DNA from: Branchiostoma lanceolatum
Lineage: Eukaryota; Chordata; Leptocardii; Amphioxiformes; Branchiostomatidae
Direction of reading: 5' to 3'
Length of the DNA: 64,000 bases
NCBI RefSeq assembly: GCF_035083965.1
Contig: NC_089731.1
Span: forward strand, 10,576,001 to 10,640,000
Below, one piece after another: positions 1 to 64,000 of this stretch; position 1 is the first letter of the stretch, and each line of letters begins with the position of its first letter. Both the position numbers and the translations under genes were made by a program. The notes below the pieces were generated by a model that saw only the letters and a list, made by a program, of their open reading frames with translations, did not search any database and was not told where the DNA came from.

Positions 1-477
1 TTTGGCCTTTCTCTGATTTTCCTGGTTGGTAACTTAGGTTGCAATGTGACAATGATTTTCTTGGGTTTGATAAGTGTAGTAGACACTTTGCTTATCCCAC
101 AATAAAAGAAAATTCTTTAATAATGTTATCACTACATGTATGCTAAAACAATGGCTGTCTGCAAATATGAAGTAGATTTCTTTTCAAATGGTTATGATGT
201 TTTTATAGTTTTGCTTCCAAGATATCAAATCTCTAATAACCATGCATGAAATCATGATAATTGTATTGGACAGTACTTGTAATCAATGAAATATGGATTA
301 AATATGAATTAGATCATGGCTTTTACACGTCGAATGCGGTTAGACATCCAGGTAGTAGGATATGCAAGATAATAGTAACTGAAGTTAACTTGCATAACAA
401 TGGCTTTGGTTCAGGAGCTGGAGATGTTTTGATGAATTCTGAACTTTTCTTAATTTCATTTTATTGTGATGTTTCAG

Positions 478-1595
478 GGCCTGTTTGTTGCAGTTGTTTA
501 CATCATCCAGAACAGAGAGGTAATTTTGTCATCTTTCTTGTCTCTTCAGTATGAAGATACCAAGTTATCATGTATAGAAATGTGAACCTGTTTGTGCTAG
601 ATAATTGTGAAAAGACGTGAGGTCAGAGAGATGCACACACCCAATAATGATTCATTAAAAAAACAGTATCATTTAGAAAGAATTGTGCATACAGTATAAG
701 ATTTAGAACAGGTCAGATGTATTGAACATGTGGTGACTTATAAAAAACATATTATATTGCTTCACTCTTATGTCATACAGTATACAATTATGAAATATGC
801 TAAATAAGCAGAACTAAAAAGTTTTTTAAGGTCAGAAGTCAATGACTGTAGTTGCAGTTTTGTGCCATGATCTTCTACTTTTTTTCCAGATCCGCTATGC
901 ATACTACACTGTGGTCCACCTGATGGTAAGGCCTGTATTTCTTGTCTCCTTTTTTCTCTCATTAGAATCTCCAGAGTCTGGCTGTTGGGTTCTACATATT
1001 CTAAGCAAACAGAGAATATGACTGTACTTTTGAGCTTGAAGAAATTACTGTGTGAAGGGAAAGTCATAGTGTACATAATTTCCTTTGGTTAGCAACCCTG
1101 AATCTGAAACAGGAGGTCTTGGCTGTTGTTACTCACCCGACATGCATGCTACTGGAAAGGGTTGCAGTCCTTAGGACGAGACTTTAAGCTATGATCCACT
1201 CTGCTAATTGTGCTTGTCAAAAAGAGCAAACTAAGGGAATTTGCCCTGTTACACTGAACCTGTAAATACTGTACATAGCTTCTGTCTTCTCTGTCATGAC
1301 CGGTGGAAGAATAGCTCTTTAGTGAGCTAAGCTGGTTTAACATCACTTTCAATTCCCCTCACCCAATTCAGATGAATATGAATACAACACTAAGCCTGAG
1401 TTATCTCAATTTCTACCTGAAAGATTAGCACAAGGGAAGATGTTACAATTGCAATGCTGAATTAAACATTTTTCCTTTGACGACTAATTCTGTGTTTATT
1501 TCTGACAGTACTCGAAGTACCTCGGCGCCCGTCAGACCCGTCACTTCCCCAAGGCCTACATTGATCCGAAGAACCCACCAGTCTACATCCCGTAG
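478..1595 (+). CDS. C-terminal exons of an unidentified, probably membrane protein
   Basis: Three short exons can be chained in one frame, all with phase 0 junctions: 478-519 (after tttcag, donor GTAATT), 890-925 (after ttccag, donor GTAAGG) and 1509-1595 (after tgacag, stop TAG). They encode GLFVAVVYIIQNRE, then IRYAYYTVVHLM, then a 28-residue tail that starts YSKYLGARQTRHFPK and ends PPVYIP. The first piece is hydrophobic, like the end of a membrane helix. The tail is basic and Pro-rich, as in a short cytosolic end. The 5' part of the gene lies left of the window. I do not recognise the family. The support is three consistent splice sites and one continuous frame, so a real gene end is likely although each exon is short. 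Confidence 0.5.
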
Positions 1596-3145
1596 ACGTC
1601 TTAAGCCATCTCAAGCAACAACCGTCCGCAGGATCAAAAGTTGGAACAGTTCTGTTGTATTGTTTTTTGCTGTACATAACACTTTCTGTCTGTAAGGCAT
1701 GCTAATTGGTTGGAGGAGTAGAATAGAATGTTCTGTACTCAGTTAAGGTTGACCAGCCAAATGGTTCTTGTTTACTTATCAATTATTAAAGTACCAGGGT
1801 CTTGAAGACTTATATTGCTTCGTTCATGATCAAGTTAGTTAGCATCATAGGGGGTCTTCTATTTTGAGAGAAAGGTATTTGCAATGAGTTGAGGAGTTTC
1901 ATGCTTTGAGGATGGATTTGCCAATGAAACAAAGCTTGTTTGCTTTATGTGTGAAGGATTGAGCCATTAGTTTAAATGTTTGAAACATAGCTACAACAAC
2001 ATACTTTAGATTGAACTTCAAATTTCATTATAATTTGCTGTACAGTAGGAAAACCAGAATGCAGGCAAGTTAATAGAGAATGTGTGTTTCATAGTATTTC
2101 TTTCAAATTAGATATATTATGTAGTGTGACACATAAGAAGTGCACAGTTACATGAGTGTTGCCTTTCTAACTTCTTACGGTTACAGCTTATGGATTTGAC
2201 TTCAAGTTGATTCATTTAGTTATATAGTGGTCCTTTTATATGTTTACAAAACGATTTCCTCACTTAGTCTATACCCCCTTATAAATGCTGTTTGTAAATT
2301 AATTAAGTTTTCAAGAACTACATGCATGAGGACACTCAACTTGAATCTTTTGTAAATATTTTCCTGCAATGTGCTGAAGGGCAGTAGAAGTTTCAACACT
2401 TCACATATAGAATATGCTTTAATTTCATACTAAAGGTATGATCTTTTTTTTAATACTAAAGGTATGATCTTTTTTAAACATCCAACTCATGGGTTTTATT
2501 GGCATTATTTTAGGTTCTAAAGTCAATTTACTAAGTAAACCCATTCATTTTTTTCACTCAAAGCATGAAGCACAATCATATCTTTCTGAAAATTAGAGGC
2601 CTTATAATACCAAGACTTCAAAACTCGAAGATATACATACTGTTTATTCTTTTGAATGTGACTTGTCACTTTTTGCCAACCCATCATCTATTTGGCTATG
2701 AGATTGTCACTGGTCATTGTAGGATGGAAGTAAAAATATGAAACCCCAAATCATAGCCCAGAATGAAAATCTCTGTAAATGCTTTGGACAAAATCTAATA
2801 AACCCTCTGTATATTCAAAAGCTGTGCAATATGTAAGATACTTTTTCTATGTATGTTAGTATTAATTGTTAAGTCAATGTGAATCATATGTGTCATACTT
2901 TTTTTGGATTTCAGAATGTCTCAAATGTTCTGATATCAACATGATTATAGTATATAGTATAGTCTGCATCATACAGTCTGCATCATACATTATTTAGAGC
3001 AATATAGATTAATGTGTTATTTATTATGTGCTATGACAAATGATGTAAAAAATCTACTGTGGCTACTACTTTATAATTGTATGGAATGATATCTTTCACA
3101 ACAAGTTCTTACTCTTGCTCATCAATAAAATTTGCATGCAAAAAA
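1596..3145 (+). other. Probable 3' UTR of the preceding gene
   Basis: AT-rich, with no open frame of note. Candidate polyadenylation signals are the AATAAA near 2797 and a second AATAAA at 3124. The stretch ends just before a CA microsatellite. The assignment as UTR rests only on its position after the stop codon. Confidence 0.35.
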
Positions 3146-3201
3146 GGGGTGTTGGGTTTGATGAAAATACTGAATTTTCTCTTCTCATAACCTGCAGCTT
3201 A

Positions 3202-3202
<1 letters not shown>

Positions 3203-3276
<74 letters not shown>

Positions 3277-3432
3277 ACACGTCAAACACAGACACACACA
3301 CACACACACACACGTCAAACACAGACACACCACACACACATACATACACGCACACACACACAAATGCACACACACACACATATGCACACACAGACACACC
3401 GTGCATACACACACAGGTAGACACACGCACGT
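3203..3432. repeat. (CA)n microsatellite
   Basis: A pure CA run of about 65 bp is followed by interrupted CA repeats with two copies of a GTCAAACACAGA interruption. It produces long spurious His/Thr and Cys/Val reading frames on both strands, none of which is a gene. Confidence 0.95.
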
Positions 3433-4398
3433 ACGTACAAACAAAGGGATTGCAAAATGTATATCAACAAGGAATCCTCATATATGGGTATATTACCTTT
3501 ATTCAAACGATAAAACTAATAACACTGCTTGGTATAGTCTTAGTTAACAGCTATAATTTCAAACTCAATAATAAGCCACGCATTGAAATGGTTCCTTGGC
3601 AAGTTAAGGAACCATATCCTGAAAATTACCACACACGAAGAAAGTACAGACAAGTCGGACAGATATTTCTAACCATTTGCCACAACATTTATCTGTTCTA
3701 TGTAAGCCTTACCTTAACCTGCATGTACATTTTCAAGTTTTATACCCATTGCGTCCTAATAGCACAGGTGTATTTCCGCACTGTGCAAGCAATACAAAAC
3801 GGCTGTTTTTCTATTATATCTAGAGAACAATGGACGCTTTTTCTCATACCAACGACGGAATAGAACGTTTCTGTTGGCAGTGAAACGGTTATGAAGTCAA
3901 CATAACCAATTTTTTTCATTTTCGGTCACACGTGACGTTCACTTCCTTCTGCTTTTCTCTTTAGCAGTTTCATTTTGCACCTGGCAAAGGGCTTGTAATG
4001 ACATGATTGATATAAGTAGTTTTTTACAAGTCTTACAAAAATACTACCTGTTTACAACAAGCCTGTCTTAAAGTTCCTTTTTTCTCTTTTGCAAACCATT
4101 CTTGCTTTTGGTTCCAAACGAAAAACCGGAAGCATATGACGGACCATCAAATGTTCTTATTAAGTCAGGCCGTTGTCGTTAAAGTAACCGTGAGGCGTTT
4201 GTTCGACGGAGTAATTCCGTAACCTCATCCACCTGTCGAACACCTCCATTAGAAAAATACAACAAAAGACCGTGAAAAACGGCGGACGGAACCAGCTAGA
4301 GCCACTTGCAGCCAGTCTGTTATTGGCTAAACTGCAATAGACCCGATCGATCAATACTGTTGTAGAATTAGCGCCAAAAGTAAATCATTCCCGCCACT
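3433..4398. other. Intergenic sequence, no gene seen
   Basis: One open frame spans 3450-3863 on the plus strand, but its residues show no domain, its codon use is not protein-like and it lacks splice or start support. I see no RNA gene or element. Confidence 0.4.
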
Positions 4399-5765
4399 TC
4401 AGTCGTAGATTCTGAACATCTGATCTCTTTCTCTCACATCCGGGTCATTGAGCGTTCTCAGGACGGCGACGTTTCGTCTGATGGTGACGTAATATCGCTT
4501 GTCCTGACAGGACCGCAGACGATACATGTTGCCGTAGGCAGGCTCCAAACAGAAGAGGCACGCTGGGGGCGGGTCGGCTCCGTCAATCTCATCCACGTCT
4601 CTCGTCTGTCAACAAAAGACACTCAAGTTTGATACATGTAACGTTACCTTGTTGTTTGCACACATGCATATATCTCATCAAATTACACTTGTGCTTTTCT
4701 TAAAAACAAAAACGAAAGGTTTCACTCTTAATGACGATTACAGATCATCAGGTATTGAGTTTCGGCAATTCATTCGTGAGAAGACGTAATGGTTTCAGTG
4801 ACAGTATGTAGGATTTCGTGCGGGATCTTCTATCACTTATGGACAAATCTACTTCCAAGGGATTCTATCTCGAGCTCTACCATCACATCATCCGCACATG
4901 CTCTTTTAATTGCCTTACACCAATCGGACAGCTGTACTCTAAAAGCACATCTCACCAGTGTCAGTGGCAGTTGTGGCTGATAGAAATTTGCCGCGACAGT
5001 TGCACCGTTTCCGAACTCAAGCATCACCTTAGTCTCGCTTCCGGCTGCCGACTGGTAGGTGTGCATGAGAACTGCAGCTAAAATACAATTTGAAGAATGT
5101 TGCTAAATTGAATGGTAGATTTCAGCTCAAATTCCATCAAATCTGACAATTTTTTCAAAACTTCCAAGACAAAACGACCATGGGATAGATACACATGGTC
5201 AAATCAGCTGTAGCATCAACTATACTGTAGCTGTAGCATACATGTACCTGTATTACATCTCAGCCGTTTACCAAGTATAATATGCATGAAATACAACCCG
5301 CCACTTCCCGTTTCTAGGGGGTAGTCCCTTTGACCCTTCTGTGTTGCAAATTTGCTGAGCTACCGCTTTGGTGGACCGTTCTGCAACAACGGATCGTGTC
5401 TACCTTAGCAGCCTTCCGTTTGTTAGACGCATCCAGTGGTGTGCTTGGCGAGCGGGACATTTCAGAATAGGGAAAAAGCGCACCACCAAAAAAACACCAC
5501 CCCCCCAAAAAAAACGTACGCGCCACCTCAAAAAGACATACAGAACGAATCGTACCCATGCACCTGCTAAGAGATTAGTTTTATATGAGATATTAGTATA
5601 GGAACGGAAATACCCCCTACCCTTCTCCCTCTGCTGCTTGGCGGTGATTTTGTTGCCCCTCCTGCCAGGTGACAGGTAAAAGGTCCGTCCGCGCCGGGTG
5701 TACACCAGGTAACACTGTATGGTGTCGTGCGGGCGGAGAGCCATCCTTACACACCTGTTGTACGA
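4399..5765 (-). CDS. Hypothetical small protein, three 3'-terminal exons, faint beta-trefoil resemblance
   Basis: Three minus-strand exons fit together in phase: 5765-5621 (acceptor ttctcag; ends in phase 1), 5077-4956 (acceptor ttttag; donor GTGAGA, phase 0) and 4605-4399 (acceptor gacag; stop TGA). The first encodes CYLVYTRRGRTFYLSPGRRG followed by an AKQQREK segment, recalling the basic hairpin region of FGF-like beta-trefoil proteins. The last is Cys- and Arg-rich with MYRLRSCQDKRYYVTIRRN, ending DQMFRIYD. Alternating aromatic and basic strands about 15 residues apart would fit a beta-trefoil or similar beta fold, but no diagnostic motif settles it. Upstream exons, and any signal peptide, are not identified. 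The splice consistency makes a real gene more likely than not. The family assignment is weak. Confidence 0.45.
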
Positions 5766-8700
5766 CTGAGAAGAAACAAGTAAGGATATGAGGAAAACCC
5801 GAGTCCTTTAAACGCAGTAGCTAGTTTGTTCTTTTTTACCAGGGACTTCCCCTTGAGAATTCCCCGTATTCACAAATGTATGTAGTGGGGGTCCTGCCAT
5901 TTAGAATAGTGGGTAAATGGGTGACAAATAACTGTGATGATACCTATACCTTAGCTTTCCAGGGCAGACGACATTTCAAATTGATATATAAAAAAGGGAT
6001 ATTCCCAATATTAAAGAATATCATACCTTAATTGATGGTGAGTAAATTGAGTGAACTTCCGGTACCCAAACACAACATTGTTTCTTAATGGACTATTCCA
6101 ATAACCTTTACGCATTATTTACCACTTCTCTTCTAAGAACGGATATATAAAGGAAGGATATCTTCCCGTTTGCCGACTTGTGCCCACAGTTAAGTTGTTT
6201 TTATTCTGTAAAGTCGCGTCCCTGTGACAGTTTATTGTCCGAGGTCACTGACTGGGTTTGACCTTTACCAATGGAAAGTCCCTTGACATTTCGACAAGGA
6301 CGAGGGATTACCAAGCAAGCGTCATGGATTTCAATATGATTCAAGACGTCGTGCCCTCGTGTAATTCTGGCAGCATGTTTAAGCTGGTTGTAGTTGCTTT
6401 GTGTACTGTACTTGATTGTTGCTCTGCATCAAAGCGTACTCTTGCTGTAGAAACTACACGACTTTCACCTCGAAATGCACAAATAGACAGGGCTTAAGGC
6501 CTACGTTGTTTTTGTTCTCCAGTGCTATAGATTTCGCCCGAAGGCAGTTCTTTGTGTTGCCCTGTAATACTGTCACCTCTACATACATCGAGGCGTTCTA
6601 CATATGGTTAGACTCCAAGAAATAGAGCATACGATACCATAATGGCAAACAGGGACATATTTGTTAGACATATCAATCTTTAACAGGTAACTATATGCCA
6701 GGTGTACGTGTGCAGAAATGGTCGATAATTCTTGGTACTCACCAGTTACAAACTATCTGACCAACTCGCCTCCTTGTCGGTAGCGGTCTCCGGATTCAAT
6801 GTCGACGTTGGAAAAACAAATGCTGTTCCACGATACAGCCCTCACTTTATATATACACAGCTATTGTGGTTCACGAACAAAAACAAGAAGTTCGGGGATT
6901 TTATGTTGGACTTCCCTCGAAGCTCATAGCTAGCTTCAGGGTATGAAACCGATTCCTAGAAGCCCCTCTCAGATCCTGATTGCGGTGTATAAAAGGGTCC
7001 ATAGAGCTCGAGGTTTCGATGAAATTGGCCATCGTTGATGCGACAATATAAGAAAGTCATGAGACAACATGTCCTCTAAAATAGCACGAGACAAATATCA
7101 TTTGAGATGTATAACAAAATCTACCACCCGAAAATGTGGGGTTAAGAATAGTCTGGGGTACACGTGATTGGGGGTTTTATGGGAAAATGGGAAAACGTAT
7201 TATCAGCTCGAAGAGTAAAGTAATCTTTGATATTTCGTTGATTTTCTCAGCACTTTGTTTTGAATCACTCAGACATGTTCATGTCTCATTGTGGATCAAG
7301 TTGTCTTGTTTTCTGCCCCCGTCCCCTTCATGTTATACACATTCAATCAGTCCCTATTCCTACCATTTGCTCTACAAAGATATTACGTTGTACGAAGACA
7401 ACATTGGATAAAGTCAGAGGTTATAAAGATAGCATTGTAGGTCTGGAATCTCGTGAAATGTACATCAAAGTCACGAGGGAGATCCCCGAATATGAAAAAA
7501 ATGATAATTGCGATTTATAGATATAAATGGAAATGTCAAAAAGAAAATATGCTTCATCGGAAAATAAACAGGAGACTCTATATAATTAGTTCATCAACAC
7601 AACTAAATAGTCCATCTTGCAATTTCACCAGCAGACAGTATTAACGAAATGATAACATGGAACGATCGATGTAAGGTTATTCACGACCATGAAATGAAAC
7701 TTAAATGTGAAATGAGGAACCTTGGAGTCATATTTGCCATTGACAACTGACATCTATGGCCATTGAAACAGTAAAAAGAGGAACTTTTGAGGTCACGTTT
7801 CACTGACCACTTGTCGTTGAACTGTGGAATGAGGAACTCCCGTGAGACGCTTTACTGCCCATCAATGAACATGAAATACAACGTCTCTAGTTGTTCCGTC
7901 GATATCTTATGACTCTCTTTAGAGCCCTGATTCTTTACCTGTTTTGGTCATTAAGTTAAAGTCTGGAAGTGATGAACTAGGAGTGTTTATAAGTAGAGGA
8001 CATTTTTTATTTCAAGTTAAGTGTATAGTTTAGGACTGTTTGTTAGGTTTTGATTGCAATCGTCATCATTGTTATGCATCGTTTGTACCTTCTTCTTCTG
8101 AAAATATTAGAGTAGTAATGACTCCGGTAACCACCTAGGTCCTCCTCCCTCAAACATGTTCAATAACGTTTTTACCTGCCCTTCCACAATTCTTTCAGTC
8201 ACAAGCGGTATTGAAAAATGTTACATGTGCACGGTCTCGGCAGTCCCGTCGGTGATTTTTCATAGAGCCCAGTGGCCCTCCGGTGTTCCTTCCTGTGGTG
8301 TTCCAGATCAAACACTTGTTTATTTATAGTACAATAGCTGGTTCCGCATGTGTCGTGTTTAACATATTTGCACACAATACTTTCACTGAAGTTTGTTTAC
8401 ATCTAACATGGAGGAACTGTGGTCTCTGAGCGCTTTTCAGCGATTTTCTGTCCCTCCGAGCTCCCCGGATTAGAACCTGGCCCACATGACGGGTCTGGCG
8501 GTATGGGTCTAATGTTCAGTACCAGGGACAGGTCTGACGGCATGGGTATGGCAGACAGGTCAATCCATATGTACTACGGGGATGGTTTTCGGTCCTTGGG
8601 AAGTGTTGGTCAGTTGGCTTATAAACTCATCAACAAACGCGCGGCGTCCCTAGAAGGTCTTCAAAGTAGGCTCTTTTGTGCTCGTCACTTCTATTCCTGC

Positions 8701-9151
8701 TCTGTTTGTCTGTAATTGAATTGTTTTCATAAACAGTAAACTTTACAACGAGGTAATCTAAACATGTCGTGACTATAAGGAAACAATAGCTTTATTCTGG
8801 GTGAGTGCGGACTATTGATTTAAACAGAAGGAATGAATACGGAATGACGAAATAGCACGCAATCAATACATTTTCAGCCAAATAACGCTTCTTATGCATT
8901 TATAACTATATACGTATTGGTAACCTTTCTATATGTGTCATTTGAGCAATCAATCTTCGGTGCCAGTCACGAATCTACTTCAATGGGACGTGTGTGCGAT
9001 ATTCATATCACACTAGATTAAAGGAAATCAATGCACGAAATCATTGGTTCTCGTGAATAATTAAAACGTCATGTAAGGACACAAAGGCAGCCTTAACCTT
9101 GCACAATAGATGTTCTGTAGTAATCTATCACGCTGTCGGCCCCACATGGGG
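5766..9151. other. Intergenic sequence without a supported gene
   Basis: Several open frames of 60-100 codons occur (for example 6258-6497, 7136-7411, 8419-8715 on the plus strand). None has a recognisable domain, repeated homology in the window or convincing splice sites. The stretch may hold upstream exons of the minus-strand gene ending at 4399, but I could not identify them. Confidence 0.4.
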
Positions 9152-9346
9152 GTAGCCTCCTTTGCAGGCTTTCTGACGGGCGCCGACGTTTATTTTCGGG
9201 GGGAGCACTGATTCGCGATTTTCAACATATCAGGGCCAGGTTCTTTTACTGGAGAAATCGTAACCGCCGGCTGCCGAAAATCGCGAATCAACAGTCTCCC
9301 GAAAATGAATGCCGGTGCCCACCAGAAAGCCTGTAAAGGAGGCTAC
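9152..9346. mobile_element. Palindromic foldback element (MITE-like), about 195 bp
   Basis: Two arms of about 70 bp are inverted copies: the left begins GTAGCCTCCTTTGCAGGC and the right ends GCCTGTAAAGGAGGCTAC, with matching TTCGGG and GATTCGCGATTTTC blocks inside. The arms differ at several positions, so the element is not new. No clear target duplication is visible. It has no coding capacity. Confidence 0.7.
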
Positions 9347-10080
9347 AAATATGACTACTGTACGTCAGTGCGCCGGACAGGACACGGAAACGTCTCCGGA
9401 AGAGTCCGATGAAGCGGCGAAGTATTTTGAGGTAAAGTTCAGTAGGTATTACGGACATAGGTAGAGTATATTGTGTACACGAATACTATTTGATTGTTAT
9501 TTTTTAGTCATGGCAATTTTCGACCATTAATTGATGGACGTTTGGTTTTCATTCGTTTTGTACAAAATCAATACAGACATGAGGTCATCGTTGATAGCAA
9601 GCATGGTGTGATGTGATGTAGCATACACGGCTAGCAAATACGTATGCTCATCTCTGTGAATGTTCCGTCCAATATGACTCAACCTCAACGGTAGTCCTTT
9701 AAGCTAGATGACATTCATCGTAACATAACCGGTAGAATCATTTCCTGTGTACTGTTAGGCCATGGTAAATAAATCCTGTGGATGGCGTCTTTTAACGATT
9801 TCAGTTGTAACGCGAGGTGTTAAGGACACAATCGCGAAATACAAGAAACCCGCGTAAACGTTTATGAGTAACATAACCAAAACGATCAGAACATGCAATT
9901 CAAACTGGAGAGATATTTTGCAATACAACATCTCGTCTGTATTAAGGGTATTTTTTAATATTCGGTAAAAATCAATGGATTCAGCAAGTTTGATGATAAC
10001 GTACCACAAATACGTGTACGATATTACGACATTTCAATCTTTTCATAGGTGTCAAGTTTAATATTACCGTCATACATGAC
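9347..10080. other. Upstream region of the sialyltransferase gene
   Basis: No gene is seen. The 5' UTR and promoter of the downstream sialyltransferase should lie here or further left, but no TATA box or initiator stands out. Confidence 0.35.
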
Positions 10081-12192
10081 ATGACATCACACAAGATGAC
10101 CAGGGGACTCCCTCGGCGGAGCTTGAAGAGGAGGGGCACAGCCGCCACTTGGATCGTGTTAAAGGAAGCAGAAAAGTGTTACGTCACGAAAATGGTGTTC
10201 ATTGCGCTCCTGTTTTTCAGCATTGTGACGTCACTCACTGCCGTTCTAGTGACGGGGACGTTACAATCTTTCATGTAAGTCTGATTGTGCCATATTTGTC
10301 AATAACGAAAAATGTTTCTTTCATATGAAGAAGAATGTTCGAAGTAGCAGATTGGAAGGTGTTCTATCAAATTAAGATTATGTAATATACGATATCAAAC
10401 CTGTTCCTCATATCGTGTCAACATATTTGCTAAGTCTACCTCTTGTTGCTACTTAATTCATGAATTAGCCTAGGGGTACATATCTGGTTAAGGAAGTCCA
10501 TTTAGAAATATTTTCATTACTTATTTCGTGTTATTCCTCAGTGTTATTAAGGCCAGGACGGCGTTAGTGATTCCAGACGACAGATATGTCCAAGTTTTCA
10601 CGCCTAGAGTACCAGTACTTGCCGTGAATCTAGAACAAGCGGAACGACCTGCTAATCATACCATCAGGGTCAATACCAACGCACTCCGACAGGGAAAGCC
10701 ATGGAATGCCTGGACGGTCAATCTGAAATCTTTTAATTATCTACGGTAAGATAACAAGGTCACCAAGCTTGCATCAGACTACATTTTGCTGCATACCCAA
10801 ACAATAAAGAAGAGCCAAATTAGGGGGCATTGTTCACAACAAAAATTGTTAATGATCACATACTTTGTACGTAAGCCAGAAGGGTGTCAATGTTTGAATC
10901 CATTTCTTAAATGGTTTAAGATATACGTTTCACCTTTATGCAACAATATTAACAGTCATTATCCTACCTGTGTCTGCGTATATCAATCGTTCACGAATTG
11001 ACTTCTATATTTTTCAACATATTTCATTGCTCATTGCACTTTATTAGGAACATAGTTGTGGCTTGTGAGTAACAACATCTGAATTCATTTAATAATTTTC
11101 AGGCTGAGAAGCGCACCAGCAAACCCCTCTAGAATGCTGAGCCTTGAAATGCGCGGAAACAGCCACACCATGGCAGAATGTGGCCATGACTACAGGGGAG
11201 AATGCATCCTTAAAGACTCGACAGACGTCCAATATTCCAACAACTGCGCCATTGTGGGTAACAGTGGTATACTGACCGACAGCCTTTGCGGTAGAGAAAT
11301 CGACTCGAGTGATTACGTCATCAGGCTAAACCTTGCCCCCACTCGTGGTTACGAAAAGGATGTCGGGTACAAAACCAACCTGACAATTCTGAACAAAAGT
11401 CTAATGAGAAAGGTTAAGGCTAGCCTTGCCTTAGATTATGAAAAGGATCTCTACTCCAAACGGCTTCGGCTGTTGAACGGCACAGCATTCTGCTTTCCAA
11501 AGGAAGGTGATAAAATAGCTTTGTTTGGTGACTTCTTTTTGTCAGTGATGGCGAACAATCTTATTATAACTATGAAACATTATCCATACAACCTGGAACA
11601 TCTTGCAACAAGGTAAGGGCTTATGCATCTTTCCATGTGTTTCCAAGTACATGTAAGGGCTTATGCATCTTTCCTTGTGTTTCCATGTGTTTCCAAGTAC
11701 ATTCACGGTCATCATGAATTACTAAATGATCAATGTATTTTCACCTCATTCTTGAATAGTTGAGATATTTGTTCAATACCTCAAAAACGTTTCTTACTGT
11801 TGTTAAGCAGTGTGGATGATATTAGTTGGGATGTCAGCATCCTAGCCTTCGTAGAATCAATATTGACAGGTGCAGGTAAATGTCAATCACTTCTAACCAC
11901 TCCCTCCCTCTTCAGCATCATGAGGAGAATGTTACGACAGGGAGAGTTCAGACAACCGACGACCGGTATGATCGCCGTTGTAATGGCGACGACGTTCTGT
12001 TCCAGAATCAATCTCTACGGCTACTACCCCTTCCCGAAGGACGAAACAAACCAGACGATACCGTACCACTATTTCTATGACGTCAAAAAGGCGAAACCGG
12101 ACAAGAGGCACAACTTCCTGACGGAGTTTCGTTTCCATCAACTGTTGCACAAGGACAGAGTCTTGAGACTAGTTACAAGAAAATGCTCCTAG
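10081..12192 (+). CDS. st8sia: Alpha-2,8-sialyltransferase-like glycosyltransferase (ST8Sia type), complete
   Basis: Four exons, 10081-10274, 10542-10745, 11103-11612 and 11811-12192, join without a frameshift into 429 codons plus stop. The product is a type II Golgi protein: a short basic cytosolic tail, one membrane helix at about residues 39-59 (MVFIALLFFSIVTS), a stem, then a lumenal catalytic domain. The L sialylmotif starts near residue 179 (NNCAIVGNSGILTDS, then DYVIRLNLAP). The S motif lies at about 333-375 (PSLF, PTTGM, LYGYYPF). Motif III is HYFYD near 389. The VS motif carries the catalytic-type His and Glu (HNFLTEF, 403-409). These four motifs in order define GT29 sialyltransferases, and the motif III form and length favour ST8Sia, which transfers sialic acid from CMP-sialic acid onto terminal sialic acid. 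Several NXS/T sites are present. Which acceptor it uses cannot be read from sequence. It faces gene A tail to tail, 384 bp apart. Confidence 0.88.
11613..11700 (+). repeat. Tandem duplication of a 5' splice site region
   Basis: The intron after sialyltransferase exon 3 opens with about 40 bp (GTAAGGGCTTATGCATCTTT...) that are immediately repeated. This creates a second GTAAGG donor-like site at 11653, 40 nt downstream of the first. The extra fragment is not a multiple of three, so use of the second donor would break the frame. Confidence 0.75.
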
Positions 12193-12575
12193 CTCTTTTA
12201 TTTCAACATGTTGTACGTAAGTTAATAGGTCATCAGACCTTTGAATCACATGAAATTGACAAGCGGCAGCCATATATGTTTCAGCAGACAGACAAAAATG
12301 TACAACATTGATTAACACAATGACCAAATTAACTTGATTAGTTCTTGCCCTTCACGCTACCTTGTCATAAAAATAAGTTTAAAGTCACTATTGAAAGACA
12401 ACTTGCAAAACACAAATGGCAAATCAGGCGTTTACGTTGATGCTGTCCAATACAGAATAAGCAATATGCAAGACGAATATATATATATGTTGCCTTGGAA
12501 TGAAATACATGAAATAAAACACGTTGTGCCAAATCTATTTGTGACTGAATCTCGAGTTATTTGCTATAGAACTCG
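12193..12575. other. Convergent 3' ends of sialyltransferase and gene A
   Basis: This should hold both 3' UTRs. Part of it (about 12410-12490, GTTTACGTTGATGCTGTCCA) resembles 30965-31010 beside gene B's 3' end, so this flank was included in the tandem duplication. Confidence 0.45.
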
Positions 12576-15500
12576 TCAGAGGTCTTTAAACATGTCATTA
12601 AAGAAATCGAGGACTGGATTATCACCTCTTCTAACCGGTTTGCCGCCTTTTCTGCTGGCCTCTGGGGCTCCACGGGGGCGTGTTTTCCACTGGGGAGGCG
12701 CTACTTCGTCTGATCCACCGAATCCCAGGAAGTCCCAGAATGAGGGCTCATCTTGAACCTTTTGTCCTAATATCAATGGGAAAATTGGGTTCAGTCACAC
12801 CACAGTTCAAAACAAATGCAAGCATGTGAGTTTTTATTCAGCAGGCAAAAGAACAAACCTTAAGAGGCCAAAGGTCTGATCCACACATGACAGGAAATAA
12901 TTAGACAATAGAATGCCTTGCTACGACTGGTCTATCTCTTCTGTGTATCAACTTCTTTTTTCGAGTGGTACAACTTAAACATTACTACTGGACAAATTAC
13001 GATAAAATTAAATTTGTCCAGTAGTAAACATTACTACTGGAAAAATTACGATAAAATTTTTTTATCGTAATTTGTCCAGTAGTAATGTTTAAATTGTACC
13101 ACTCTATTTGCTTACCTGGATGTTTAACATTCATAATCGAAACTCTTTTTTCGCTCATCTGACTCGTCATGGCAGAATCGTTGGCACCTTTGCTCCCCAG
13201 CATCCCCCATAGTGAGGACCCACCCTCATCACCTCCTTCTAAGAACAACAAAATGTAGATCGAGCAAATGTTCGTTCACACCATAGTTTTATTTACTTAA
13301 GAAGGAAACAGACGCAAAAAATAAGGAAACAGATGTAAAAGTGTGTGCAAACTAGCTCTCTTTCCCTATATCAAGCAGCTGAATTTTTCCCAACCATGCG
13401 AAAAGATCGTTTTCGCTAGATGTCATCAAAACCAATTACTAAGTACCTCCTTAGAATGTGATCGTTCAATGTGTAGACTATTTAAAACTCAATCGCAGTA
13501 CTATACTAACGCCCCTGCCTCTGAGGTGTCGCCAAAAAGCCGCCCTACGTCTGTACCATTCATGTTATAGGGAATGATGAATCAGATAGTATTGATAGAG
13601 CTATACACGGTTTGGCTATGACTGGCCTATTCCATCCGAATACCAACCCTTACCTCTTTGTTCGTTCGTCTGACTCATCTTTGCAGGGTCTCTTTTACCC
13701 CCCATCCATTTACTGAGAACTGCCCGGGCTTTCTCCTCGTCCTGTTTCTTCTTCTCATCTTCGCGAGAGCCAAAGATACCACCGATGCCGTCTGTCAATC
13801 CCGAGGATTCTGAAGGAAACACTTTTGCTTGAGACACGGATAGCATTTTCTAAACTATCAAACGAGATTGTAGATGTCATTCCATATGGAAACTAGAGTT
13901 CCACGAACACATTATCTTCGCCAAATAATCAAGGCTTGTTGTGGAGAGTGAATAATATTTACATGCTTATCACCCCCTGCAAACTTGATCATACACCATA
14001 CCGTTTGAAAGTTATGATGGGGGGGGGGGAGAATGAGTCCAGTCTAGATAGAGATAAAAATCATTTGGTGGTACAGGACTAGTATATGTGTATAGTGTGC
14101 TGATATATGTTATAACTGGTCATCAAAAAAATGGAAAGTTATGATTAAATGGTACAGTCAATATATATGAATAGAATAAATCTTTATTCCATATCATACA
14201 CATTTTGCAAGACATAGTACATGTTACTTTTCCATACGGTGCTAGGTAATACCTAGCAGTGGTGCAGTTTTGGTGCAGTGTACTCTCTGAGCAGAGGAGT
14301 GGGTCCGGCTGGTTATTCACATGTTTTTAGGTGTTTTGTAAGGCTTTCTATTTTGTTCCCTTTCCGTTATGTCTCAACCCGTGTGTTGGACAAAAATGCC
14401 GAAATTGAACACTTTAAAAACCAACCGAACCCACACATCTGCTTGAAATGTAGTGAGACTGCCCCATTTGTTTATTTATGTACCCCATCTGTTTATTTAT
14501 GCTTCTAGGCAAGGCCTTCTGTTGGCCTGTTTCGGGAACCCTGTCACATGCCCCATTATGGAATGTAATGGATTTACAATTATCCTTACCAATTATGCAG
14601 ATTAGCCCCTGTTTTCTATAATTAGACATCGATTGTGCAAAGCACCATCTGAGCTCTCTACATACAAAACTTCACGACAATCTCTTCACCCCTTCTCAAG
14701 TAATACGTGTCCGAATGTCAAAACAAAAACACCCACTGCAGTTCTGAACAAGCCGCTAGGGGGCCCAAACTTACAGAACTTACTTCTTGTGGCATGAACT
14801 ATCTACCACCCAAATATCATGACCATAGCACTTTCAGAAAATATGCCAGTAAATTTTGAAGCTCCGCTGCAGTACTTTAGATACTCGCTAGAAGGCCGAT
14901 TATCGAACTTGACCTTCCTTTCCGTAAACCCTACCCATCTACTAAATATCATGCAGATCCATCAACAGCTTCTTGAGTTATATTGTCCACAAGAAAATAC
15001 ACATCCACACAAAGCCCGCTGCAGTACCGACGGAAAATGCCAGGAGAACAATTTTTGAACTTGATCTCCGTTTTTACAACATCTACACACCTGCAAAAAA
15101 TCGTGAAGATCCATCAACGTTTCCGTCACTTTTTTTGCCTACATACAAACGCACGAAAATGAAAAGTCCGCTGCAGTACTGTTGAAAAACGCATGGTGAA
15201 CCTTTTTTGAATTTGACCTTCCTTAGCACAACCACTACACACCTACCAAAAATCATAAAGATTCATCAAAGGTTTCTTGAGTTATGCTCTTGACATACAT
15301 ACAGACCCACCAAACAGCTGGCTCAACCGAAAACATAATCTACCCCGAGTACTATAGTACTCGGCGAAGATAACAAGACCTAGTACCTACATCCAAAATA
15401 TCAAGACAATCCGTACAGTCCTCCTCGAGGTATCATGTTAACAGGTGGAAGGACACACACAACCCAACGCTGTCAAAAACATAGCCTCCATTCTACATGG

Positions 15501-18500
15501 AGGTAAAAAGCAGTTACCACTTAGTTGCTGGAATAGAACGACTTCTAGCCATAGATTGACGACTGTAGTCTTTATATCATGATATCATAGTGTAGAGGGC
15601 GTCATCCTCTCTTGACTGAGCCAACGGCCGTATTACACAATGCTCTAATCAACTGTTGGTCATGAATAGAACAATTATGATGCCTTGCTACGACTTGTAC
15701 GGAGACCAACCTTTCTTTTCGCTCATTTGACTCATCACGGCAGCATCGTTGCTACTTTTGCTTCCCAGCAAGCCGCCTTCAGCGTTTTCTCCTGAGAAAA
15801 AAATGGTCAATTAACTAGTTATAACACGTCGTTTATGAATTGCAAATCGATGTAACGTTCGCAACCTTTTTCGTGAGGAAACCCCCACAAATATATAAAA
15901 TAATGTCTTTCAATACGTCCGCTACATTTGTTGTCATATCTAGTTATGATTCAAAGTACATGTATCTGTATATCATAAGAACTATTGACAACATCGCCGG
16001 TCGTCTGCTTACATACCGACTGTTACGACTTGCTATACGACTTGTAAAGCTCTGCCAGATACTAACCTTGTTCGCTCATCTGACTCATCGTAGCAGCATC
16101 TTTGCCACCTTTGCTTCCCAGCAAGCCCCATAGTGAGGACCCACCTTCATCATTTTCTCCTGAGGTCGATGATCAAAGAAAAAGTTCATGAAATTAAGAA
16201 AACCATGTAACTTTTAGCCTTTTAATGAAAACCACAATGTCAAACAATATCCATCAATTTTAATCAAGACATTGTATGTCATCCTCTATTGTCAACGCAG
16301 CGCATTTTACCGACCTCAATAGACCAATAGAAAGCATTGATATGTATTGTCCGGATCCTTACCTCCTTTTTCGCTAATCTGACTCATCGTGGCAGAATCA
16401 TTGCCACTTTTGCTTCCCAGCAAGCCCAATAGCGAAGACTTGCCATCCCCATCTTCTCCTAAAAGTAATGATAAATGGACTAGTTGTGAGTAGTTGTTCA
16501 TGAAATTGATGACATGCTATGGTCGTGATTTTTGAGTGGTAGATAGCTTTTGGAACAGAGAGTAAGTGGTGTTGGAACTGCAGGAGAAGGCTTCGTTTCA
16601 AACTTTGAAAGAGAATAAGGAGAGAGGTTGACGGATGTTCATGATTTTCTCTATGTAGATATCTTGAGTGATGATTTACAGAATTAGATACTAATGAGGC
16701 AAATCAGTGGCTAATTTGCGTAATTAATGAGGAAAGTTTATACATCCACTGCAGTTCATGATAGGACTCTCAAACATGTGTAACTGAGAAAGCTACATAT
16801 GTCAATGCGTTTTAGGGACTGTTTCGGTTGGTCATCAATAGACCAATGCAATGCCTTGCTCCGAATTGTACATGTCGGGATACCAACCTCCTTTTTCACT
16901 CATCTGACTCATCATGGCAGCATCGTTGCTACTTTTGCTTCCAAGCAAGTCCAATAGTGAAGACTTGCCTTCGCCTTCTTCTCCTTAAATCAATGATCAA
17001 GATCAAAGTTAAAAAAACTACTTTTTATTTCTAATTTGTCGTTGATGAAGTTGAAAACGATGTAACGTTAACGTTCCTTGCTTTTTTTCACGAAAAACAC
17101 AAATATGTCAAATATGCATCAGTACCTTGCCTACTTCTGTTATACACGTATTCATAATTGTGGGAATTTGTATATCATCTTCTATAGACAACGCCACAGG
17201 CATCTCTACGTAATGCGTTATAGTAACCGTCAGTAGAATGACTGGTCTTCTGGGTACTGACCTTTTTCACTCATCTGACTCGTCATGGCAGGATCTTTGT
17301 CACTTTTGCTTCCAAACAGGCCCCATAGAGAGGACCCGCCTTCATCATCTTTTCCTGAGATTGATGGCAAAATTGATTCCAAGCATTTGTATGCGAAGCT
17401 TTCTAATTATAGATTACTTGTAGTCGGCATCGACAGTAGAAAAATACCATGCATTAGCAACCCCCCGTTATCCTTGCTTTCTCGTTGTTCAGATGATCCC
17501 AAGATGCTTGAAAAGATAGAGCCAGCATCTGACAACATAAATATGAAATGGAGCTCATTTCATCGTGTTGTGTACATATACAGTTGCTGCATTGACTGAT
17601 GGCCTAGATATATTCGAGTCGGCAGAATCGTTGGCACCGGAAAGTGACTACTTGGTCAGTATGTCAGACAAGTGTCAACTTTAGGGGCCGATGCAATAAA
17701 AAGCCCCGGCCTGGGTCGACACCAGGAAAGCTGCCCGTCAACAATCAAACGCCAGGTACCATATGATTAACAATAAATTGATCTGATGCTTAAATATGCA
17801 TTATTATGCATGAAATACAGCAATTCTGTATGTAAGAAACAAAGTAACTGCCTTCAGTTGTATTTCATCTATCATTCAGATTCATACAATCTTATGATAA
17901 AACTCAGAATCTTTTGATACCTGCTAATTTGTTTACTGTCCCTTTTATGTTCATTACTGTCACCCGCAGATAAATGAAGTGGTTCGACCCATCTGACGTC
18001 ATTTGTCTTATTACTATCCTCGGTGGGCTAAATTTAGTTGCTGACAGAAAATAGTACTCCGCTATTAACAACGGATAATCTTGCAGAATATGAAAAATTT
18101 GCCTATGATGATCTACATCCGTACATCGAAAATTTATAGGTTAAATTCTTATCAATGTATCTCATTTTGACTTTGATGGCCGTCAGATGTCACTGCGGAT
18201 GGATATGAAAGATTGTCTGTGGATTTTCGCGCCAGTGAAGCTGTAAACGTCGTGGGGAGACGCTGTGTGTTGGTATGGCCCTGTGTTCGTTTTGTTCTGT
18301 TAGCTTTTCTTACGAAATGATAACGTTTTGGTTGGCTTTTTTGTTTTGCTACTGCATAATGCTGACTTAGGGGTGCATTGTTGTTGTCGCGATGGTTTAG
18401 TTTCCTTGCTCTTGTCGAGTGATCGATTGAGCTTGCCCCCCTCCCACATTTCCCGTTATTGGTGTTCGACATGGCCGTCCTCACGGTATAATGTAGTGTC

Positions 18501-21500
18501 ACTTCGTGTCATAGCCTGAATGTCATCTTGATTAGTTCCACCCAGGCTCTTCCTTCACTGTGAAGGCATGGCCTGGAACTAAACTAGAACTAAACAGGAT
18601 GACACCCAGGCTCTTCGTGTCATGTCTATGCCTGTAAATGTCTGTCTTTCAGTTCTGTAAGGGAAGGATATTTCAAATTATGCTTATCAAGATAATTCTT
18701 AGCCAATTGTAGGGTGTCTTAAACTGCTTGTGGACTATACAGCTGCACCGTGTCGACGACGCCTCTCAAATACATCTTTTGAATATGCAGAGCAAAGACC
18801 TATTTCTATATTAATCAAGATTTTCTAGTTGACATGGCAGAACGTCTAGTTTACCCAGAATGTTTGCCAGGAATGTTCTGTAGCTGTCCAGCCTCTTGGA
18901 AACCCAGACTTCAGGGACTGTGCCTGACACAGTGGTGGCTGGTTTGGCTTACATGTGTAGTTAGATGGGTTCGCTGGATGTTATAACGCCAAATTAGTCT
19001 CTTTTTTATTGCTCTTGTTGCCAGTCTGACAGTTACTCTTACTGACAATGATTTCAACCCCTACAAGGTACAATTTTCAAATCAGCAGTTGTAGATGTAG
19101 CACTTAGTTTTAAGTTTCCTTTATTTTTGGTACTCACCGATTTTATTTTGTTCTTGGTTGTCACCATCGTCTCCTCCTCCGCCTGTTTGCAGCTTTTCCT
19201 TCTTTTCATCGGTACCCATTAGATTCAGGACGGATCCCTTAACGCCACCAACGAATCCTATGAAAAATTTGACATGAAATAAGTATCTCTGTCTTTGTGA
19301 CGGGTGTAACGGTCACAGAAACTGCGTTAAAGGGCGCTTAAAATCTAACTTTACTCACCAGATACGTCAGTTTCTAAATCTGCCGGTTTCTTTTCTTCCC
19401 GTTCATCAGCACCCATTACGCTCAAGAGTCCCTTGAAGCCGCCAAACAATCCTGCGATTGACAATCATGGCACGTTAATCACGGGGGAACTTAAAATGAT
19501 GATGAAAAGACACACAAGTAGTTTAGGGTCAGTGATGTCGGCAGTATTTGTAGTGTCATATTTGTCTTGTACATGGACAATAGCTGCAATACAGGCGATT
19601 GGTATGTTAGGTTTCTTCTCCTTGTTTGCGCTTCTCTGGAATCTGTTGCATCCTAAACGTATTTGATTTTGTCTCAGTCACGCTATTGATAGACACGCTC
19701 TCTGAAGGACTAGCAGGATCTGAACAATTCAGAGCAAACCGCCAAAAACACTCATGTGCACATTTTAGCTCCATACGAAATACCTGTTGCTTTCCTTTAA
19801 AAGAGATGGCAAAGCTACTAGATGCAATCTGTCTTACGTATTGTCAATGAAACTCGGCTGTAATGTATGTATGTACCTGACTTCGTGTCTTTTTCTGGCG
19901 TTTTCACTACATCCTCGTCAGTTTTGTAGGTCTTCCTGGTTAATACGTCTTGTAGTGTTGTATTGGCTGAGCCGGATCCCCTTGCTTGTTCCGCGGTCTG
20001 AGCCCGGGACATCAGTGAAGCCCAACCCCTTGGCTTTGAAGTTTTGTCTGTATAAATGTATAAACTTGAATCACATTTGAAATGCTCTAAATTGCCTCCA
20101 GATTGTTAATAAAACTCAGTTGTATGTACCTGACTTCGTTTTCCCTGGGGTTTTCACTACATCCTCGCTAGTTCTGATTGTCAATCTGACAATCACGTCT
20201 TATCAGCCTAAAAAAGGTACCTACCTTCTTGACCGGCAATAGGCATCCTCTTAAGGACGTTAATAGAACGGGAGCGGACTGCACATGAAACGGCAAAGAG
20301 TATGGTTATGATTTCATCCTTTTGTATGATCACAATGCTAAACATTGGTGCGAAAAAGGATACTCCTATTGATTATAAGCTCAAAGCCATCGACTTTATC
20401 ATAAGTATTAGATATTGTCTGTGAGTGATTGGTCATAGAACTAACATGCCTGCTACGCAATGTCGACTTAGTCCCTCCTGCAAATTTAGATGTCTGGGAT
20501 GTCGACCAGAAACAATCAAAGATACTGTTATGTGCCAATCCAGAATGTGAGAATTGTGTCCTGCGGACTCTTGTTGTAATTGTAATTGTCAATGAAATTC
20601 GGCTGTAATGTATGTATGTACCTGACGTGTCTTTTTCTGGCATTTTGACGACATCCTCGTCAGTCATGTAGGCCTTCCTAGTTAATACGTCTTGTAGTGT
20701 TGTATTGGCTGAGCCGGATCCCCTTGCTTGTTCCACGGTCTGAGCCCGGGACATCAGTGAAGCCCAACCCTTTGGCTTTGAAGTTTTGTCTGTATAAATG
20801 TATAAACTTGAATACATCTGAAATGCTCTAATTTGCCTCAAGCATTGTCAACCAGAAATAATCATCGATACTGTTATGTGCCAATCCAGAATGTGAGAAT
20901 TGTGTCCTACGAACTCTTGTTGTAATTGTAATTGTCAATGAAATTCGGCTGTAATGTATGTATGTACCTGACGTGTCTTTTTCTGGCATTTTGACGACAT
21001 CCTCGTCAGTTATATAGGCCTTCCTGGTTAATACATCTTGTAGTGTTGCATTGACCGAGCCGGATTCCCTTACTTGTTCCGCGGTCTGAGCCCGGGACAT
21101 CAGTGAAACCCAACCCTTTGGCCTTGAAGTATTCCCTGTAAAAATGTGTAAACTTGAATCACATTTGAAATGCTCTAATTTGCCTAGCACGTTGTCAATA
21201 AAACTCAGCTGTATGTACCTGACTTAGTTTTCTCTGGGGTTTTCACTACATCCTCGCCAGTTCTGATTGCCTATCTGACAGTTGCATCTTATCAGCTTTG
21301 ATAAAAAAAAGTACCCACCTTCTTGACCGGCAATAGCCATCCTCTTAAGGACGTCAATAGAACGGGAGCAGCCTGCACATTAAACGACGAAAAGTATGAT
21401 CATGATTTTATCCTTTTGTATGATCACAATGATAAACATTGGTGGAAAAGAAGGATATTCGTTCTATTGATTATAAACTCAAAACTATCAGGCTTTATCA

Positions 21501-24500
21501 CAATTCTTACATTTGTTAGTGATTGGTAATAACCAACATGCGCGCTTAGCAATGCAGACTTAGTCCCTCCTGCAAATTTAGATGTCTAGGGATGTCGACC
21601 AGAAATAATCATCGATACTGTTATGTGCTAATCCCCGGGGCTTTCTACGAGAGTCGCCATCTTCATGCCTCGCACGTACCTGCTGCTTCGCCCTTTACCG
21701 CCCGTCTACCTGTGCTAGATGAATCTCTTTTAGGGGGGCCGTGGTGTCTCGTTGGACTTCTAGATAGGCTCGGGTGTCTCGCTGGACTTCTGGAGGAAAT
21801 GAGGTGTCTCGTTGGACTTCCCGATGGGCTGTGGTATCTCCTTGGACTTCTTGAGGAATTGTGGTGTCTCCGTGGGCTTCTCGATGGGCTGTGGTATCTC
21901 CTTCGACTTCTCGAGGGGCTGCCGGTATGTCGCCTTGAACGTCTAGAGGGGCTGCGGGGTCTCGTTGAGTTTCGATGTTCCTGTGCTGCCATTTTACCAG
22001 TGATTTTTTGTTGCTTTTCTGAATGTTTAATTGATGGAAGATGAGTCTCATTAAACTCAGCATTTTACGTTTGCTTGTCTTAGATCACTTCAGTTTAAAA
22101 ACCGATTTAAGTGGCTTAAAGCAATCATCTTGTAGCGTTATCTATAGGTAATGCGTTAATTATCATACTTATCAATTTACGTTCACATTTAACTAGTGGT
22201 ATCAAGACAGTTTTGGTGAAGCCATGGAAAAAAGCCACTTTTACAACTAGCACCTTTTGATGCAGTTCTTGAGTCTGCTTTTGGGATTCTCTCGTTCACA
22301 AAGACGTCCTCTAGTAAATCCGCGGTGATGCTGACTCCACCACCGGGATCTTTCTCGTAATCGTTCTGACGTGATCGGACACTGCGCTTTCTTGACTGAT
22401 GGGACTGAGGCAGCCATCTTCTTGAAGCCTCCTCAACGGGAAGGCCTAAAAAATACAAATAGGTCATCACAAAAGTCACTAGTTCCTTTCTGACAGTATT
22501 TTTGAATTCATATTTCGAATGAGGAGATAAAAAGTAATATTTACCCTTCCGTGTTCCGGGAATAGATGTTAGAATTGTGCTATTCCAATATGGCTCAGAT
22601 ATCACATTATAACACAGAGAGCTACACATTTGAAACACCTAATCACTCTTATTCGTTTGTCCGTTCTCAATACTGAGGACTGACAGCCACCTAGCGCGCA
22701 AATCGCATGCCTTAAGTCCGGATTTGTCTCCATAGACCTTTACATCTTGCTTGATACCACTGTGACAGTCATATGTATACATGTGCTGCCTAGACCGTTT
22801 CTCTTTATACGTACCATAATCAGCTGAAGGAGACACCGGGCCTTCGGCGCCCTTTAGTCTTCTCGGATTGTGGAGCAGTGCCCATGGATCTTTTCTGTTT
22901 GCGGCGTGAACAATTTTTTTTACCTTTTTGGAGGCTGAAAGGAGAAATAGCATAGAATGACATGTCGTTGCATATTTGGATTAAAGTCGTTTTGCTGGAA
23001 AAAGGATATTGATCTAGTACCAGAATTCTTGCTGCTACGAGTAAAAAAAATGCGACATGCTTACTTTCTCCAAATTTTGCATCTTCAATTAGATGTTCCT
23101 CTACTCTTTCTCCAATTTCACTAAGCTCGCCGAGCTTTCTTGTCGACTCTGTCGTCCCAGACAGCTGACGAAGCGATCCTGTGATAGTTATTCAAGCAGA
23201 AAGGTCGAGGGAGGAGGGCAATATTTTCTTGACACGAACCACAGGGTACCAGCAGTAGCAAGTAATCACAAAACATAGTGTCTCTGCTGACACGCAACTA
23301 GATTTTCGAGATTCATTGAGAATAGGCATCTTTGTATTGACAACCAGTGAAGAAGTCATTGCAAGGTAACAAAAATACGAATTAGCCATATTCTACATTC
23401 GTACCATGGTGGTGTTTTAAGTTGTAGTTGATATGTAGATCTGGCATTGATCCTCCAAACTGGGAAGAGCTGGACATCGCAACAGCGGGGGAGCCTACGT
23501 ATACATGGGCCAACACATAGGCATTATATTGATATCGTACTTAATGTGTATAATGTCTTCCATTATGTCATGAAGAATGTTTAGCTTAGGTGAATTGGCA
23601 AACAATGCTTATCAAAGCAAATATTTCCAATACTTTGTATCACATGGAATATTACAACTGATATGCTTGATAAATTTATCTGAGATCATCTACCTCTTGA
23701 ATCGTAGGAGTGCCTTCTCTCGTCATCACTGTCCGTTTTTCCGGCATGTTGATGTTCAATCCAATAATGAACAAGACTCCGTATCCTCGTCTTCTCGTTC
23801 ATGATGATTTTAGAGTTCCAATATTGTACGCGTTCATTCTGAAGAGTGCGTCGTCTCATGAGTCTTTCCGCTCTAGAGAGGCCTGTAAATATTTTATTGC
23901 TGAGAAACATGAATGATCTATTTCTTTGATAAAAGGTGTTGATTAGTATCGGCAATATTTGGACATCTAATTTGATATACTAGTATTGCCAGGGCCCGTA
24001 ATACGTTCTTCATCACTGCTTTCATTGAGTGCCAATTTGCAAAGCGGGATCGATATCCTGTGAGACGTTTTAAAACCGGGAAAAGCATTCATTGATGGCA
24101 AGCCCTATTCCATGATGATTGCTCTATCCTTAGATCGTGCTGTACTTACTCGTCCTTCCTTGTCCTTCGTTGGTGGGCATATCCAGCCCGCCAAACTGTG
24201 AATTTGGTGATACAGCGGGACCTCTGTACACTCCTAGTGAAGGGTCGACAATGAATCATCGTAAGCTGACCATGGGCAAAATCTTCGGACTATCAACTGA
24301 AGTTTCGCATGCAAAGTTGAATTTCTGATCGAATTTTGATTTCCTTTTAGTCATTGAGTTTACAGTCTGAGTGGTATGCAAGAGGTTGCTCCATATATCA
24401 ATGATCGAAAGTTTAGTAGGACAAAAGAAAGTTTAGTAACATCTTACATACTGTAAATGAGCCGATATAATATCAACATGAATTGTTACAGTATACGTGC

Positions 24501-26552
24501 AATTTTTTTGTCAAATTCTAATTCGTTTTCGTAGCTTCAATCCGTGTTTTACGTATATAAATATCGCGATGGGCTGTTTCGTCACCAGAAATGCATACAG
24601 ATACAAACATCAAAATTAAGCATAATTTTAGCTTTTGAGACAATACAGAAATATAACATCACTGTCACCTGAGTCTGTGCTGTCGTTTTGGTCTTCATCG
24701 GCACTGTGCCTGGCACGGCGGCTTTCCAGCCAGTCTCGATCAGTGTCGATTCCCACTCTTTGAAGGGCTAGTCTTTTAGTCAAATCCCCTGGCCGTGATG
24801 GGCCTAAGATAAATTCAAACGGAAACGTTTTAGTTGATCAAAATGAATGGGGAGCTAACTAGCCAAGCTAGATGGCCAATTCGTATCGATGAGATATACG
24901 TTCAACAAGAGTTCGGAGACATCATATCTCCCTGAAATATTCTGGTTATGCAAATGACTTCCACATTTGCACAATCTATGCTTGGTCATGTACACCTTTG
25001 ATTAACTTACATAGGCTACAATGTTGATAGTCTAACCATTTACCACTTAGAAGTGGTAACTTAGGGTATTAATCATGTGAATTGGGACTCTTATTTGCAT
25101 AATTGGTATTTGTTAATGTCCCACCTGGCATAAACTACAGATAGATTTGAGTCCTATGATGGAAAACATTGCAAATATAGATTTTCCTCATTAATTCTAC
25201 AAATTACGTCGCAGTTTGCATGATTTGCACTTCATCATGTACTTGTCTAGGCTACCTGAATATCATGGAAATCCGTCGTTCCTTTGTTCCCTTATTCTCC
25301 CTGACAAAAATGACCCTGCAGTTCCAGAGCAAGCTGTTAGGGGGCCCTACACCCCGTCTTTCTTACATCACAAGCTATCTGCCACCAAAAAATCAAGACC
25401 ATAGCACGTCCAGGTAAAAAATGAGTAAGTTCTGCTAGCTGCAGTACCAAGGGCACATACCAGGAGGCCCAGAATCGACCCAACACCTACCCACAAACCG
25501 AATATCATCGTAATCCATCCAGGCCAGAGGTTCTTGAATCATGGTGACTACAAAAATCCAGGAACACAAACACACACACACACGCACACATTCACACAGT
25601 AAATCTCCATTTTTCATAGAGATAAAAACAAAGTAGAATATGAATTTCATGACAGCGACTTCCTTACGCTAAATGAGGAAAGTCATTTCTCGTCGTATAA
25701 ACTCCGATATCATTACTTAACACTGTCTCAAGAAACCTAGTTTTACAGAATATACAAAACAGGAGAATGTTTCAATAGGCACTGTATGTGTTTGAGTAAT
25801 GAGCCAGTGGACTGTTTGCTGGTAATATGCTGACTATCCTAGCCAATCTGCACCGACACCTCACCTGAATTTGGATCACGGCCCATCTTAACGAAGCTTG
25901 ATGAAGGAGACCACTGGTCAGTGTCAAGGGCCTCGCCATGCCCATGGTAGTCATCCCTATCGGTCGAATGGCTGAGGATGTTACTTAGCAAGTCCATCGA
26001 TGTTGATAGTTTGTGCAGGACCATCTGGATGTGGGGCTGGTGGGTGATGTTTTGTACTGTTATAGAAGGTGGTGCAGGTGTTATATTCGTTGGGGCAGGT
26101 GAACTAAGATCGCCAACAGTTGCACCAAGTGCCTGTGATGCCGGGGCAAGTGATACGGATGCTCCCAGAATAGCTCGCAGTGTAGAGATCTCTTGCTGCA
26201 ACCGGTTTACCTCATATTGACGTAAGAGTCTGTCCCGTTCTGCCTGCAACCTAGCGATCTCATCCTCTGAAACGGTGTGGGGAGGGGAGCTTCCCTCCGG
26301 AGCAGCTTCGGGAGGAGAGGCGACATCTTTCGCATTCGCCTGTTGCTCCTGAGGATCAGCTGAATGTATGGGTTCTCTTCTTCGCCGCCATATACATTCG
26401 GGACCAAACCCGTTCCCTGCTTCAGCATGTTTTGCCGCTGGTCTACTACATGCAGTGCACATCTCCGTTGCTTTAGTGTTCTCCGTCGAACCATCCAAAT
26501 GAGAAGAGGTAACCCCAGCTTTTACCATGTGTTTGTTTGCACCAGTAGGCAT
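12576..26552 (-). CDS. Gene A: modular phase 1-1 exon gene, Ser/Arg-rich protein with N-terminal CxxC-H-C knuckle
   Basis: Modelled coding exons, 5' to 3': 26552-25865, 24803-24669, 24233-24150, 23882-23694, 23494-23405, 23178-23065, 22934-22815, 22445-22254, 22018-21680, 21135-20968, 20789-20622, 20047-19877, 19451-19359, 19257-19138, 17528-17448, 17354-17262, 16983-16888, 16458-16363, 16159-16067, 15791-15711, 13809-13654, 13238-13116, 12766-12576. They sum to 1227 codons with every junction in phase 1. Exon 1 holds CTACSRP with C32, C35, H42 and C53, then a heptad-like helix (ARLQAERDRLLRQYEVNRLQ). Exon 9 is an RSPSR-type repeat. Exons 16-22 carry MSQMSEKG motifs. The last exon ends DFFNDMFKDL. 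No signal peptide or membrane helix is seen. I do not recognise the family. Genes B and C are paralogs. The acceptor of exon 9 and the donor of exon 15 are the least certain sites. Confidence 0.72.
12963..13104. mobile_element. Foldback element next to gene A's penultimate exon
   Basis: Arms of about 47 bp are inverted: the left reads GAGTGGTACAACTTAAACAT and the right ends in its near-perfect complement, with an extra internal copy of the TTACTACTGGACAAATTACG block. It lies in the intron 3' of exon 13238-13116, about 12 bp from the donor. No clear target duplication is seen. Confidence 0.7.
13893..15372 (-). mobile_element. Intronic element, reversed copy of the CTTCGCC...GGCGAAGG family
   Basis: The left edge (CTAGAGTTCCACGAACAC, then ATCTTCGCCAAAT) is the reverse complement of the right edges at 30584 and 58411. 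The right edge ends CGGCGAAGATAAC. Internal tracts with ACCACCCAAATATCATGACC recur at 25.2-25.4 kb. It has no open reading frame of note. It fills most of the intron between gene A exons 15791-15711 and 13809-13654. Confidence 0.55.
16500..16800 (+). mobile_element. Fragment of the same non-autonomous element family
   Basis: Contains GCAAATCAGTGGCTAATTTG followed by CGTAATTAATGAGGAAAG and the CATGATAGGACTCTCAAACATG block also present at 57.80 kb. It is internal to a gene A intron. Confidence 0.55.
17529..19137 (-). other. Long gene A intron, no exon found
   Basis: The intron between exons 19257-19138 and 17528-17448. No further phase 1-1 cassette was recognised. A small imperfect hairpin sits at 18533-18582 (TTAGTTCCACCCAGG pairing with CCTGGAACTAA, with CCTTCACTGTGAAGG in the loop). 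Whether it is transcribed as an RNA is unknown. Confidence 0.35.
19877..21280 (-). repeat. Triplicated exon plus two fossil copies in gene A
   Basis: Exons 21135-20968, 20789-20622 and 20047-19877 encode nearly the same peptide (KPKGWASLMSRAQT...RKAY...TDEDVVK.PEKDTSG). The 3' third of the same exon recurs at about 20131-20185 and 21220-21275, next to intact GTACATAC donors. Those two lack the 5' part and cannot be joined in phase 1, so they look like dead exons. Genes B (34198-34028) and C (49707-49537) keep one copy each. Confidence 0.75.
21680..22018 (-). CDS. Gene A exon 9: RS-repeat cassette
   Basis: Encodes about ten copies of an 8-9 residue unit of the form RSPSRSPRRYH, similar to the RS domains of splicing-related proteins, followed by a Lys-rich tail. 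Ends at donor GTACGT in phase 1. The acceptor chosen (ACATTCAG, start 22018) is the one that gives a phase 1 entry. Homologous exons are 35499-35209 in gene B and 51025-50735 in gene C, where the units read KHSPSRSPRRRRSPSRG. RS repeats are typical of nuclear, phosphorylated, disordered regions, but that does not prove a splicing role here. Confidence 0.7.
24900..25650. mobile_element. Degenerate intronic copy of the octamer/CTTCGCC element family
   Basis: Shares CTTATTTGCATAATTGGT and CAAGCTGTTAGGGGGCC blocks with the elements at 57.2-58.4 kb and 13.9-15.4 kb. It lies in gene A intron 1. Edges are not clear. Confidence 0.45.
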
Positions 26553-26719
26553 TGTCGTAGAGCTGCGACAGCTACATTTGCATTACTATATCATGTCATG
26601 ATTTGATGTTTTCTTGTGTAGACCTGTATTAGATAAGCGTTCACATTATAACGACTCGCTGAAATGACCAAACTTTGTAACAGTACAAACACGTTTGCTG
26701 CTTCGAAAGTATAGTTTTA

Positions 26720-27905
26720 CACCTTGACCCTTGTTTTAATCAACAGTATCTCCAATGAAAAATGCTTGTCTTTAGTATTCTTCTGTGCTATAAAGCACTA
26801 CAAAAGAAGGCTCTACGAGCATCAAATATACTCTCTAGACATTAGGGCCCCCATATCAGTCTACTTTAAGTTATTTGATCAATGTATAGCTCCTTTATTA
26901 TTATATGGAGCAGAATGCAAACACAAATTTTGTAAACATATTCTAGGAGTAAGAAGAAACGCTAGTAATTATTCCTTGGTCGCTTTCCCCTATGGATTGA
27001 AGCGTGTTGTAGGATGTATACCTACCTACCTACCTAGTCCCTTGACCTCCGTGTCGTTGGGAGGACAAGGTAGCATAGTTACTATTATAGATTAGTTCGG
27101 AATGTTCCTATTGAAAGTCTTCAGTGTGAAGCTTACATTGTACAAAAAGACCTTGTAAGAAGTAAAATACCCTATTGGTTGTGGAACATGAATACAGTTT
27201 TAGAGCATCTGGTTATGCCTGCCTTTTTACACACGATTATATTAACAAACCCTTCCATCTTCATGGACTAAGATTAAGATTGAAAGATATATTTATCCAA
27301 AAATTCAATTCAGCATTACAAACAAAGGGCCAAGGAGTAAACAAGGCAACATGTTATTAGGACATACAAAACACTCAAAGAGATGTATGACAAAGAACCA
27401 TATCTAAACATTTTAAATTTCAAAAATCGTAGAGCCATGTGTAAACTTCGTATCAGTGACCATCCATTATATGTAGAATTTGGCAGGCATAGCCGTACCC
27501 CTCTACATTATAGATTATGTAAATTTTGTAATAACTCACGTATTGAAGATGAAATGCATTTCTGACTAGACTGTGTTTTGTATGAACACGAGAGTCAGTC
27601 TCTGTTCAAATCAATTCAGCTTGACAAGAGATGTAAGACAATTATCAGGATACGTTTAGATACTTGATGTCATGCACAAATGTTTATGTAATGGACGAAG
27701 TATGTAATTATGTCGCCATGTGTTTTAAAAAGAGAGAAGAAGCCACTAGAACTTAGATATACGGTAGTACATTGGTCTAGTGTTTAGTATTGTATCAGAC
27801 GTTAACGTTATTGTTATTATTCTCTTCTCTCAATTACCCATGTATGGCCACCTGTGCATAAATCCCCCTGGGGAGTGAACATGCAATAAAGATTATTATT
27901 ATCAT
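26720..27905 (+). mobile_element. 3' relic of a non-LTR retrotransposon (LINE)
   Basis: Broken plus-strand frames encode the end of a reverse transcriptase ORF2: APLLLYGAECKHKFCKHILG and, further on, KLRISDHPLYVEFGRHSRTP followed by a CxxC...EDEMHF pattern that ends many CR1/L2-type ORF2 proteins. Stops and shifts interrupt it. It closes with CAATAAAGATTATTATTAT, a typical short-repeat tail. It sits upstream of gene A exon 1 in the opposite orientation. Confidence 0.75.
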
Positions 27906-29269
27906 AATCTGCAGGGCATACGCGTACATGTACATATCACAAAGGACGTGCAAAACATACCTCTTTTGCGCGTGCCAGTTCCAAAATCCCACGCCGTGCA
28001 TTCACTTGTGAAATATTTTGTTACTTCTGGGTCACCGATCAGTTACTGCTGATCAAATAGAATAACGTTAGTAACTAGAATACCCTCTATCCATATACCG
28101 CATCATTTACCTATCAGTAACTTTACTTTATCCTGTTGTCATTTTATTTGACCATATTAGTGACCCTTATACGTTGCTAAATGATCGAATTAAAGTTACC
28201 ACGAGTAAACACCATACTAAGTTGGGGGTTGTAGCGGTTACTCGTCAGACGAGAATCACTTACCGCATTAGTCTCGCATGGCGCGAAAATGATAAACGTG
28301 CTTCACATGCAGTTACGTAACAAGGTCGACACGAAATGTAAACAGTAGTTTACATTTCGGGTCGGCCTTAGCCCTTAAATTCAAATCTGTTTATAACAGT
28401 GACTATTTGAACGTAATGCACTCCATATGACCCGGTCCTTGTTTCTCCCAAATTCATGCTTACAACTTATGCCCCAAAACAACACTAGTTCTGCTACATT
28501 GCCAAGGACACTAGTGTAGTAGGTACAACACAACTTCAATCTACTATTCGTACGTACCTGAGCCTCAGGAATCGTAAAAACTCGAGAAAAGACGAAAATA
28601 AAAAGAGTCGCTTGGATTGCAGACAATAACAATGTGAAATTCATATAGAGATCGCTGCACAAAATAATAGGACTGATCAGACTGGCACAATGATCCGGAG
28701 GTCAGAGGTGACATTGTGTATTTCTGCAAATGCTTTGCTTCAGGTCAACGACTGAATAGATTATGGTACGCTTATATGCGATTATGCAACAACGCTAACA
28801 ACTACAGTCCACCTTATCTGTAAAATAATGCTGGTAAAGCAATACTGCGTTACGACAACAGTTTTTTAGTGGTGAAACTTGGCAATCACAGACTCTAGTT
28901 CGGTTGAATGAGCTCATTTCGTTTAATCGCACTTTAATTGATTGGTGACCTTGCATTAACAATCTTTCATCGGAGGTGGTAATGCGCACAGATTCCCTAT
29001 CATGGAATGATTTGTAGAAACGTTCTTTTTGAGATTTGGAAAGAACGTTATAAAGGCATATGTGCAGCTTTGTTACAGCTTATTTTATATACTTGAATGA
29101 GATGTTTTGTTGTGTTGTGTGTGTGCTATTGCATTGCAGTATTAGTGTGTCTGTGATCAGTATTTTGACCTAGTTGCTTTAGTTGGATTGTACCAAGACA
29201 CCAGTACTTGGCATGCTGCTAGTTTTTGCAAACATGACGATGTAGATCGGACAAATATGTTTATTCAAA
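27906..29269. other. Intergenic region between gene B's 3' side and gene A's 5' side
   Basis: No gene is seen. A block at about 28670-28715 (GGACTGATCAGACTGGCACA) matches 43935-43985 upstream of gene B. This is part of a shared upstream flank. Confidence 0.4.
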
Positions 29270-29435
29270 CTTTTGTGCCCGAAATATCTAAGAGGAGCAA
29301 ATATGCGAGGTCAAGTCGCCGTTAATCTAGAACAATAAGATTAAGAACGATCTGTTACCAGCGGAAATACCACCGCACTCCGCCAGTAGGAGCTATGGTA
29401 TGGCCGGAAATTTAAACTGAAATCCGTCAATTTCG
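29270..29435 (+). pseudogene. Relic of sialyltransferase exon 2
   Basis: Closely resembles the second exon of the intact gene (10542-10745). GCCGTTAATCTAGAACAA matches GCCGTGAATCTAGAACAA, but the next codon is TAA. AATACCACCGCACTCCGCCAG matches AATACCAACGCACTCCGACAG except for single substitutions, and the end (CTGAAATC) aligns too. Insertions and substitutions break the frame. The L and S motif exons were not found nearby, so most of the duplicated gene is gone. Confidence 0.65.
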
Positions 29436-29751
29436 CATTTCACTGCACATTACACAGTAATCAACGACTTTGTCTCCCCGGCCAAATTTCAAGGATCGAA
29501 GAACACATTTTTGTCATACATTCTCTTTTTGACTGTGCTTCAAAACATTTCCTACTTTGTGGATCCTCTCTCTGCTCCTTTAAGATAAATTGCAAGATAA
29601 TGAGTCTAACTTGGGATTTCATTTCCCAAAGTGGATGTTTTGTAACTATTTGGTTCACAGGATTCAAATTACTTTATCCGTGTCCTACCAGAAATGCGTA
29701 GGGAGGGGCCTTAGGACTTGCGCTAATTGAAGTAAGATTATGTATCATTAC

Positions 29752-30584
29752 CTTCGCCAAGAAGGTTTTGTTTTACCGAGCGTGTGTGCGTGTGTCTGTG
29801 TGTCTGTGTATGAACGCGATAACTCGAGAATGCCTGGATGGATGGTATTGATATTTGGTATCTCGGTAGGTCTTTATGAAATCTTGAAATGATTAGGCCC
29901 CCTAATTTGCATAATTAATGAGGAAAGTTTTAAAGTCCACATGATAAAACTATAATAATTGTCAGTTGACAAATTGGGACAAATGTTGCCCTGCTAGCCC
30001 TTAAGCTAGAGGTCAAGACACCAAGGGATAACTAGAACCTGCATGCAACTAGTTTTTGATATGTGGATAGCTCAAGTGATGCTTGATATAATGAAATGGT
30101 ACTTATGCAAATCAGAATCTAATTTTCATAACTTTTATAAACTCACTGCATTCCATGATAGGACTATTGAATAAAAATGTAGCATATGTAACTAACAAAT
30201 AGAGGGACATTGATAGATAAAAGTTATGCAAATGAAGACCTAATTTACATAATTGATAAGAAAATACTGTAATTCCACATTGGTAAATACCTAGAATTTC
30301 ATACTTGTGTCTTTGTTAAGGCGAACATGGTTGAATGAAAATGAACTATGCAAATAAGGGCCTAATTTGCATAATTGGTCAGAACATGCCAGAATAGCCT
30401 TCTTTGTTAAGACACTGTCATACTTTAGATAACGTCTGCTATTTGGGTGGAGAAGATGATCAACTGATATAATTTATGCAAATGATGATCTTATTTGCTG
30501 ATAGAATTAATGAGAAACACTCATAACACATTGGCCGAAAAGGTTGAAATCATTTGGCGAAGGTATGAGGTCGCGGAACTCTAG
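29752..30584 (+). mobile_element. Non-autonomous element with inverted octamer pairs, copy 1
   Basis: Starts CCTTCGCCAAGAAGG and ends TTTGGCGAAGGTATGAGGTC, so the termini are short inverted repeats around CCTTCGCCAA. The interior has about five degenerate units of 110-130 bp, each with ATGCAAAT facing ATTTGCAT about 15 bp away and often followed by AATTAATGAG. No coding frame. Copy 2 is at 57250-58411 and a reversed copy at 13893-15372. Confidence 0.65.
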
Positions 30585-31199
30585 TAATATATTTGTTTGA
30601 TGGCGGTGCTGATATAAGTTTGATGTAACTTATGTGCGCCGTCATCTTGTCATCTGCACATGTTTATTTCTGTTTTGATACAAAAACAACTTTCAATCAT
30701 ATACAGTAAGGTCGCGGCGATTTACTCATACTCTACCTTACATCGTGCTAGATACTGGTGAAAGATACAAGGATAAAGGATAGAAATTAAAATATTTTAA
30801 AGAATGTCTGTGCTATATAAGTCCATGTTCTATACACGAGCCATAAGGTTGTCAATGTTTCATGCCGTTTCTTGATACACTTATTATCACACCAATTATT
30901 TCGTATTGTACACAATTGGTGTAAAAAGCACATTGGAACAGACAAAGTATCGAATAAAACTAGTGCGAAGACGTTTACGTAGATACTGTCCAACACATAC
31001 CTCTCCAGTATGCAAAAATAAGTTACACATTACATTTCGTATAAAAGTTAACCTGTGTCGGTGTTAATCATTATCATGAAAGAGATTAGCTATCTCCATA
31101 GAGCTTCATCTGAGCTTGGGTCAGTAGCTGCCCTAGGTCATGAAGATGACTATACGATGTCCAATATCTTAAGTTGATAAATAGTAAAAACTCAGGATT
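30585..31199. other. 3' flank of gene B
   Basis: Segments near 30965-31010 and 31205-31235 resemble the 3' flank of gene A at 12410-12490 and 12597-12620. This supports a duplication that carried both gene ends. No gene is seen. Confidence 0.45.
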
Positions 31200-34100
31200 C
31201 TAGAATAAGTCATTAAAGAAATCGCGGACTGGGTTGTCACCCCTCCTCACTGGATTGTCGCCTCTTCTGTCACCCCCACGTGGCTCTATGTCGTCTGATC
31301 CACCAAGTCCAAGGAAGTTCCAGAATGAGGACTCTTCTTCTACATTTTGTCCTAAGGTCAATGACAGAATGTATAATAGAATAGAGCTTTGGCTCAGAAA
31401 TATATTTGCAGATCGTTTTCATATCCAGGCCAGGAAGCAATACATGAGGATTGTAGCAAGTAATTGCTTCGATATTGTCAGAGGTAAAATAGATATAAAG
31501 ACTTAAAACGTTAGGTATTCCACAATGTGTATGGAATAATTATATAGTTGTTAATCAATAGGGCAATAGAATGTCTTGCTACTGCTTTATCCGGATACCA
31601 ACCTCTTCCTTCACTCATCTGACTCATCATGGCAGGATCGATGCTACTTTTGCGTCTCCCTTCGTTGTCTCCGCTGTCTTCTTTTTTGCCAAAGATCTTC
31701 AAAATATTGAGATCGGCCTGGGTTCTGTCGTCTTCTGGTACGTCTTCATACTGGCGAGTGCCAAAAATTAATCCCTTAATGTCGTCCGTCCAGGCGGGGG
31801 TTTCTAAATAAAATCATGTGTTAGAAATGTTTGTTTTTTCATAAAGAGAACAAATATGCAAGCAAACATTGCGTGCGTTAAAGATTGTCATTCATAATAG
31901 CAACAGCTGCCCTATCATTGATTTGTTGGACTAGATTGGTAGTGCGGAGAGCATATCGCGATATCGAATACTTACTGTTTTGGAAAACACACAAGAGACC
32001 GGCTGTCCAAGTAGATTTTGCATAAGTTTGGTATCTTATCTACATATGTATAATTATAAGCATTTATCAGAAGAAAGAAGTAGAAAAGTATGATGTATTA
32101 GCAAACCACCGTCGTGCTTGCCACCACGTTGTTCAGATGATCCCAAGAGGTTTGAAAAGATGGAACCAGTCTCTGAAAGAAACATACGAAACATACATAC
32201 GAGTAAATTTGATCAATAACAGTATGACAGTACCATCTACTGCCACACTGAGAGGTATTCGAGTTAGCATGTGACATCGTACAACCATGTTTTGGCTACT
32301 ATAGGTAGTATAGGTAATTATTTGAATAATCTTCCTTACCTTGCTGCTTGCTTTCATCCGGTGACACGCCAAAGGTCTGACCCAGACTTCGGAGGAAGCC
32401 AACTGGGTTGATTGAAAAAACGTTATAACCGCAATAAAACATAGAAATGTGCAACTAGACGTTTTAAAGGGGCTTCAAACAAATCCGGGAGCGTCATTTA
32501 CGTATACGATCAAGTAAAATAGTGTCTTTCCATGTGTCGATACCATTTAAATCTTTATTGCACCGGGCCGGTTAAAAATGATAAGCGGTAGTACATGAAC
32601 ATGTATAATCTAATCTATAACATAACCAACCTGGCTGGTTGTTTGTATCAGCTGCGGCTCTTCCTCTATCTTCACCTCCTTTCCAACTCCCCATCTCAGC
32701 GGGAATCAGACCTGGACCTGGCTCTTCTTTCTGGTGTCTCCCACCAAAGGACCGTAGTAAGTTTTTCACAACACTGGGTTCCCCTACATGAATTATAATG
32801 TGTTTCTGTACAAAGTGTTGTAAACATCTTTGGTCTGATATATGCTGGCGCATCATCTTACTATCAGAGATTTTTTAATGTGGAGTGAGAGTAGTCGACT
32901 GTTCTGACATCATATTGCCTTGTAAAAATGTTCTGTGTCCTTGATGAAAGTATCATTAGATTACTGTACTGACAAATCTATCAATAGCAACGTCGCTGTT
33001 GGATTGGTTAAAAAATTGTTCCCTTTAAGTTGTATAAAGCAACAGGAAAAGCCCATAGACTCCGATATAAAGAGGGTATTGATTTTTACCGCGTTCTTGG
33101 TTGTCACCATCCTCGCCTCCGGCAAAGCTGCCCATGAAAGGATAATTTCTGTCTTCCTGGATTTTCTCATCTTTATCCCAAGGCAAACTTATAGATTGTG
33201 TCAGACCGCCCAGGAAACCAAGAGAGCCTAGGAAAAAGTAAAGATATAATATCATGTATTAAAACAAACAGATTACAGGTTAAGAATCAAACGACAAAGT
33301 ACTATGATAATGATAATAATTTCTGTCTTTGTGAATTGTGTAACATTCACAGAAGCTGTGTTAAACGTCACTTGAATTCATACTGTCTTTTTCAACGTGA
33401 TACAGCGCATAGAAAATGGAGATTTTAATCATGGTGACAGTATATATCAGTATTAAAGATGTCACATACTTGAGTCATCCGATGCTTTCCCATGCGATCT
33501 CCCGGTGTCTTCGCCCCAACCAGGTACGCCCGGTTCTGTGGGGTTCTTTTCCTTCTGTTCATCACTACCCACTAAGTTCATGAAACCGTCAAAGAACCCT
33601 GTGAATATCAAATTCAGTAATGATTAGACAGTTGATGGATAATTGCGATGTCATCATCTCTAGGGTCTTACACATATTTACATATTTGGGCTGAGATGCA
33701 TAAGGATGCTGCTACATATTGCATCCTAAGTGGCCTTGATATTGTCTCGTTGTCTCTGCTATGCTATCAATTTACATTTTATTATAGTGCACAGGAATAG
33801 CAACAGTTAAAAACCACATATAAGACAAATTAGACTCGGAAGTATGTCTACATCGGCCGTGTACAGTCTACTCTTCGAGTTTCTCATCCATCTAAGCGAA
33901 TTTGGTTCAAATGGGGATTTTATTAATTAGCGCCATAGAAGAAGATTTTTGCTTGATGAGAGATGACAGATAGGGATCGTTGAAAGGGTAATTTTGTCCT
34001 CCCTTGGAATTGTCAATAAGACTTTACCTGACATTGCGTTGGTGTCCGGTGCTTTGACTACATCCTCGTCAGCTTTGTATGTCTTCCCGTTTACACGCTT

Positions 34101-37100
34101 ATCATCTTGCAGTCTTGTCTTGGCCGAGCCGGATTTCCCTGCATCATCTGCTGTGGTAGCTAGGGACATCATTGAAGCCCAACCCGTTGAAGTATTTTCT
34201 GTATAAACGATATTTTTAGATTATCTTTATTTACTAGCTGTTGTCAGTTTTATATGATTTGAATGGCACTTAACCTCTTCAAATATATACTAACCTCTTC
34301 ATGACCTTGACCTGTTTCACCAACAAAGGAAAAAGGCCACAGGGCGGACTTGAAAACCTATCATCTATCACAATCCCAACAGCCCTCATAAAAAGACTCT
34401 GTAACCAATTCCTTCACCAAACTATCCATCTGTATAACAAGTCATCCTGCTAACGTCATTGTCATTCTTATCTATGTATATATGTATAAAGTACAAGTAG
34501 TTATGTATATTTTTGTAATAGTCTTGGTAATATTGACACAATTCAGATGTATAACAGTATACTTTTAATTTTACAATTGAACCGAATGAAATTGAAATAA
34601 CGAAGCTTTTCATCATAGATGCTCTTTTAGGCACACGGTTAACACCATACTGCCTAATTGCACGGGTAAAGTGTCTTAGCTGGTTATGGTCTTGAAGATA
34701 GATTTCCGGTTCTCTTATAAATCATTGTTTGAAAATTCATATCTAACAAAATATATACCCCCATGTAGGTGAGAGACGATCACAACTCTTGTCAATCGTG
34801 ACACGATGTATCAACTTTAAGGTACTCACTTTTTCGGCCTATACCGTCTGATGTTTGATCCCTCTTTTGTCCTCCCGATGGATTCTGTTTGCCTTCAATC
34901 AGTTGTTCTTCCTTTTTCTTGACGGGCCCGGGTTTGCCACCTGAAGACGTCTCTGTGCTTCCCCTGCTCCTCAGTTTGCTTTGGTCTCTTGCACTCGGAC
35001 GTTGACCCCTGTTGGGTCTCTTCCTATCAACGTCCATAGATCGCGAGCGACCTGCATATTCGACGAGAAAGAATACACGATACTAGTCTTTTAGAGATCA
35101 GTATGACCATGAAAAGGTACCAATCAACAGGCTCTACTCAATGACTATCGCATCAAAGTCATTAGGTATCTTTCTAGTATGATTTACCCTTCGTGTCAGT
35201 TCATGTACCTGGTTCATTCTTTGCCGTCCTTCTTCCTTTAACTGGCCTGTCTCTTCTGGAGGGGTTACCGGGTTTCTCTGGACCTCTAGAGGGACTGCGG
35301 CGTCTTCTTGGACTTCTGGAGGGGCTGTGTTTTCTCCTAGGACTTCTAGAGGGGTCGCCAGGTTTCCTTTGACCTCTAGAGGGGCTGCGAGGTTTTCTTG
35401 GATTTTGATTGTCTTGTGTTGGTTTCTTATTCCTGACATCCTGCTTTTCTGGATGTTTGCGCGACGGAAGGGCGACTTCCTCCCCAGATACTCCTTTATC
35501 TGCCAAGAAATACCATCATCATCTTATTCAATTCAACGTTTTATGACAGAATGTGAATGTTGTGAAACTCTACAGTAGTATGGTATTGTACTCGCAAGAA
35601 AATCAAACCAATTATCTTTATCGAGCTTAGATAATAACACACTTCATTATTTTGACAATTTTCACTACTAGAAATCAACTTATCATTTCAAGACATCTGA
35701 CTCAAGCTGTAGATAAATGCAGCTTTTAGAGACCACTTTTCTGGAGAATATCCAAGGTGTTATGATTAGAACGGTCACCTTTTGGTTCCTGTTCCGGTCT
35801 TCTGTCTGTTTGCGGGATTCTTTCGTCCTCAAAGAAGTGTGATACTATTTCTGCAGTGGTTCTAACTTCAACACCACGAGGGTTCTTCGAATCTCTATCA
35901 CGTGATCTGACACTCTGGTGCTTTCTTGAATGATGAGTCTGGGCGGACCGTCTTTTTGAAGCTTCATCAGATGTGGCGAGGTCTTGGGAAGCGCTGGCAG
36001 TTTTTATTTCTATTGAATTGATTTTAAATGCAGTGGAGTAGAGTGATTAAAAGTATGAAATTTGTTCACATTTTGTAATGATACACGTGAAGGTATTTGA
36101 TGCTAACATAAAGGTTCGATATAATCGTAGAACTGGTCTCCAGCTTTGACATAGGTGAAATCGTTCTATATGCGTTTTACTCTCTGCATTTCAACATGTC
36201 CCATATGCACTTTGAATTACAACTTATGTACATCTACTCACTTCTATCAGATTTTCCGCCATCGCCTTTTTTATGAGACACTCTGTCTTCATGAGTCGAG
36301 GTAGAAGGGAACGCTATAAATGATTCAAGATAGGTTTAAGAAGTATGTGACAATGACACTTATGTAATATGGCCACAAAAGCATGCAGTGCATTTTGATC
36401 TAAAAGACACTATGGACGTATTCAGTATGTTCATTCGATTAAAGGTGTTTCGGCGTTGACTTACCCTATTACTGTATGGTCCAATAAACACCGATAAACA
36501 CTAACGTTAAAGATTTGGTCGTTGAATGGAAATGGTATTAGTGACAACTAACATAAAAACTAGCCGCTCAGGGAAACAATTTATCATTCAGTACTATCAA
36601 TGTTGCTGGTAACATAGAAAAATGTGATCCACTAACAGTCTCTCGGCTTTGCGGCTTGGCCTTTATGATTCCGAGATTCTATGTGCTCATCGTTGGCATC
36701 TTCCGGTAGAGGTTCTTCCACCCCTTCTCCAATGGCATCAAGCCCGTCAGTTGTCCCATGGGACCATAAGGATCCTGTCAAAGTGGGAAACTGATGATTA
36801 CCTTCACTAAAAATTTCTTGAAACAAATTATCAACTAATGACCAAACATAGTGTCACTACCAATATTACTGAGACGCCAGGAGTAATTTTTATCCCGATG
36901 TAAAGAGGCGAATTACAAATATGTCTTAAGATTTCATTCTTTCAAAGTTATGCGTACCGTGATGGTGTTTTCCCTTGTAGTTATGTAGATTTGGCATAGA
37001 TCCTCCAAAATGGGATGAGTTAGACATCGCGACATCTGGGGATCCTATATACGGGCCGATATACTGATATTATCATCGAATAGCATTTTGTGGCGATAGA

Positions 37101-40100
37101 TAAGCATAGTGATTTCTAATCCTCAAATATGCACCAATTAAATCATCATTACGATAATATCATATTTCCATACGATGTGAAATCATGAAACATGTTAAAA
37201 ATTGGTCAATTAGCAAATGATGATCATCAAAATAGATATCATACTTCAAAATGTGCAAATACAACAATTCCGATCAGATTCAATGTTCTTAGTTGAAGTG
37301 CCCATAAGTTTGTAAAGCTATCTGTCATGATCTACCTCTTTGACCACCGCCTGTATCGGAGTAGTGTCTTCTCCTGTCAATGGGCGTTTGTCCGGTATGA
37401 TGATTTGCAAGCCAGTTTTGAACAGCAGTTTTCTGCATCCTTTTCTTCTCATTCATAATCAGTTTAGAGTTCCAATATTCCACACGTTCATTCTGAAGGG
37501 TCCGTCGTCTCATGAAAGCCTCTACCCGTGTGAGTCCTGATCAAATATTGAATTTGTTACTGATGATGTACTAAAATGATCTCATATCCTTCGATAAGTT
37601 AAACTTACTTGTAAGCGGCAGTGTAACTGTAGTCTGATCTACTGAAAGCATCAAGTCTCACGAAATGCAAAAAATACAGGTTCTTCATTCCTGCTTTTAT
37701 TGAGCACTACTGTTACTACCTTGGTCATGTGGCGTGATGGTATCTGCACTCGGCTTTTGTTGTCCTAACTGAAAAGGTCGTGACCTCGCAGGAATCCGTG
37801 ATTCTTTGTCAAGGTCAATAACATCAAACGTCAATGAAGGCAATAGACAGAATATCCGCAGAATATCGCTCAGATCGTATGACGTCTATTGCGTAAGGTC
37901 TTATTCCATTCATGTGTGCACGGATTTCATTATGAATTCATATATAAACATCATGATTGTCAGAAACTATACATTCAAATAAAACAAGTCTTCATAAAAG
38001 CGATGCATGAGGAGATAAAGACAGATGCCTGAAAGAGCTCCTTAATGTGCGCTTTACTTACGGTGTCTTTGTCTATCGTTGCTATTTACATCGTGCATTG
38101 ATCCACCAAACAGTGAAGTTAGAGAGACGGCGGGACGTCTGACTCCTAATGATGGTTCGGCGTATTGAAAATGTTCTCCTGCGTGTTCAATAGATATAAC
38201 TTGACTGTTAGCTTGAGTATGCGCACAATGCGGTCGATCTACTGTAATCAGCAAGTCGTTTAAAATACAAAAGTTCTTCATTCCTGATACCTACCTTGTT
38301 GGTCAATTCAACGTTATATGATAGAACGTGAACGTTGTGAAGCTCTACAGTAGTATGGTATTGTAATTGAAAGCAAATCAAACCAATTATCTTTATCGAG
38401 CTTAGATAATAACAGCCATGTGGCTTTGACAGTCACACTTCATCATTTTGACAATTTTCACTACTAAAACTCAACTAATCATTTCAAGAGATTTGAGGTA
38501 AAGATTACTCAAACTGTAGAACGATGCAGCTTTTAGAGACCACTTTTCTGGAGAATATCTAAGGTGTTATGATCAGAACGGTCACCTTTTGGTTCTTGTT
38601 CCGGTCTTCTGTCTGTCAGGTCTTAATCCATTCATGTGTTCGCGGATTCCATTATGAATTCATATATAAATGTCATGATTGTCAGAAACTAGTACTATAC
38701 ATTGAAATAAAACAAGTCTTCATAAAAGCGATGCCTGAGAAGATAAATGCAGATGCCTGAAAGAGCTCCTTAATGTGCGCTGTACTTACGGTGGCTTTGT
38801 CTATCGTTGCTATTTACATCGTGCATTGATCCACCAAACGGTGAAGTTGGAGAGACGGCGCGGCGTCTGACTCTTATTGAAGGTTCGGCATTTTGAAGAT
38901 GTTCTCCTGCGTGTTCAATAGATATAACTTGACTGTTAGCTTGAGTATGTGCACAATGCGATCGATCTACTGTAATCACCAAGTCGTATGAAATACAAAA
39001 GATCTTCATTAGACCCCCATTCCACTTGGACGGCGCTCTCACTGCGCTCTCACGGCGACCTAAAATGGTCCAGAGCGCCGTGAGAGCGCCGAACTCCTGG
39101 AAAACGTGCTCAAGTGGAATCTCTACGGCGACCCTTGCGCGCTCTCAGCGCGACCAAAATGTCAAATGTCAGCAACTTTTTAAAGATTTCACAGATCACT
39201 CAACGAATTCCAGAGATAAAGAACGAATTTTTGTTACGTTCTGTGTGCTATGTTGTCTTCTCAGTCATACCTTTACCTCTTGCATCATATTTGAATGATA
39301 AAATCAAGGGGAAAACAGATTCAATTTTAGTCGCTGCACGGTCGCTCAGTGTGTGTCTTAAGTAATATATGTATGTTCAACTTGTTTTGTCTGTGTTGTC
39401 TGCGTTGTCTGTCATGTAAACTGTTTGCAATAAATATATTTTATCATTGTACGTTATAATAGAAACGTAAATCACAGAATTTTTAAACACATTTTGAACC
39501 ACTGACAAGAAAACTTGGAGGGAACTTAATTTGAATGGAAGCAAGTACTTGTAGGTATTGGTCAATTTGTATTACCCACGAGCAAAACTATGATTTGACC
39601 ACAAAATTCCCAAAAATTCAAGAAACACCACTTCAAGAATGAAATTTGTTTGAACTACAGTTAAGACCATTCAATCCATATAGAGCGCTTGCTGCGATCC
39701 TTGAGCGCTCGCTGCGGCCCTTTGATCCCACCTTGGGCGCTCTCACGGCGCTCACCGCGCTCTCTGGGCGCTCTCACGGCGCTCGCCGCGCTCGCTCCGC
39801 GCTCTCTCGGTGCACGTTTTTGGATCGCCATCCTCGGCGCTCTCACGGTGAAGGTTTTGATCATGTTCAAAACCATCGCCGAGGTGACGGCGCGCATGGC
39901 GCTCTCGCCGCGCTGTCGGCGCTCTCGCCGCGCTGTCGGCGCTCTCAATGGCGCTCTCGCCGCGCTGTCGGCGCTCTAACGGCGATCTGGCCAAAATGTG
40001 GTCGCCGTGAAAGCGCGGTGAGAGCGCCGTCCAAGTGGAATGGGGGTATTACTGATACCTACCTTGGTCTCGTGGCGTGATGTTATATGCGCTCGGTCTT

Positions 40101-42972
40101 TGTTGTCCTGATTGGAAATATTGTGATCTCGCAGGATTCCGGGATTCTTTGACAAGGTCAACAACATTAAACATCAATAAATGCAATATACTGAGATGAC
40201 TTTGATCGTATTACGTCTGTTACGTTAGGTCTTATTCCGTTGTTATGTGCGGGTATTCCATTATGAATCTATATGTAGAACTGTTGTGACTATCAGAAAC
40301 TATACATTCAAATAAAACATATCTTCATAAAAGCCATGGCTGAGGACATAAAGGCAGATATGCTATTTCCTTAACTATACTTACGGTGTCTTTGTCCAGC
40401 ATTGCTATTTACATCTGGAATTGATCCACTCAACGGTGAAGTTGTAGAGACGTTGGGACTTCTGACTCCTATTGAAGGGTCAGCATACTTAAGCTGTTCT
40501 CCTGTGCCTTCAATAGATACAATCAATTGTTAGTCTTGATATGTGCACACTGTTGCATGATCTACTGTAATCATCAATTCGTATGAAATGCAAAAAGTTC
40601 TTCATTCCTGATCTTGAATGAGAACTATGGTACCTACCTTGGTCCCGTGGAGCGATGTTATATGTACTCGGTCTTTGTTGTCCTGATTGGAAATATTGTG
40701 ATCTCGCAGGATTCCGGGATTCTTTGACAAGGTCAACAGCATCAAACGTCAATAAATGCAACATACAGAAGATGACTTTGATCGTATTACGCCTGTTACG
40801 TCAGGTCTTATTCCGTTGTTATGTGCGGGTATGCCATTATGAATCTATATGTAGAACTGTTGTGACTATCAGAAACTATATATTCAAATAAAACATATCT
40901 TCATAAAAGCCATGGCTGAGGACATAAAGGCAGATATGCTATTTCCTTAACTATACTTACGGTGTCTTTGTCCAGCATTGCTATTTACATCTGGAATTGA
41001 TCCACTCAACGGTGAAGTTGTAGAGACGGTGGGACTTCTGACTCCTATTGAAGGGTCAGCGTACTTAAGCTGTTCTCCTGTGCCTTCAATAGATAAATTG
41101 TTAGTGTTGATATGTGCACACTGTCGTATGATCTACTGTAATCATCAATTCGTATGAAATACAAAAGTTCTTCATTCCTGACCTTTGATGAGAACTATGC
41201 TACCTACCTTGGTCCCGTAGAGTGATGTTATGTGTACTCGGTCTTTGTTGTCCTAACTGGAAAGATTGTGACCTCGCAGGAACCCGGGATTCTTTGATAA
41301 AGTCAACAATATCAAGCGTCAATGAATGCTATAGACGGAAGATGAATCTGATCGTATTGCTTTTATTACGTCAGGTCTTATTCCGGTGATATGTGCACGT
41401 ATTCTATTATGATTTACAGCTGTTATAACTTTAGAAACTATATACATGTACATATATATTCAAATGAAACATCTGTTTCTGCTGATGAGATAGAGACAGA
41501 TGCCTGTCAATCATTTCATCTCACCAAGGACGTGCGCTATATGCGCTGTACTTACGTTGTCTTTGTCGATGTCCATCAGTGTTGTTTACATCTGGCATTG
41601 ATCCACCAAACTGTGACATTGGAGAGATGGCGGGACTTCTGACTCCTGTTGAAGAGCCAATAATGATTACCAAGTGAAGAGTAAGGTTGTATTTCTACTA
41701 AGTACACGTATAACTTTATGATTACTGTTTAAGACAGCGACCTGGATGGGTCATTGAAAAGTGCTTCAGATTTAATCTATGCAAGAATCAGTTTTTCTTT
41801 ATCAGGCTTAATGTTATTTCTTTAAAGAAAACAGACGTATATCGTGGCTGTTACCTGAGTCTGTGCTGCCGCTTTTGACTTCATCTACAGCGTGAGCGGC
41901 GTGGCTATTTTCCAACCAGTCTCGAACGTGGTCGATTCCCACCCTTGTCTCGTTATGTTTTCTTCTCAAAAGCCGAAGACGTTGAGTCTGAAGGGCCAAT
42001 CGTTCCCTCAAATACCCAGTCCGTGATTCAACTAAAACAAAATATGCTTTAAATGGAAGAGCATGATTAAGAGCCAATACCTAGAAAGGCAGCCAACGAT
42101 CTGGCTAGCCACATACATTTCCCATTTTCGTATCCAATCTTGTTTCGATAACGACCACACTCATAGCGAACAAAGAAAGCATTCTATCGTCATATGGACT
42201 CCAATTTTATTACCAGGAACAGTTTTGAGAAACCTTGTTTTACAGACCAAATGTTGTGGAGACAAAATTGTACTGCCGCCTCACCTGAGTTTGGATCACG
42301 GCCCTTCTCGATGAAGCTTGATGAAGGAGACCACTGGTCAGTATCGAGAGTTTCTTGATCACCATTGTAGGCATCTCCATCGGTGGAATGGCCCAGCATG
42401 TTATTCAAAAGTTCCACTGATGTTGATAGCTTTTTCAGGGCCGTCTGGATTTTTGGCTGGTGCTTAACGTCCTGTAGTGTTATCGGAGGTGATGGTGTGA
42501 TTTTGGTTTGAGGAAGTGCATTCAGACCGCCAACCGTTGCACCAAGTGCCTGTGATGGCGAAGCAAGGTCTGCTGGTGATGTTCCCAGAGCAGCTCGTAG
42601 TCCAGCGATTTCTTGCTGTAACCGGTTTACCTCATATTGACGTAAGAGTTTGTCCCGTTCTGCCTGCAACCTAGCGATCTCATCCTCTGAAACGGCGTGG
42701 GGAGGGGAGCTTCCATCGGGAGCAGCTTCGGGAGGAGAGGTGACATCTTTCACATCCACTGGATGCACCTGAGGATCAGCCGAATGTGTGGATTCTTTTC
42801 GCCGCCATTTGCATTCGGGACCAAACTCGCTCCCTGCCTCTACATGGTCTTTCACTGGTCTACCACACGCAGTGCACATCTCGGTGGTTGTCTTCTCTGG
42901 CTCTGTTGAATCGTCCTTGTCTGAAGAATGGATTTCAGCTTCCACTGTGAGCATGTGTGCACCGCCAGACAT
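31200..42972 (-). CDS. Gene B: modular phase 1-1 exon gene, paralog of A and C
   Basis: Modelled coding exons, 5' to 3': 42972-42285, 42031-41855, 41645-41556, 41291-41208, 41044-40961, 40721-40638, 40468-40385, 40146-40063, 38870-38790, 38145-38062, 37803-37720, 37536-37336, 37044-36958, 36774-36637, 36313-36242, 36009-35779, 35499-35209, 35051-34830, 34198-34028, 33598-33470, 33227-33090, 32783-32631, 32402-32340, 32172-32110, 31803-31603, 31351-31200. Total 1312 codons, all junctions phase 1. Exon 1 carries CTACGRP with C33, C36, H43 and C54, then ARLQAERDKLLRQYEVNRLQ, a likely coiled coil. Exon 2 is basic (RRKHNETRVGIDHVRDWLEN). Exons 3-11 are the alternating array. Exon 17 is RS-rich. 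The last ends RDFFNDLF. No secretion signal or membrane helix. Function unknown. Paralogous exons in C support nearly every boundary. Confidence 0.78.
35209..35499 (-). CDS. Gene B exon 17: RS-repeat cassette
   Basis: Encodes ALPSRKHPEKQ then six or so RSPSRG/PSRSPRR units and a basic tail ending KNEPG. Acceptor CTTGGCAG, donor GTACAT. Almost the same as gene C 51025-50735, which is much closer to it than gene A's version, so the B and C split is more recent. Confidence 0.75.
38300..38625 (-). repeat. Intronic duplication carrying a broken exon end
   Basis: About 300 bp repeat the intron between gene B exons 17 and 16 (35530-35815), including the TTATCTTTATCGAGCTTAG block and the donor end of exon 36009-35779 (GGTCACCTTTTGGTTC). 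After about 40 bp of that exon the match stops and joins GGTCTTAATCCATTCATGTG, which belongs to the array introns. The exon fragment has no acceptor and is dead. Confidence 0.7.
38790..41645 (-). repeat. Alternating two-exon array in gene B
   Basis: Two cassettes alternate. Type I encodes GVRSPTVS..PLSGSIPDVNS and is found at 41645-41556, 41044-40961, 40468-40385, 38870-38790 and again at 38145-38062. Type II encodes ESRNPARSQYFQSGQQRPS and is found at 41291-41208, 40721-40638, 40146-40063 and 37803-37720. The repeat period in the central part is about 570-575 bp, and the introns of neighbouring units are almost the same base for base, so these duplications are young. Gene C has two adjacent type I copies plus one more at its 3' end, and one type II. 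Gene A has one type I. Confidence 0.82.
39012..40048. mobile_element. 1.04-kb GC-rich element with inverted ends and TTA target duplication
   Basis: Left end GACCCCCATTCCACTTGGAC and right end GTCCAAGTGGAATGGGGGTA are complementary but for the outermost base. The inverted ends run for roughly 45 bp with few mismatches. TTA flanks it on both sides (39009-39011, 40049-40051), as for PIF/Harbinger-type elements. The interior is packed with GGCGCTCTCACGGCGCTC-type repeats and has no transposase, so it is non-autonomous. Removing it restores the intron sequence seen in sibling units of the array. It ends about 14 bp from the donor of exon 40146-40063. Confidence 0.82.
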
Positions 42973-45726
42973 AGTTATAAAGCCACGACTAACATGTCCA
43001 AAAGCTAGTCATCATTAGTCTGAAAGGTTTGTCTTTGTCGACCTGAATAAGATAAATAGCGTTCTCGTTATTACCGTGAAGTTATTTAACACTGTATGGA
43101 CACGTTGGAAGCTATGAGATAAGCATATCGCCATGTGTTTCTGTAAACACCACTGAGAGAAAAGCCTAACCCTCTCCAACCACATGTGTTTCAAGGTGTT
43201 AAAGCATTAGTGCATGCATCACTCTACAATAGAATTTTACCCACCTATTAAGACAATGTAACCTTGAGTCACAAACACATATCTGGTCTCTAGGTTGGTT
43301 CACATACAATTGTTAGGTTCTATTAGTGCTTGGTCACCAAAATAGTGTTAGGTATAAAGTCATCTCACCAGGAAAATATTGACCATTCCCTTCATCCTTC
43401 CATTCACCATTCGATCAGTAACTTAACATTACCCTCTGGACACTTCAATCGACTATAATAGTGATCCTTCCTTGGTAAAGGGTCCGGATCCCCTATTCAC
43501 CTTCAGTGACCGACAGAAAGGTCAATTTAAGGACATAGAATCTCCATTGTCTATCGTGTGAGAACCTTTTGCTTAGGGGCCAAATACTGTTACTCAAATG
43601 GGTTTGTTTCGTAACAGTTACTTGTTTTTTACATGGAGAATTCCTTCATCACCGATTTTAGTGTCAAGTCGCCATATACTTGCTTCATACTGACATAACT
43701 AACGCCACTCATATCGAGTCAGTGACAATACACGGTATGCAACCCATATGACTGCCCATTGTTTTGCCAAATACCTCACCTACACATCGTACATACCTTG
43801 ACTCCAGTAATGGTGACGAATCTATGAAAAAAAGGTATAAGAAGTGTTTAAGACAAGAGGGGGGTAGAATGTGTCCCTCGGATGACAGACAACAACAAAG
43901 TAGAGGTCTGGAGTTCGACGTTCGTGTGACCCCGGGACTGATCAGACAGGCACAACCACTGGGCAAGGTCAGAGGGGACGTTATTATTAGTACTATTTAT
44001 GATAGCACAGCTGTTTTGCTTGGAGTGAAAGACCGTATGAAGTTATGCAGTGATACGCAAGTATAGATGTTTGAGTCATTTTCGAATGTTTGTTAGTATG
44101 AATGAAAGAGCACAATATTTGTACTCAAGAAATCTAGTCATTTTTATCCGCAATAAACACCTCATCCATTCTAACTGCATGATAGAGACCCGTAACGTGT
44201 CACTATGGGTCCAACCTTAAAGTCTTATATGCATTAAAGACTAGAATCATACACACATGCGCGTTCGTGGATGCGACCATAGCTGTGAAATGAAAAACCT
44301 GTTCAAGTACTGACAGCTGCATATCTGCTTGTGATATACATTGGTGATTGGCCTCGGGCACACGCTAGTGGCAGCGAGGGCAGAATCCAACCCTGCAACT
44401 TTTGTTTGATTGGGTATAATCAATTTGACCTTTCGTAAGAGAGCTTGTCGGCGAATACTATCAGCAACAGAGTGCCTCTCAACATGATTCAAGCTACGCT
44501 GGTCGATCAGTAGAGGAGTCTTTTTCGTTCTGATCCGTATTTTAAAGTGTAAGCGGTAACTTGTATATGATTCTACGTTCCATACAATCTGCGATGTTCA
44601 GTATAAACATGAGGCTGGGAGCGTTCTCTCTCGAACTGGGAAGATAAACACCCCAAGGTCTCACGAGAGGTGCCATGAATGCGGGGACTTTTTGACGGGT
44701 CATCATTACGGGTCAGTAGAGATGATTTAGCGTGTTGTGTGTTGTAAATGAACCATACAGAAGGAGGGAATTTTGATTAAGTTTTCGAAGAAGTTTGGAT
44801 TGTTAAGAGGTGGGAAAGGCAGCTTGTCACACATACACACACGTGGGTACATGCACACGCGTACACAGACCATAATATGAACTAATATAAATCTATATAA
44901 ACAGGTCTACTGTCATGACCTGATGACATCCAACATTGCGGGTGTGTGACTATACATTCATATGTAGAATTCTTTTTTGTGTCCATCATCAATTCCACCA
45001 CCATGAATAGACGTTCATTCCAGCCGAATCATTGTCCTTTTTCGAATGACACATGATATATCATCCACACAGGCTCATAAACGCTGCTGTTTAATTCTTT
45101 ATGGAAACCAAAATGATACACTTAATCTATGTATCTCGATCTAAAATAGGTGCATGCAAATGTGCATCAAGATCGTAGCATTAAGTAAAACAGATCTAGA
45201 CATTGTGAACAGACATTACAACAAATCACAATGACCTGTCTTGCATATTCACGCCCAAAAAAGGCTAAATGCAGTATGTTGAATTGCTAAAAGAGAGAAA
45301 GAAAACATGTACTATACAACGCGTGAATATACAGATTATATGCTTCTTCTCTTTTCTTAAAAATTGTGCAACACGGGTTCACAAACTTGTCCGGTTACAT
45401 CAGTGTTTGTTGATGACATAGATATGTGAACATGTCGCATTTTGCTGTCGATATTAGGTAAGACATTAAAAAGAGGGTTGTTACACATGTCACTATACAG
45501 TGTGCATTCTAAGACATTGTGACAATATTTTTTATACAATAGGTGTCACAGGAAGTGCTTAGTTTGTCATTTGAAGGGGTCCGGTTGTATCTACCTACTT
45601 CAATTGGTAATGGGCCAGTGGCTACTGATTCTTAGTCAATACTATGATTATATATGTACATGTATCATGCAGTTGCCCATGATTTCAGTTAGAACTGATT
45701 AATCGCAGATTCCCCCCAAAGGGGCC
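42973..45726. other. Intergenic region between genes C and B
   Basis: No gene is seen. 43770-44332 is homologous to two blocks upstream of gene C (see the repeat entry). CA-rich spots occur near 44830-44870. Upstream sequence near 43415-43480 (ATCAGTAACTTAACATTACCCT) resembles 28115-28175 upstream of gene A, so a promoter-side flank is shared by the paralogs. Confidence 0.4.
43770..44332. repeat. Upstream flank of gene B, duplicated upstream of gene C
   Basis: The block around 43781-43830 (TACATACCTTGACTCCAGTAATGG region) resembles 60170-60230. 44098-44332 resembles 63785-64000, with the last 90 bp (TACACACATGCGCGTTCGTG onward) almost the same. The second locus is split by about 3.5 kb of extra sequence. 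Confidence 0.7.
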
Positions 45727-48700
45727 TTAGGTCTTTTTCTTTTCTTTCTTTTTCTTCCCCGGCATGTTTGAAAACCAGCTGAGGTCTGGCATCGATGAAC
45801 CGGAGACCGATGATGCTATGAAATCAATAAAAAAATAAGAAAAGATAATTATCTCTCCCATTCTATGTTTCACTTGTATTCAATACAGCCTCTCTAAAAT
45901 ATGAACAAAGTTAGTCTCACTCCACATCTTTTGATACCACTGATAAGCTAGATACTAATAGTAGAGACCTGTTACGACAGGAAGCAAAGCACAACCCAAA
46001 GATATCTTAAGTACCTGAACTACGTCTTCTGCCGGAAGATTTGAGATAGCTCAGTGGAGATAAGGTGTTCAGGTCGGTGTTTTTGTCAGAACTCCTTCGT
46101 CTTTCAGTCCTTGAGGCCGATGATACTGTGAATGAAAAAAAATATTAGAAAAGAAAATATAAGAGTGTCTCCCATTCTATGTTTTCACATGTATTCCGAA
46201 TTCCATCCTCTCTAAAATATGCACAAAGGTAGTCTCACTTCGCAGCTTTTGACACCAATGATAGGCTAGATACTAACAGTAGACAACTGTTATGGCAGGA
46301 AGCAAAGCACAACCAAGAGATATTAAAAATGTACCTGCACTCGCATTAGAACCACGTCTTCTCCTGGGGTACATGTCCATGGGAGATAAGGTGTTCGGGT
46401 CGACGTTTTTGTCAGAACTCCTACGCCGATGCCGCTGGTTCCCACAGGCTGGTCCAGCCCTGCGAGGAGCCCTCTCCTCATCGGGTGCCATACCGAGGAG
46501 GTCTTCTATGCTTGACCACCAACTGCGCGGTGAGAACCAGTCCATGTTCTCCTTGTCATCTGACCTCTTGGTTGACTTCTCGTTCTGAGGGGGAAAAATT
46601 TGGACTGACGGGAGGTCATCCAAAAAACCGGGCGGTCCTGTGAAATGCAGTGATACACAATGACTTAAATAACGGTGGACTTGGTACTATAAGTTTTCTA
46701 CGGTATGTAGTTTTGTTATAAACTTGTTGTCGTTCAACTCTTGGTGGTTAAGAATCCATGACTAAACCAGGACGAATATACTAAAAGCGAATTTTGTAAA
46801 CAGATAATACGTGCCACATTCCTACAACATATCCATAATTTAGATAAATGAATAAGCTTAAGTGCAATAACATCTAATTCATTCACCTCTACTTTCCTGC
46901 TGGTCTCTACCACTGTCTCCCCAAAGAGATTGCTTCAGGCTATTCATAAATCCTTGAGAGAGAAAAAGTTCTTGCATCAGCATAATAAGTCAAACATTCG
47001 TTCGTAGCCTTGCCTTGAAAGTCAATTTACGTAATCATTATCACCGAAATCCTCATGAAAATTCTTAATTCCTATCTAATTGTACAACAAAGTCATACAG
47101 CACGTTGTCACAGAAATACCTGTCACAGAAATACCTGAGTTCCCTGCATCCCTGTGACTTCCGGTGTCCTCCCCTCTCTTCCAACTTCCCACGAAGGAGG
47201 GTCGTCGCTTTTCTGACTCACCAGTCGTCCATGAGTCAAAGCTACTTTTCAGACTGTCTAGTAAACCTTGGTGAAAAGGACAAAAAACATTCGTGCTTAT
47301 TGACTAGTTATTATCAATATTGGCAAACCTTTAAACCTTCAATTTGTAAAATTTAAGATTCCTTATCAACGTACTTGGTGAATTCTCCTCTTGGTTCTTC
47401 CCTGCTTGTCCTCCGATGACCATGTTGTGCACGATACCTGGGATGTGATCTTCGTACGTACCACGGTCTTCTACGGTTTCGGTTTCAGGAATTCGTAGGA
47501 ACGTTTTAACCCCACTCGCAAAATCCGAGAGCATTGCAGCTCCTCTTCCAATTGGCTCTGTCATTGGAAAGACATATGAAATGTTTTACAACTGTGGATT
47601 TAAGCTGATCCCCGAAAGTACCTGGGACTAGGTTTAGCATGTACAAAGATGTTTCAGTAAATGTATCACTTGATAGATGCTATTTGAGACGTCCTTACTG
47701 ATACCCAGCTCAATATACTTGTGTTATGATTTACTGTACCAACTAAGTAAATCCGTTCTTACGAGAGCCACGTCTTCTGCCGGTGTTGTCCTCTCCTGCC
47801 TTAAAGCTTCCCAAAATGACAAGGTTCTCATCAGAAAGTTTATTGTCTGAGCTGTCCACCACATACTCCATAGGGGGGGCATTATAGAGGAGTTTCCCGC
47901 TGCTTCCGGAGCTTCTTCCTTGAAGAAAAAGACAGATAACGAAAGATGAAACTTTCTCGACGTCAGGGATTTATGTTATGAAAAGCCAGCGTCTCCAAAC
48001 TGCTACGCGCGTATTTCCTTGTTTCTTCTGGAATCTATCTATCTATATCTGTATTTGTATCTATTCTATATAGCCGGTAAAACCGACCTTCGGCGTAACA
48101 AACCAGCTTAAAGTTAAGAATTAAGCGACAATGTACTATGATAATGATGTTAATTTCTGTCTTTGTGAATTGTGTAACATTTACAGAAGCTATGTTAAAC
48201 GCCACTTTAATTCAACATGTCTTTTTCAACGTGATACAGTGCATATATCAGTAAGAAATGGTAATATTAATGATGATGACAGCATATATCAGTGAGATGT
48301 CACATACTTGAGTCATCCGATGCTTTCCCATGTGAGCTACCGGTGTCCTCGCCCCAACCAGGTTCGCCCAGTTCTGTGGGGTTCTTTTCATTCTGTTCAT
48401 CACCACCCAATAAGTTCATAAAGGATCCCTTGAAACTGTCAAAGAACCCTGTGAATATCAAATTCAGTAATGCATTAAACAGTTGATGGTTATATAAGGA
48501 GAATTCAAACTCTACAACTGTGGATTTACAATGATTCCCACAAGTAACAACTACCTGGGACTGGGTTTAATATGGACAAAGATGTTTCAGTTAGTGTATC
48601 ACTTGATAGATGCTATTTGAGACATCCTTACTGACACCCAGATCAATATCCTTGTGTTATGATTTACTGTACCAACTTAGTTCTTACGAGAGCCACGTCT

Positions 48701-49776
48701 TCTGCTGGTATGGTCCTCTCCTGCCTTAAAGCTTCCCAAACTGACATTCTGCTCATCAGAAAGTTCGTGGTCTGAGCTGGGCACCACGAACACCATAGGG
48801 GGGGCATTATGGAAGAGTCTCCCGTTGCGTCCGGAGGTTCTTTCTTGAAGAAAAAAGATAGATGAAGAAAGATAAAACTTTCTAGATGACAGGGATTTAT
48901 GTTATGAAAAGTCAGCGTCTACAAACTGCTCTGCGCGTATTCCTTTGTTTCTTCTGGAATCTATCTATATTATATATCTACATCTATTCTATAAACCGTA
49001 TAACCGACCTTCGGCGTAACAAACCAGCTTAAAGTTAAGAATCAAACGACAATGTACTATGATAATAATATTTTTTTCTGTCTTAAAGTTTGTGAATTGT
49101 ATAACATTTACAGAAGCTGTGTTAAACGCCACTTTAGTTCAACATATCTTTTTCAACGTGATATAGTGCATATATCAGTAAGAAATGGTGATGTTAATGA
49201 TGATGACAGCATATATCAGTGAGATGTCACATACTTGAGTCATCCGATGCTTTCCCATGTGAGCTACCGGTGTCCTCGTACCAACCAGGTACGCCCAGTT
49301 CTGTGGGGTTCTTTTCCTTCTGTTCATCACCACCCACTAAGTTCAAAAAGGATCCCTTGAAACTGTTAAAGAACCCTGTGAATATCAAATTCAGTAATGC
49401 ATTAAACAGTTGATGGTTAGTTCTGATGTCAATATCTCTTGGATCATACACATACTCGTGCTGAGATGTATTGGGACGCTGCTCCATTACATCAAGGGTA
49501 ATTTGTCCTCCTTTGGAATTGTCAATAAGACTTTACCTGACATTGCGTTGGTGTCTTGTGCTTTGTGTAAATCTCCATTGGCTTTGTATGTCTTCCAGTT
49601 TGCGCGCTTGTCGTCTTGCAGTCTTGTCTTGACCGAGCCGGATACCCCTGCATCATCTGCTGTGGTAGCTAGGGACATCTTTGAAGCCCAACCCGTTGAA
49701 GTATTTCCTGTATAAAAGATATTTTTATACTATCTTTATGTACTAGCTGTTGTCAATTTTATGTAATTTCAATGAC

Positions 49777-49807
<31 letters not shown>

Positions 49808-49812
49808 CTGCT

Positions 49813-49851
<39 letters not shown>

Positions 49852-52800
49852 CTTCATGACCTTGACCTGTGTCACCAACAAAGGCCTCAGGGCGGACCTG
49901 AAAACCTATCATCTATCACAATCCCAAACGACCCTCACAAAATACTCGGTAACTCATTCCTTCACCAAGCCATCCATCTGTATAACATGTCAGCATGTTA
50001 ACGCCATTGCCATTCTTATCTATGTATATATGTATAAATTACTAGTAGTTAATTGTGTATATTTTTGTAATAGTCTTTGAAAACATTGACACAATTCAGA
50101 TGTATAACAGTGTAATTCTGCCGATTTGATTTTACAATTGAATCGAAATTGAAATAAGCTTTCCATCACAGACCTGGTGCTCTTTTAGGCACACGATTGA
50201 CAGCATACTGCCTAATTGCACTGGTAAAGTGTCCTAGCTGTTTATGGTCTTGAAGATAGATTTCATGTTCTGACAGTGCTCTTATCAATCAAGTAGGTGA
50301 GGGTCGAACATTACTTTTGTCAGACCTAAAGATGTGTAAACTTATTTTTTGCCTATACCTTCTGATGTTTGATCTGTCTTTAGTCCTCTCGATGGATTCC
50401 GTTTGCCTTCAATCCGTTGTTCTTCCTTTCCCTTGACGAGCCCGGATTTGCCATCAGAAGGCGTCTCTGTGCTTCCCCTGCTTCTAAGTTTGCTTTGGTC
50501 TCTTGCACTCGGACGTTGCCCCCTGTTGGGTCTCTTCCCACCAACGTCCATAGATCGCGAGCGACCTGCATATTCGACGAGAAAGAAAACATAATGCTAA
50601 TCTTTTATAAAAAGGTTTGACCATGAAAAAATACATGTTGGTACCAATCAACAAGAGGTCGCCTAATTGATTACCACATCAAAGTCATTAGGTATCTTTC
50701 TAGTATTATTTACCCTTCGTGTCAGTACATGTACCTGGTTCATTCTTTGTCGTCCTTTTTCCTTTAGCTGGCCTATCTCTTCTAGAGGGGTTACCGGGTT
50801 TCTCTGGACCTCTAGAGGGACTGCGGCGTCTTCTTGGACTTCTAGAGGGGCTGTGTTTTCTCCTAGGACTTCTAGAGGGGCTGCCAGGTTTCTTTTGGCC
50901 TCTAGAGGGGCTCCGAGGTTTTCTTGGATTTCGATTGTCTTGTGGTGGTTTCTTATTCCTGACATCCTGCTTTTCTGGATGTTTGCGCGACGGAAGGGCA
51001 ACTTTCTCACCAGATACTCCTTCATCTGCCGAGAAATACCATCATCATCATCTTATTCAACTCAACGTTAAATGATAGCATGTGAATGTTGTGTAGCTCT
51101 GCATCAGTATGGTATTGTAATTGAATTGAAAGAAAATCAAACCAATTATCTTTATAATTCTCTTATAAAGTCAGTTTCTTGTCATAAGCATATTGGGGTC
51201 ATTCTTAGCTTCAATATGTCTTGGCACCATCATATAGACAGTATTGTTTCTAAAAATTATTTAGTGCTTTAAAATTCAAGTTACTCCTCCATGTCATAGA
51301 AAAATTTACAAGTCTCTGTATACGCTCTTTATTAGAATATGCTGACATTGTCAGGCACGGGTGCACAATCGAGGAATCTTACCTTGTCGAAAGAATCCAG
51401 TATCACTGTTCCCTCGTTGTCTCCGGTGCGATAAATGGGTCATCATACTCTTTAACTTGCGAAGAGCTCGGCTGGGAGACTTTGTCCGACAGGCGACATG
51501 TTCATCGCCTTTTACTGTTTCATAACATTGTAAATGGATGTACACGTGAATATCTTTGATACTTTACTTCCGTACACAATTACTGAGACATGTTCGTACG
51601 AACTGAGAAACAGTATAAAATTGAGAACTAGAAAATGTTCTACTAATTATTTTGGAAAGTCTTTTGCTCCATATTCCTTAACTGGGTGGAACAATTAAAC
51701 TTGAATATTCGTACCCTTGTTTATGCAAAATTTCGAGCACATCCTTTTCAAATCTTTATGTCTCGCCAAATTCAGTCATTTCAACTGTGGTTCTCGTTTT
51801 TTCCAGAATTCTCATTTCACGACTTCGTATGGGCATCTGCAACTTGAACCATTAATTTCAACACCCTCTCTGACAACGTTAAACAGCTTCTAATTCTACG
51901 TGGTGTTTTTTTTTCTTCTGACTTCAACAGAAAAATCATGTTAGCCACCCAAGATTACATTACAGCAACTAATCGTTTTTAGATATGTGCCCTTTTTTGC
52001 TTTTCGTCCTCTGGGTGGGGAGTTTTGGACTCACGTTTCAACTAGGGTTCTGTTATGTACCTACATATGTATTCATTCACTTATTCGCACGTCTTGTCAA
52101 ATATTTTATTTTCCATAATGTACAAGTGACGGCAAGAATATAAGTTGAATACAACTTGAGTCCGCCGTCGCTTCGTCCATATCACTTCATTTGTATTAGT
52201 TGATGTTTTCTTTGAATATTCTCTGAATAAAAAATAAAATCGAGATTGGTACTAACAGCCATGTGGCTTTGACAGTCACCACGTCATCATTGGGACCATT
52301 TTCATTACTAAAAATCAATTTCTTATTTCAAAACATCTGGGGTAAGATGGCTCAAGCCGTAGATCGATGCAGGTCTAAGAGACCACCTTTCTGGAGAATT
52401 TTTTTCCACCTTTATTTAACCTTGAAAGTATACAATATACACTCATTCGGCCGAGGCCGAATATTTAAGATGTTATGATTAAAACGGATACCTTTTGGAT
52501 CGTGTCCCGGTCTTCTGTCTGTTTTCGGGATTCTTTCGTCCTCAAAGAAGTGTGAAACTATGTCTGCAGTGATTCTAACTTCAACACCACGAGGGCTCTT
52601 CGAATCTCTGTCACGTGATCTGACACTCTGGTGTTTTCTTGACTGATGAGTCGGGGCGGATGGTCTTCTTGAAACTTCCCCAGATGTGGCGAGGTCTTGG
52701 CAAGCGTTGGTAGCTTTTATTTCTACACAAAGCAACGTATTGATTCTAAATGGAGTGTAGTAGAACGATTAAAAGTATGACATTTGATGATATTTTGTAA

Positions 52801-55800
52801 AGATACACGTGAAGCTATTTGATGCTAGTACAAAGCTACGATATAATCGTAAAACTGGTCTCCAGCTTTGACATAGGTGAAATCATTCTATGTGTTTTAC
52901 TCCCTACATGTCAACGTGTCACATGTGCTATTTCAATGGCAGCTTATATGCACATACATAGAGAAACAATGATACAGAGAAGAAGGGGTTAGGTACTCAC
53001 TTCTATTAGGCCGTTTGCCATCGTCTTTTCTCTGGGTAGAAGGGAGCGCTGTAAAAGATTCAGGCTAGGTTTAGGTAGTACGTGGCAAGGGCACTTTTTT
53101 GATATCATCATCCGATTCTAGGGACATCATTTGAAGCCCAACCCGTTGAAGTATGTCCTGTATAAACTATATTCTTTATACTATCTTTATGTACTATTGT
53201 CAAGTTTATAGGGTTTTGTGAAGTATGTGATAAGGACACTTTTGTAACATGGCCACAAGTTCACAACATTATGCAGTACAATTTGATCTAAAAGACACTA
53301 TAGACGTTTCCAGTATGTTCATTCGATGAAAGGCGCTTTGGCCCTCTGAACATTCAACATTGATGACTTTCCCGGTAAACCGATAAACACCAACTTTAAA
53401 GATTGAATGGAAATGATAATAGTGACAACTAACATCAAAACTAGCTCCTCAGAGAAAACAACTCATCGTTCAGTGCCATCAATGTTGCTACTAACATAGA
53501 AAAATGTGATCCACTAACAGTCTATCGGCTTTGCGGCTTGGCCTTTTGGATCCCCAGCTTCTATGTGTTCATCATTGGCATCTTCAGGTAGAGTTTCTTC
53601 CATCCCTTCTCCAATGCTATCAAGCCCATCAGTCGTTCCATGGGACCTTAACGATCCTGTCATAGTGGGACACTGATGATTATCTTCACTTAAAATTTCC
53701 AGAAACAAATCATAAACTAATAACCAGACATAGTGTCTCTACCAATATTACTGAGACATCAGGAGTAATTTTTCTCGAGATGTAAAGAGGCAAATTGCAA
53801 ATATGTCTTAAGCTGTTAAGTTTTCTCTGCGTACCGTGATGGTCCTTTCCTTTGTAGTTGAGTAGATCTGGCATTGATCCTCCAAAATGGGATGAGTTGG
53901 ACATCGCGACATCGGGGGATTCTATATACGGACCGATATACAGGTGTTATCATCGGTAAAGCATATTTGTGTTGCAGACAGCACTTTCTAATCCTCGAAA
54001 AAGACCAATTAAATAGTCTTTATGATAAGATTATAATACCATGTTTACGCCATACGATGTCAAATCTGGAAACATGTTTAAACTTAGCGAATTCGCAGAT
54101 AATAATCATCAAAATAAATATCATACTTCAAAATGTGCAATTACAATAACTACTATTAGATTCAATATTCACAATTGAAATATCCAAATAAGTTTAATAG
54201 ATTAATAGATGAAATAAACGGTAAAGCTATCTGCCATGATCTACCTTTTTGGCCACCACTGGTATCGGAGTAGTGCCTTCCCCTGTCAATGGGCGTTTGT
54301 TCGGTATGACAATTGTTAAGCCAGTTTTGAACAACACTTTTCTGTATCCTTTTCTCCTCATTCAAAATCAGTTTAGAGTTCCAATACGCCACACGTTCAT
54401 TCTGAACGCTCCGTCTTCTCATGATAGCTTCCGCCCGAGTGACGCCTGAACAAATGATGTATCTGTTATTGTTGAGGTACAAAGATGATCTAATATCTCT
54501 TCGATATATTCAACTTGATTCAGTTTGTTAGCGGTAGTGTTGACACACTGTTGATCTACTGTAAGTAATAAGCCTCACGAAATGTAAAAATACAAGTTCT
54601 TCAATCCTACTTTTATTGAGCAATACTGTACCTACCTTGGCCATATGGCATGATTTTGTCTGCACTCGGTCTTTGTTGTCCTAACTGGAAAGATTGCGAC
54701 CTCGCAGAAATCCGTGATTCTTTGTCAAGGTCAATAACATCAAACGTCAATAAAGGCAATAGACAGAAGATCGCTGCTCTAATCACATTACGTCTATTGC
54801 GTCAGGTCTTATTCCATTCATATGTGCACGGATTCCATCATCAATTCATATATAAATGTTTATGATTGTTAGAAACGTTTATAAACTCAACTTAAACACG
54901 TCTTCATGCCTAGGGAGATACAGACAGATTCCTGATAGATATGTTATCTTATTGACGTGCGCTGTACTTAAGCCGGCGTCACAATTCATGCGAGCATCGG
55001 CCGATTTTGTAGATCGCCCGAAGCTCGCCGAATTTCAAAATCGCCCGAGCGTCGACCGTATTTTCCAATGAAAGTCTCGGGCGACGTCCGTCGAACACTA
55101 AAAACTAAAAATCCCCCATGAGATTGTACCATCTCTTGGACATGGACGAAGTCAGTATCAACTAACCTGGAAAAAGGCTAATATTTGGATCAACTTTTAT
55201 TTCTAAAAATCGCCCGAAGCCCGCGTAATCGACAGGACGTCGGCCGTACTTCGGCCGAAAATGCACATTTAAAGCTCGCCAAGACGTCGGCCGAGCTGAA
55301 TTTCTTATTTGTGACGGGGGCTTTACGGTGTCTTTGCCCAGCATTGCTATTTACATCTTGCATTGATCCACCAAACGGTGAAGTTGGAGAGACGGAGGGA
55401 CTTCTGACTCCTGTTGAAAGTGCGAGGTAGTCAATGTGTTCTCCTCTGCCTTTGAAAGATACAACTTGATTGTCAACGGTAGTATGTGCACACTGTCGAG
55501 TCTAACGTAATGAAAGCGAAAAGTTCTTCATTCCTGGCTGTATTGAGTTCTACTGTGCCTTGGTTCCGTGGAGTGATACTATATGCACTCGTTCTTATAT
55601 ATATATAAGCTGTATATTCATAGATGCTTCTGTTGATGAGCTAAAAATAAAGATGCCTGTCAATCATTTCATCTCATTAAGGGCGTGTGCTGTACTTACG
55701 CTGTCTTTGTCGATGTCCATCAGTGTTGTTTACATCTGGCATTGATCCACTAAACTGTGACATTGGAGAGATGGCGGGACTTCTCACTCCTGTTGAAAAG

Positions 55801-57146
55801 CCAATAATTCATTACCGTGACATAGGTGGAATCGTTTGATTACCAACTAAACAGTGCATGTAAGGTTGTATTTCCATATGTACACGTGTACACGTAATTT
55901 TCTGATAAGATCGGTCATTCAAAAGTGCTTCAGGGTAAATCCCTGCAAGGATATTTTTTTACTTTATCAGGCTTAATGTTATCTTTATGCAACAACACAA
56001 ACGTATATCGTGGCTGTTACCTGAGTCTGTGCTGCCGCTTTTGACTTCATCGACAGGTTGGGCGGCGTGGCTATTTTCCAGCCAGTCTCGAACGTGGTCG
56101 ATTCCCACCCTTGTCTCGTTATGTTTCCTACTCAAATGCCGAAGACGGTGAGTCTGAACGGCCAATCGTTTCTTCAAATACCCAGTCCGTGATTCAACTG
56201 AAACAAAATATGCTTTAAATGGAAGAGCATTATTAAGAGCCAATACCTAGTAAGGTAGCCAACGATCTGGCTAGCCACATACATTTTTTATCCCATTTTC
56301 GTATCCGATCTTGTTTTGGTAATGGCCACAGCAAACAAGGGAAGCATTCTCTCTCGTCATATGGAATTTATTACCTAGAACAATTTTAAGAAACCTTAAT
56401 TTACAGACTAGTTGTCACGATAACAACCGAATCTGTACTGCCGCCTCACCTGAATTTGGGTCACGGTCCTTCTCGTTGAAGTTTGATGAAGGAGACCACT
56501 GGTCGGTGTCGAGGGTTTCTAGATCACCATTGTAGGCATCTCCGTTGGTGGAATGGCCCAGCATGTTATTTAAAAGTTCCACTGATGTCGATAGCTTTCT
56601 CAGGGCCGTCTGGATTTTGGGTTGGTGTTTAACGTCCGGTAGTGTTATTGGATGTGATGGTGTGATACTGGTCGGGGGAGGTCCATTCGGATCGCCAACA
56701 GTTGCACCAAGTGCCTGTGATGGCGGGGTAAGGTCTGTTCGTGGTGTTCCCAGAGCAGCTCGTAGTGTAGAGATCTCTTGCTGCAACCGGTTTACCTCAT
56801 ATTGATGTAAGAGTTTATCCCGTTCTGCCTGCATCCTAGCGATCACATCTTCTGAAACGGTGTGAGGAGGGGAGCTTCCCTCGGGAACAGCTTCGGGAGG
56901 AGAGGTGACATCTGACGTATCCACTGGTTGCTCCCGAGAATTCGCTGCTGTCGTGGGTTCTTGTCGCCGCCATTTGCATTCGGGACCAAACCCGCTCCCT
57001 GCTTCTACATGGTCTTTCACGGGTCTACCACACGCAGTGCACATCTCAGTGGCTGTAGTCTTCTCTAGCCCCGTTGAATCGTCCTTGTCTGAAGAATGGC
57101 TTTCATCTTCCACTGTGACCACTATGATGTGTGCATGCCCAGACAT
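45727..57146 (-). CDS. Gene C: modular phase 1-1 exon gene, paralog of A and B with a different 3' end
   Basis: Modelled coding exons, 5' to 3': 57146-56450, 56197-56021, 55789-55700, 55410-55327, 54719-54636, 54445-54245, 53921-53835, 53656-53519, 53048-53001, 52722-52492, 51025-50735, 50565-50359, 49707-49537, 49375-49235, 48843-48688, 48448-48308, 47918-47763, 47557-47375, 47266-47135, 46952-46887, 46637-46335, 46125-46015, 45815-45727. Total 1328 codons, all junctions phase 1. Exon 1 has C36, C39, H46 and C57 (MCTACGRPVKDH) and a coiled coil near residues 97-133. Exon 11 is RS-rich. Exon 21 is long, with KENMDWFSPRSWWSSIEDLL. The terminal exon encodes GSSMPDLSWFSNMPGKKKKK and a short basic end, instead of the DFFND tail of A and B. 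No signal peptide. Function unknown. Confidence 0.78.
47763..49375 (-). repeat. Duplicated two-exon unit in gene C
   Basis: Exons 49375-49235 and 48448-48308 encode almost the same peptide (FKGSF.NL.GGDEQ.EKNPT, ending SSHGKASDDS). Exons 48843-48688 and 47918-47763 pair likewise (NAPPM, LGSFKAGED, RRRGS). The unit of about 930 bp includes the introns, with shared TTCTGGAATCTATCTAT tracts. Gene B has the first exon only (33598-33470). Confidence 0.82.
49778..49850. repeat. (TA)n microsatellite
   Basis: Two TA runs are separated by CTGCTACTACA, in the intron after gene C exon 12. The matching intron in gene B (about 34240-34310) lacks it. Confidence 0.95.
51120..52245 (+). mobile_element. LINE 3' relic inserted in a gene C intron
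   Basis: Broken plus-strand frames encode the end of a non-LTR reverse transcriptase: SCHKHIGVILSFNMSWHHHI, LEYADIV, then CEELGWETLSDRRHVHRLLL. The remainder is 3' UTR-like and ends GAATAAAAAATAAAAT. It is antisense to gene C, between exons 52722-52492 and 51025-50735. Gene B's matching intron lacks it, so the insertion came after the B and C duplication. Confidence 0.75.
53102..53155 (-). pseudogene. Fossil exon start in a gene C intron
   Basis: Repeats the acceptor and first 30 bp or so of exon 49707-49537 (ATACAG then ACTTCAACGGGTTGGGCTTC) but shifts frame soon after and has no donor. It lies out of order, between exons 53656-53519 and 53048-53001. Confidence 0.65.
54971..55322. mobile_element. 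352-bp element with TTA target duplication inside a splice donor
   Basis: Ends are AGCCGGCGTCACAA on the left and TTGTGACGGGGGCT on the right, which are inverted repeats with two mismatches. TTA flanks it at 54968-54970 and 55323-55325. The interior has GGCCGA- and CGCCCGA-rich tracts in both orientations and no coding frame. Without it the site reads GTACTTACGGTGTCTTTG, the same as the donor region of sibling exons. The insertion changes the donor of gene C exon 55410-55327 from GTAAGT to GTAAAG. Confidence 0.85.
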
Positions 57147-57249
57147 AGTTATAGGGTCACGACTAACATGTCCAAACAGCTAGTCATCTGAGTCTGAAAG
57201 GTTTGTCTTTGACGACCTGAATAAGATAAAAAGCGTTCTCGTTATTGTT

Positions 57250-58411
57250 GCCTTCGCCGTAGGCAGAAGGGCGTATTTTGGGTCGGAATTTGTGGAGTGA
57301 TGGTGTTGGCGATATAACTCTTTATGCCATGAATGAATGTTGGTGATTTTTGGTAGGTAAGTTTTTGTCGCGGAGACGAAGGTCAACTTTGAAGATGGGT
57401 CTTTTCGGGGGTTCCTTTGGTGCTGCAGTGGACCATTTTTTGTTTGTCGGTTAATTTGTTGGTGGCATAACTCGAGCGAAATTAAATGGATCGAGATGAA
57501 ATTTAATGGTTTATCGGGGGTTGGGCTTTGGATCTGATTTTTGAGTGGTAGATAGATCTTTGGACAGAGAGTAAGTGGTGTGGGTTTGGGCCTCCTAGCG
57601 GCTCTTTTCGAACTGCAGGAGCAGGTTTTGCGTCTGACTTTGAAAGGGAATAACTCAAGAAGGGCTTGATGGATGGTAATGATTTTTGGTAGGTAGATAG
57701 CTTGAGTGACGATGTACATGATTAGACACTTCTTATGCAAATCAGTATCTAATTTGCATAATTAATGAGGAAAGTTTATACATCCGCCAAATTCCATGAT
57801 AGGACTCTCAAACATGTGACATATGTAACAGAGGAAGAGAGAAATATTAATTGATATGAACTATGCAAATGAAGACCTCATTTGCATAATTAATGAGAAA
57901 ACACCATAACATGATGGCCTTGATGGATGGTCATGATTTTTGGTATGTGGATAGCTTGTGTGATGCTTAGTATGATTGGACGATAATTATGCAAATCAGA
58001 TTCTAATTTGCATAATTAATGAGGCAACTTTAAAAATCCGCTTTGTTCCATGATATGACAATTCAAATTGTAACTGAGGAAGAGAGGACTGTTGATAGAT
58101 AGAAAATATGCAAATGTGGTCCTTATTTGCATACTTAATGAGTAACTTCTATTATTCCACACTGGCAAAAGACGGCAATTTCATACATTTAATCCTTTTT
58201 TGTGGCATCGGGACGTTATGTGAATGTGAACATTATGCTAATAAGGGCCTCATTTGCATAATTGATGATAAATTTGTTAAGCTCATACTTTGGACATGTT
58301 ATATTTTAAGACAATCAACTGGTATGATTTATGATTGATGAGAAACACTCCTAATACGTCAGTCATAAAGGTTAAAATCATTTGGCGAAGGTATGAGGTC
58401 GTGGAACTCTA
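57250..58411 (+). mobile_element. Non-autonomous element with inverted octamer pairs, copy 2
   Basis: Begins GCCTTCGCCGTAGGCAGAAG and ends CATTTGGCGAAGGTATGAGG then TCGTGGAACTCTAG. The second half has repeats of about 120 bp with ATGCAAAT facing ATTTGCAT (near 57735, 57863, 57989, 58107). It lies about 100 bp upstream of gene C exon 1, so it could overlap that gene's promoter or 5' UTR. Confidence 0.65.
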
Positions 58412-59107
58412 GTTCTTGCCTATTTCAAGTTGAGGAAATTGCTCGATAAAAGAAAAGCAGGAGTTTGCATTATCTTCAAACATTCTTACAGTGAAGAAAA
58501 GATTAAGGTTTCATCAAGTTGACGATTCCTTAAAAAAAGTTAAAAAGGAAGAGTTTATTGATCACGATATCTTTATGTTTGCGATGAAAAACAAGAGTTC
58601 GCTGTTCAATGTCGCGACATGTCTAGAAATGTGCATGGCCTATGGACCACTAAACCTCCCAGACCCTCTTCTCAAGATATTGGCCTCCCCGTCATAACAG
58701 CAGCACGTTCAACGTTTTCACATCTGTTTGAAAACAATGGTGTAGTGATGCAATTATTGTACGACAGCTAATAGAGAATATAAAGTATCCAAAGCCAGCC
58801 TGTAGTTATCTAGATTCTAATCTTGACTGAGCGGTAAGACCAAGGAGCTCCTTGGTAAGACCCAGTGGTCTGATTGACGTCACAAGATAAGATAATATTC
58901 CATCTGATAAGTTGACCTCCATTGTGAAAATCAAATCTTTTGGGGAAGGGAAAAGGGAATGTCCCTGTGGAATGCAATTACTAGCGTTTTGAAGGCCAAG
59001 GGATTTCAAAGTAAGCAAAAGGAAAAACAATCTAATCTAGCACCTCGGGTATCTTTTAACATCGCGAACAGCATTAAGAACACAGCAAACTCAAGCTCAA
59101 AATAAGT

Positions 59108-59262
59108 GCGTCTGCTAAAATGTGTTGTTTTCGTGATGTTTTCGATTGTTTACGGCTGTTTATGAGTTGTTTTCGGTTGTTTTCGAGTTGTTTACGGTTG
59201 TTTTTTGTTGTTTTCGGTTGTTTTCGGTTGTTTTCGGTTGTTTTCGGTTGTTTTCGGTATTT
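59108..59262. repeat. TTGTTTTCGG minisatellite
   Basis: About thirteen copies of a 10-bp unit, becoming nearly perfect toward the right. It abuts the inverted-repeat element that starts at 59272. Confidence 0.9.
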
Positions 59263-59271
59263 CGAAACTAT

Positions 59272-60149
59272 AAAGCCCCGGTTATACATAGCCGAACATG
59301 GCCCCCCGACTCTCTCCGACTATGGTTAGAGTGATTCGGGAGCTAGGTCGGCTGGCGTTCGGCTGAGTCAGCTTGCGTTCGGCTGCGCCAGCCGAATGTT
59401 TTGAAAATTTCAAAACATTCGGCTCTGGACGGAGGGTCTGGAATGGGTTGGCTGGTGTTCGGCTGGTGTTCGACACGGTCGGCTAGTGTTCGGCTAGTGT
59501 TCGGCTTGTGTTCGGCTGGTGTTCGGGAGTACGTCAGCAGTAAAATTTAAATCTTAACCACGCTATAACCACTGCTGACTTACACCAAACTAGTTTCCAA
59601 CCTACCAATAACTCACCCCTAGGCCGTAGATAAATCTCTGCTAACTCATTCCAATCTAAACTGACTACTACCAGAACGTGGGCGAATCATCCCCGACCTT
59701 CACACGACCAAAAACAGAGAAGAAAGCTAAAAGTCTTATTTAAACTAACCTTGATCCGAATTCGATGTCTTGGTAATGTTAACAACATAGAAGAGTGGAT
59801 TATTTTGATTAAAAATGAAAATGAACCCTCTTCTGAAAGTCGCTGAATATATCAATTTCAATTCGTGAGAGGGTTAGCAACTGGTTGGGAATTAGGCAGG
59901 AGAGATTCGGCTAGAAGTCGGGATGGTTGGGTGTAGGTTAGGAAGCATTTGGGGCTTGGTTGGGGGTAAACCGTGTATTGGTTAGGAGATGGTTGGGACA
60001 TGTTCGGCGCATGTTCGGGGCAGATTCGGCGCATGTTCGGCGCCAAATATAGGCGTGGCCTAATTATGGTCAGACTGCTCCCGAACTACCGCCGACCCGA
60101 GTCGGCTAGCGTTCGGGAGCCATGTTCGGCTATGTGTAACCTGGGCTTT
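59272..60149. mobile_element. TAAAGCCC element with terminal inverted repeats, complete copy
   Basis: Starts TAAAGCCCCGGTTATACATA then GCCGAACATGG, and ends CCATGTTCGGC then TATGTGTAACCTGGGCTTTA. The interior is rich in TTCGGCTGGTGTTCGGCT-type direct repeats on both sides. No transposase frame and no clear target duplication. After 60149 the sequence resumes homology to the gene B flank, which marks the right edge. Confidence 0.7.
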
Positions 60150-63100
60150 ACCTACACTGCAGTTTGTCCATAATACATTGTACATCCCTTTACCCCAGCA
60201 ATGGTGACAAATCTATGAACAAGAGTGTTTTCTTTAAAAAAAAAACGCAGGCGACGCGAGGATTAGTAGGGAAGGAATGGTACGTTTTGGCGTTGAAGTA
60301 GGTAGTGAGGATATATAAACCCAGCTAGGACAATGTAGTTAGGCGGGGACAAATGTTTCAGGAAGTCGTTTTAGCTACTGCCAGGCCAATACTGGTAAAG
60401 AGAGAGCACTGGCTTATTCTGTTTTCTATTCTAAGATTGCCAAGTAGGTACTAGAAGTCCTGACAGATTTATAGACACACTGCCATTGATTGAGAGCTAA
60501 GTCGAATGTGAGTAAGATCGATACTTGCACTACCCAAAGACAGAAAAGAGTTTTTGAAGAAAGTCCTTAAATAGGGCTTGCATGGGGGAGTAGTGATTAC
60601 GAATTAAGCAACATTTTTGCCGCCGATTACGAATTACGTTAAATTCTCAGAGCTCATTACGAATTACGTTAAGTCATGAGGCTTTCTAAAAGACTTCAAC
60701 ACTTGACACAAGATTCAACTATCTAGTTCTGCGTCAAAACTATTCACATCATGTTGAGTACGTACTTTTGCGGACACCTCCTTGAGGGGGGCCTACATGG
60801 CTGCGTCCCGAGAACGCTCGACCCTAAATTCCGGGGCTACACATGGCGCTAAATTCAGTCAGCCTTTCTAGTTCTTTGCATTAAAAGCATGAGTGATAAT
60901 GACTAAGTCTAGACTAACGTGAGGTCACGCACAATGACTTCTGTATTTATATTTAGACAAATGGAGTCTAACCTGTTTCTTAGCTATTGTTAACTAATAC
61001 GAGGCACTATTGAACTACGAACTTTCATATCTAACATGGGAGGCCATATTTGAGCCCGATAAACACCACAGCTTGCTTATGAATTAAGACCTTTGATGGT
61101 GGAAACTTTTATTTTTGGGTATTGAGAAATGATAATGTGACGTTATAGAGAGACACATACGTTGAAGTTCTCCCAACTCCGCTCCAACTGAAGGAATTAC
61201 TGTTTCGTTGCACAATTTTATGGATCCACCAATGACAACATGGTAACCTGACGTGCGCTCTTGTAAAAGACACTAATTTTGTGCCTCCACGGCAACGTAC
61301 ATCAAAATTGATATAACAAATGCACAGACAGTGACTGTAATTGATAATCTGGTCACGCCTATTACCTTCCAAACCAATTACCCCACCCCATTGATATACA
61401 ATGTCTTTGTCCCACCTCGACACGTGTATGTATTTTTCCACCCGAATAAACTACTTTCGGTTTTTCCTAACTTTTGAGCATAACGTGTGGACCCCAATGA
61501 AGCCTTCAGTGCGAGAAAGCCTGTCAGAATACGTAGACAACTGTTCAGGTCTTTTCAAACAGAGTTATCAGCCATGACATGCCTTCTAATAAGAAAAAAA
61601 GGTGTTACTATACCTTTCTACGTCACAATGCAAACATTCCTCAGAGATCTAGAATTTGTGCAGTAAAAATATTCTCACCTGTGAGGCACAAATCGGACGA
61701 TAATGTTAGAGATATCTTAGTGATGATCCGCCACGGTATTACTTCTGCACCAAATGAAGTCAGACCTGTCTGGTCGCTCTGGAGCTTATTGTGAGTCGTG
61801 ACCATCGTAAGATATGAGGGTAAGATATCAGGGTTATATATAGTAGTCACACGTCACCGATCGAGAGAGGTTGTCGAACCCAGGGTACTCTGGTCTTCTT
61901 TGAAGAGCTCTTTGCTTCAGTTGCCTCAGTTCAGCACAATGCTCTGGGTACCGCAGTATACATAGGGTGATTTTAATAGAAATATTCATCGCGTACATGC
62001 TGACGGGAGGCGCTCGCTTGTGGATTGAAATTTTCATTTTGAAATCAGTCTACGCTTTACTAGTAATTCATGGGTTACACTTTACGTTACATAAAGCTAA
62101 CTGCCCACGGTTTACGTAGAATTAAAGCGACCAATCACGCGTTTCGGCGCATGTACTGATTACGAATTACGTTGATTTTGGGCGACTGCCTACGGAATAC
62201 GAAGACGAAAAAGGCTGCATCACGCTTCACGAAAAAGGGCATGCATGCCCTCCTTATAGCATGAGGAGATGAGCCTCTCCACAAGGTCCAAAGTGAACGT
62301 GTAGGAATTCGGGGAAGGGGAGGATCACTAACACTGTGATCTGACAAGAAATGGTATGTCTTTGCTAAAAGTCAGTTCAAATGTGGATCTGATACTGGAT
62401 ATCACTGAAGACCTATATCATAAGCCCATACCTGAGCGTGAAAACGAGTTGGGAATGGTGCTGTATTGGGCATAAATGTACGGGGGCATGCACCCGTCGC
62501 ACATTTTGAACTCCGTAAACGCTATTTTCCGCACTTTCAGAGGCAATTCATTGTTGAGTAATCTACGTTTAACCCTCAAACATCCTAACTTTTTTTGCGA
62601 CTAAAATAACTGAACGGTGTCAAAAATGACCCCAAAATGTTTTGTTCAGTGAAATCCCCCTTTTCACGTTTTTCGCTGATTGTTATCCGTACATTTCTTC
62701 ATCAATGTAAGAGGAATGTTTTGGCGTGTTTGGGTATGAATAATTCCCGTTCATTATCATAATTTGTGCAAAAAGATCAGAAGGACCACGTTTTGAACTA
62801 TCCCTATTCAAACCAGGAGCGGATTTTTGAGGCCCACGCCAAATTCCATGTTGCATAACTCCTGAACGGCTTACGCTAGAGACGCCAAACATGGTAACTT
62901 TTCATAAAATGTCCTTAACAAAGATTTCAAATTGATAAAGTAAGTTCATCGTTTTTCGTGTTGCCATGGCATATTTTACAAAATTTGCTAATTTCAGTTC
63001 AAACAATGACGTTTCCAGGCTTTGTTGGTACATCACATTTATTTTCTTTCATCATTATCATCATATGTAATCCAATGTAACTTTCATGATTTAACATTTA

Positions 63101-63540
63101 ATATTTAATGCTAATTTGATGACAACATCGGTCAAAATCCAAGATGGCGGATAAAATCACATAAACTTACGTCGTAATGACGTCATAATGACGTTATATT
63201 ACGTCATATTACGCCATAATGGCATAAAATTTGTTATGGTAATACAAATTCATATCTGCATCATTCTCTGAAAATTTGGTGGTCATACAATAAGTAGTTT
63301 AGGAGTTACAGAGGGCAGGTCTCAAAAACAGCAAATCATTTTTGCTGGGGTCAAAAATGACCCCAGTCGACTCAACACAGACTTTCCTCTATGGTATCAG
63401 CAGTATTGTGCCAATCTCCCTAGAAAATTAGGAAAGGTTAGAACTGATCATGATGTCTACTGACAAAGTCACGGAAGGAATTTTCTAACCGATCAAACAT
63501 GTTCAAATGGTACTGATATGATATTCCAATTCTACTGCTG
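60150..63540. other. Upstream flank of gene C with an inserted block
   Basis: 60151-60240 resembles the gene B flank. From about 60240 to 63760 the sequence has no counterpart there and looks inserted. It holds repeats of GATTACGAATTACGTT (60594-60690 and 62155-62180), a GACGTCATAATGACGTTATA cluster near 63180, and GTCAAAAATGACCCC palindromes at 62618 and 63348. No supported gene: the frame at 61109-61441 (minus) has no domain. Confidence 0.4.
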
Positions 63541-63760
63541 ACGTACTCCCGAACACCAGCCGAACACCAGCCGAACACCAGCCAACCAATTCCAGACCCT
63601 CCATCCAGAACCGAATGTTTTAAAATTAAACATTCGGCTGGCGCAGCCGAACGCAAGCTGACTCAGCCGAACGCCAGCCGACCTAGCTCCCGAATCACTC
63701 TAACCATAGTCGGGGAGAGTCGGGGGGCCATGTTCGGCTATGTATAACCGGGGCTTTAGA
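63541..63760. mobile_element. Inverted partial copy of the TAAAGCCC element
   Basis: Reverse complement of 59272-59530 with few differences, ending ATGTATAACCGGGGCTTTA. Only one end is present here. It may be the right arm of a larger element reaching back to about 60240. Confidence 0.75.
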
Positions 63761-64000
63761 GTTTCGAACTTGGCTTGTTAGTATTAATAAAAGGGCACAA
63801 TATTTGTACTCCAGAAAACTAGTCTTATTCGCAAACACCTCATCCATGGCAACCGCCAAACCTGCATGTTCCATGCTTTATAGAGACGCGTAACTTTAAG
63901 TCCTATATGGATTAAAGACTAGAATCATACACACATGCGCGTTCGTGGATGCGACCATAGAGCTGTGAAATGAAAAACCTGTTCAAGTACTGACAGCTGC
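63761..64000. repeat. Continuation of the duplicated upstream flank
   Basis: Homologous to 44098-44332 upstream of gene B, and almost the same over the last 90 bp. It runs off the window edge. Confidence 0.75.

Follow-up and report, generated by a model that had tools for sequence, protein, structure and literature searches.

Three tandem paralogs, A, B and C, lie on the minus strand of the window, i.e. the whole 64,000-nucleotide stretch of Branchiostoma lanceolatum DNA that was analysed (NC_089731.1). The hand-merged models comprised 74 coding exons and 71 junctions in total (Table 1). They had AG/GT borders and internal exons of 45-339 bp, all multiples of 3, and each gene ended with one closing stop. 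A preliminary description had arrived at similar figures (72 exons, 69 junctions; 1227, 1312 and 1328 codons for A, B and C compared to 1252, 1309 and 1315 here) and had frames which closed exactly, as do ours. The exact exon number is model-dependent; the architecture itself is real. Exons A7 and A22 were defined by splice sites and an open frame only, and A4 and A5 by homology to B and C; the latter two were absent from the path of the free-phase gene finder (see below). Alternative acceptors exist for B2, B5, B7, B9 and B10.

Table 1. Coordinates of genes, coding exons and further features in the window.
Feature	Position	Strand	Details
Gene A	12576-26552	-	25 coding exons, 1252 codons with stop
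A1-A9	26552-25865, 24803-24669, 24233-24150, 23882-23694, 23494-23405, 23178-23065, 22934-22815, 22445-22254, 22018-21680	-	
A10-A17	21372-21319, 21135-20968, 20789-20622, 20278-20225, 20047-19877, 19451-19359, 19257-19138, 17354-17262	-	
A18-A25	16983-16888, 16458-16363, 16159-16067, 15791-15711, 15138-15091, 13809-13654, 13238-13116, 12766-12576	-	
Gene B	31200-42972	-	26 coding exons, 1309 codons with stop
B1-B9	42972-42285, 42031-41855, 41645-41556, 41252-41208, 41083-40961, 40682-40638, 40507-40385, 40107-40063, 38906-38790	-	
B10-B18	38178-38062, 37764-37720, 37536-37336, 37044-36958, 36774-36637, 36313-36242, 36009-35779, 35499-35209, 35051-34830	-	
B19-B26	34198-34028, 33598-33470, 33227-33090, 32783-32631, 32402-32340, 32172-32110, 31803-31603, 31351-31200	-	
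Gene C	45727-57146	-	23 coding exons, 1315 codons with stop
C1-C8	57146-56450, 56197-56021, 55789-55700, 55410-55327, 54680-54636, 54445-54245, 53921-53835, 53656-53519	-	
C9-C16	53048-53001, 52722-52492, 51025-50735, 50565-50359, 49707-49537, 49375-49235, 48843-48688, 48448-48308	-	
C17-C23	47918-47763, 47557-47375, 47266-47135, 46952-46887, 46637-46335, 46125-46015, 45815-45727	-	
5' part of first coding exon of C, upstream of ATG	57147-57216	-	acceptor TTATTCAG followed by GTC
Exon 1 of C	56450-57146	-	232 aa; homologs B 42285-42972, A 25865-26552
RS-type exon of C (C11)	50735-51025	-	homologs B17 35209-35499, A9 21680-22018
Block duplication in C	47587-49419	-	C14+C15 (49419-48513) to C16+C17 (48492-47587)
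Block duplications in A	19840-21634	-	A10+A11 (21634-20931) / A13+A14 (20541-19840); A11 (21198-20846) / A12 (20851-20500)
Expanded cassette array of B	37626-41654	-	B3-B11
SSLWGLLGSK...MSQMSEK cassette array in A	15655-17366	-	A17-A21; further member A24 (13116-13238)
Probable dead cassette in A, B24-related	17473-17523	-	GG where B has donor GT
GW cassette relic, truncated, in-frame stop	21220-21288	-	second relic 20131-20199
QQRPS cassette relic in C	55560-55595	-	GC where B has donor GT

The hand models are phase 1 throughout by construction. Therefore, a fair test had to leave the phase free. We used a gene finder in which splice-site scores and codon usage were combined by dynamic programming and any phase was permitted; for each gene, the hand-model exons from the remaining two genes served as training set for codon usage. 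Class 1-1 exons were called in 22/22 (A), 19/23 (B) and 18/21 cases (C), i.e. 59 of 66, at scores of 220, 207 and 208, respectively. The opposite strand, used as a control, scored 11.0, 7.7 and 12.1. Sixty dinucleotide shuffles gave a mean score of 4.5 (maximum 12.7), with 12 of 123 exons being 1-1. Six of the seven non-1-1 calls were hand-model exons with one border shifted (B2, B9, B26, C2, C4, C5); the seventh, 39975-39756, is inside a GC-rich tandem repeat. For 13 of the 68 internal hand-model exons, the gene finder returned no exon with exactly the same borders (A4, A5, B2, B7, B9, B11, B12, B13, C2, C4, C5, C6 and C14). When the start phase was fixed at 1, the internal 1-1 exons were 21/21, 21/24 and 19/21 (A, B, C). 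A homology-only pass in any phase yielded 1-1 at 18/20 (A), 16/22 (B) and 7/19 loci (C), the candidate pool being 1-1 in 173 of 572; because B-C introns are still alignable, it carries little weight for these two genes. In A, the two exceptions coincide in position with A10 and A13 but are read in another frame. The gene finder and its controls support the proposal that the cassettes are phase 1-1 exons.

Codon-model scoring of the aligned B-C candidates was weak and sometimes negative (-18.1 for the exon 1 stretch at an omega of 0.3) and was replaced by dN/dS with shifted-frame controls. In the model frame dN/dS was 0.51 (0.40-0.69) for B-C and 0.43 (0.34-0.52) for A-B; omission of exon 1 gave 0.53 and 0.41. 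In shifted frames 0.63-0.94 was obtained for B-C, with an overlap between the frame 0 and shift 2 intervals, and 0.85-1.40 for A-B. Indels which were not a multiple of 3 made up 1 of 5 inside the aligned B-C exons versus 40 of 52 outside. Purifying selection acts on codons in the model frame, and less or not at all in shifted frames. Single exons exceeded a dN/dS of 1 (B15-C9 2.11, B16-C10 1.15, C15-C17 1.91). Alternatively, the B-C value of 0.51 could reflect a constraint lost in one copy.

The 68 internal exons were grouped, partly by hand, into 21 families, 11 of which are common to more than one gene. Copy numbers differ between A, B and C, e.g. 2/6/3, 6/1/0, 3/1/1 and 0/4/1. In C, a recent duplication generated C16+C17 from C14+C15 (88% identity over 920 aligned columns, every end intronic). 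In A, A10+A11 and A13+A14 are 86% identical over 714 columns, again with every end intronic, and A11 and A12 are 92% identical. Exons B3-B11 consist of two short cassette families which are repeated together with their introns at 71-91% identity. Relics of cassettes persist in A and C. This demonstrated that symmetric cassettes are genuinely gained and lost, and the claim that peptide cassettes can be added or dropped held on three counts: copy numbers, intronic block duplications and relics. Since every intron is in phase 1, addition, loss or, probably, skipping of a cassette stays in frame.

Is uniform phase 1 then a design? There is an even chance that it is not, and that the same genes acquired it from AG/G splice sites in Gly-rich sequence and by copying of exons which were already symmetric. 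Junction codons are Gly in 35 of 71 cases versus 9-10% Gly overall, in agreement with Patthy, who so explained phase 1 introns at Gly-rich linkers (available extract of PMC8001218). Moreover, as 68 internal exons fall into only 21 families, many phases were inherited. On the other hand, the 11 shared families are all in phase 1, which has a probability of 2e-6 to 4e-5 if the founders were independent (at an assumed phase-1 share of 0.3-0.4). Such an origin is also compatible with later selection maintaining frame-neutral exons.

The encoded proteins start with an N-terminal module, followed by a basic Ser/Arg/Pro-rich middle part with an RS-type exon and by Phe-rich C-terminal cassettes. They are predicted to be largely disordered: by charge-hydropathy 81-90% of 41-residue windows are disordered, in line with the disordered-looking peptides reported initially. 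Ser, Arg, Lys, Asp and Glu are abundant in them. The RS-type exon carries 10-15 RS/SR dipeptides and a 30-bp internal tandem repeat and was retained in all three genes. Phe accounts for 51 of 1159 residues in the C-terminal cassettes versus 18 of 1953 in the middle ones. Each C-terminal cassette is a short Phe/Leu/Trp-rich segment plus a charged tail.

We consider it fairly probable that A, B and C are three tandem duplicates of one animal gene for a mostly disordered, probably intracellular protein of 1250-1315 residues, assembled from the N-terminal module and 22-25 exons of which the internal ones are 1-1. As a possible, though rather doubtful, function we propose that of a multivalent scaffold. 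The helices of exon 1 would then serve oligomerisation, and the basic middle part and the RS-type exon may specify a nuclear or RNA-associated location and control by phosphorylation. Each C-terminal cassette would provide one weak binding site, and the number of cassettes would set binding strength. The merely modest excess of helix amphipathicity in these cassettes and their lack of significant hydrophobic clustering (see below) speak against this view.

Could the C-terminal cassettes instead be amphipathic helices that bind membranes in the manner of lipid-packing sensors, the protein being a membrane tether? They contain low-charge segments rich in Gly, Ser, Phe and Leu such as GFFNSFKGSFLNLVGG, and AlphaFold2 predicted a single low-confidence helix (residues 2-13) in one cassette. 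Helical amphipathicity was modestly above that of shuffles (7 of 28 cassettes at p<0.05; Fisher p 0.0025); hydrophobic clustering was not significant (p 0.12). However, the SSLWGLLGSK family, the largest in A, did not exceed shuffles (p 0.6-0.9), the flanks are strongly charged and the RS-type exon points to the nucleus. The helical-moment test does not carry the assignment of all C-terminal cassettes to lipid-packing sensors, and we regard a membrane tether as unlikely.

Exon 1 contains a CxxC...H...C stretch, a possible zinc knuckle, and then a helix; A is 64-67% identical to B and C. For exon 1 of A, AlphaFold2 predicted only two helices of note (96-132 and 173-194), and 132 of 229 residues had a pLDDT <50. 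This module may resemble retroelement gag in its layout, a CxxC knuckle plus a coiled coil. That it was derived from gag and the remainder was added later appears improbable to us. Pfam scans of the A, B and C models found no family over its cut-off, in line with the preliminary description, in which no described family was recognised. Exon 1 searched against Pfam, NCBIfam and PHROGs gave nothing above a Pfam cut-off. DUF6011 (PF19474) matched residues 35-57 of exon 1 of C at 14.2 bits (cut-off 26.6; E 0.033) and did not match exon 1 of A or B. Further sub-threshold matches (MscS_porin, E 0.026; CxxCG_CxxCG_HTH, 0.021; phrog_25989, 0.0053; phrog_24585, 0.047) were discounted as presumed look-alikes of the coiled-coil or CxxC kind. 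Prokaryote genomes and viral contigs, which are ill-suited to such a search, contained 6 and 4 pattern matches to exon 1, none of which was confirmed. In the PDB, the exon 1 profile reached at best an E of 0.42-0.65 and the first 321 residues of C had no match at 0.01. Rfam returned 0 matches, and among the papers listed by literature searches none described the family.

Tropoelastin likewise has phase 1-1 exons from end to end (PMC3458006, in part), which would suit an extracellular structural protein, elastin-like or of the matrix. We consider such a protein very improbable. By inspection, the N-terminus is hydrophilic and, as noted previously, no signal peptide is present at the start codon. 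In A, B and C alike, an in-frame stop precedes the ATG by 11-13 codons and itself lies downstream of an acceptor whose place is the same in each gene (AATACAG followed by GTC in A). Acceptor and stop suggest a non-coding 5' exon. The RS-type exon and the high content of Ser, Arg, Lys, Asp and Glu equally oppose an extracellular protein. Finally, the suspicion that exons were picked from repeats to suit phase 1, raised by the construction of the hand models and by the free choice of exons in the first reading, has a negligible chance and is refuted for the architecture as a whole by the free-phase controls and the frame-specific dN/dS; individual small exons may still be wrong.

Tentatively, we propose that the three duplicates represent an undescribed, possibly lineage-restricted family of intracellular proteins which, beyond the N-terminal module, consist entirely of non-globular class 1-1 cassettes, and in which the valency of a scaffold in the nucleus or cytoplasm is tuned through the number of cassettes, itself adjusted by intronic duplication and perhaps also at the level of splicing. 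If so, class 1-1 modular evolution, so far thought to concern folded, mostly extracellular domains, extends to intracellular disordered proteins. A class 1-1 gene with disordered, probably intracellular cassettes is a natural test which separates the role of folding from that of intron phase. Furthermore, birth and loss of cassettes are directly readable within one window, where the paralogs differ in cassette counts, exons have recently been duplicated together with introns and some cassettes are dead. In human exons the link between symmetry and disorder is reportedly due mostly to collagen (PMC4838654, in part); therefore it was not used as support here.

Other proteins already exhibit this gene design; here it occurs in a protein that appears to be intracellular. 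The earlier implication that disordered peptides in phase 1 exons lack precedent was not borne out, given tropoelastin, titin PEVK and schistosome micro-exon genes. With SR proteins the present genes share one exon each that is dense in RS/SR dipeptides, yet Pfam scans detected no RRM or other domain. Like EGF, CUB, Ig and FN3 modules they have class 1-1 exons and in-frame duplication (PMC8001218, extract); those modules are folded, mostly beta and mostly extracellular, whereas no folded cassette was recognised here. Schistosome micro-exon genes chiefly have short symmetric exons and, similarly, several gene copies, and some of the proteins are disordered (extracts of PMC8293314 and PMC10526429). 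They differ in that their products are secreted, with a signal peptide, exons of 6-81 bp and a longest protein of 189 residues, as opposed to internal exons of 45-339 bp, 1252-1315 codons and no signal peptide. In titin, 311 of 363 coding exons are symmetric (PMC9222585, in part), and the PEVK exons undergo duplication and loss (part of PMC6469411). PEVK resembles the present genes in being intracellular and disordered with many short symmetric exons that are duplicated or lost (same extracts of PMC6469411 and PMC9222585), yet it sits in a giant Ig/FN3 protein, whereas A, B and C are without a Pfam domain. Pro, Glu, Val, Lys and Ala add up to about 29-30% of the whole present proteins versus the PEVK_Finder threshold of 0.54 per exon. 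Tropoelastin (ELN) is secreted, is rich in Gly, Pro, Ala, Leu and Val and has lysine cross-link domains, unlike the charged proteins without signal peptide described here. As far as is known, all of its exons are 1-1. Its intron/exon borders in phase 1, its many small exons and its alternation of repeated disordered segments (PMC3458006, extract) make up its likeness to A, B and C.

The genes A, B and C combine conserved coding sequence and symmetric exons with a turnover of cassettes, i.e. exons bounded by phase 1 introns on both sides (1-1 exons). They are mutually homologous and follow one another head to tail on the minus strand, flanked by a plus-strand sialyltransferase gene (nearest PDB chain of its product, an alpha-2,8-sialyltransferase) and by repeats past 57.5 kb. 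Gene models were constructed independently of the preliminary description. These hand models comprised 25 coding exons and 1252 codons in A, 26 and 1309 in B, and 23 and 1315 in C, with AG/GT borders at 71 junctions and a single closing stop per gene. The terminal exon of C was not homologous to that common to A and B, a change of the 3' end.

The preliminary description had all junctions in phase 1. A hand-built exon chain is phase 1 by construction; therefore, phase was allowed to vary in a gene finder (dynamic programming, codon usage trained on the other two genes, any phase and any start phase permitted). It chose 1-1 exons in 22/22, 19/23 and 18/21 cases for A, B and C, compared to 12/123 in 60 dinucleotide shuffles. 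The gene strand scored 207-220 and its opposite 8-12; no shuffle exceeded 12.7. Six of the seven non-1-1 exons were hand-model exons with one border shifted, and the seventh fell within a GC-rich tandem repeat. For 13 of the 68 internal hand-model exons, the gene finder's path had no exon with the same two borders. This confirmed the phase 1 architecture. A homology-only pass gave 1-1 loci in 18/20 (A), 16/22 (B) and 7/19 (C) cases against a candidate background of 173/572; for B and C this was a weak test, since introns of the two genes align too (B-C identity 86% outside and 90% inside exons).

In the model frame dN/dS was 0.43 (0.34-0.52) for A-B and 0.51 (0.40-0.69) for B-C, and leaving out exon 1 made no difference (0.41 and 0.53). 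Shifted frames gave 0.85-1.40 and 0.63-0.94, respectively, the B-C shift-2 interval overlapping that of the model frame. Values varied by exon pair and some exceeded 1 (B15-C9 2.11, B16-C10 1.15, C15-C17 1.91). Thus, the proteins are constrained yet fast-evolving.

The 68 internal exons formed 21 families, grouped by protein matches and partly split by hand, of which 11 were found in more than one gene. Copy numbers in A/B/C differed, e.g. 2/6/3, 2/3/5, 6/1/0, 3/1/1 and 0/4/1. Among 16 within-gene DNA matches of at least 250 columns all four ends were intronic in 11; one match, running from C21 through the intron into C22, had exonic ends. When all exon peptides were searched against the window, only five additional sites emerged (table). 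Unequal copy numbers, intron-ended duplications and relics bear out the earlier proposal that frame-neutral cassettes are born and lost.

Features of the locus (exons numbered from the 5' end of each gene)
Feature	Position	Strand	Observation
Sialyltransferase gene	11083-12192	+	two open stretches matching Pfam GT29; tail to tail with A; suggestive of a deuterostome
C14+C15 to C16+C17	gene C	-	duplication, 88%
A10+A11 to A13+A14	gene A	-	duplication, 86%
A11 to A12	gene A	-	duplication, 92%
B9 to B10	gene B	-	duplication, 91%
Relic	21220-21288		truncated, contains stop; exon-peptide search of window
Relic	20131-20199		truncated; exon-peptide search of window
B24 copy in A	17473-17523		donor GT to GG
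QQRPS relic in C	55560-55595		donor GT to GC
Partial copy of B16 end	38587-38616		exon-peptide search of window
C terminal exon	45727-45815	-	
GC-rich tandem repeats, B intron	39734-39992		periods 20-32 bp; site of the gene finder's false exon
Diverged repeat	57535-58413 (C 5' flank), 30053-30585 (B-A intergenic), 16526-16792 (A intron)		65-77% identical
Minisatellites	59124-59526, 59999-60043, 63549-63682		units 10, 11, 20 bp, around GTTGTTTTCG and GGCTGGTGTTC
CA repeat	3206-3399		long
Open stretch, C intron	51254-51559	+	resembled a reverse-transcriptase end by eye; Pfam search without match

Gly occupied 35 of the 71 junction codons, its overall share being 9-10%. Patthy attributed the phase 1 introns of Gly-rich linkers to insertion at AG|G sites (PMC8001218). 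Such sites and the copying of symmetric exons may suffice for the uniform phase 1; selection for a cassette design is hypothetical.

Upstream of each ATG a shared acceptor is followed by an in-frame stop; hence the proteins lack a signal peptide on the modelled start, as had been supposed. Exon 1 (229-232 residues, A versus B/C 64-67% identical) carries an invariant CxxC...H...C stretch, which resembled DUF6011 below cut-off and in C only. Given the three exon 1 sequences, AlphaFold2 placed helices at 96-132 and 173-194 of the A sequence, with pLDDT <50 in 132/229 residues. By charge-hydropathy 81-90% of windows were disordered. The middle cassettes, among them the RS/SR-rich exon (A9/B17/C11), are basic (K+R 18.7%, D+E 11.9%), the C-terminal ones slightly acidic (K+R 13.5%, D+E 16.3%) and Phe-rich, with 51 Phe in 1159 residues versus 18 in 1953 for the middle ones. 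One C-terminal cassette was modelled with low confidence as a helix (residues 2-13). The helical moment was modestly above shuffles; hydrophobic clustering was not in excess of them. Possibly exon 1 drives oligomerisation, the RS-type exon and the basic middle would confer a nuclear or RNA-linked location, and the C-terminal cassettes might bind weakly and repeatedly, their number setting the strength. Taken as a whole, this functional proposal is held with fairly low confidence.

The family was absent from the papers listed in the literature searches and may be undescribed. Related designs are on record: phase 1 exon borders are reported for tropoelastin (PMC3458006), 311/363 symmetric coding exons for titin (PMC9222585), whose PEVK exons are described to undergo duplication and loss (PMC6469411), and mainly short symmetric exons, in some cases with disordered proteins, for schistosome micro-exon genes (PMC8293314, PMC10526429). 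In human, collagen is reported to account for most of the association of exon symmetry with disorder (PMC4838654). Because a defining feature of each is missing, A, B and C are not members of the tropoelastin, titin or micro-exon gene families; what they have in common with them is the gene design.
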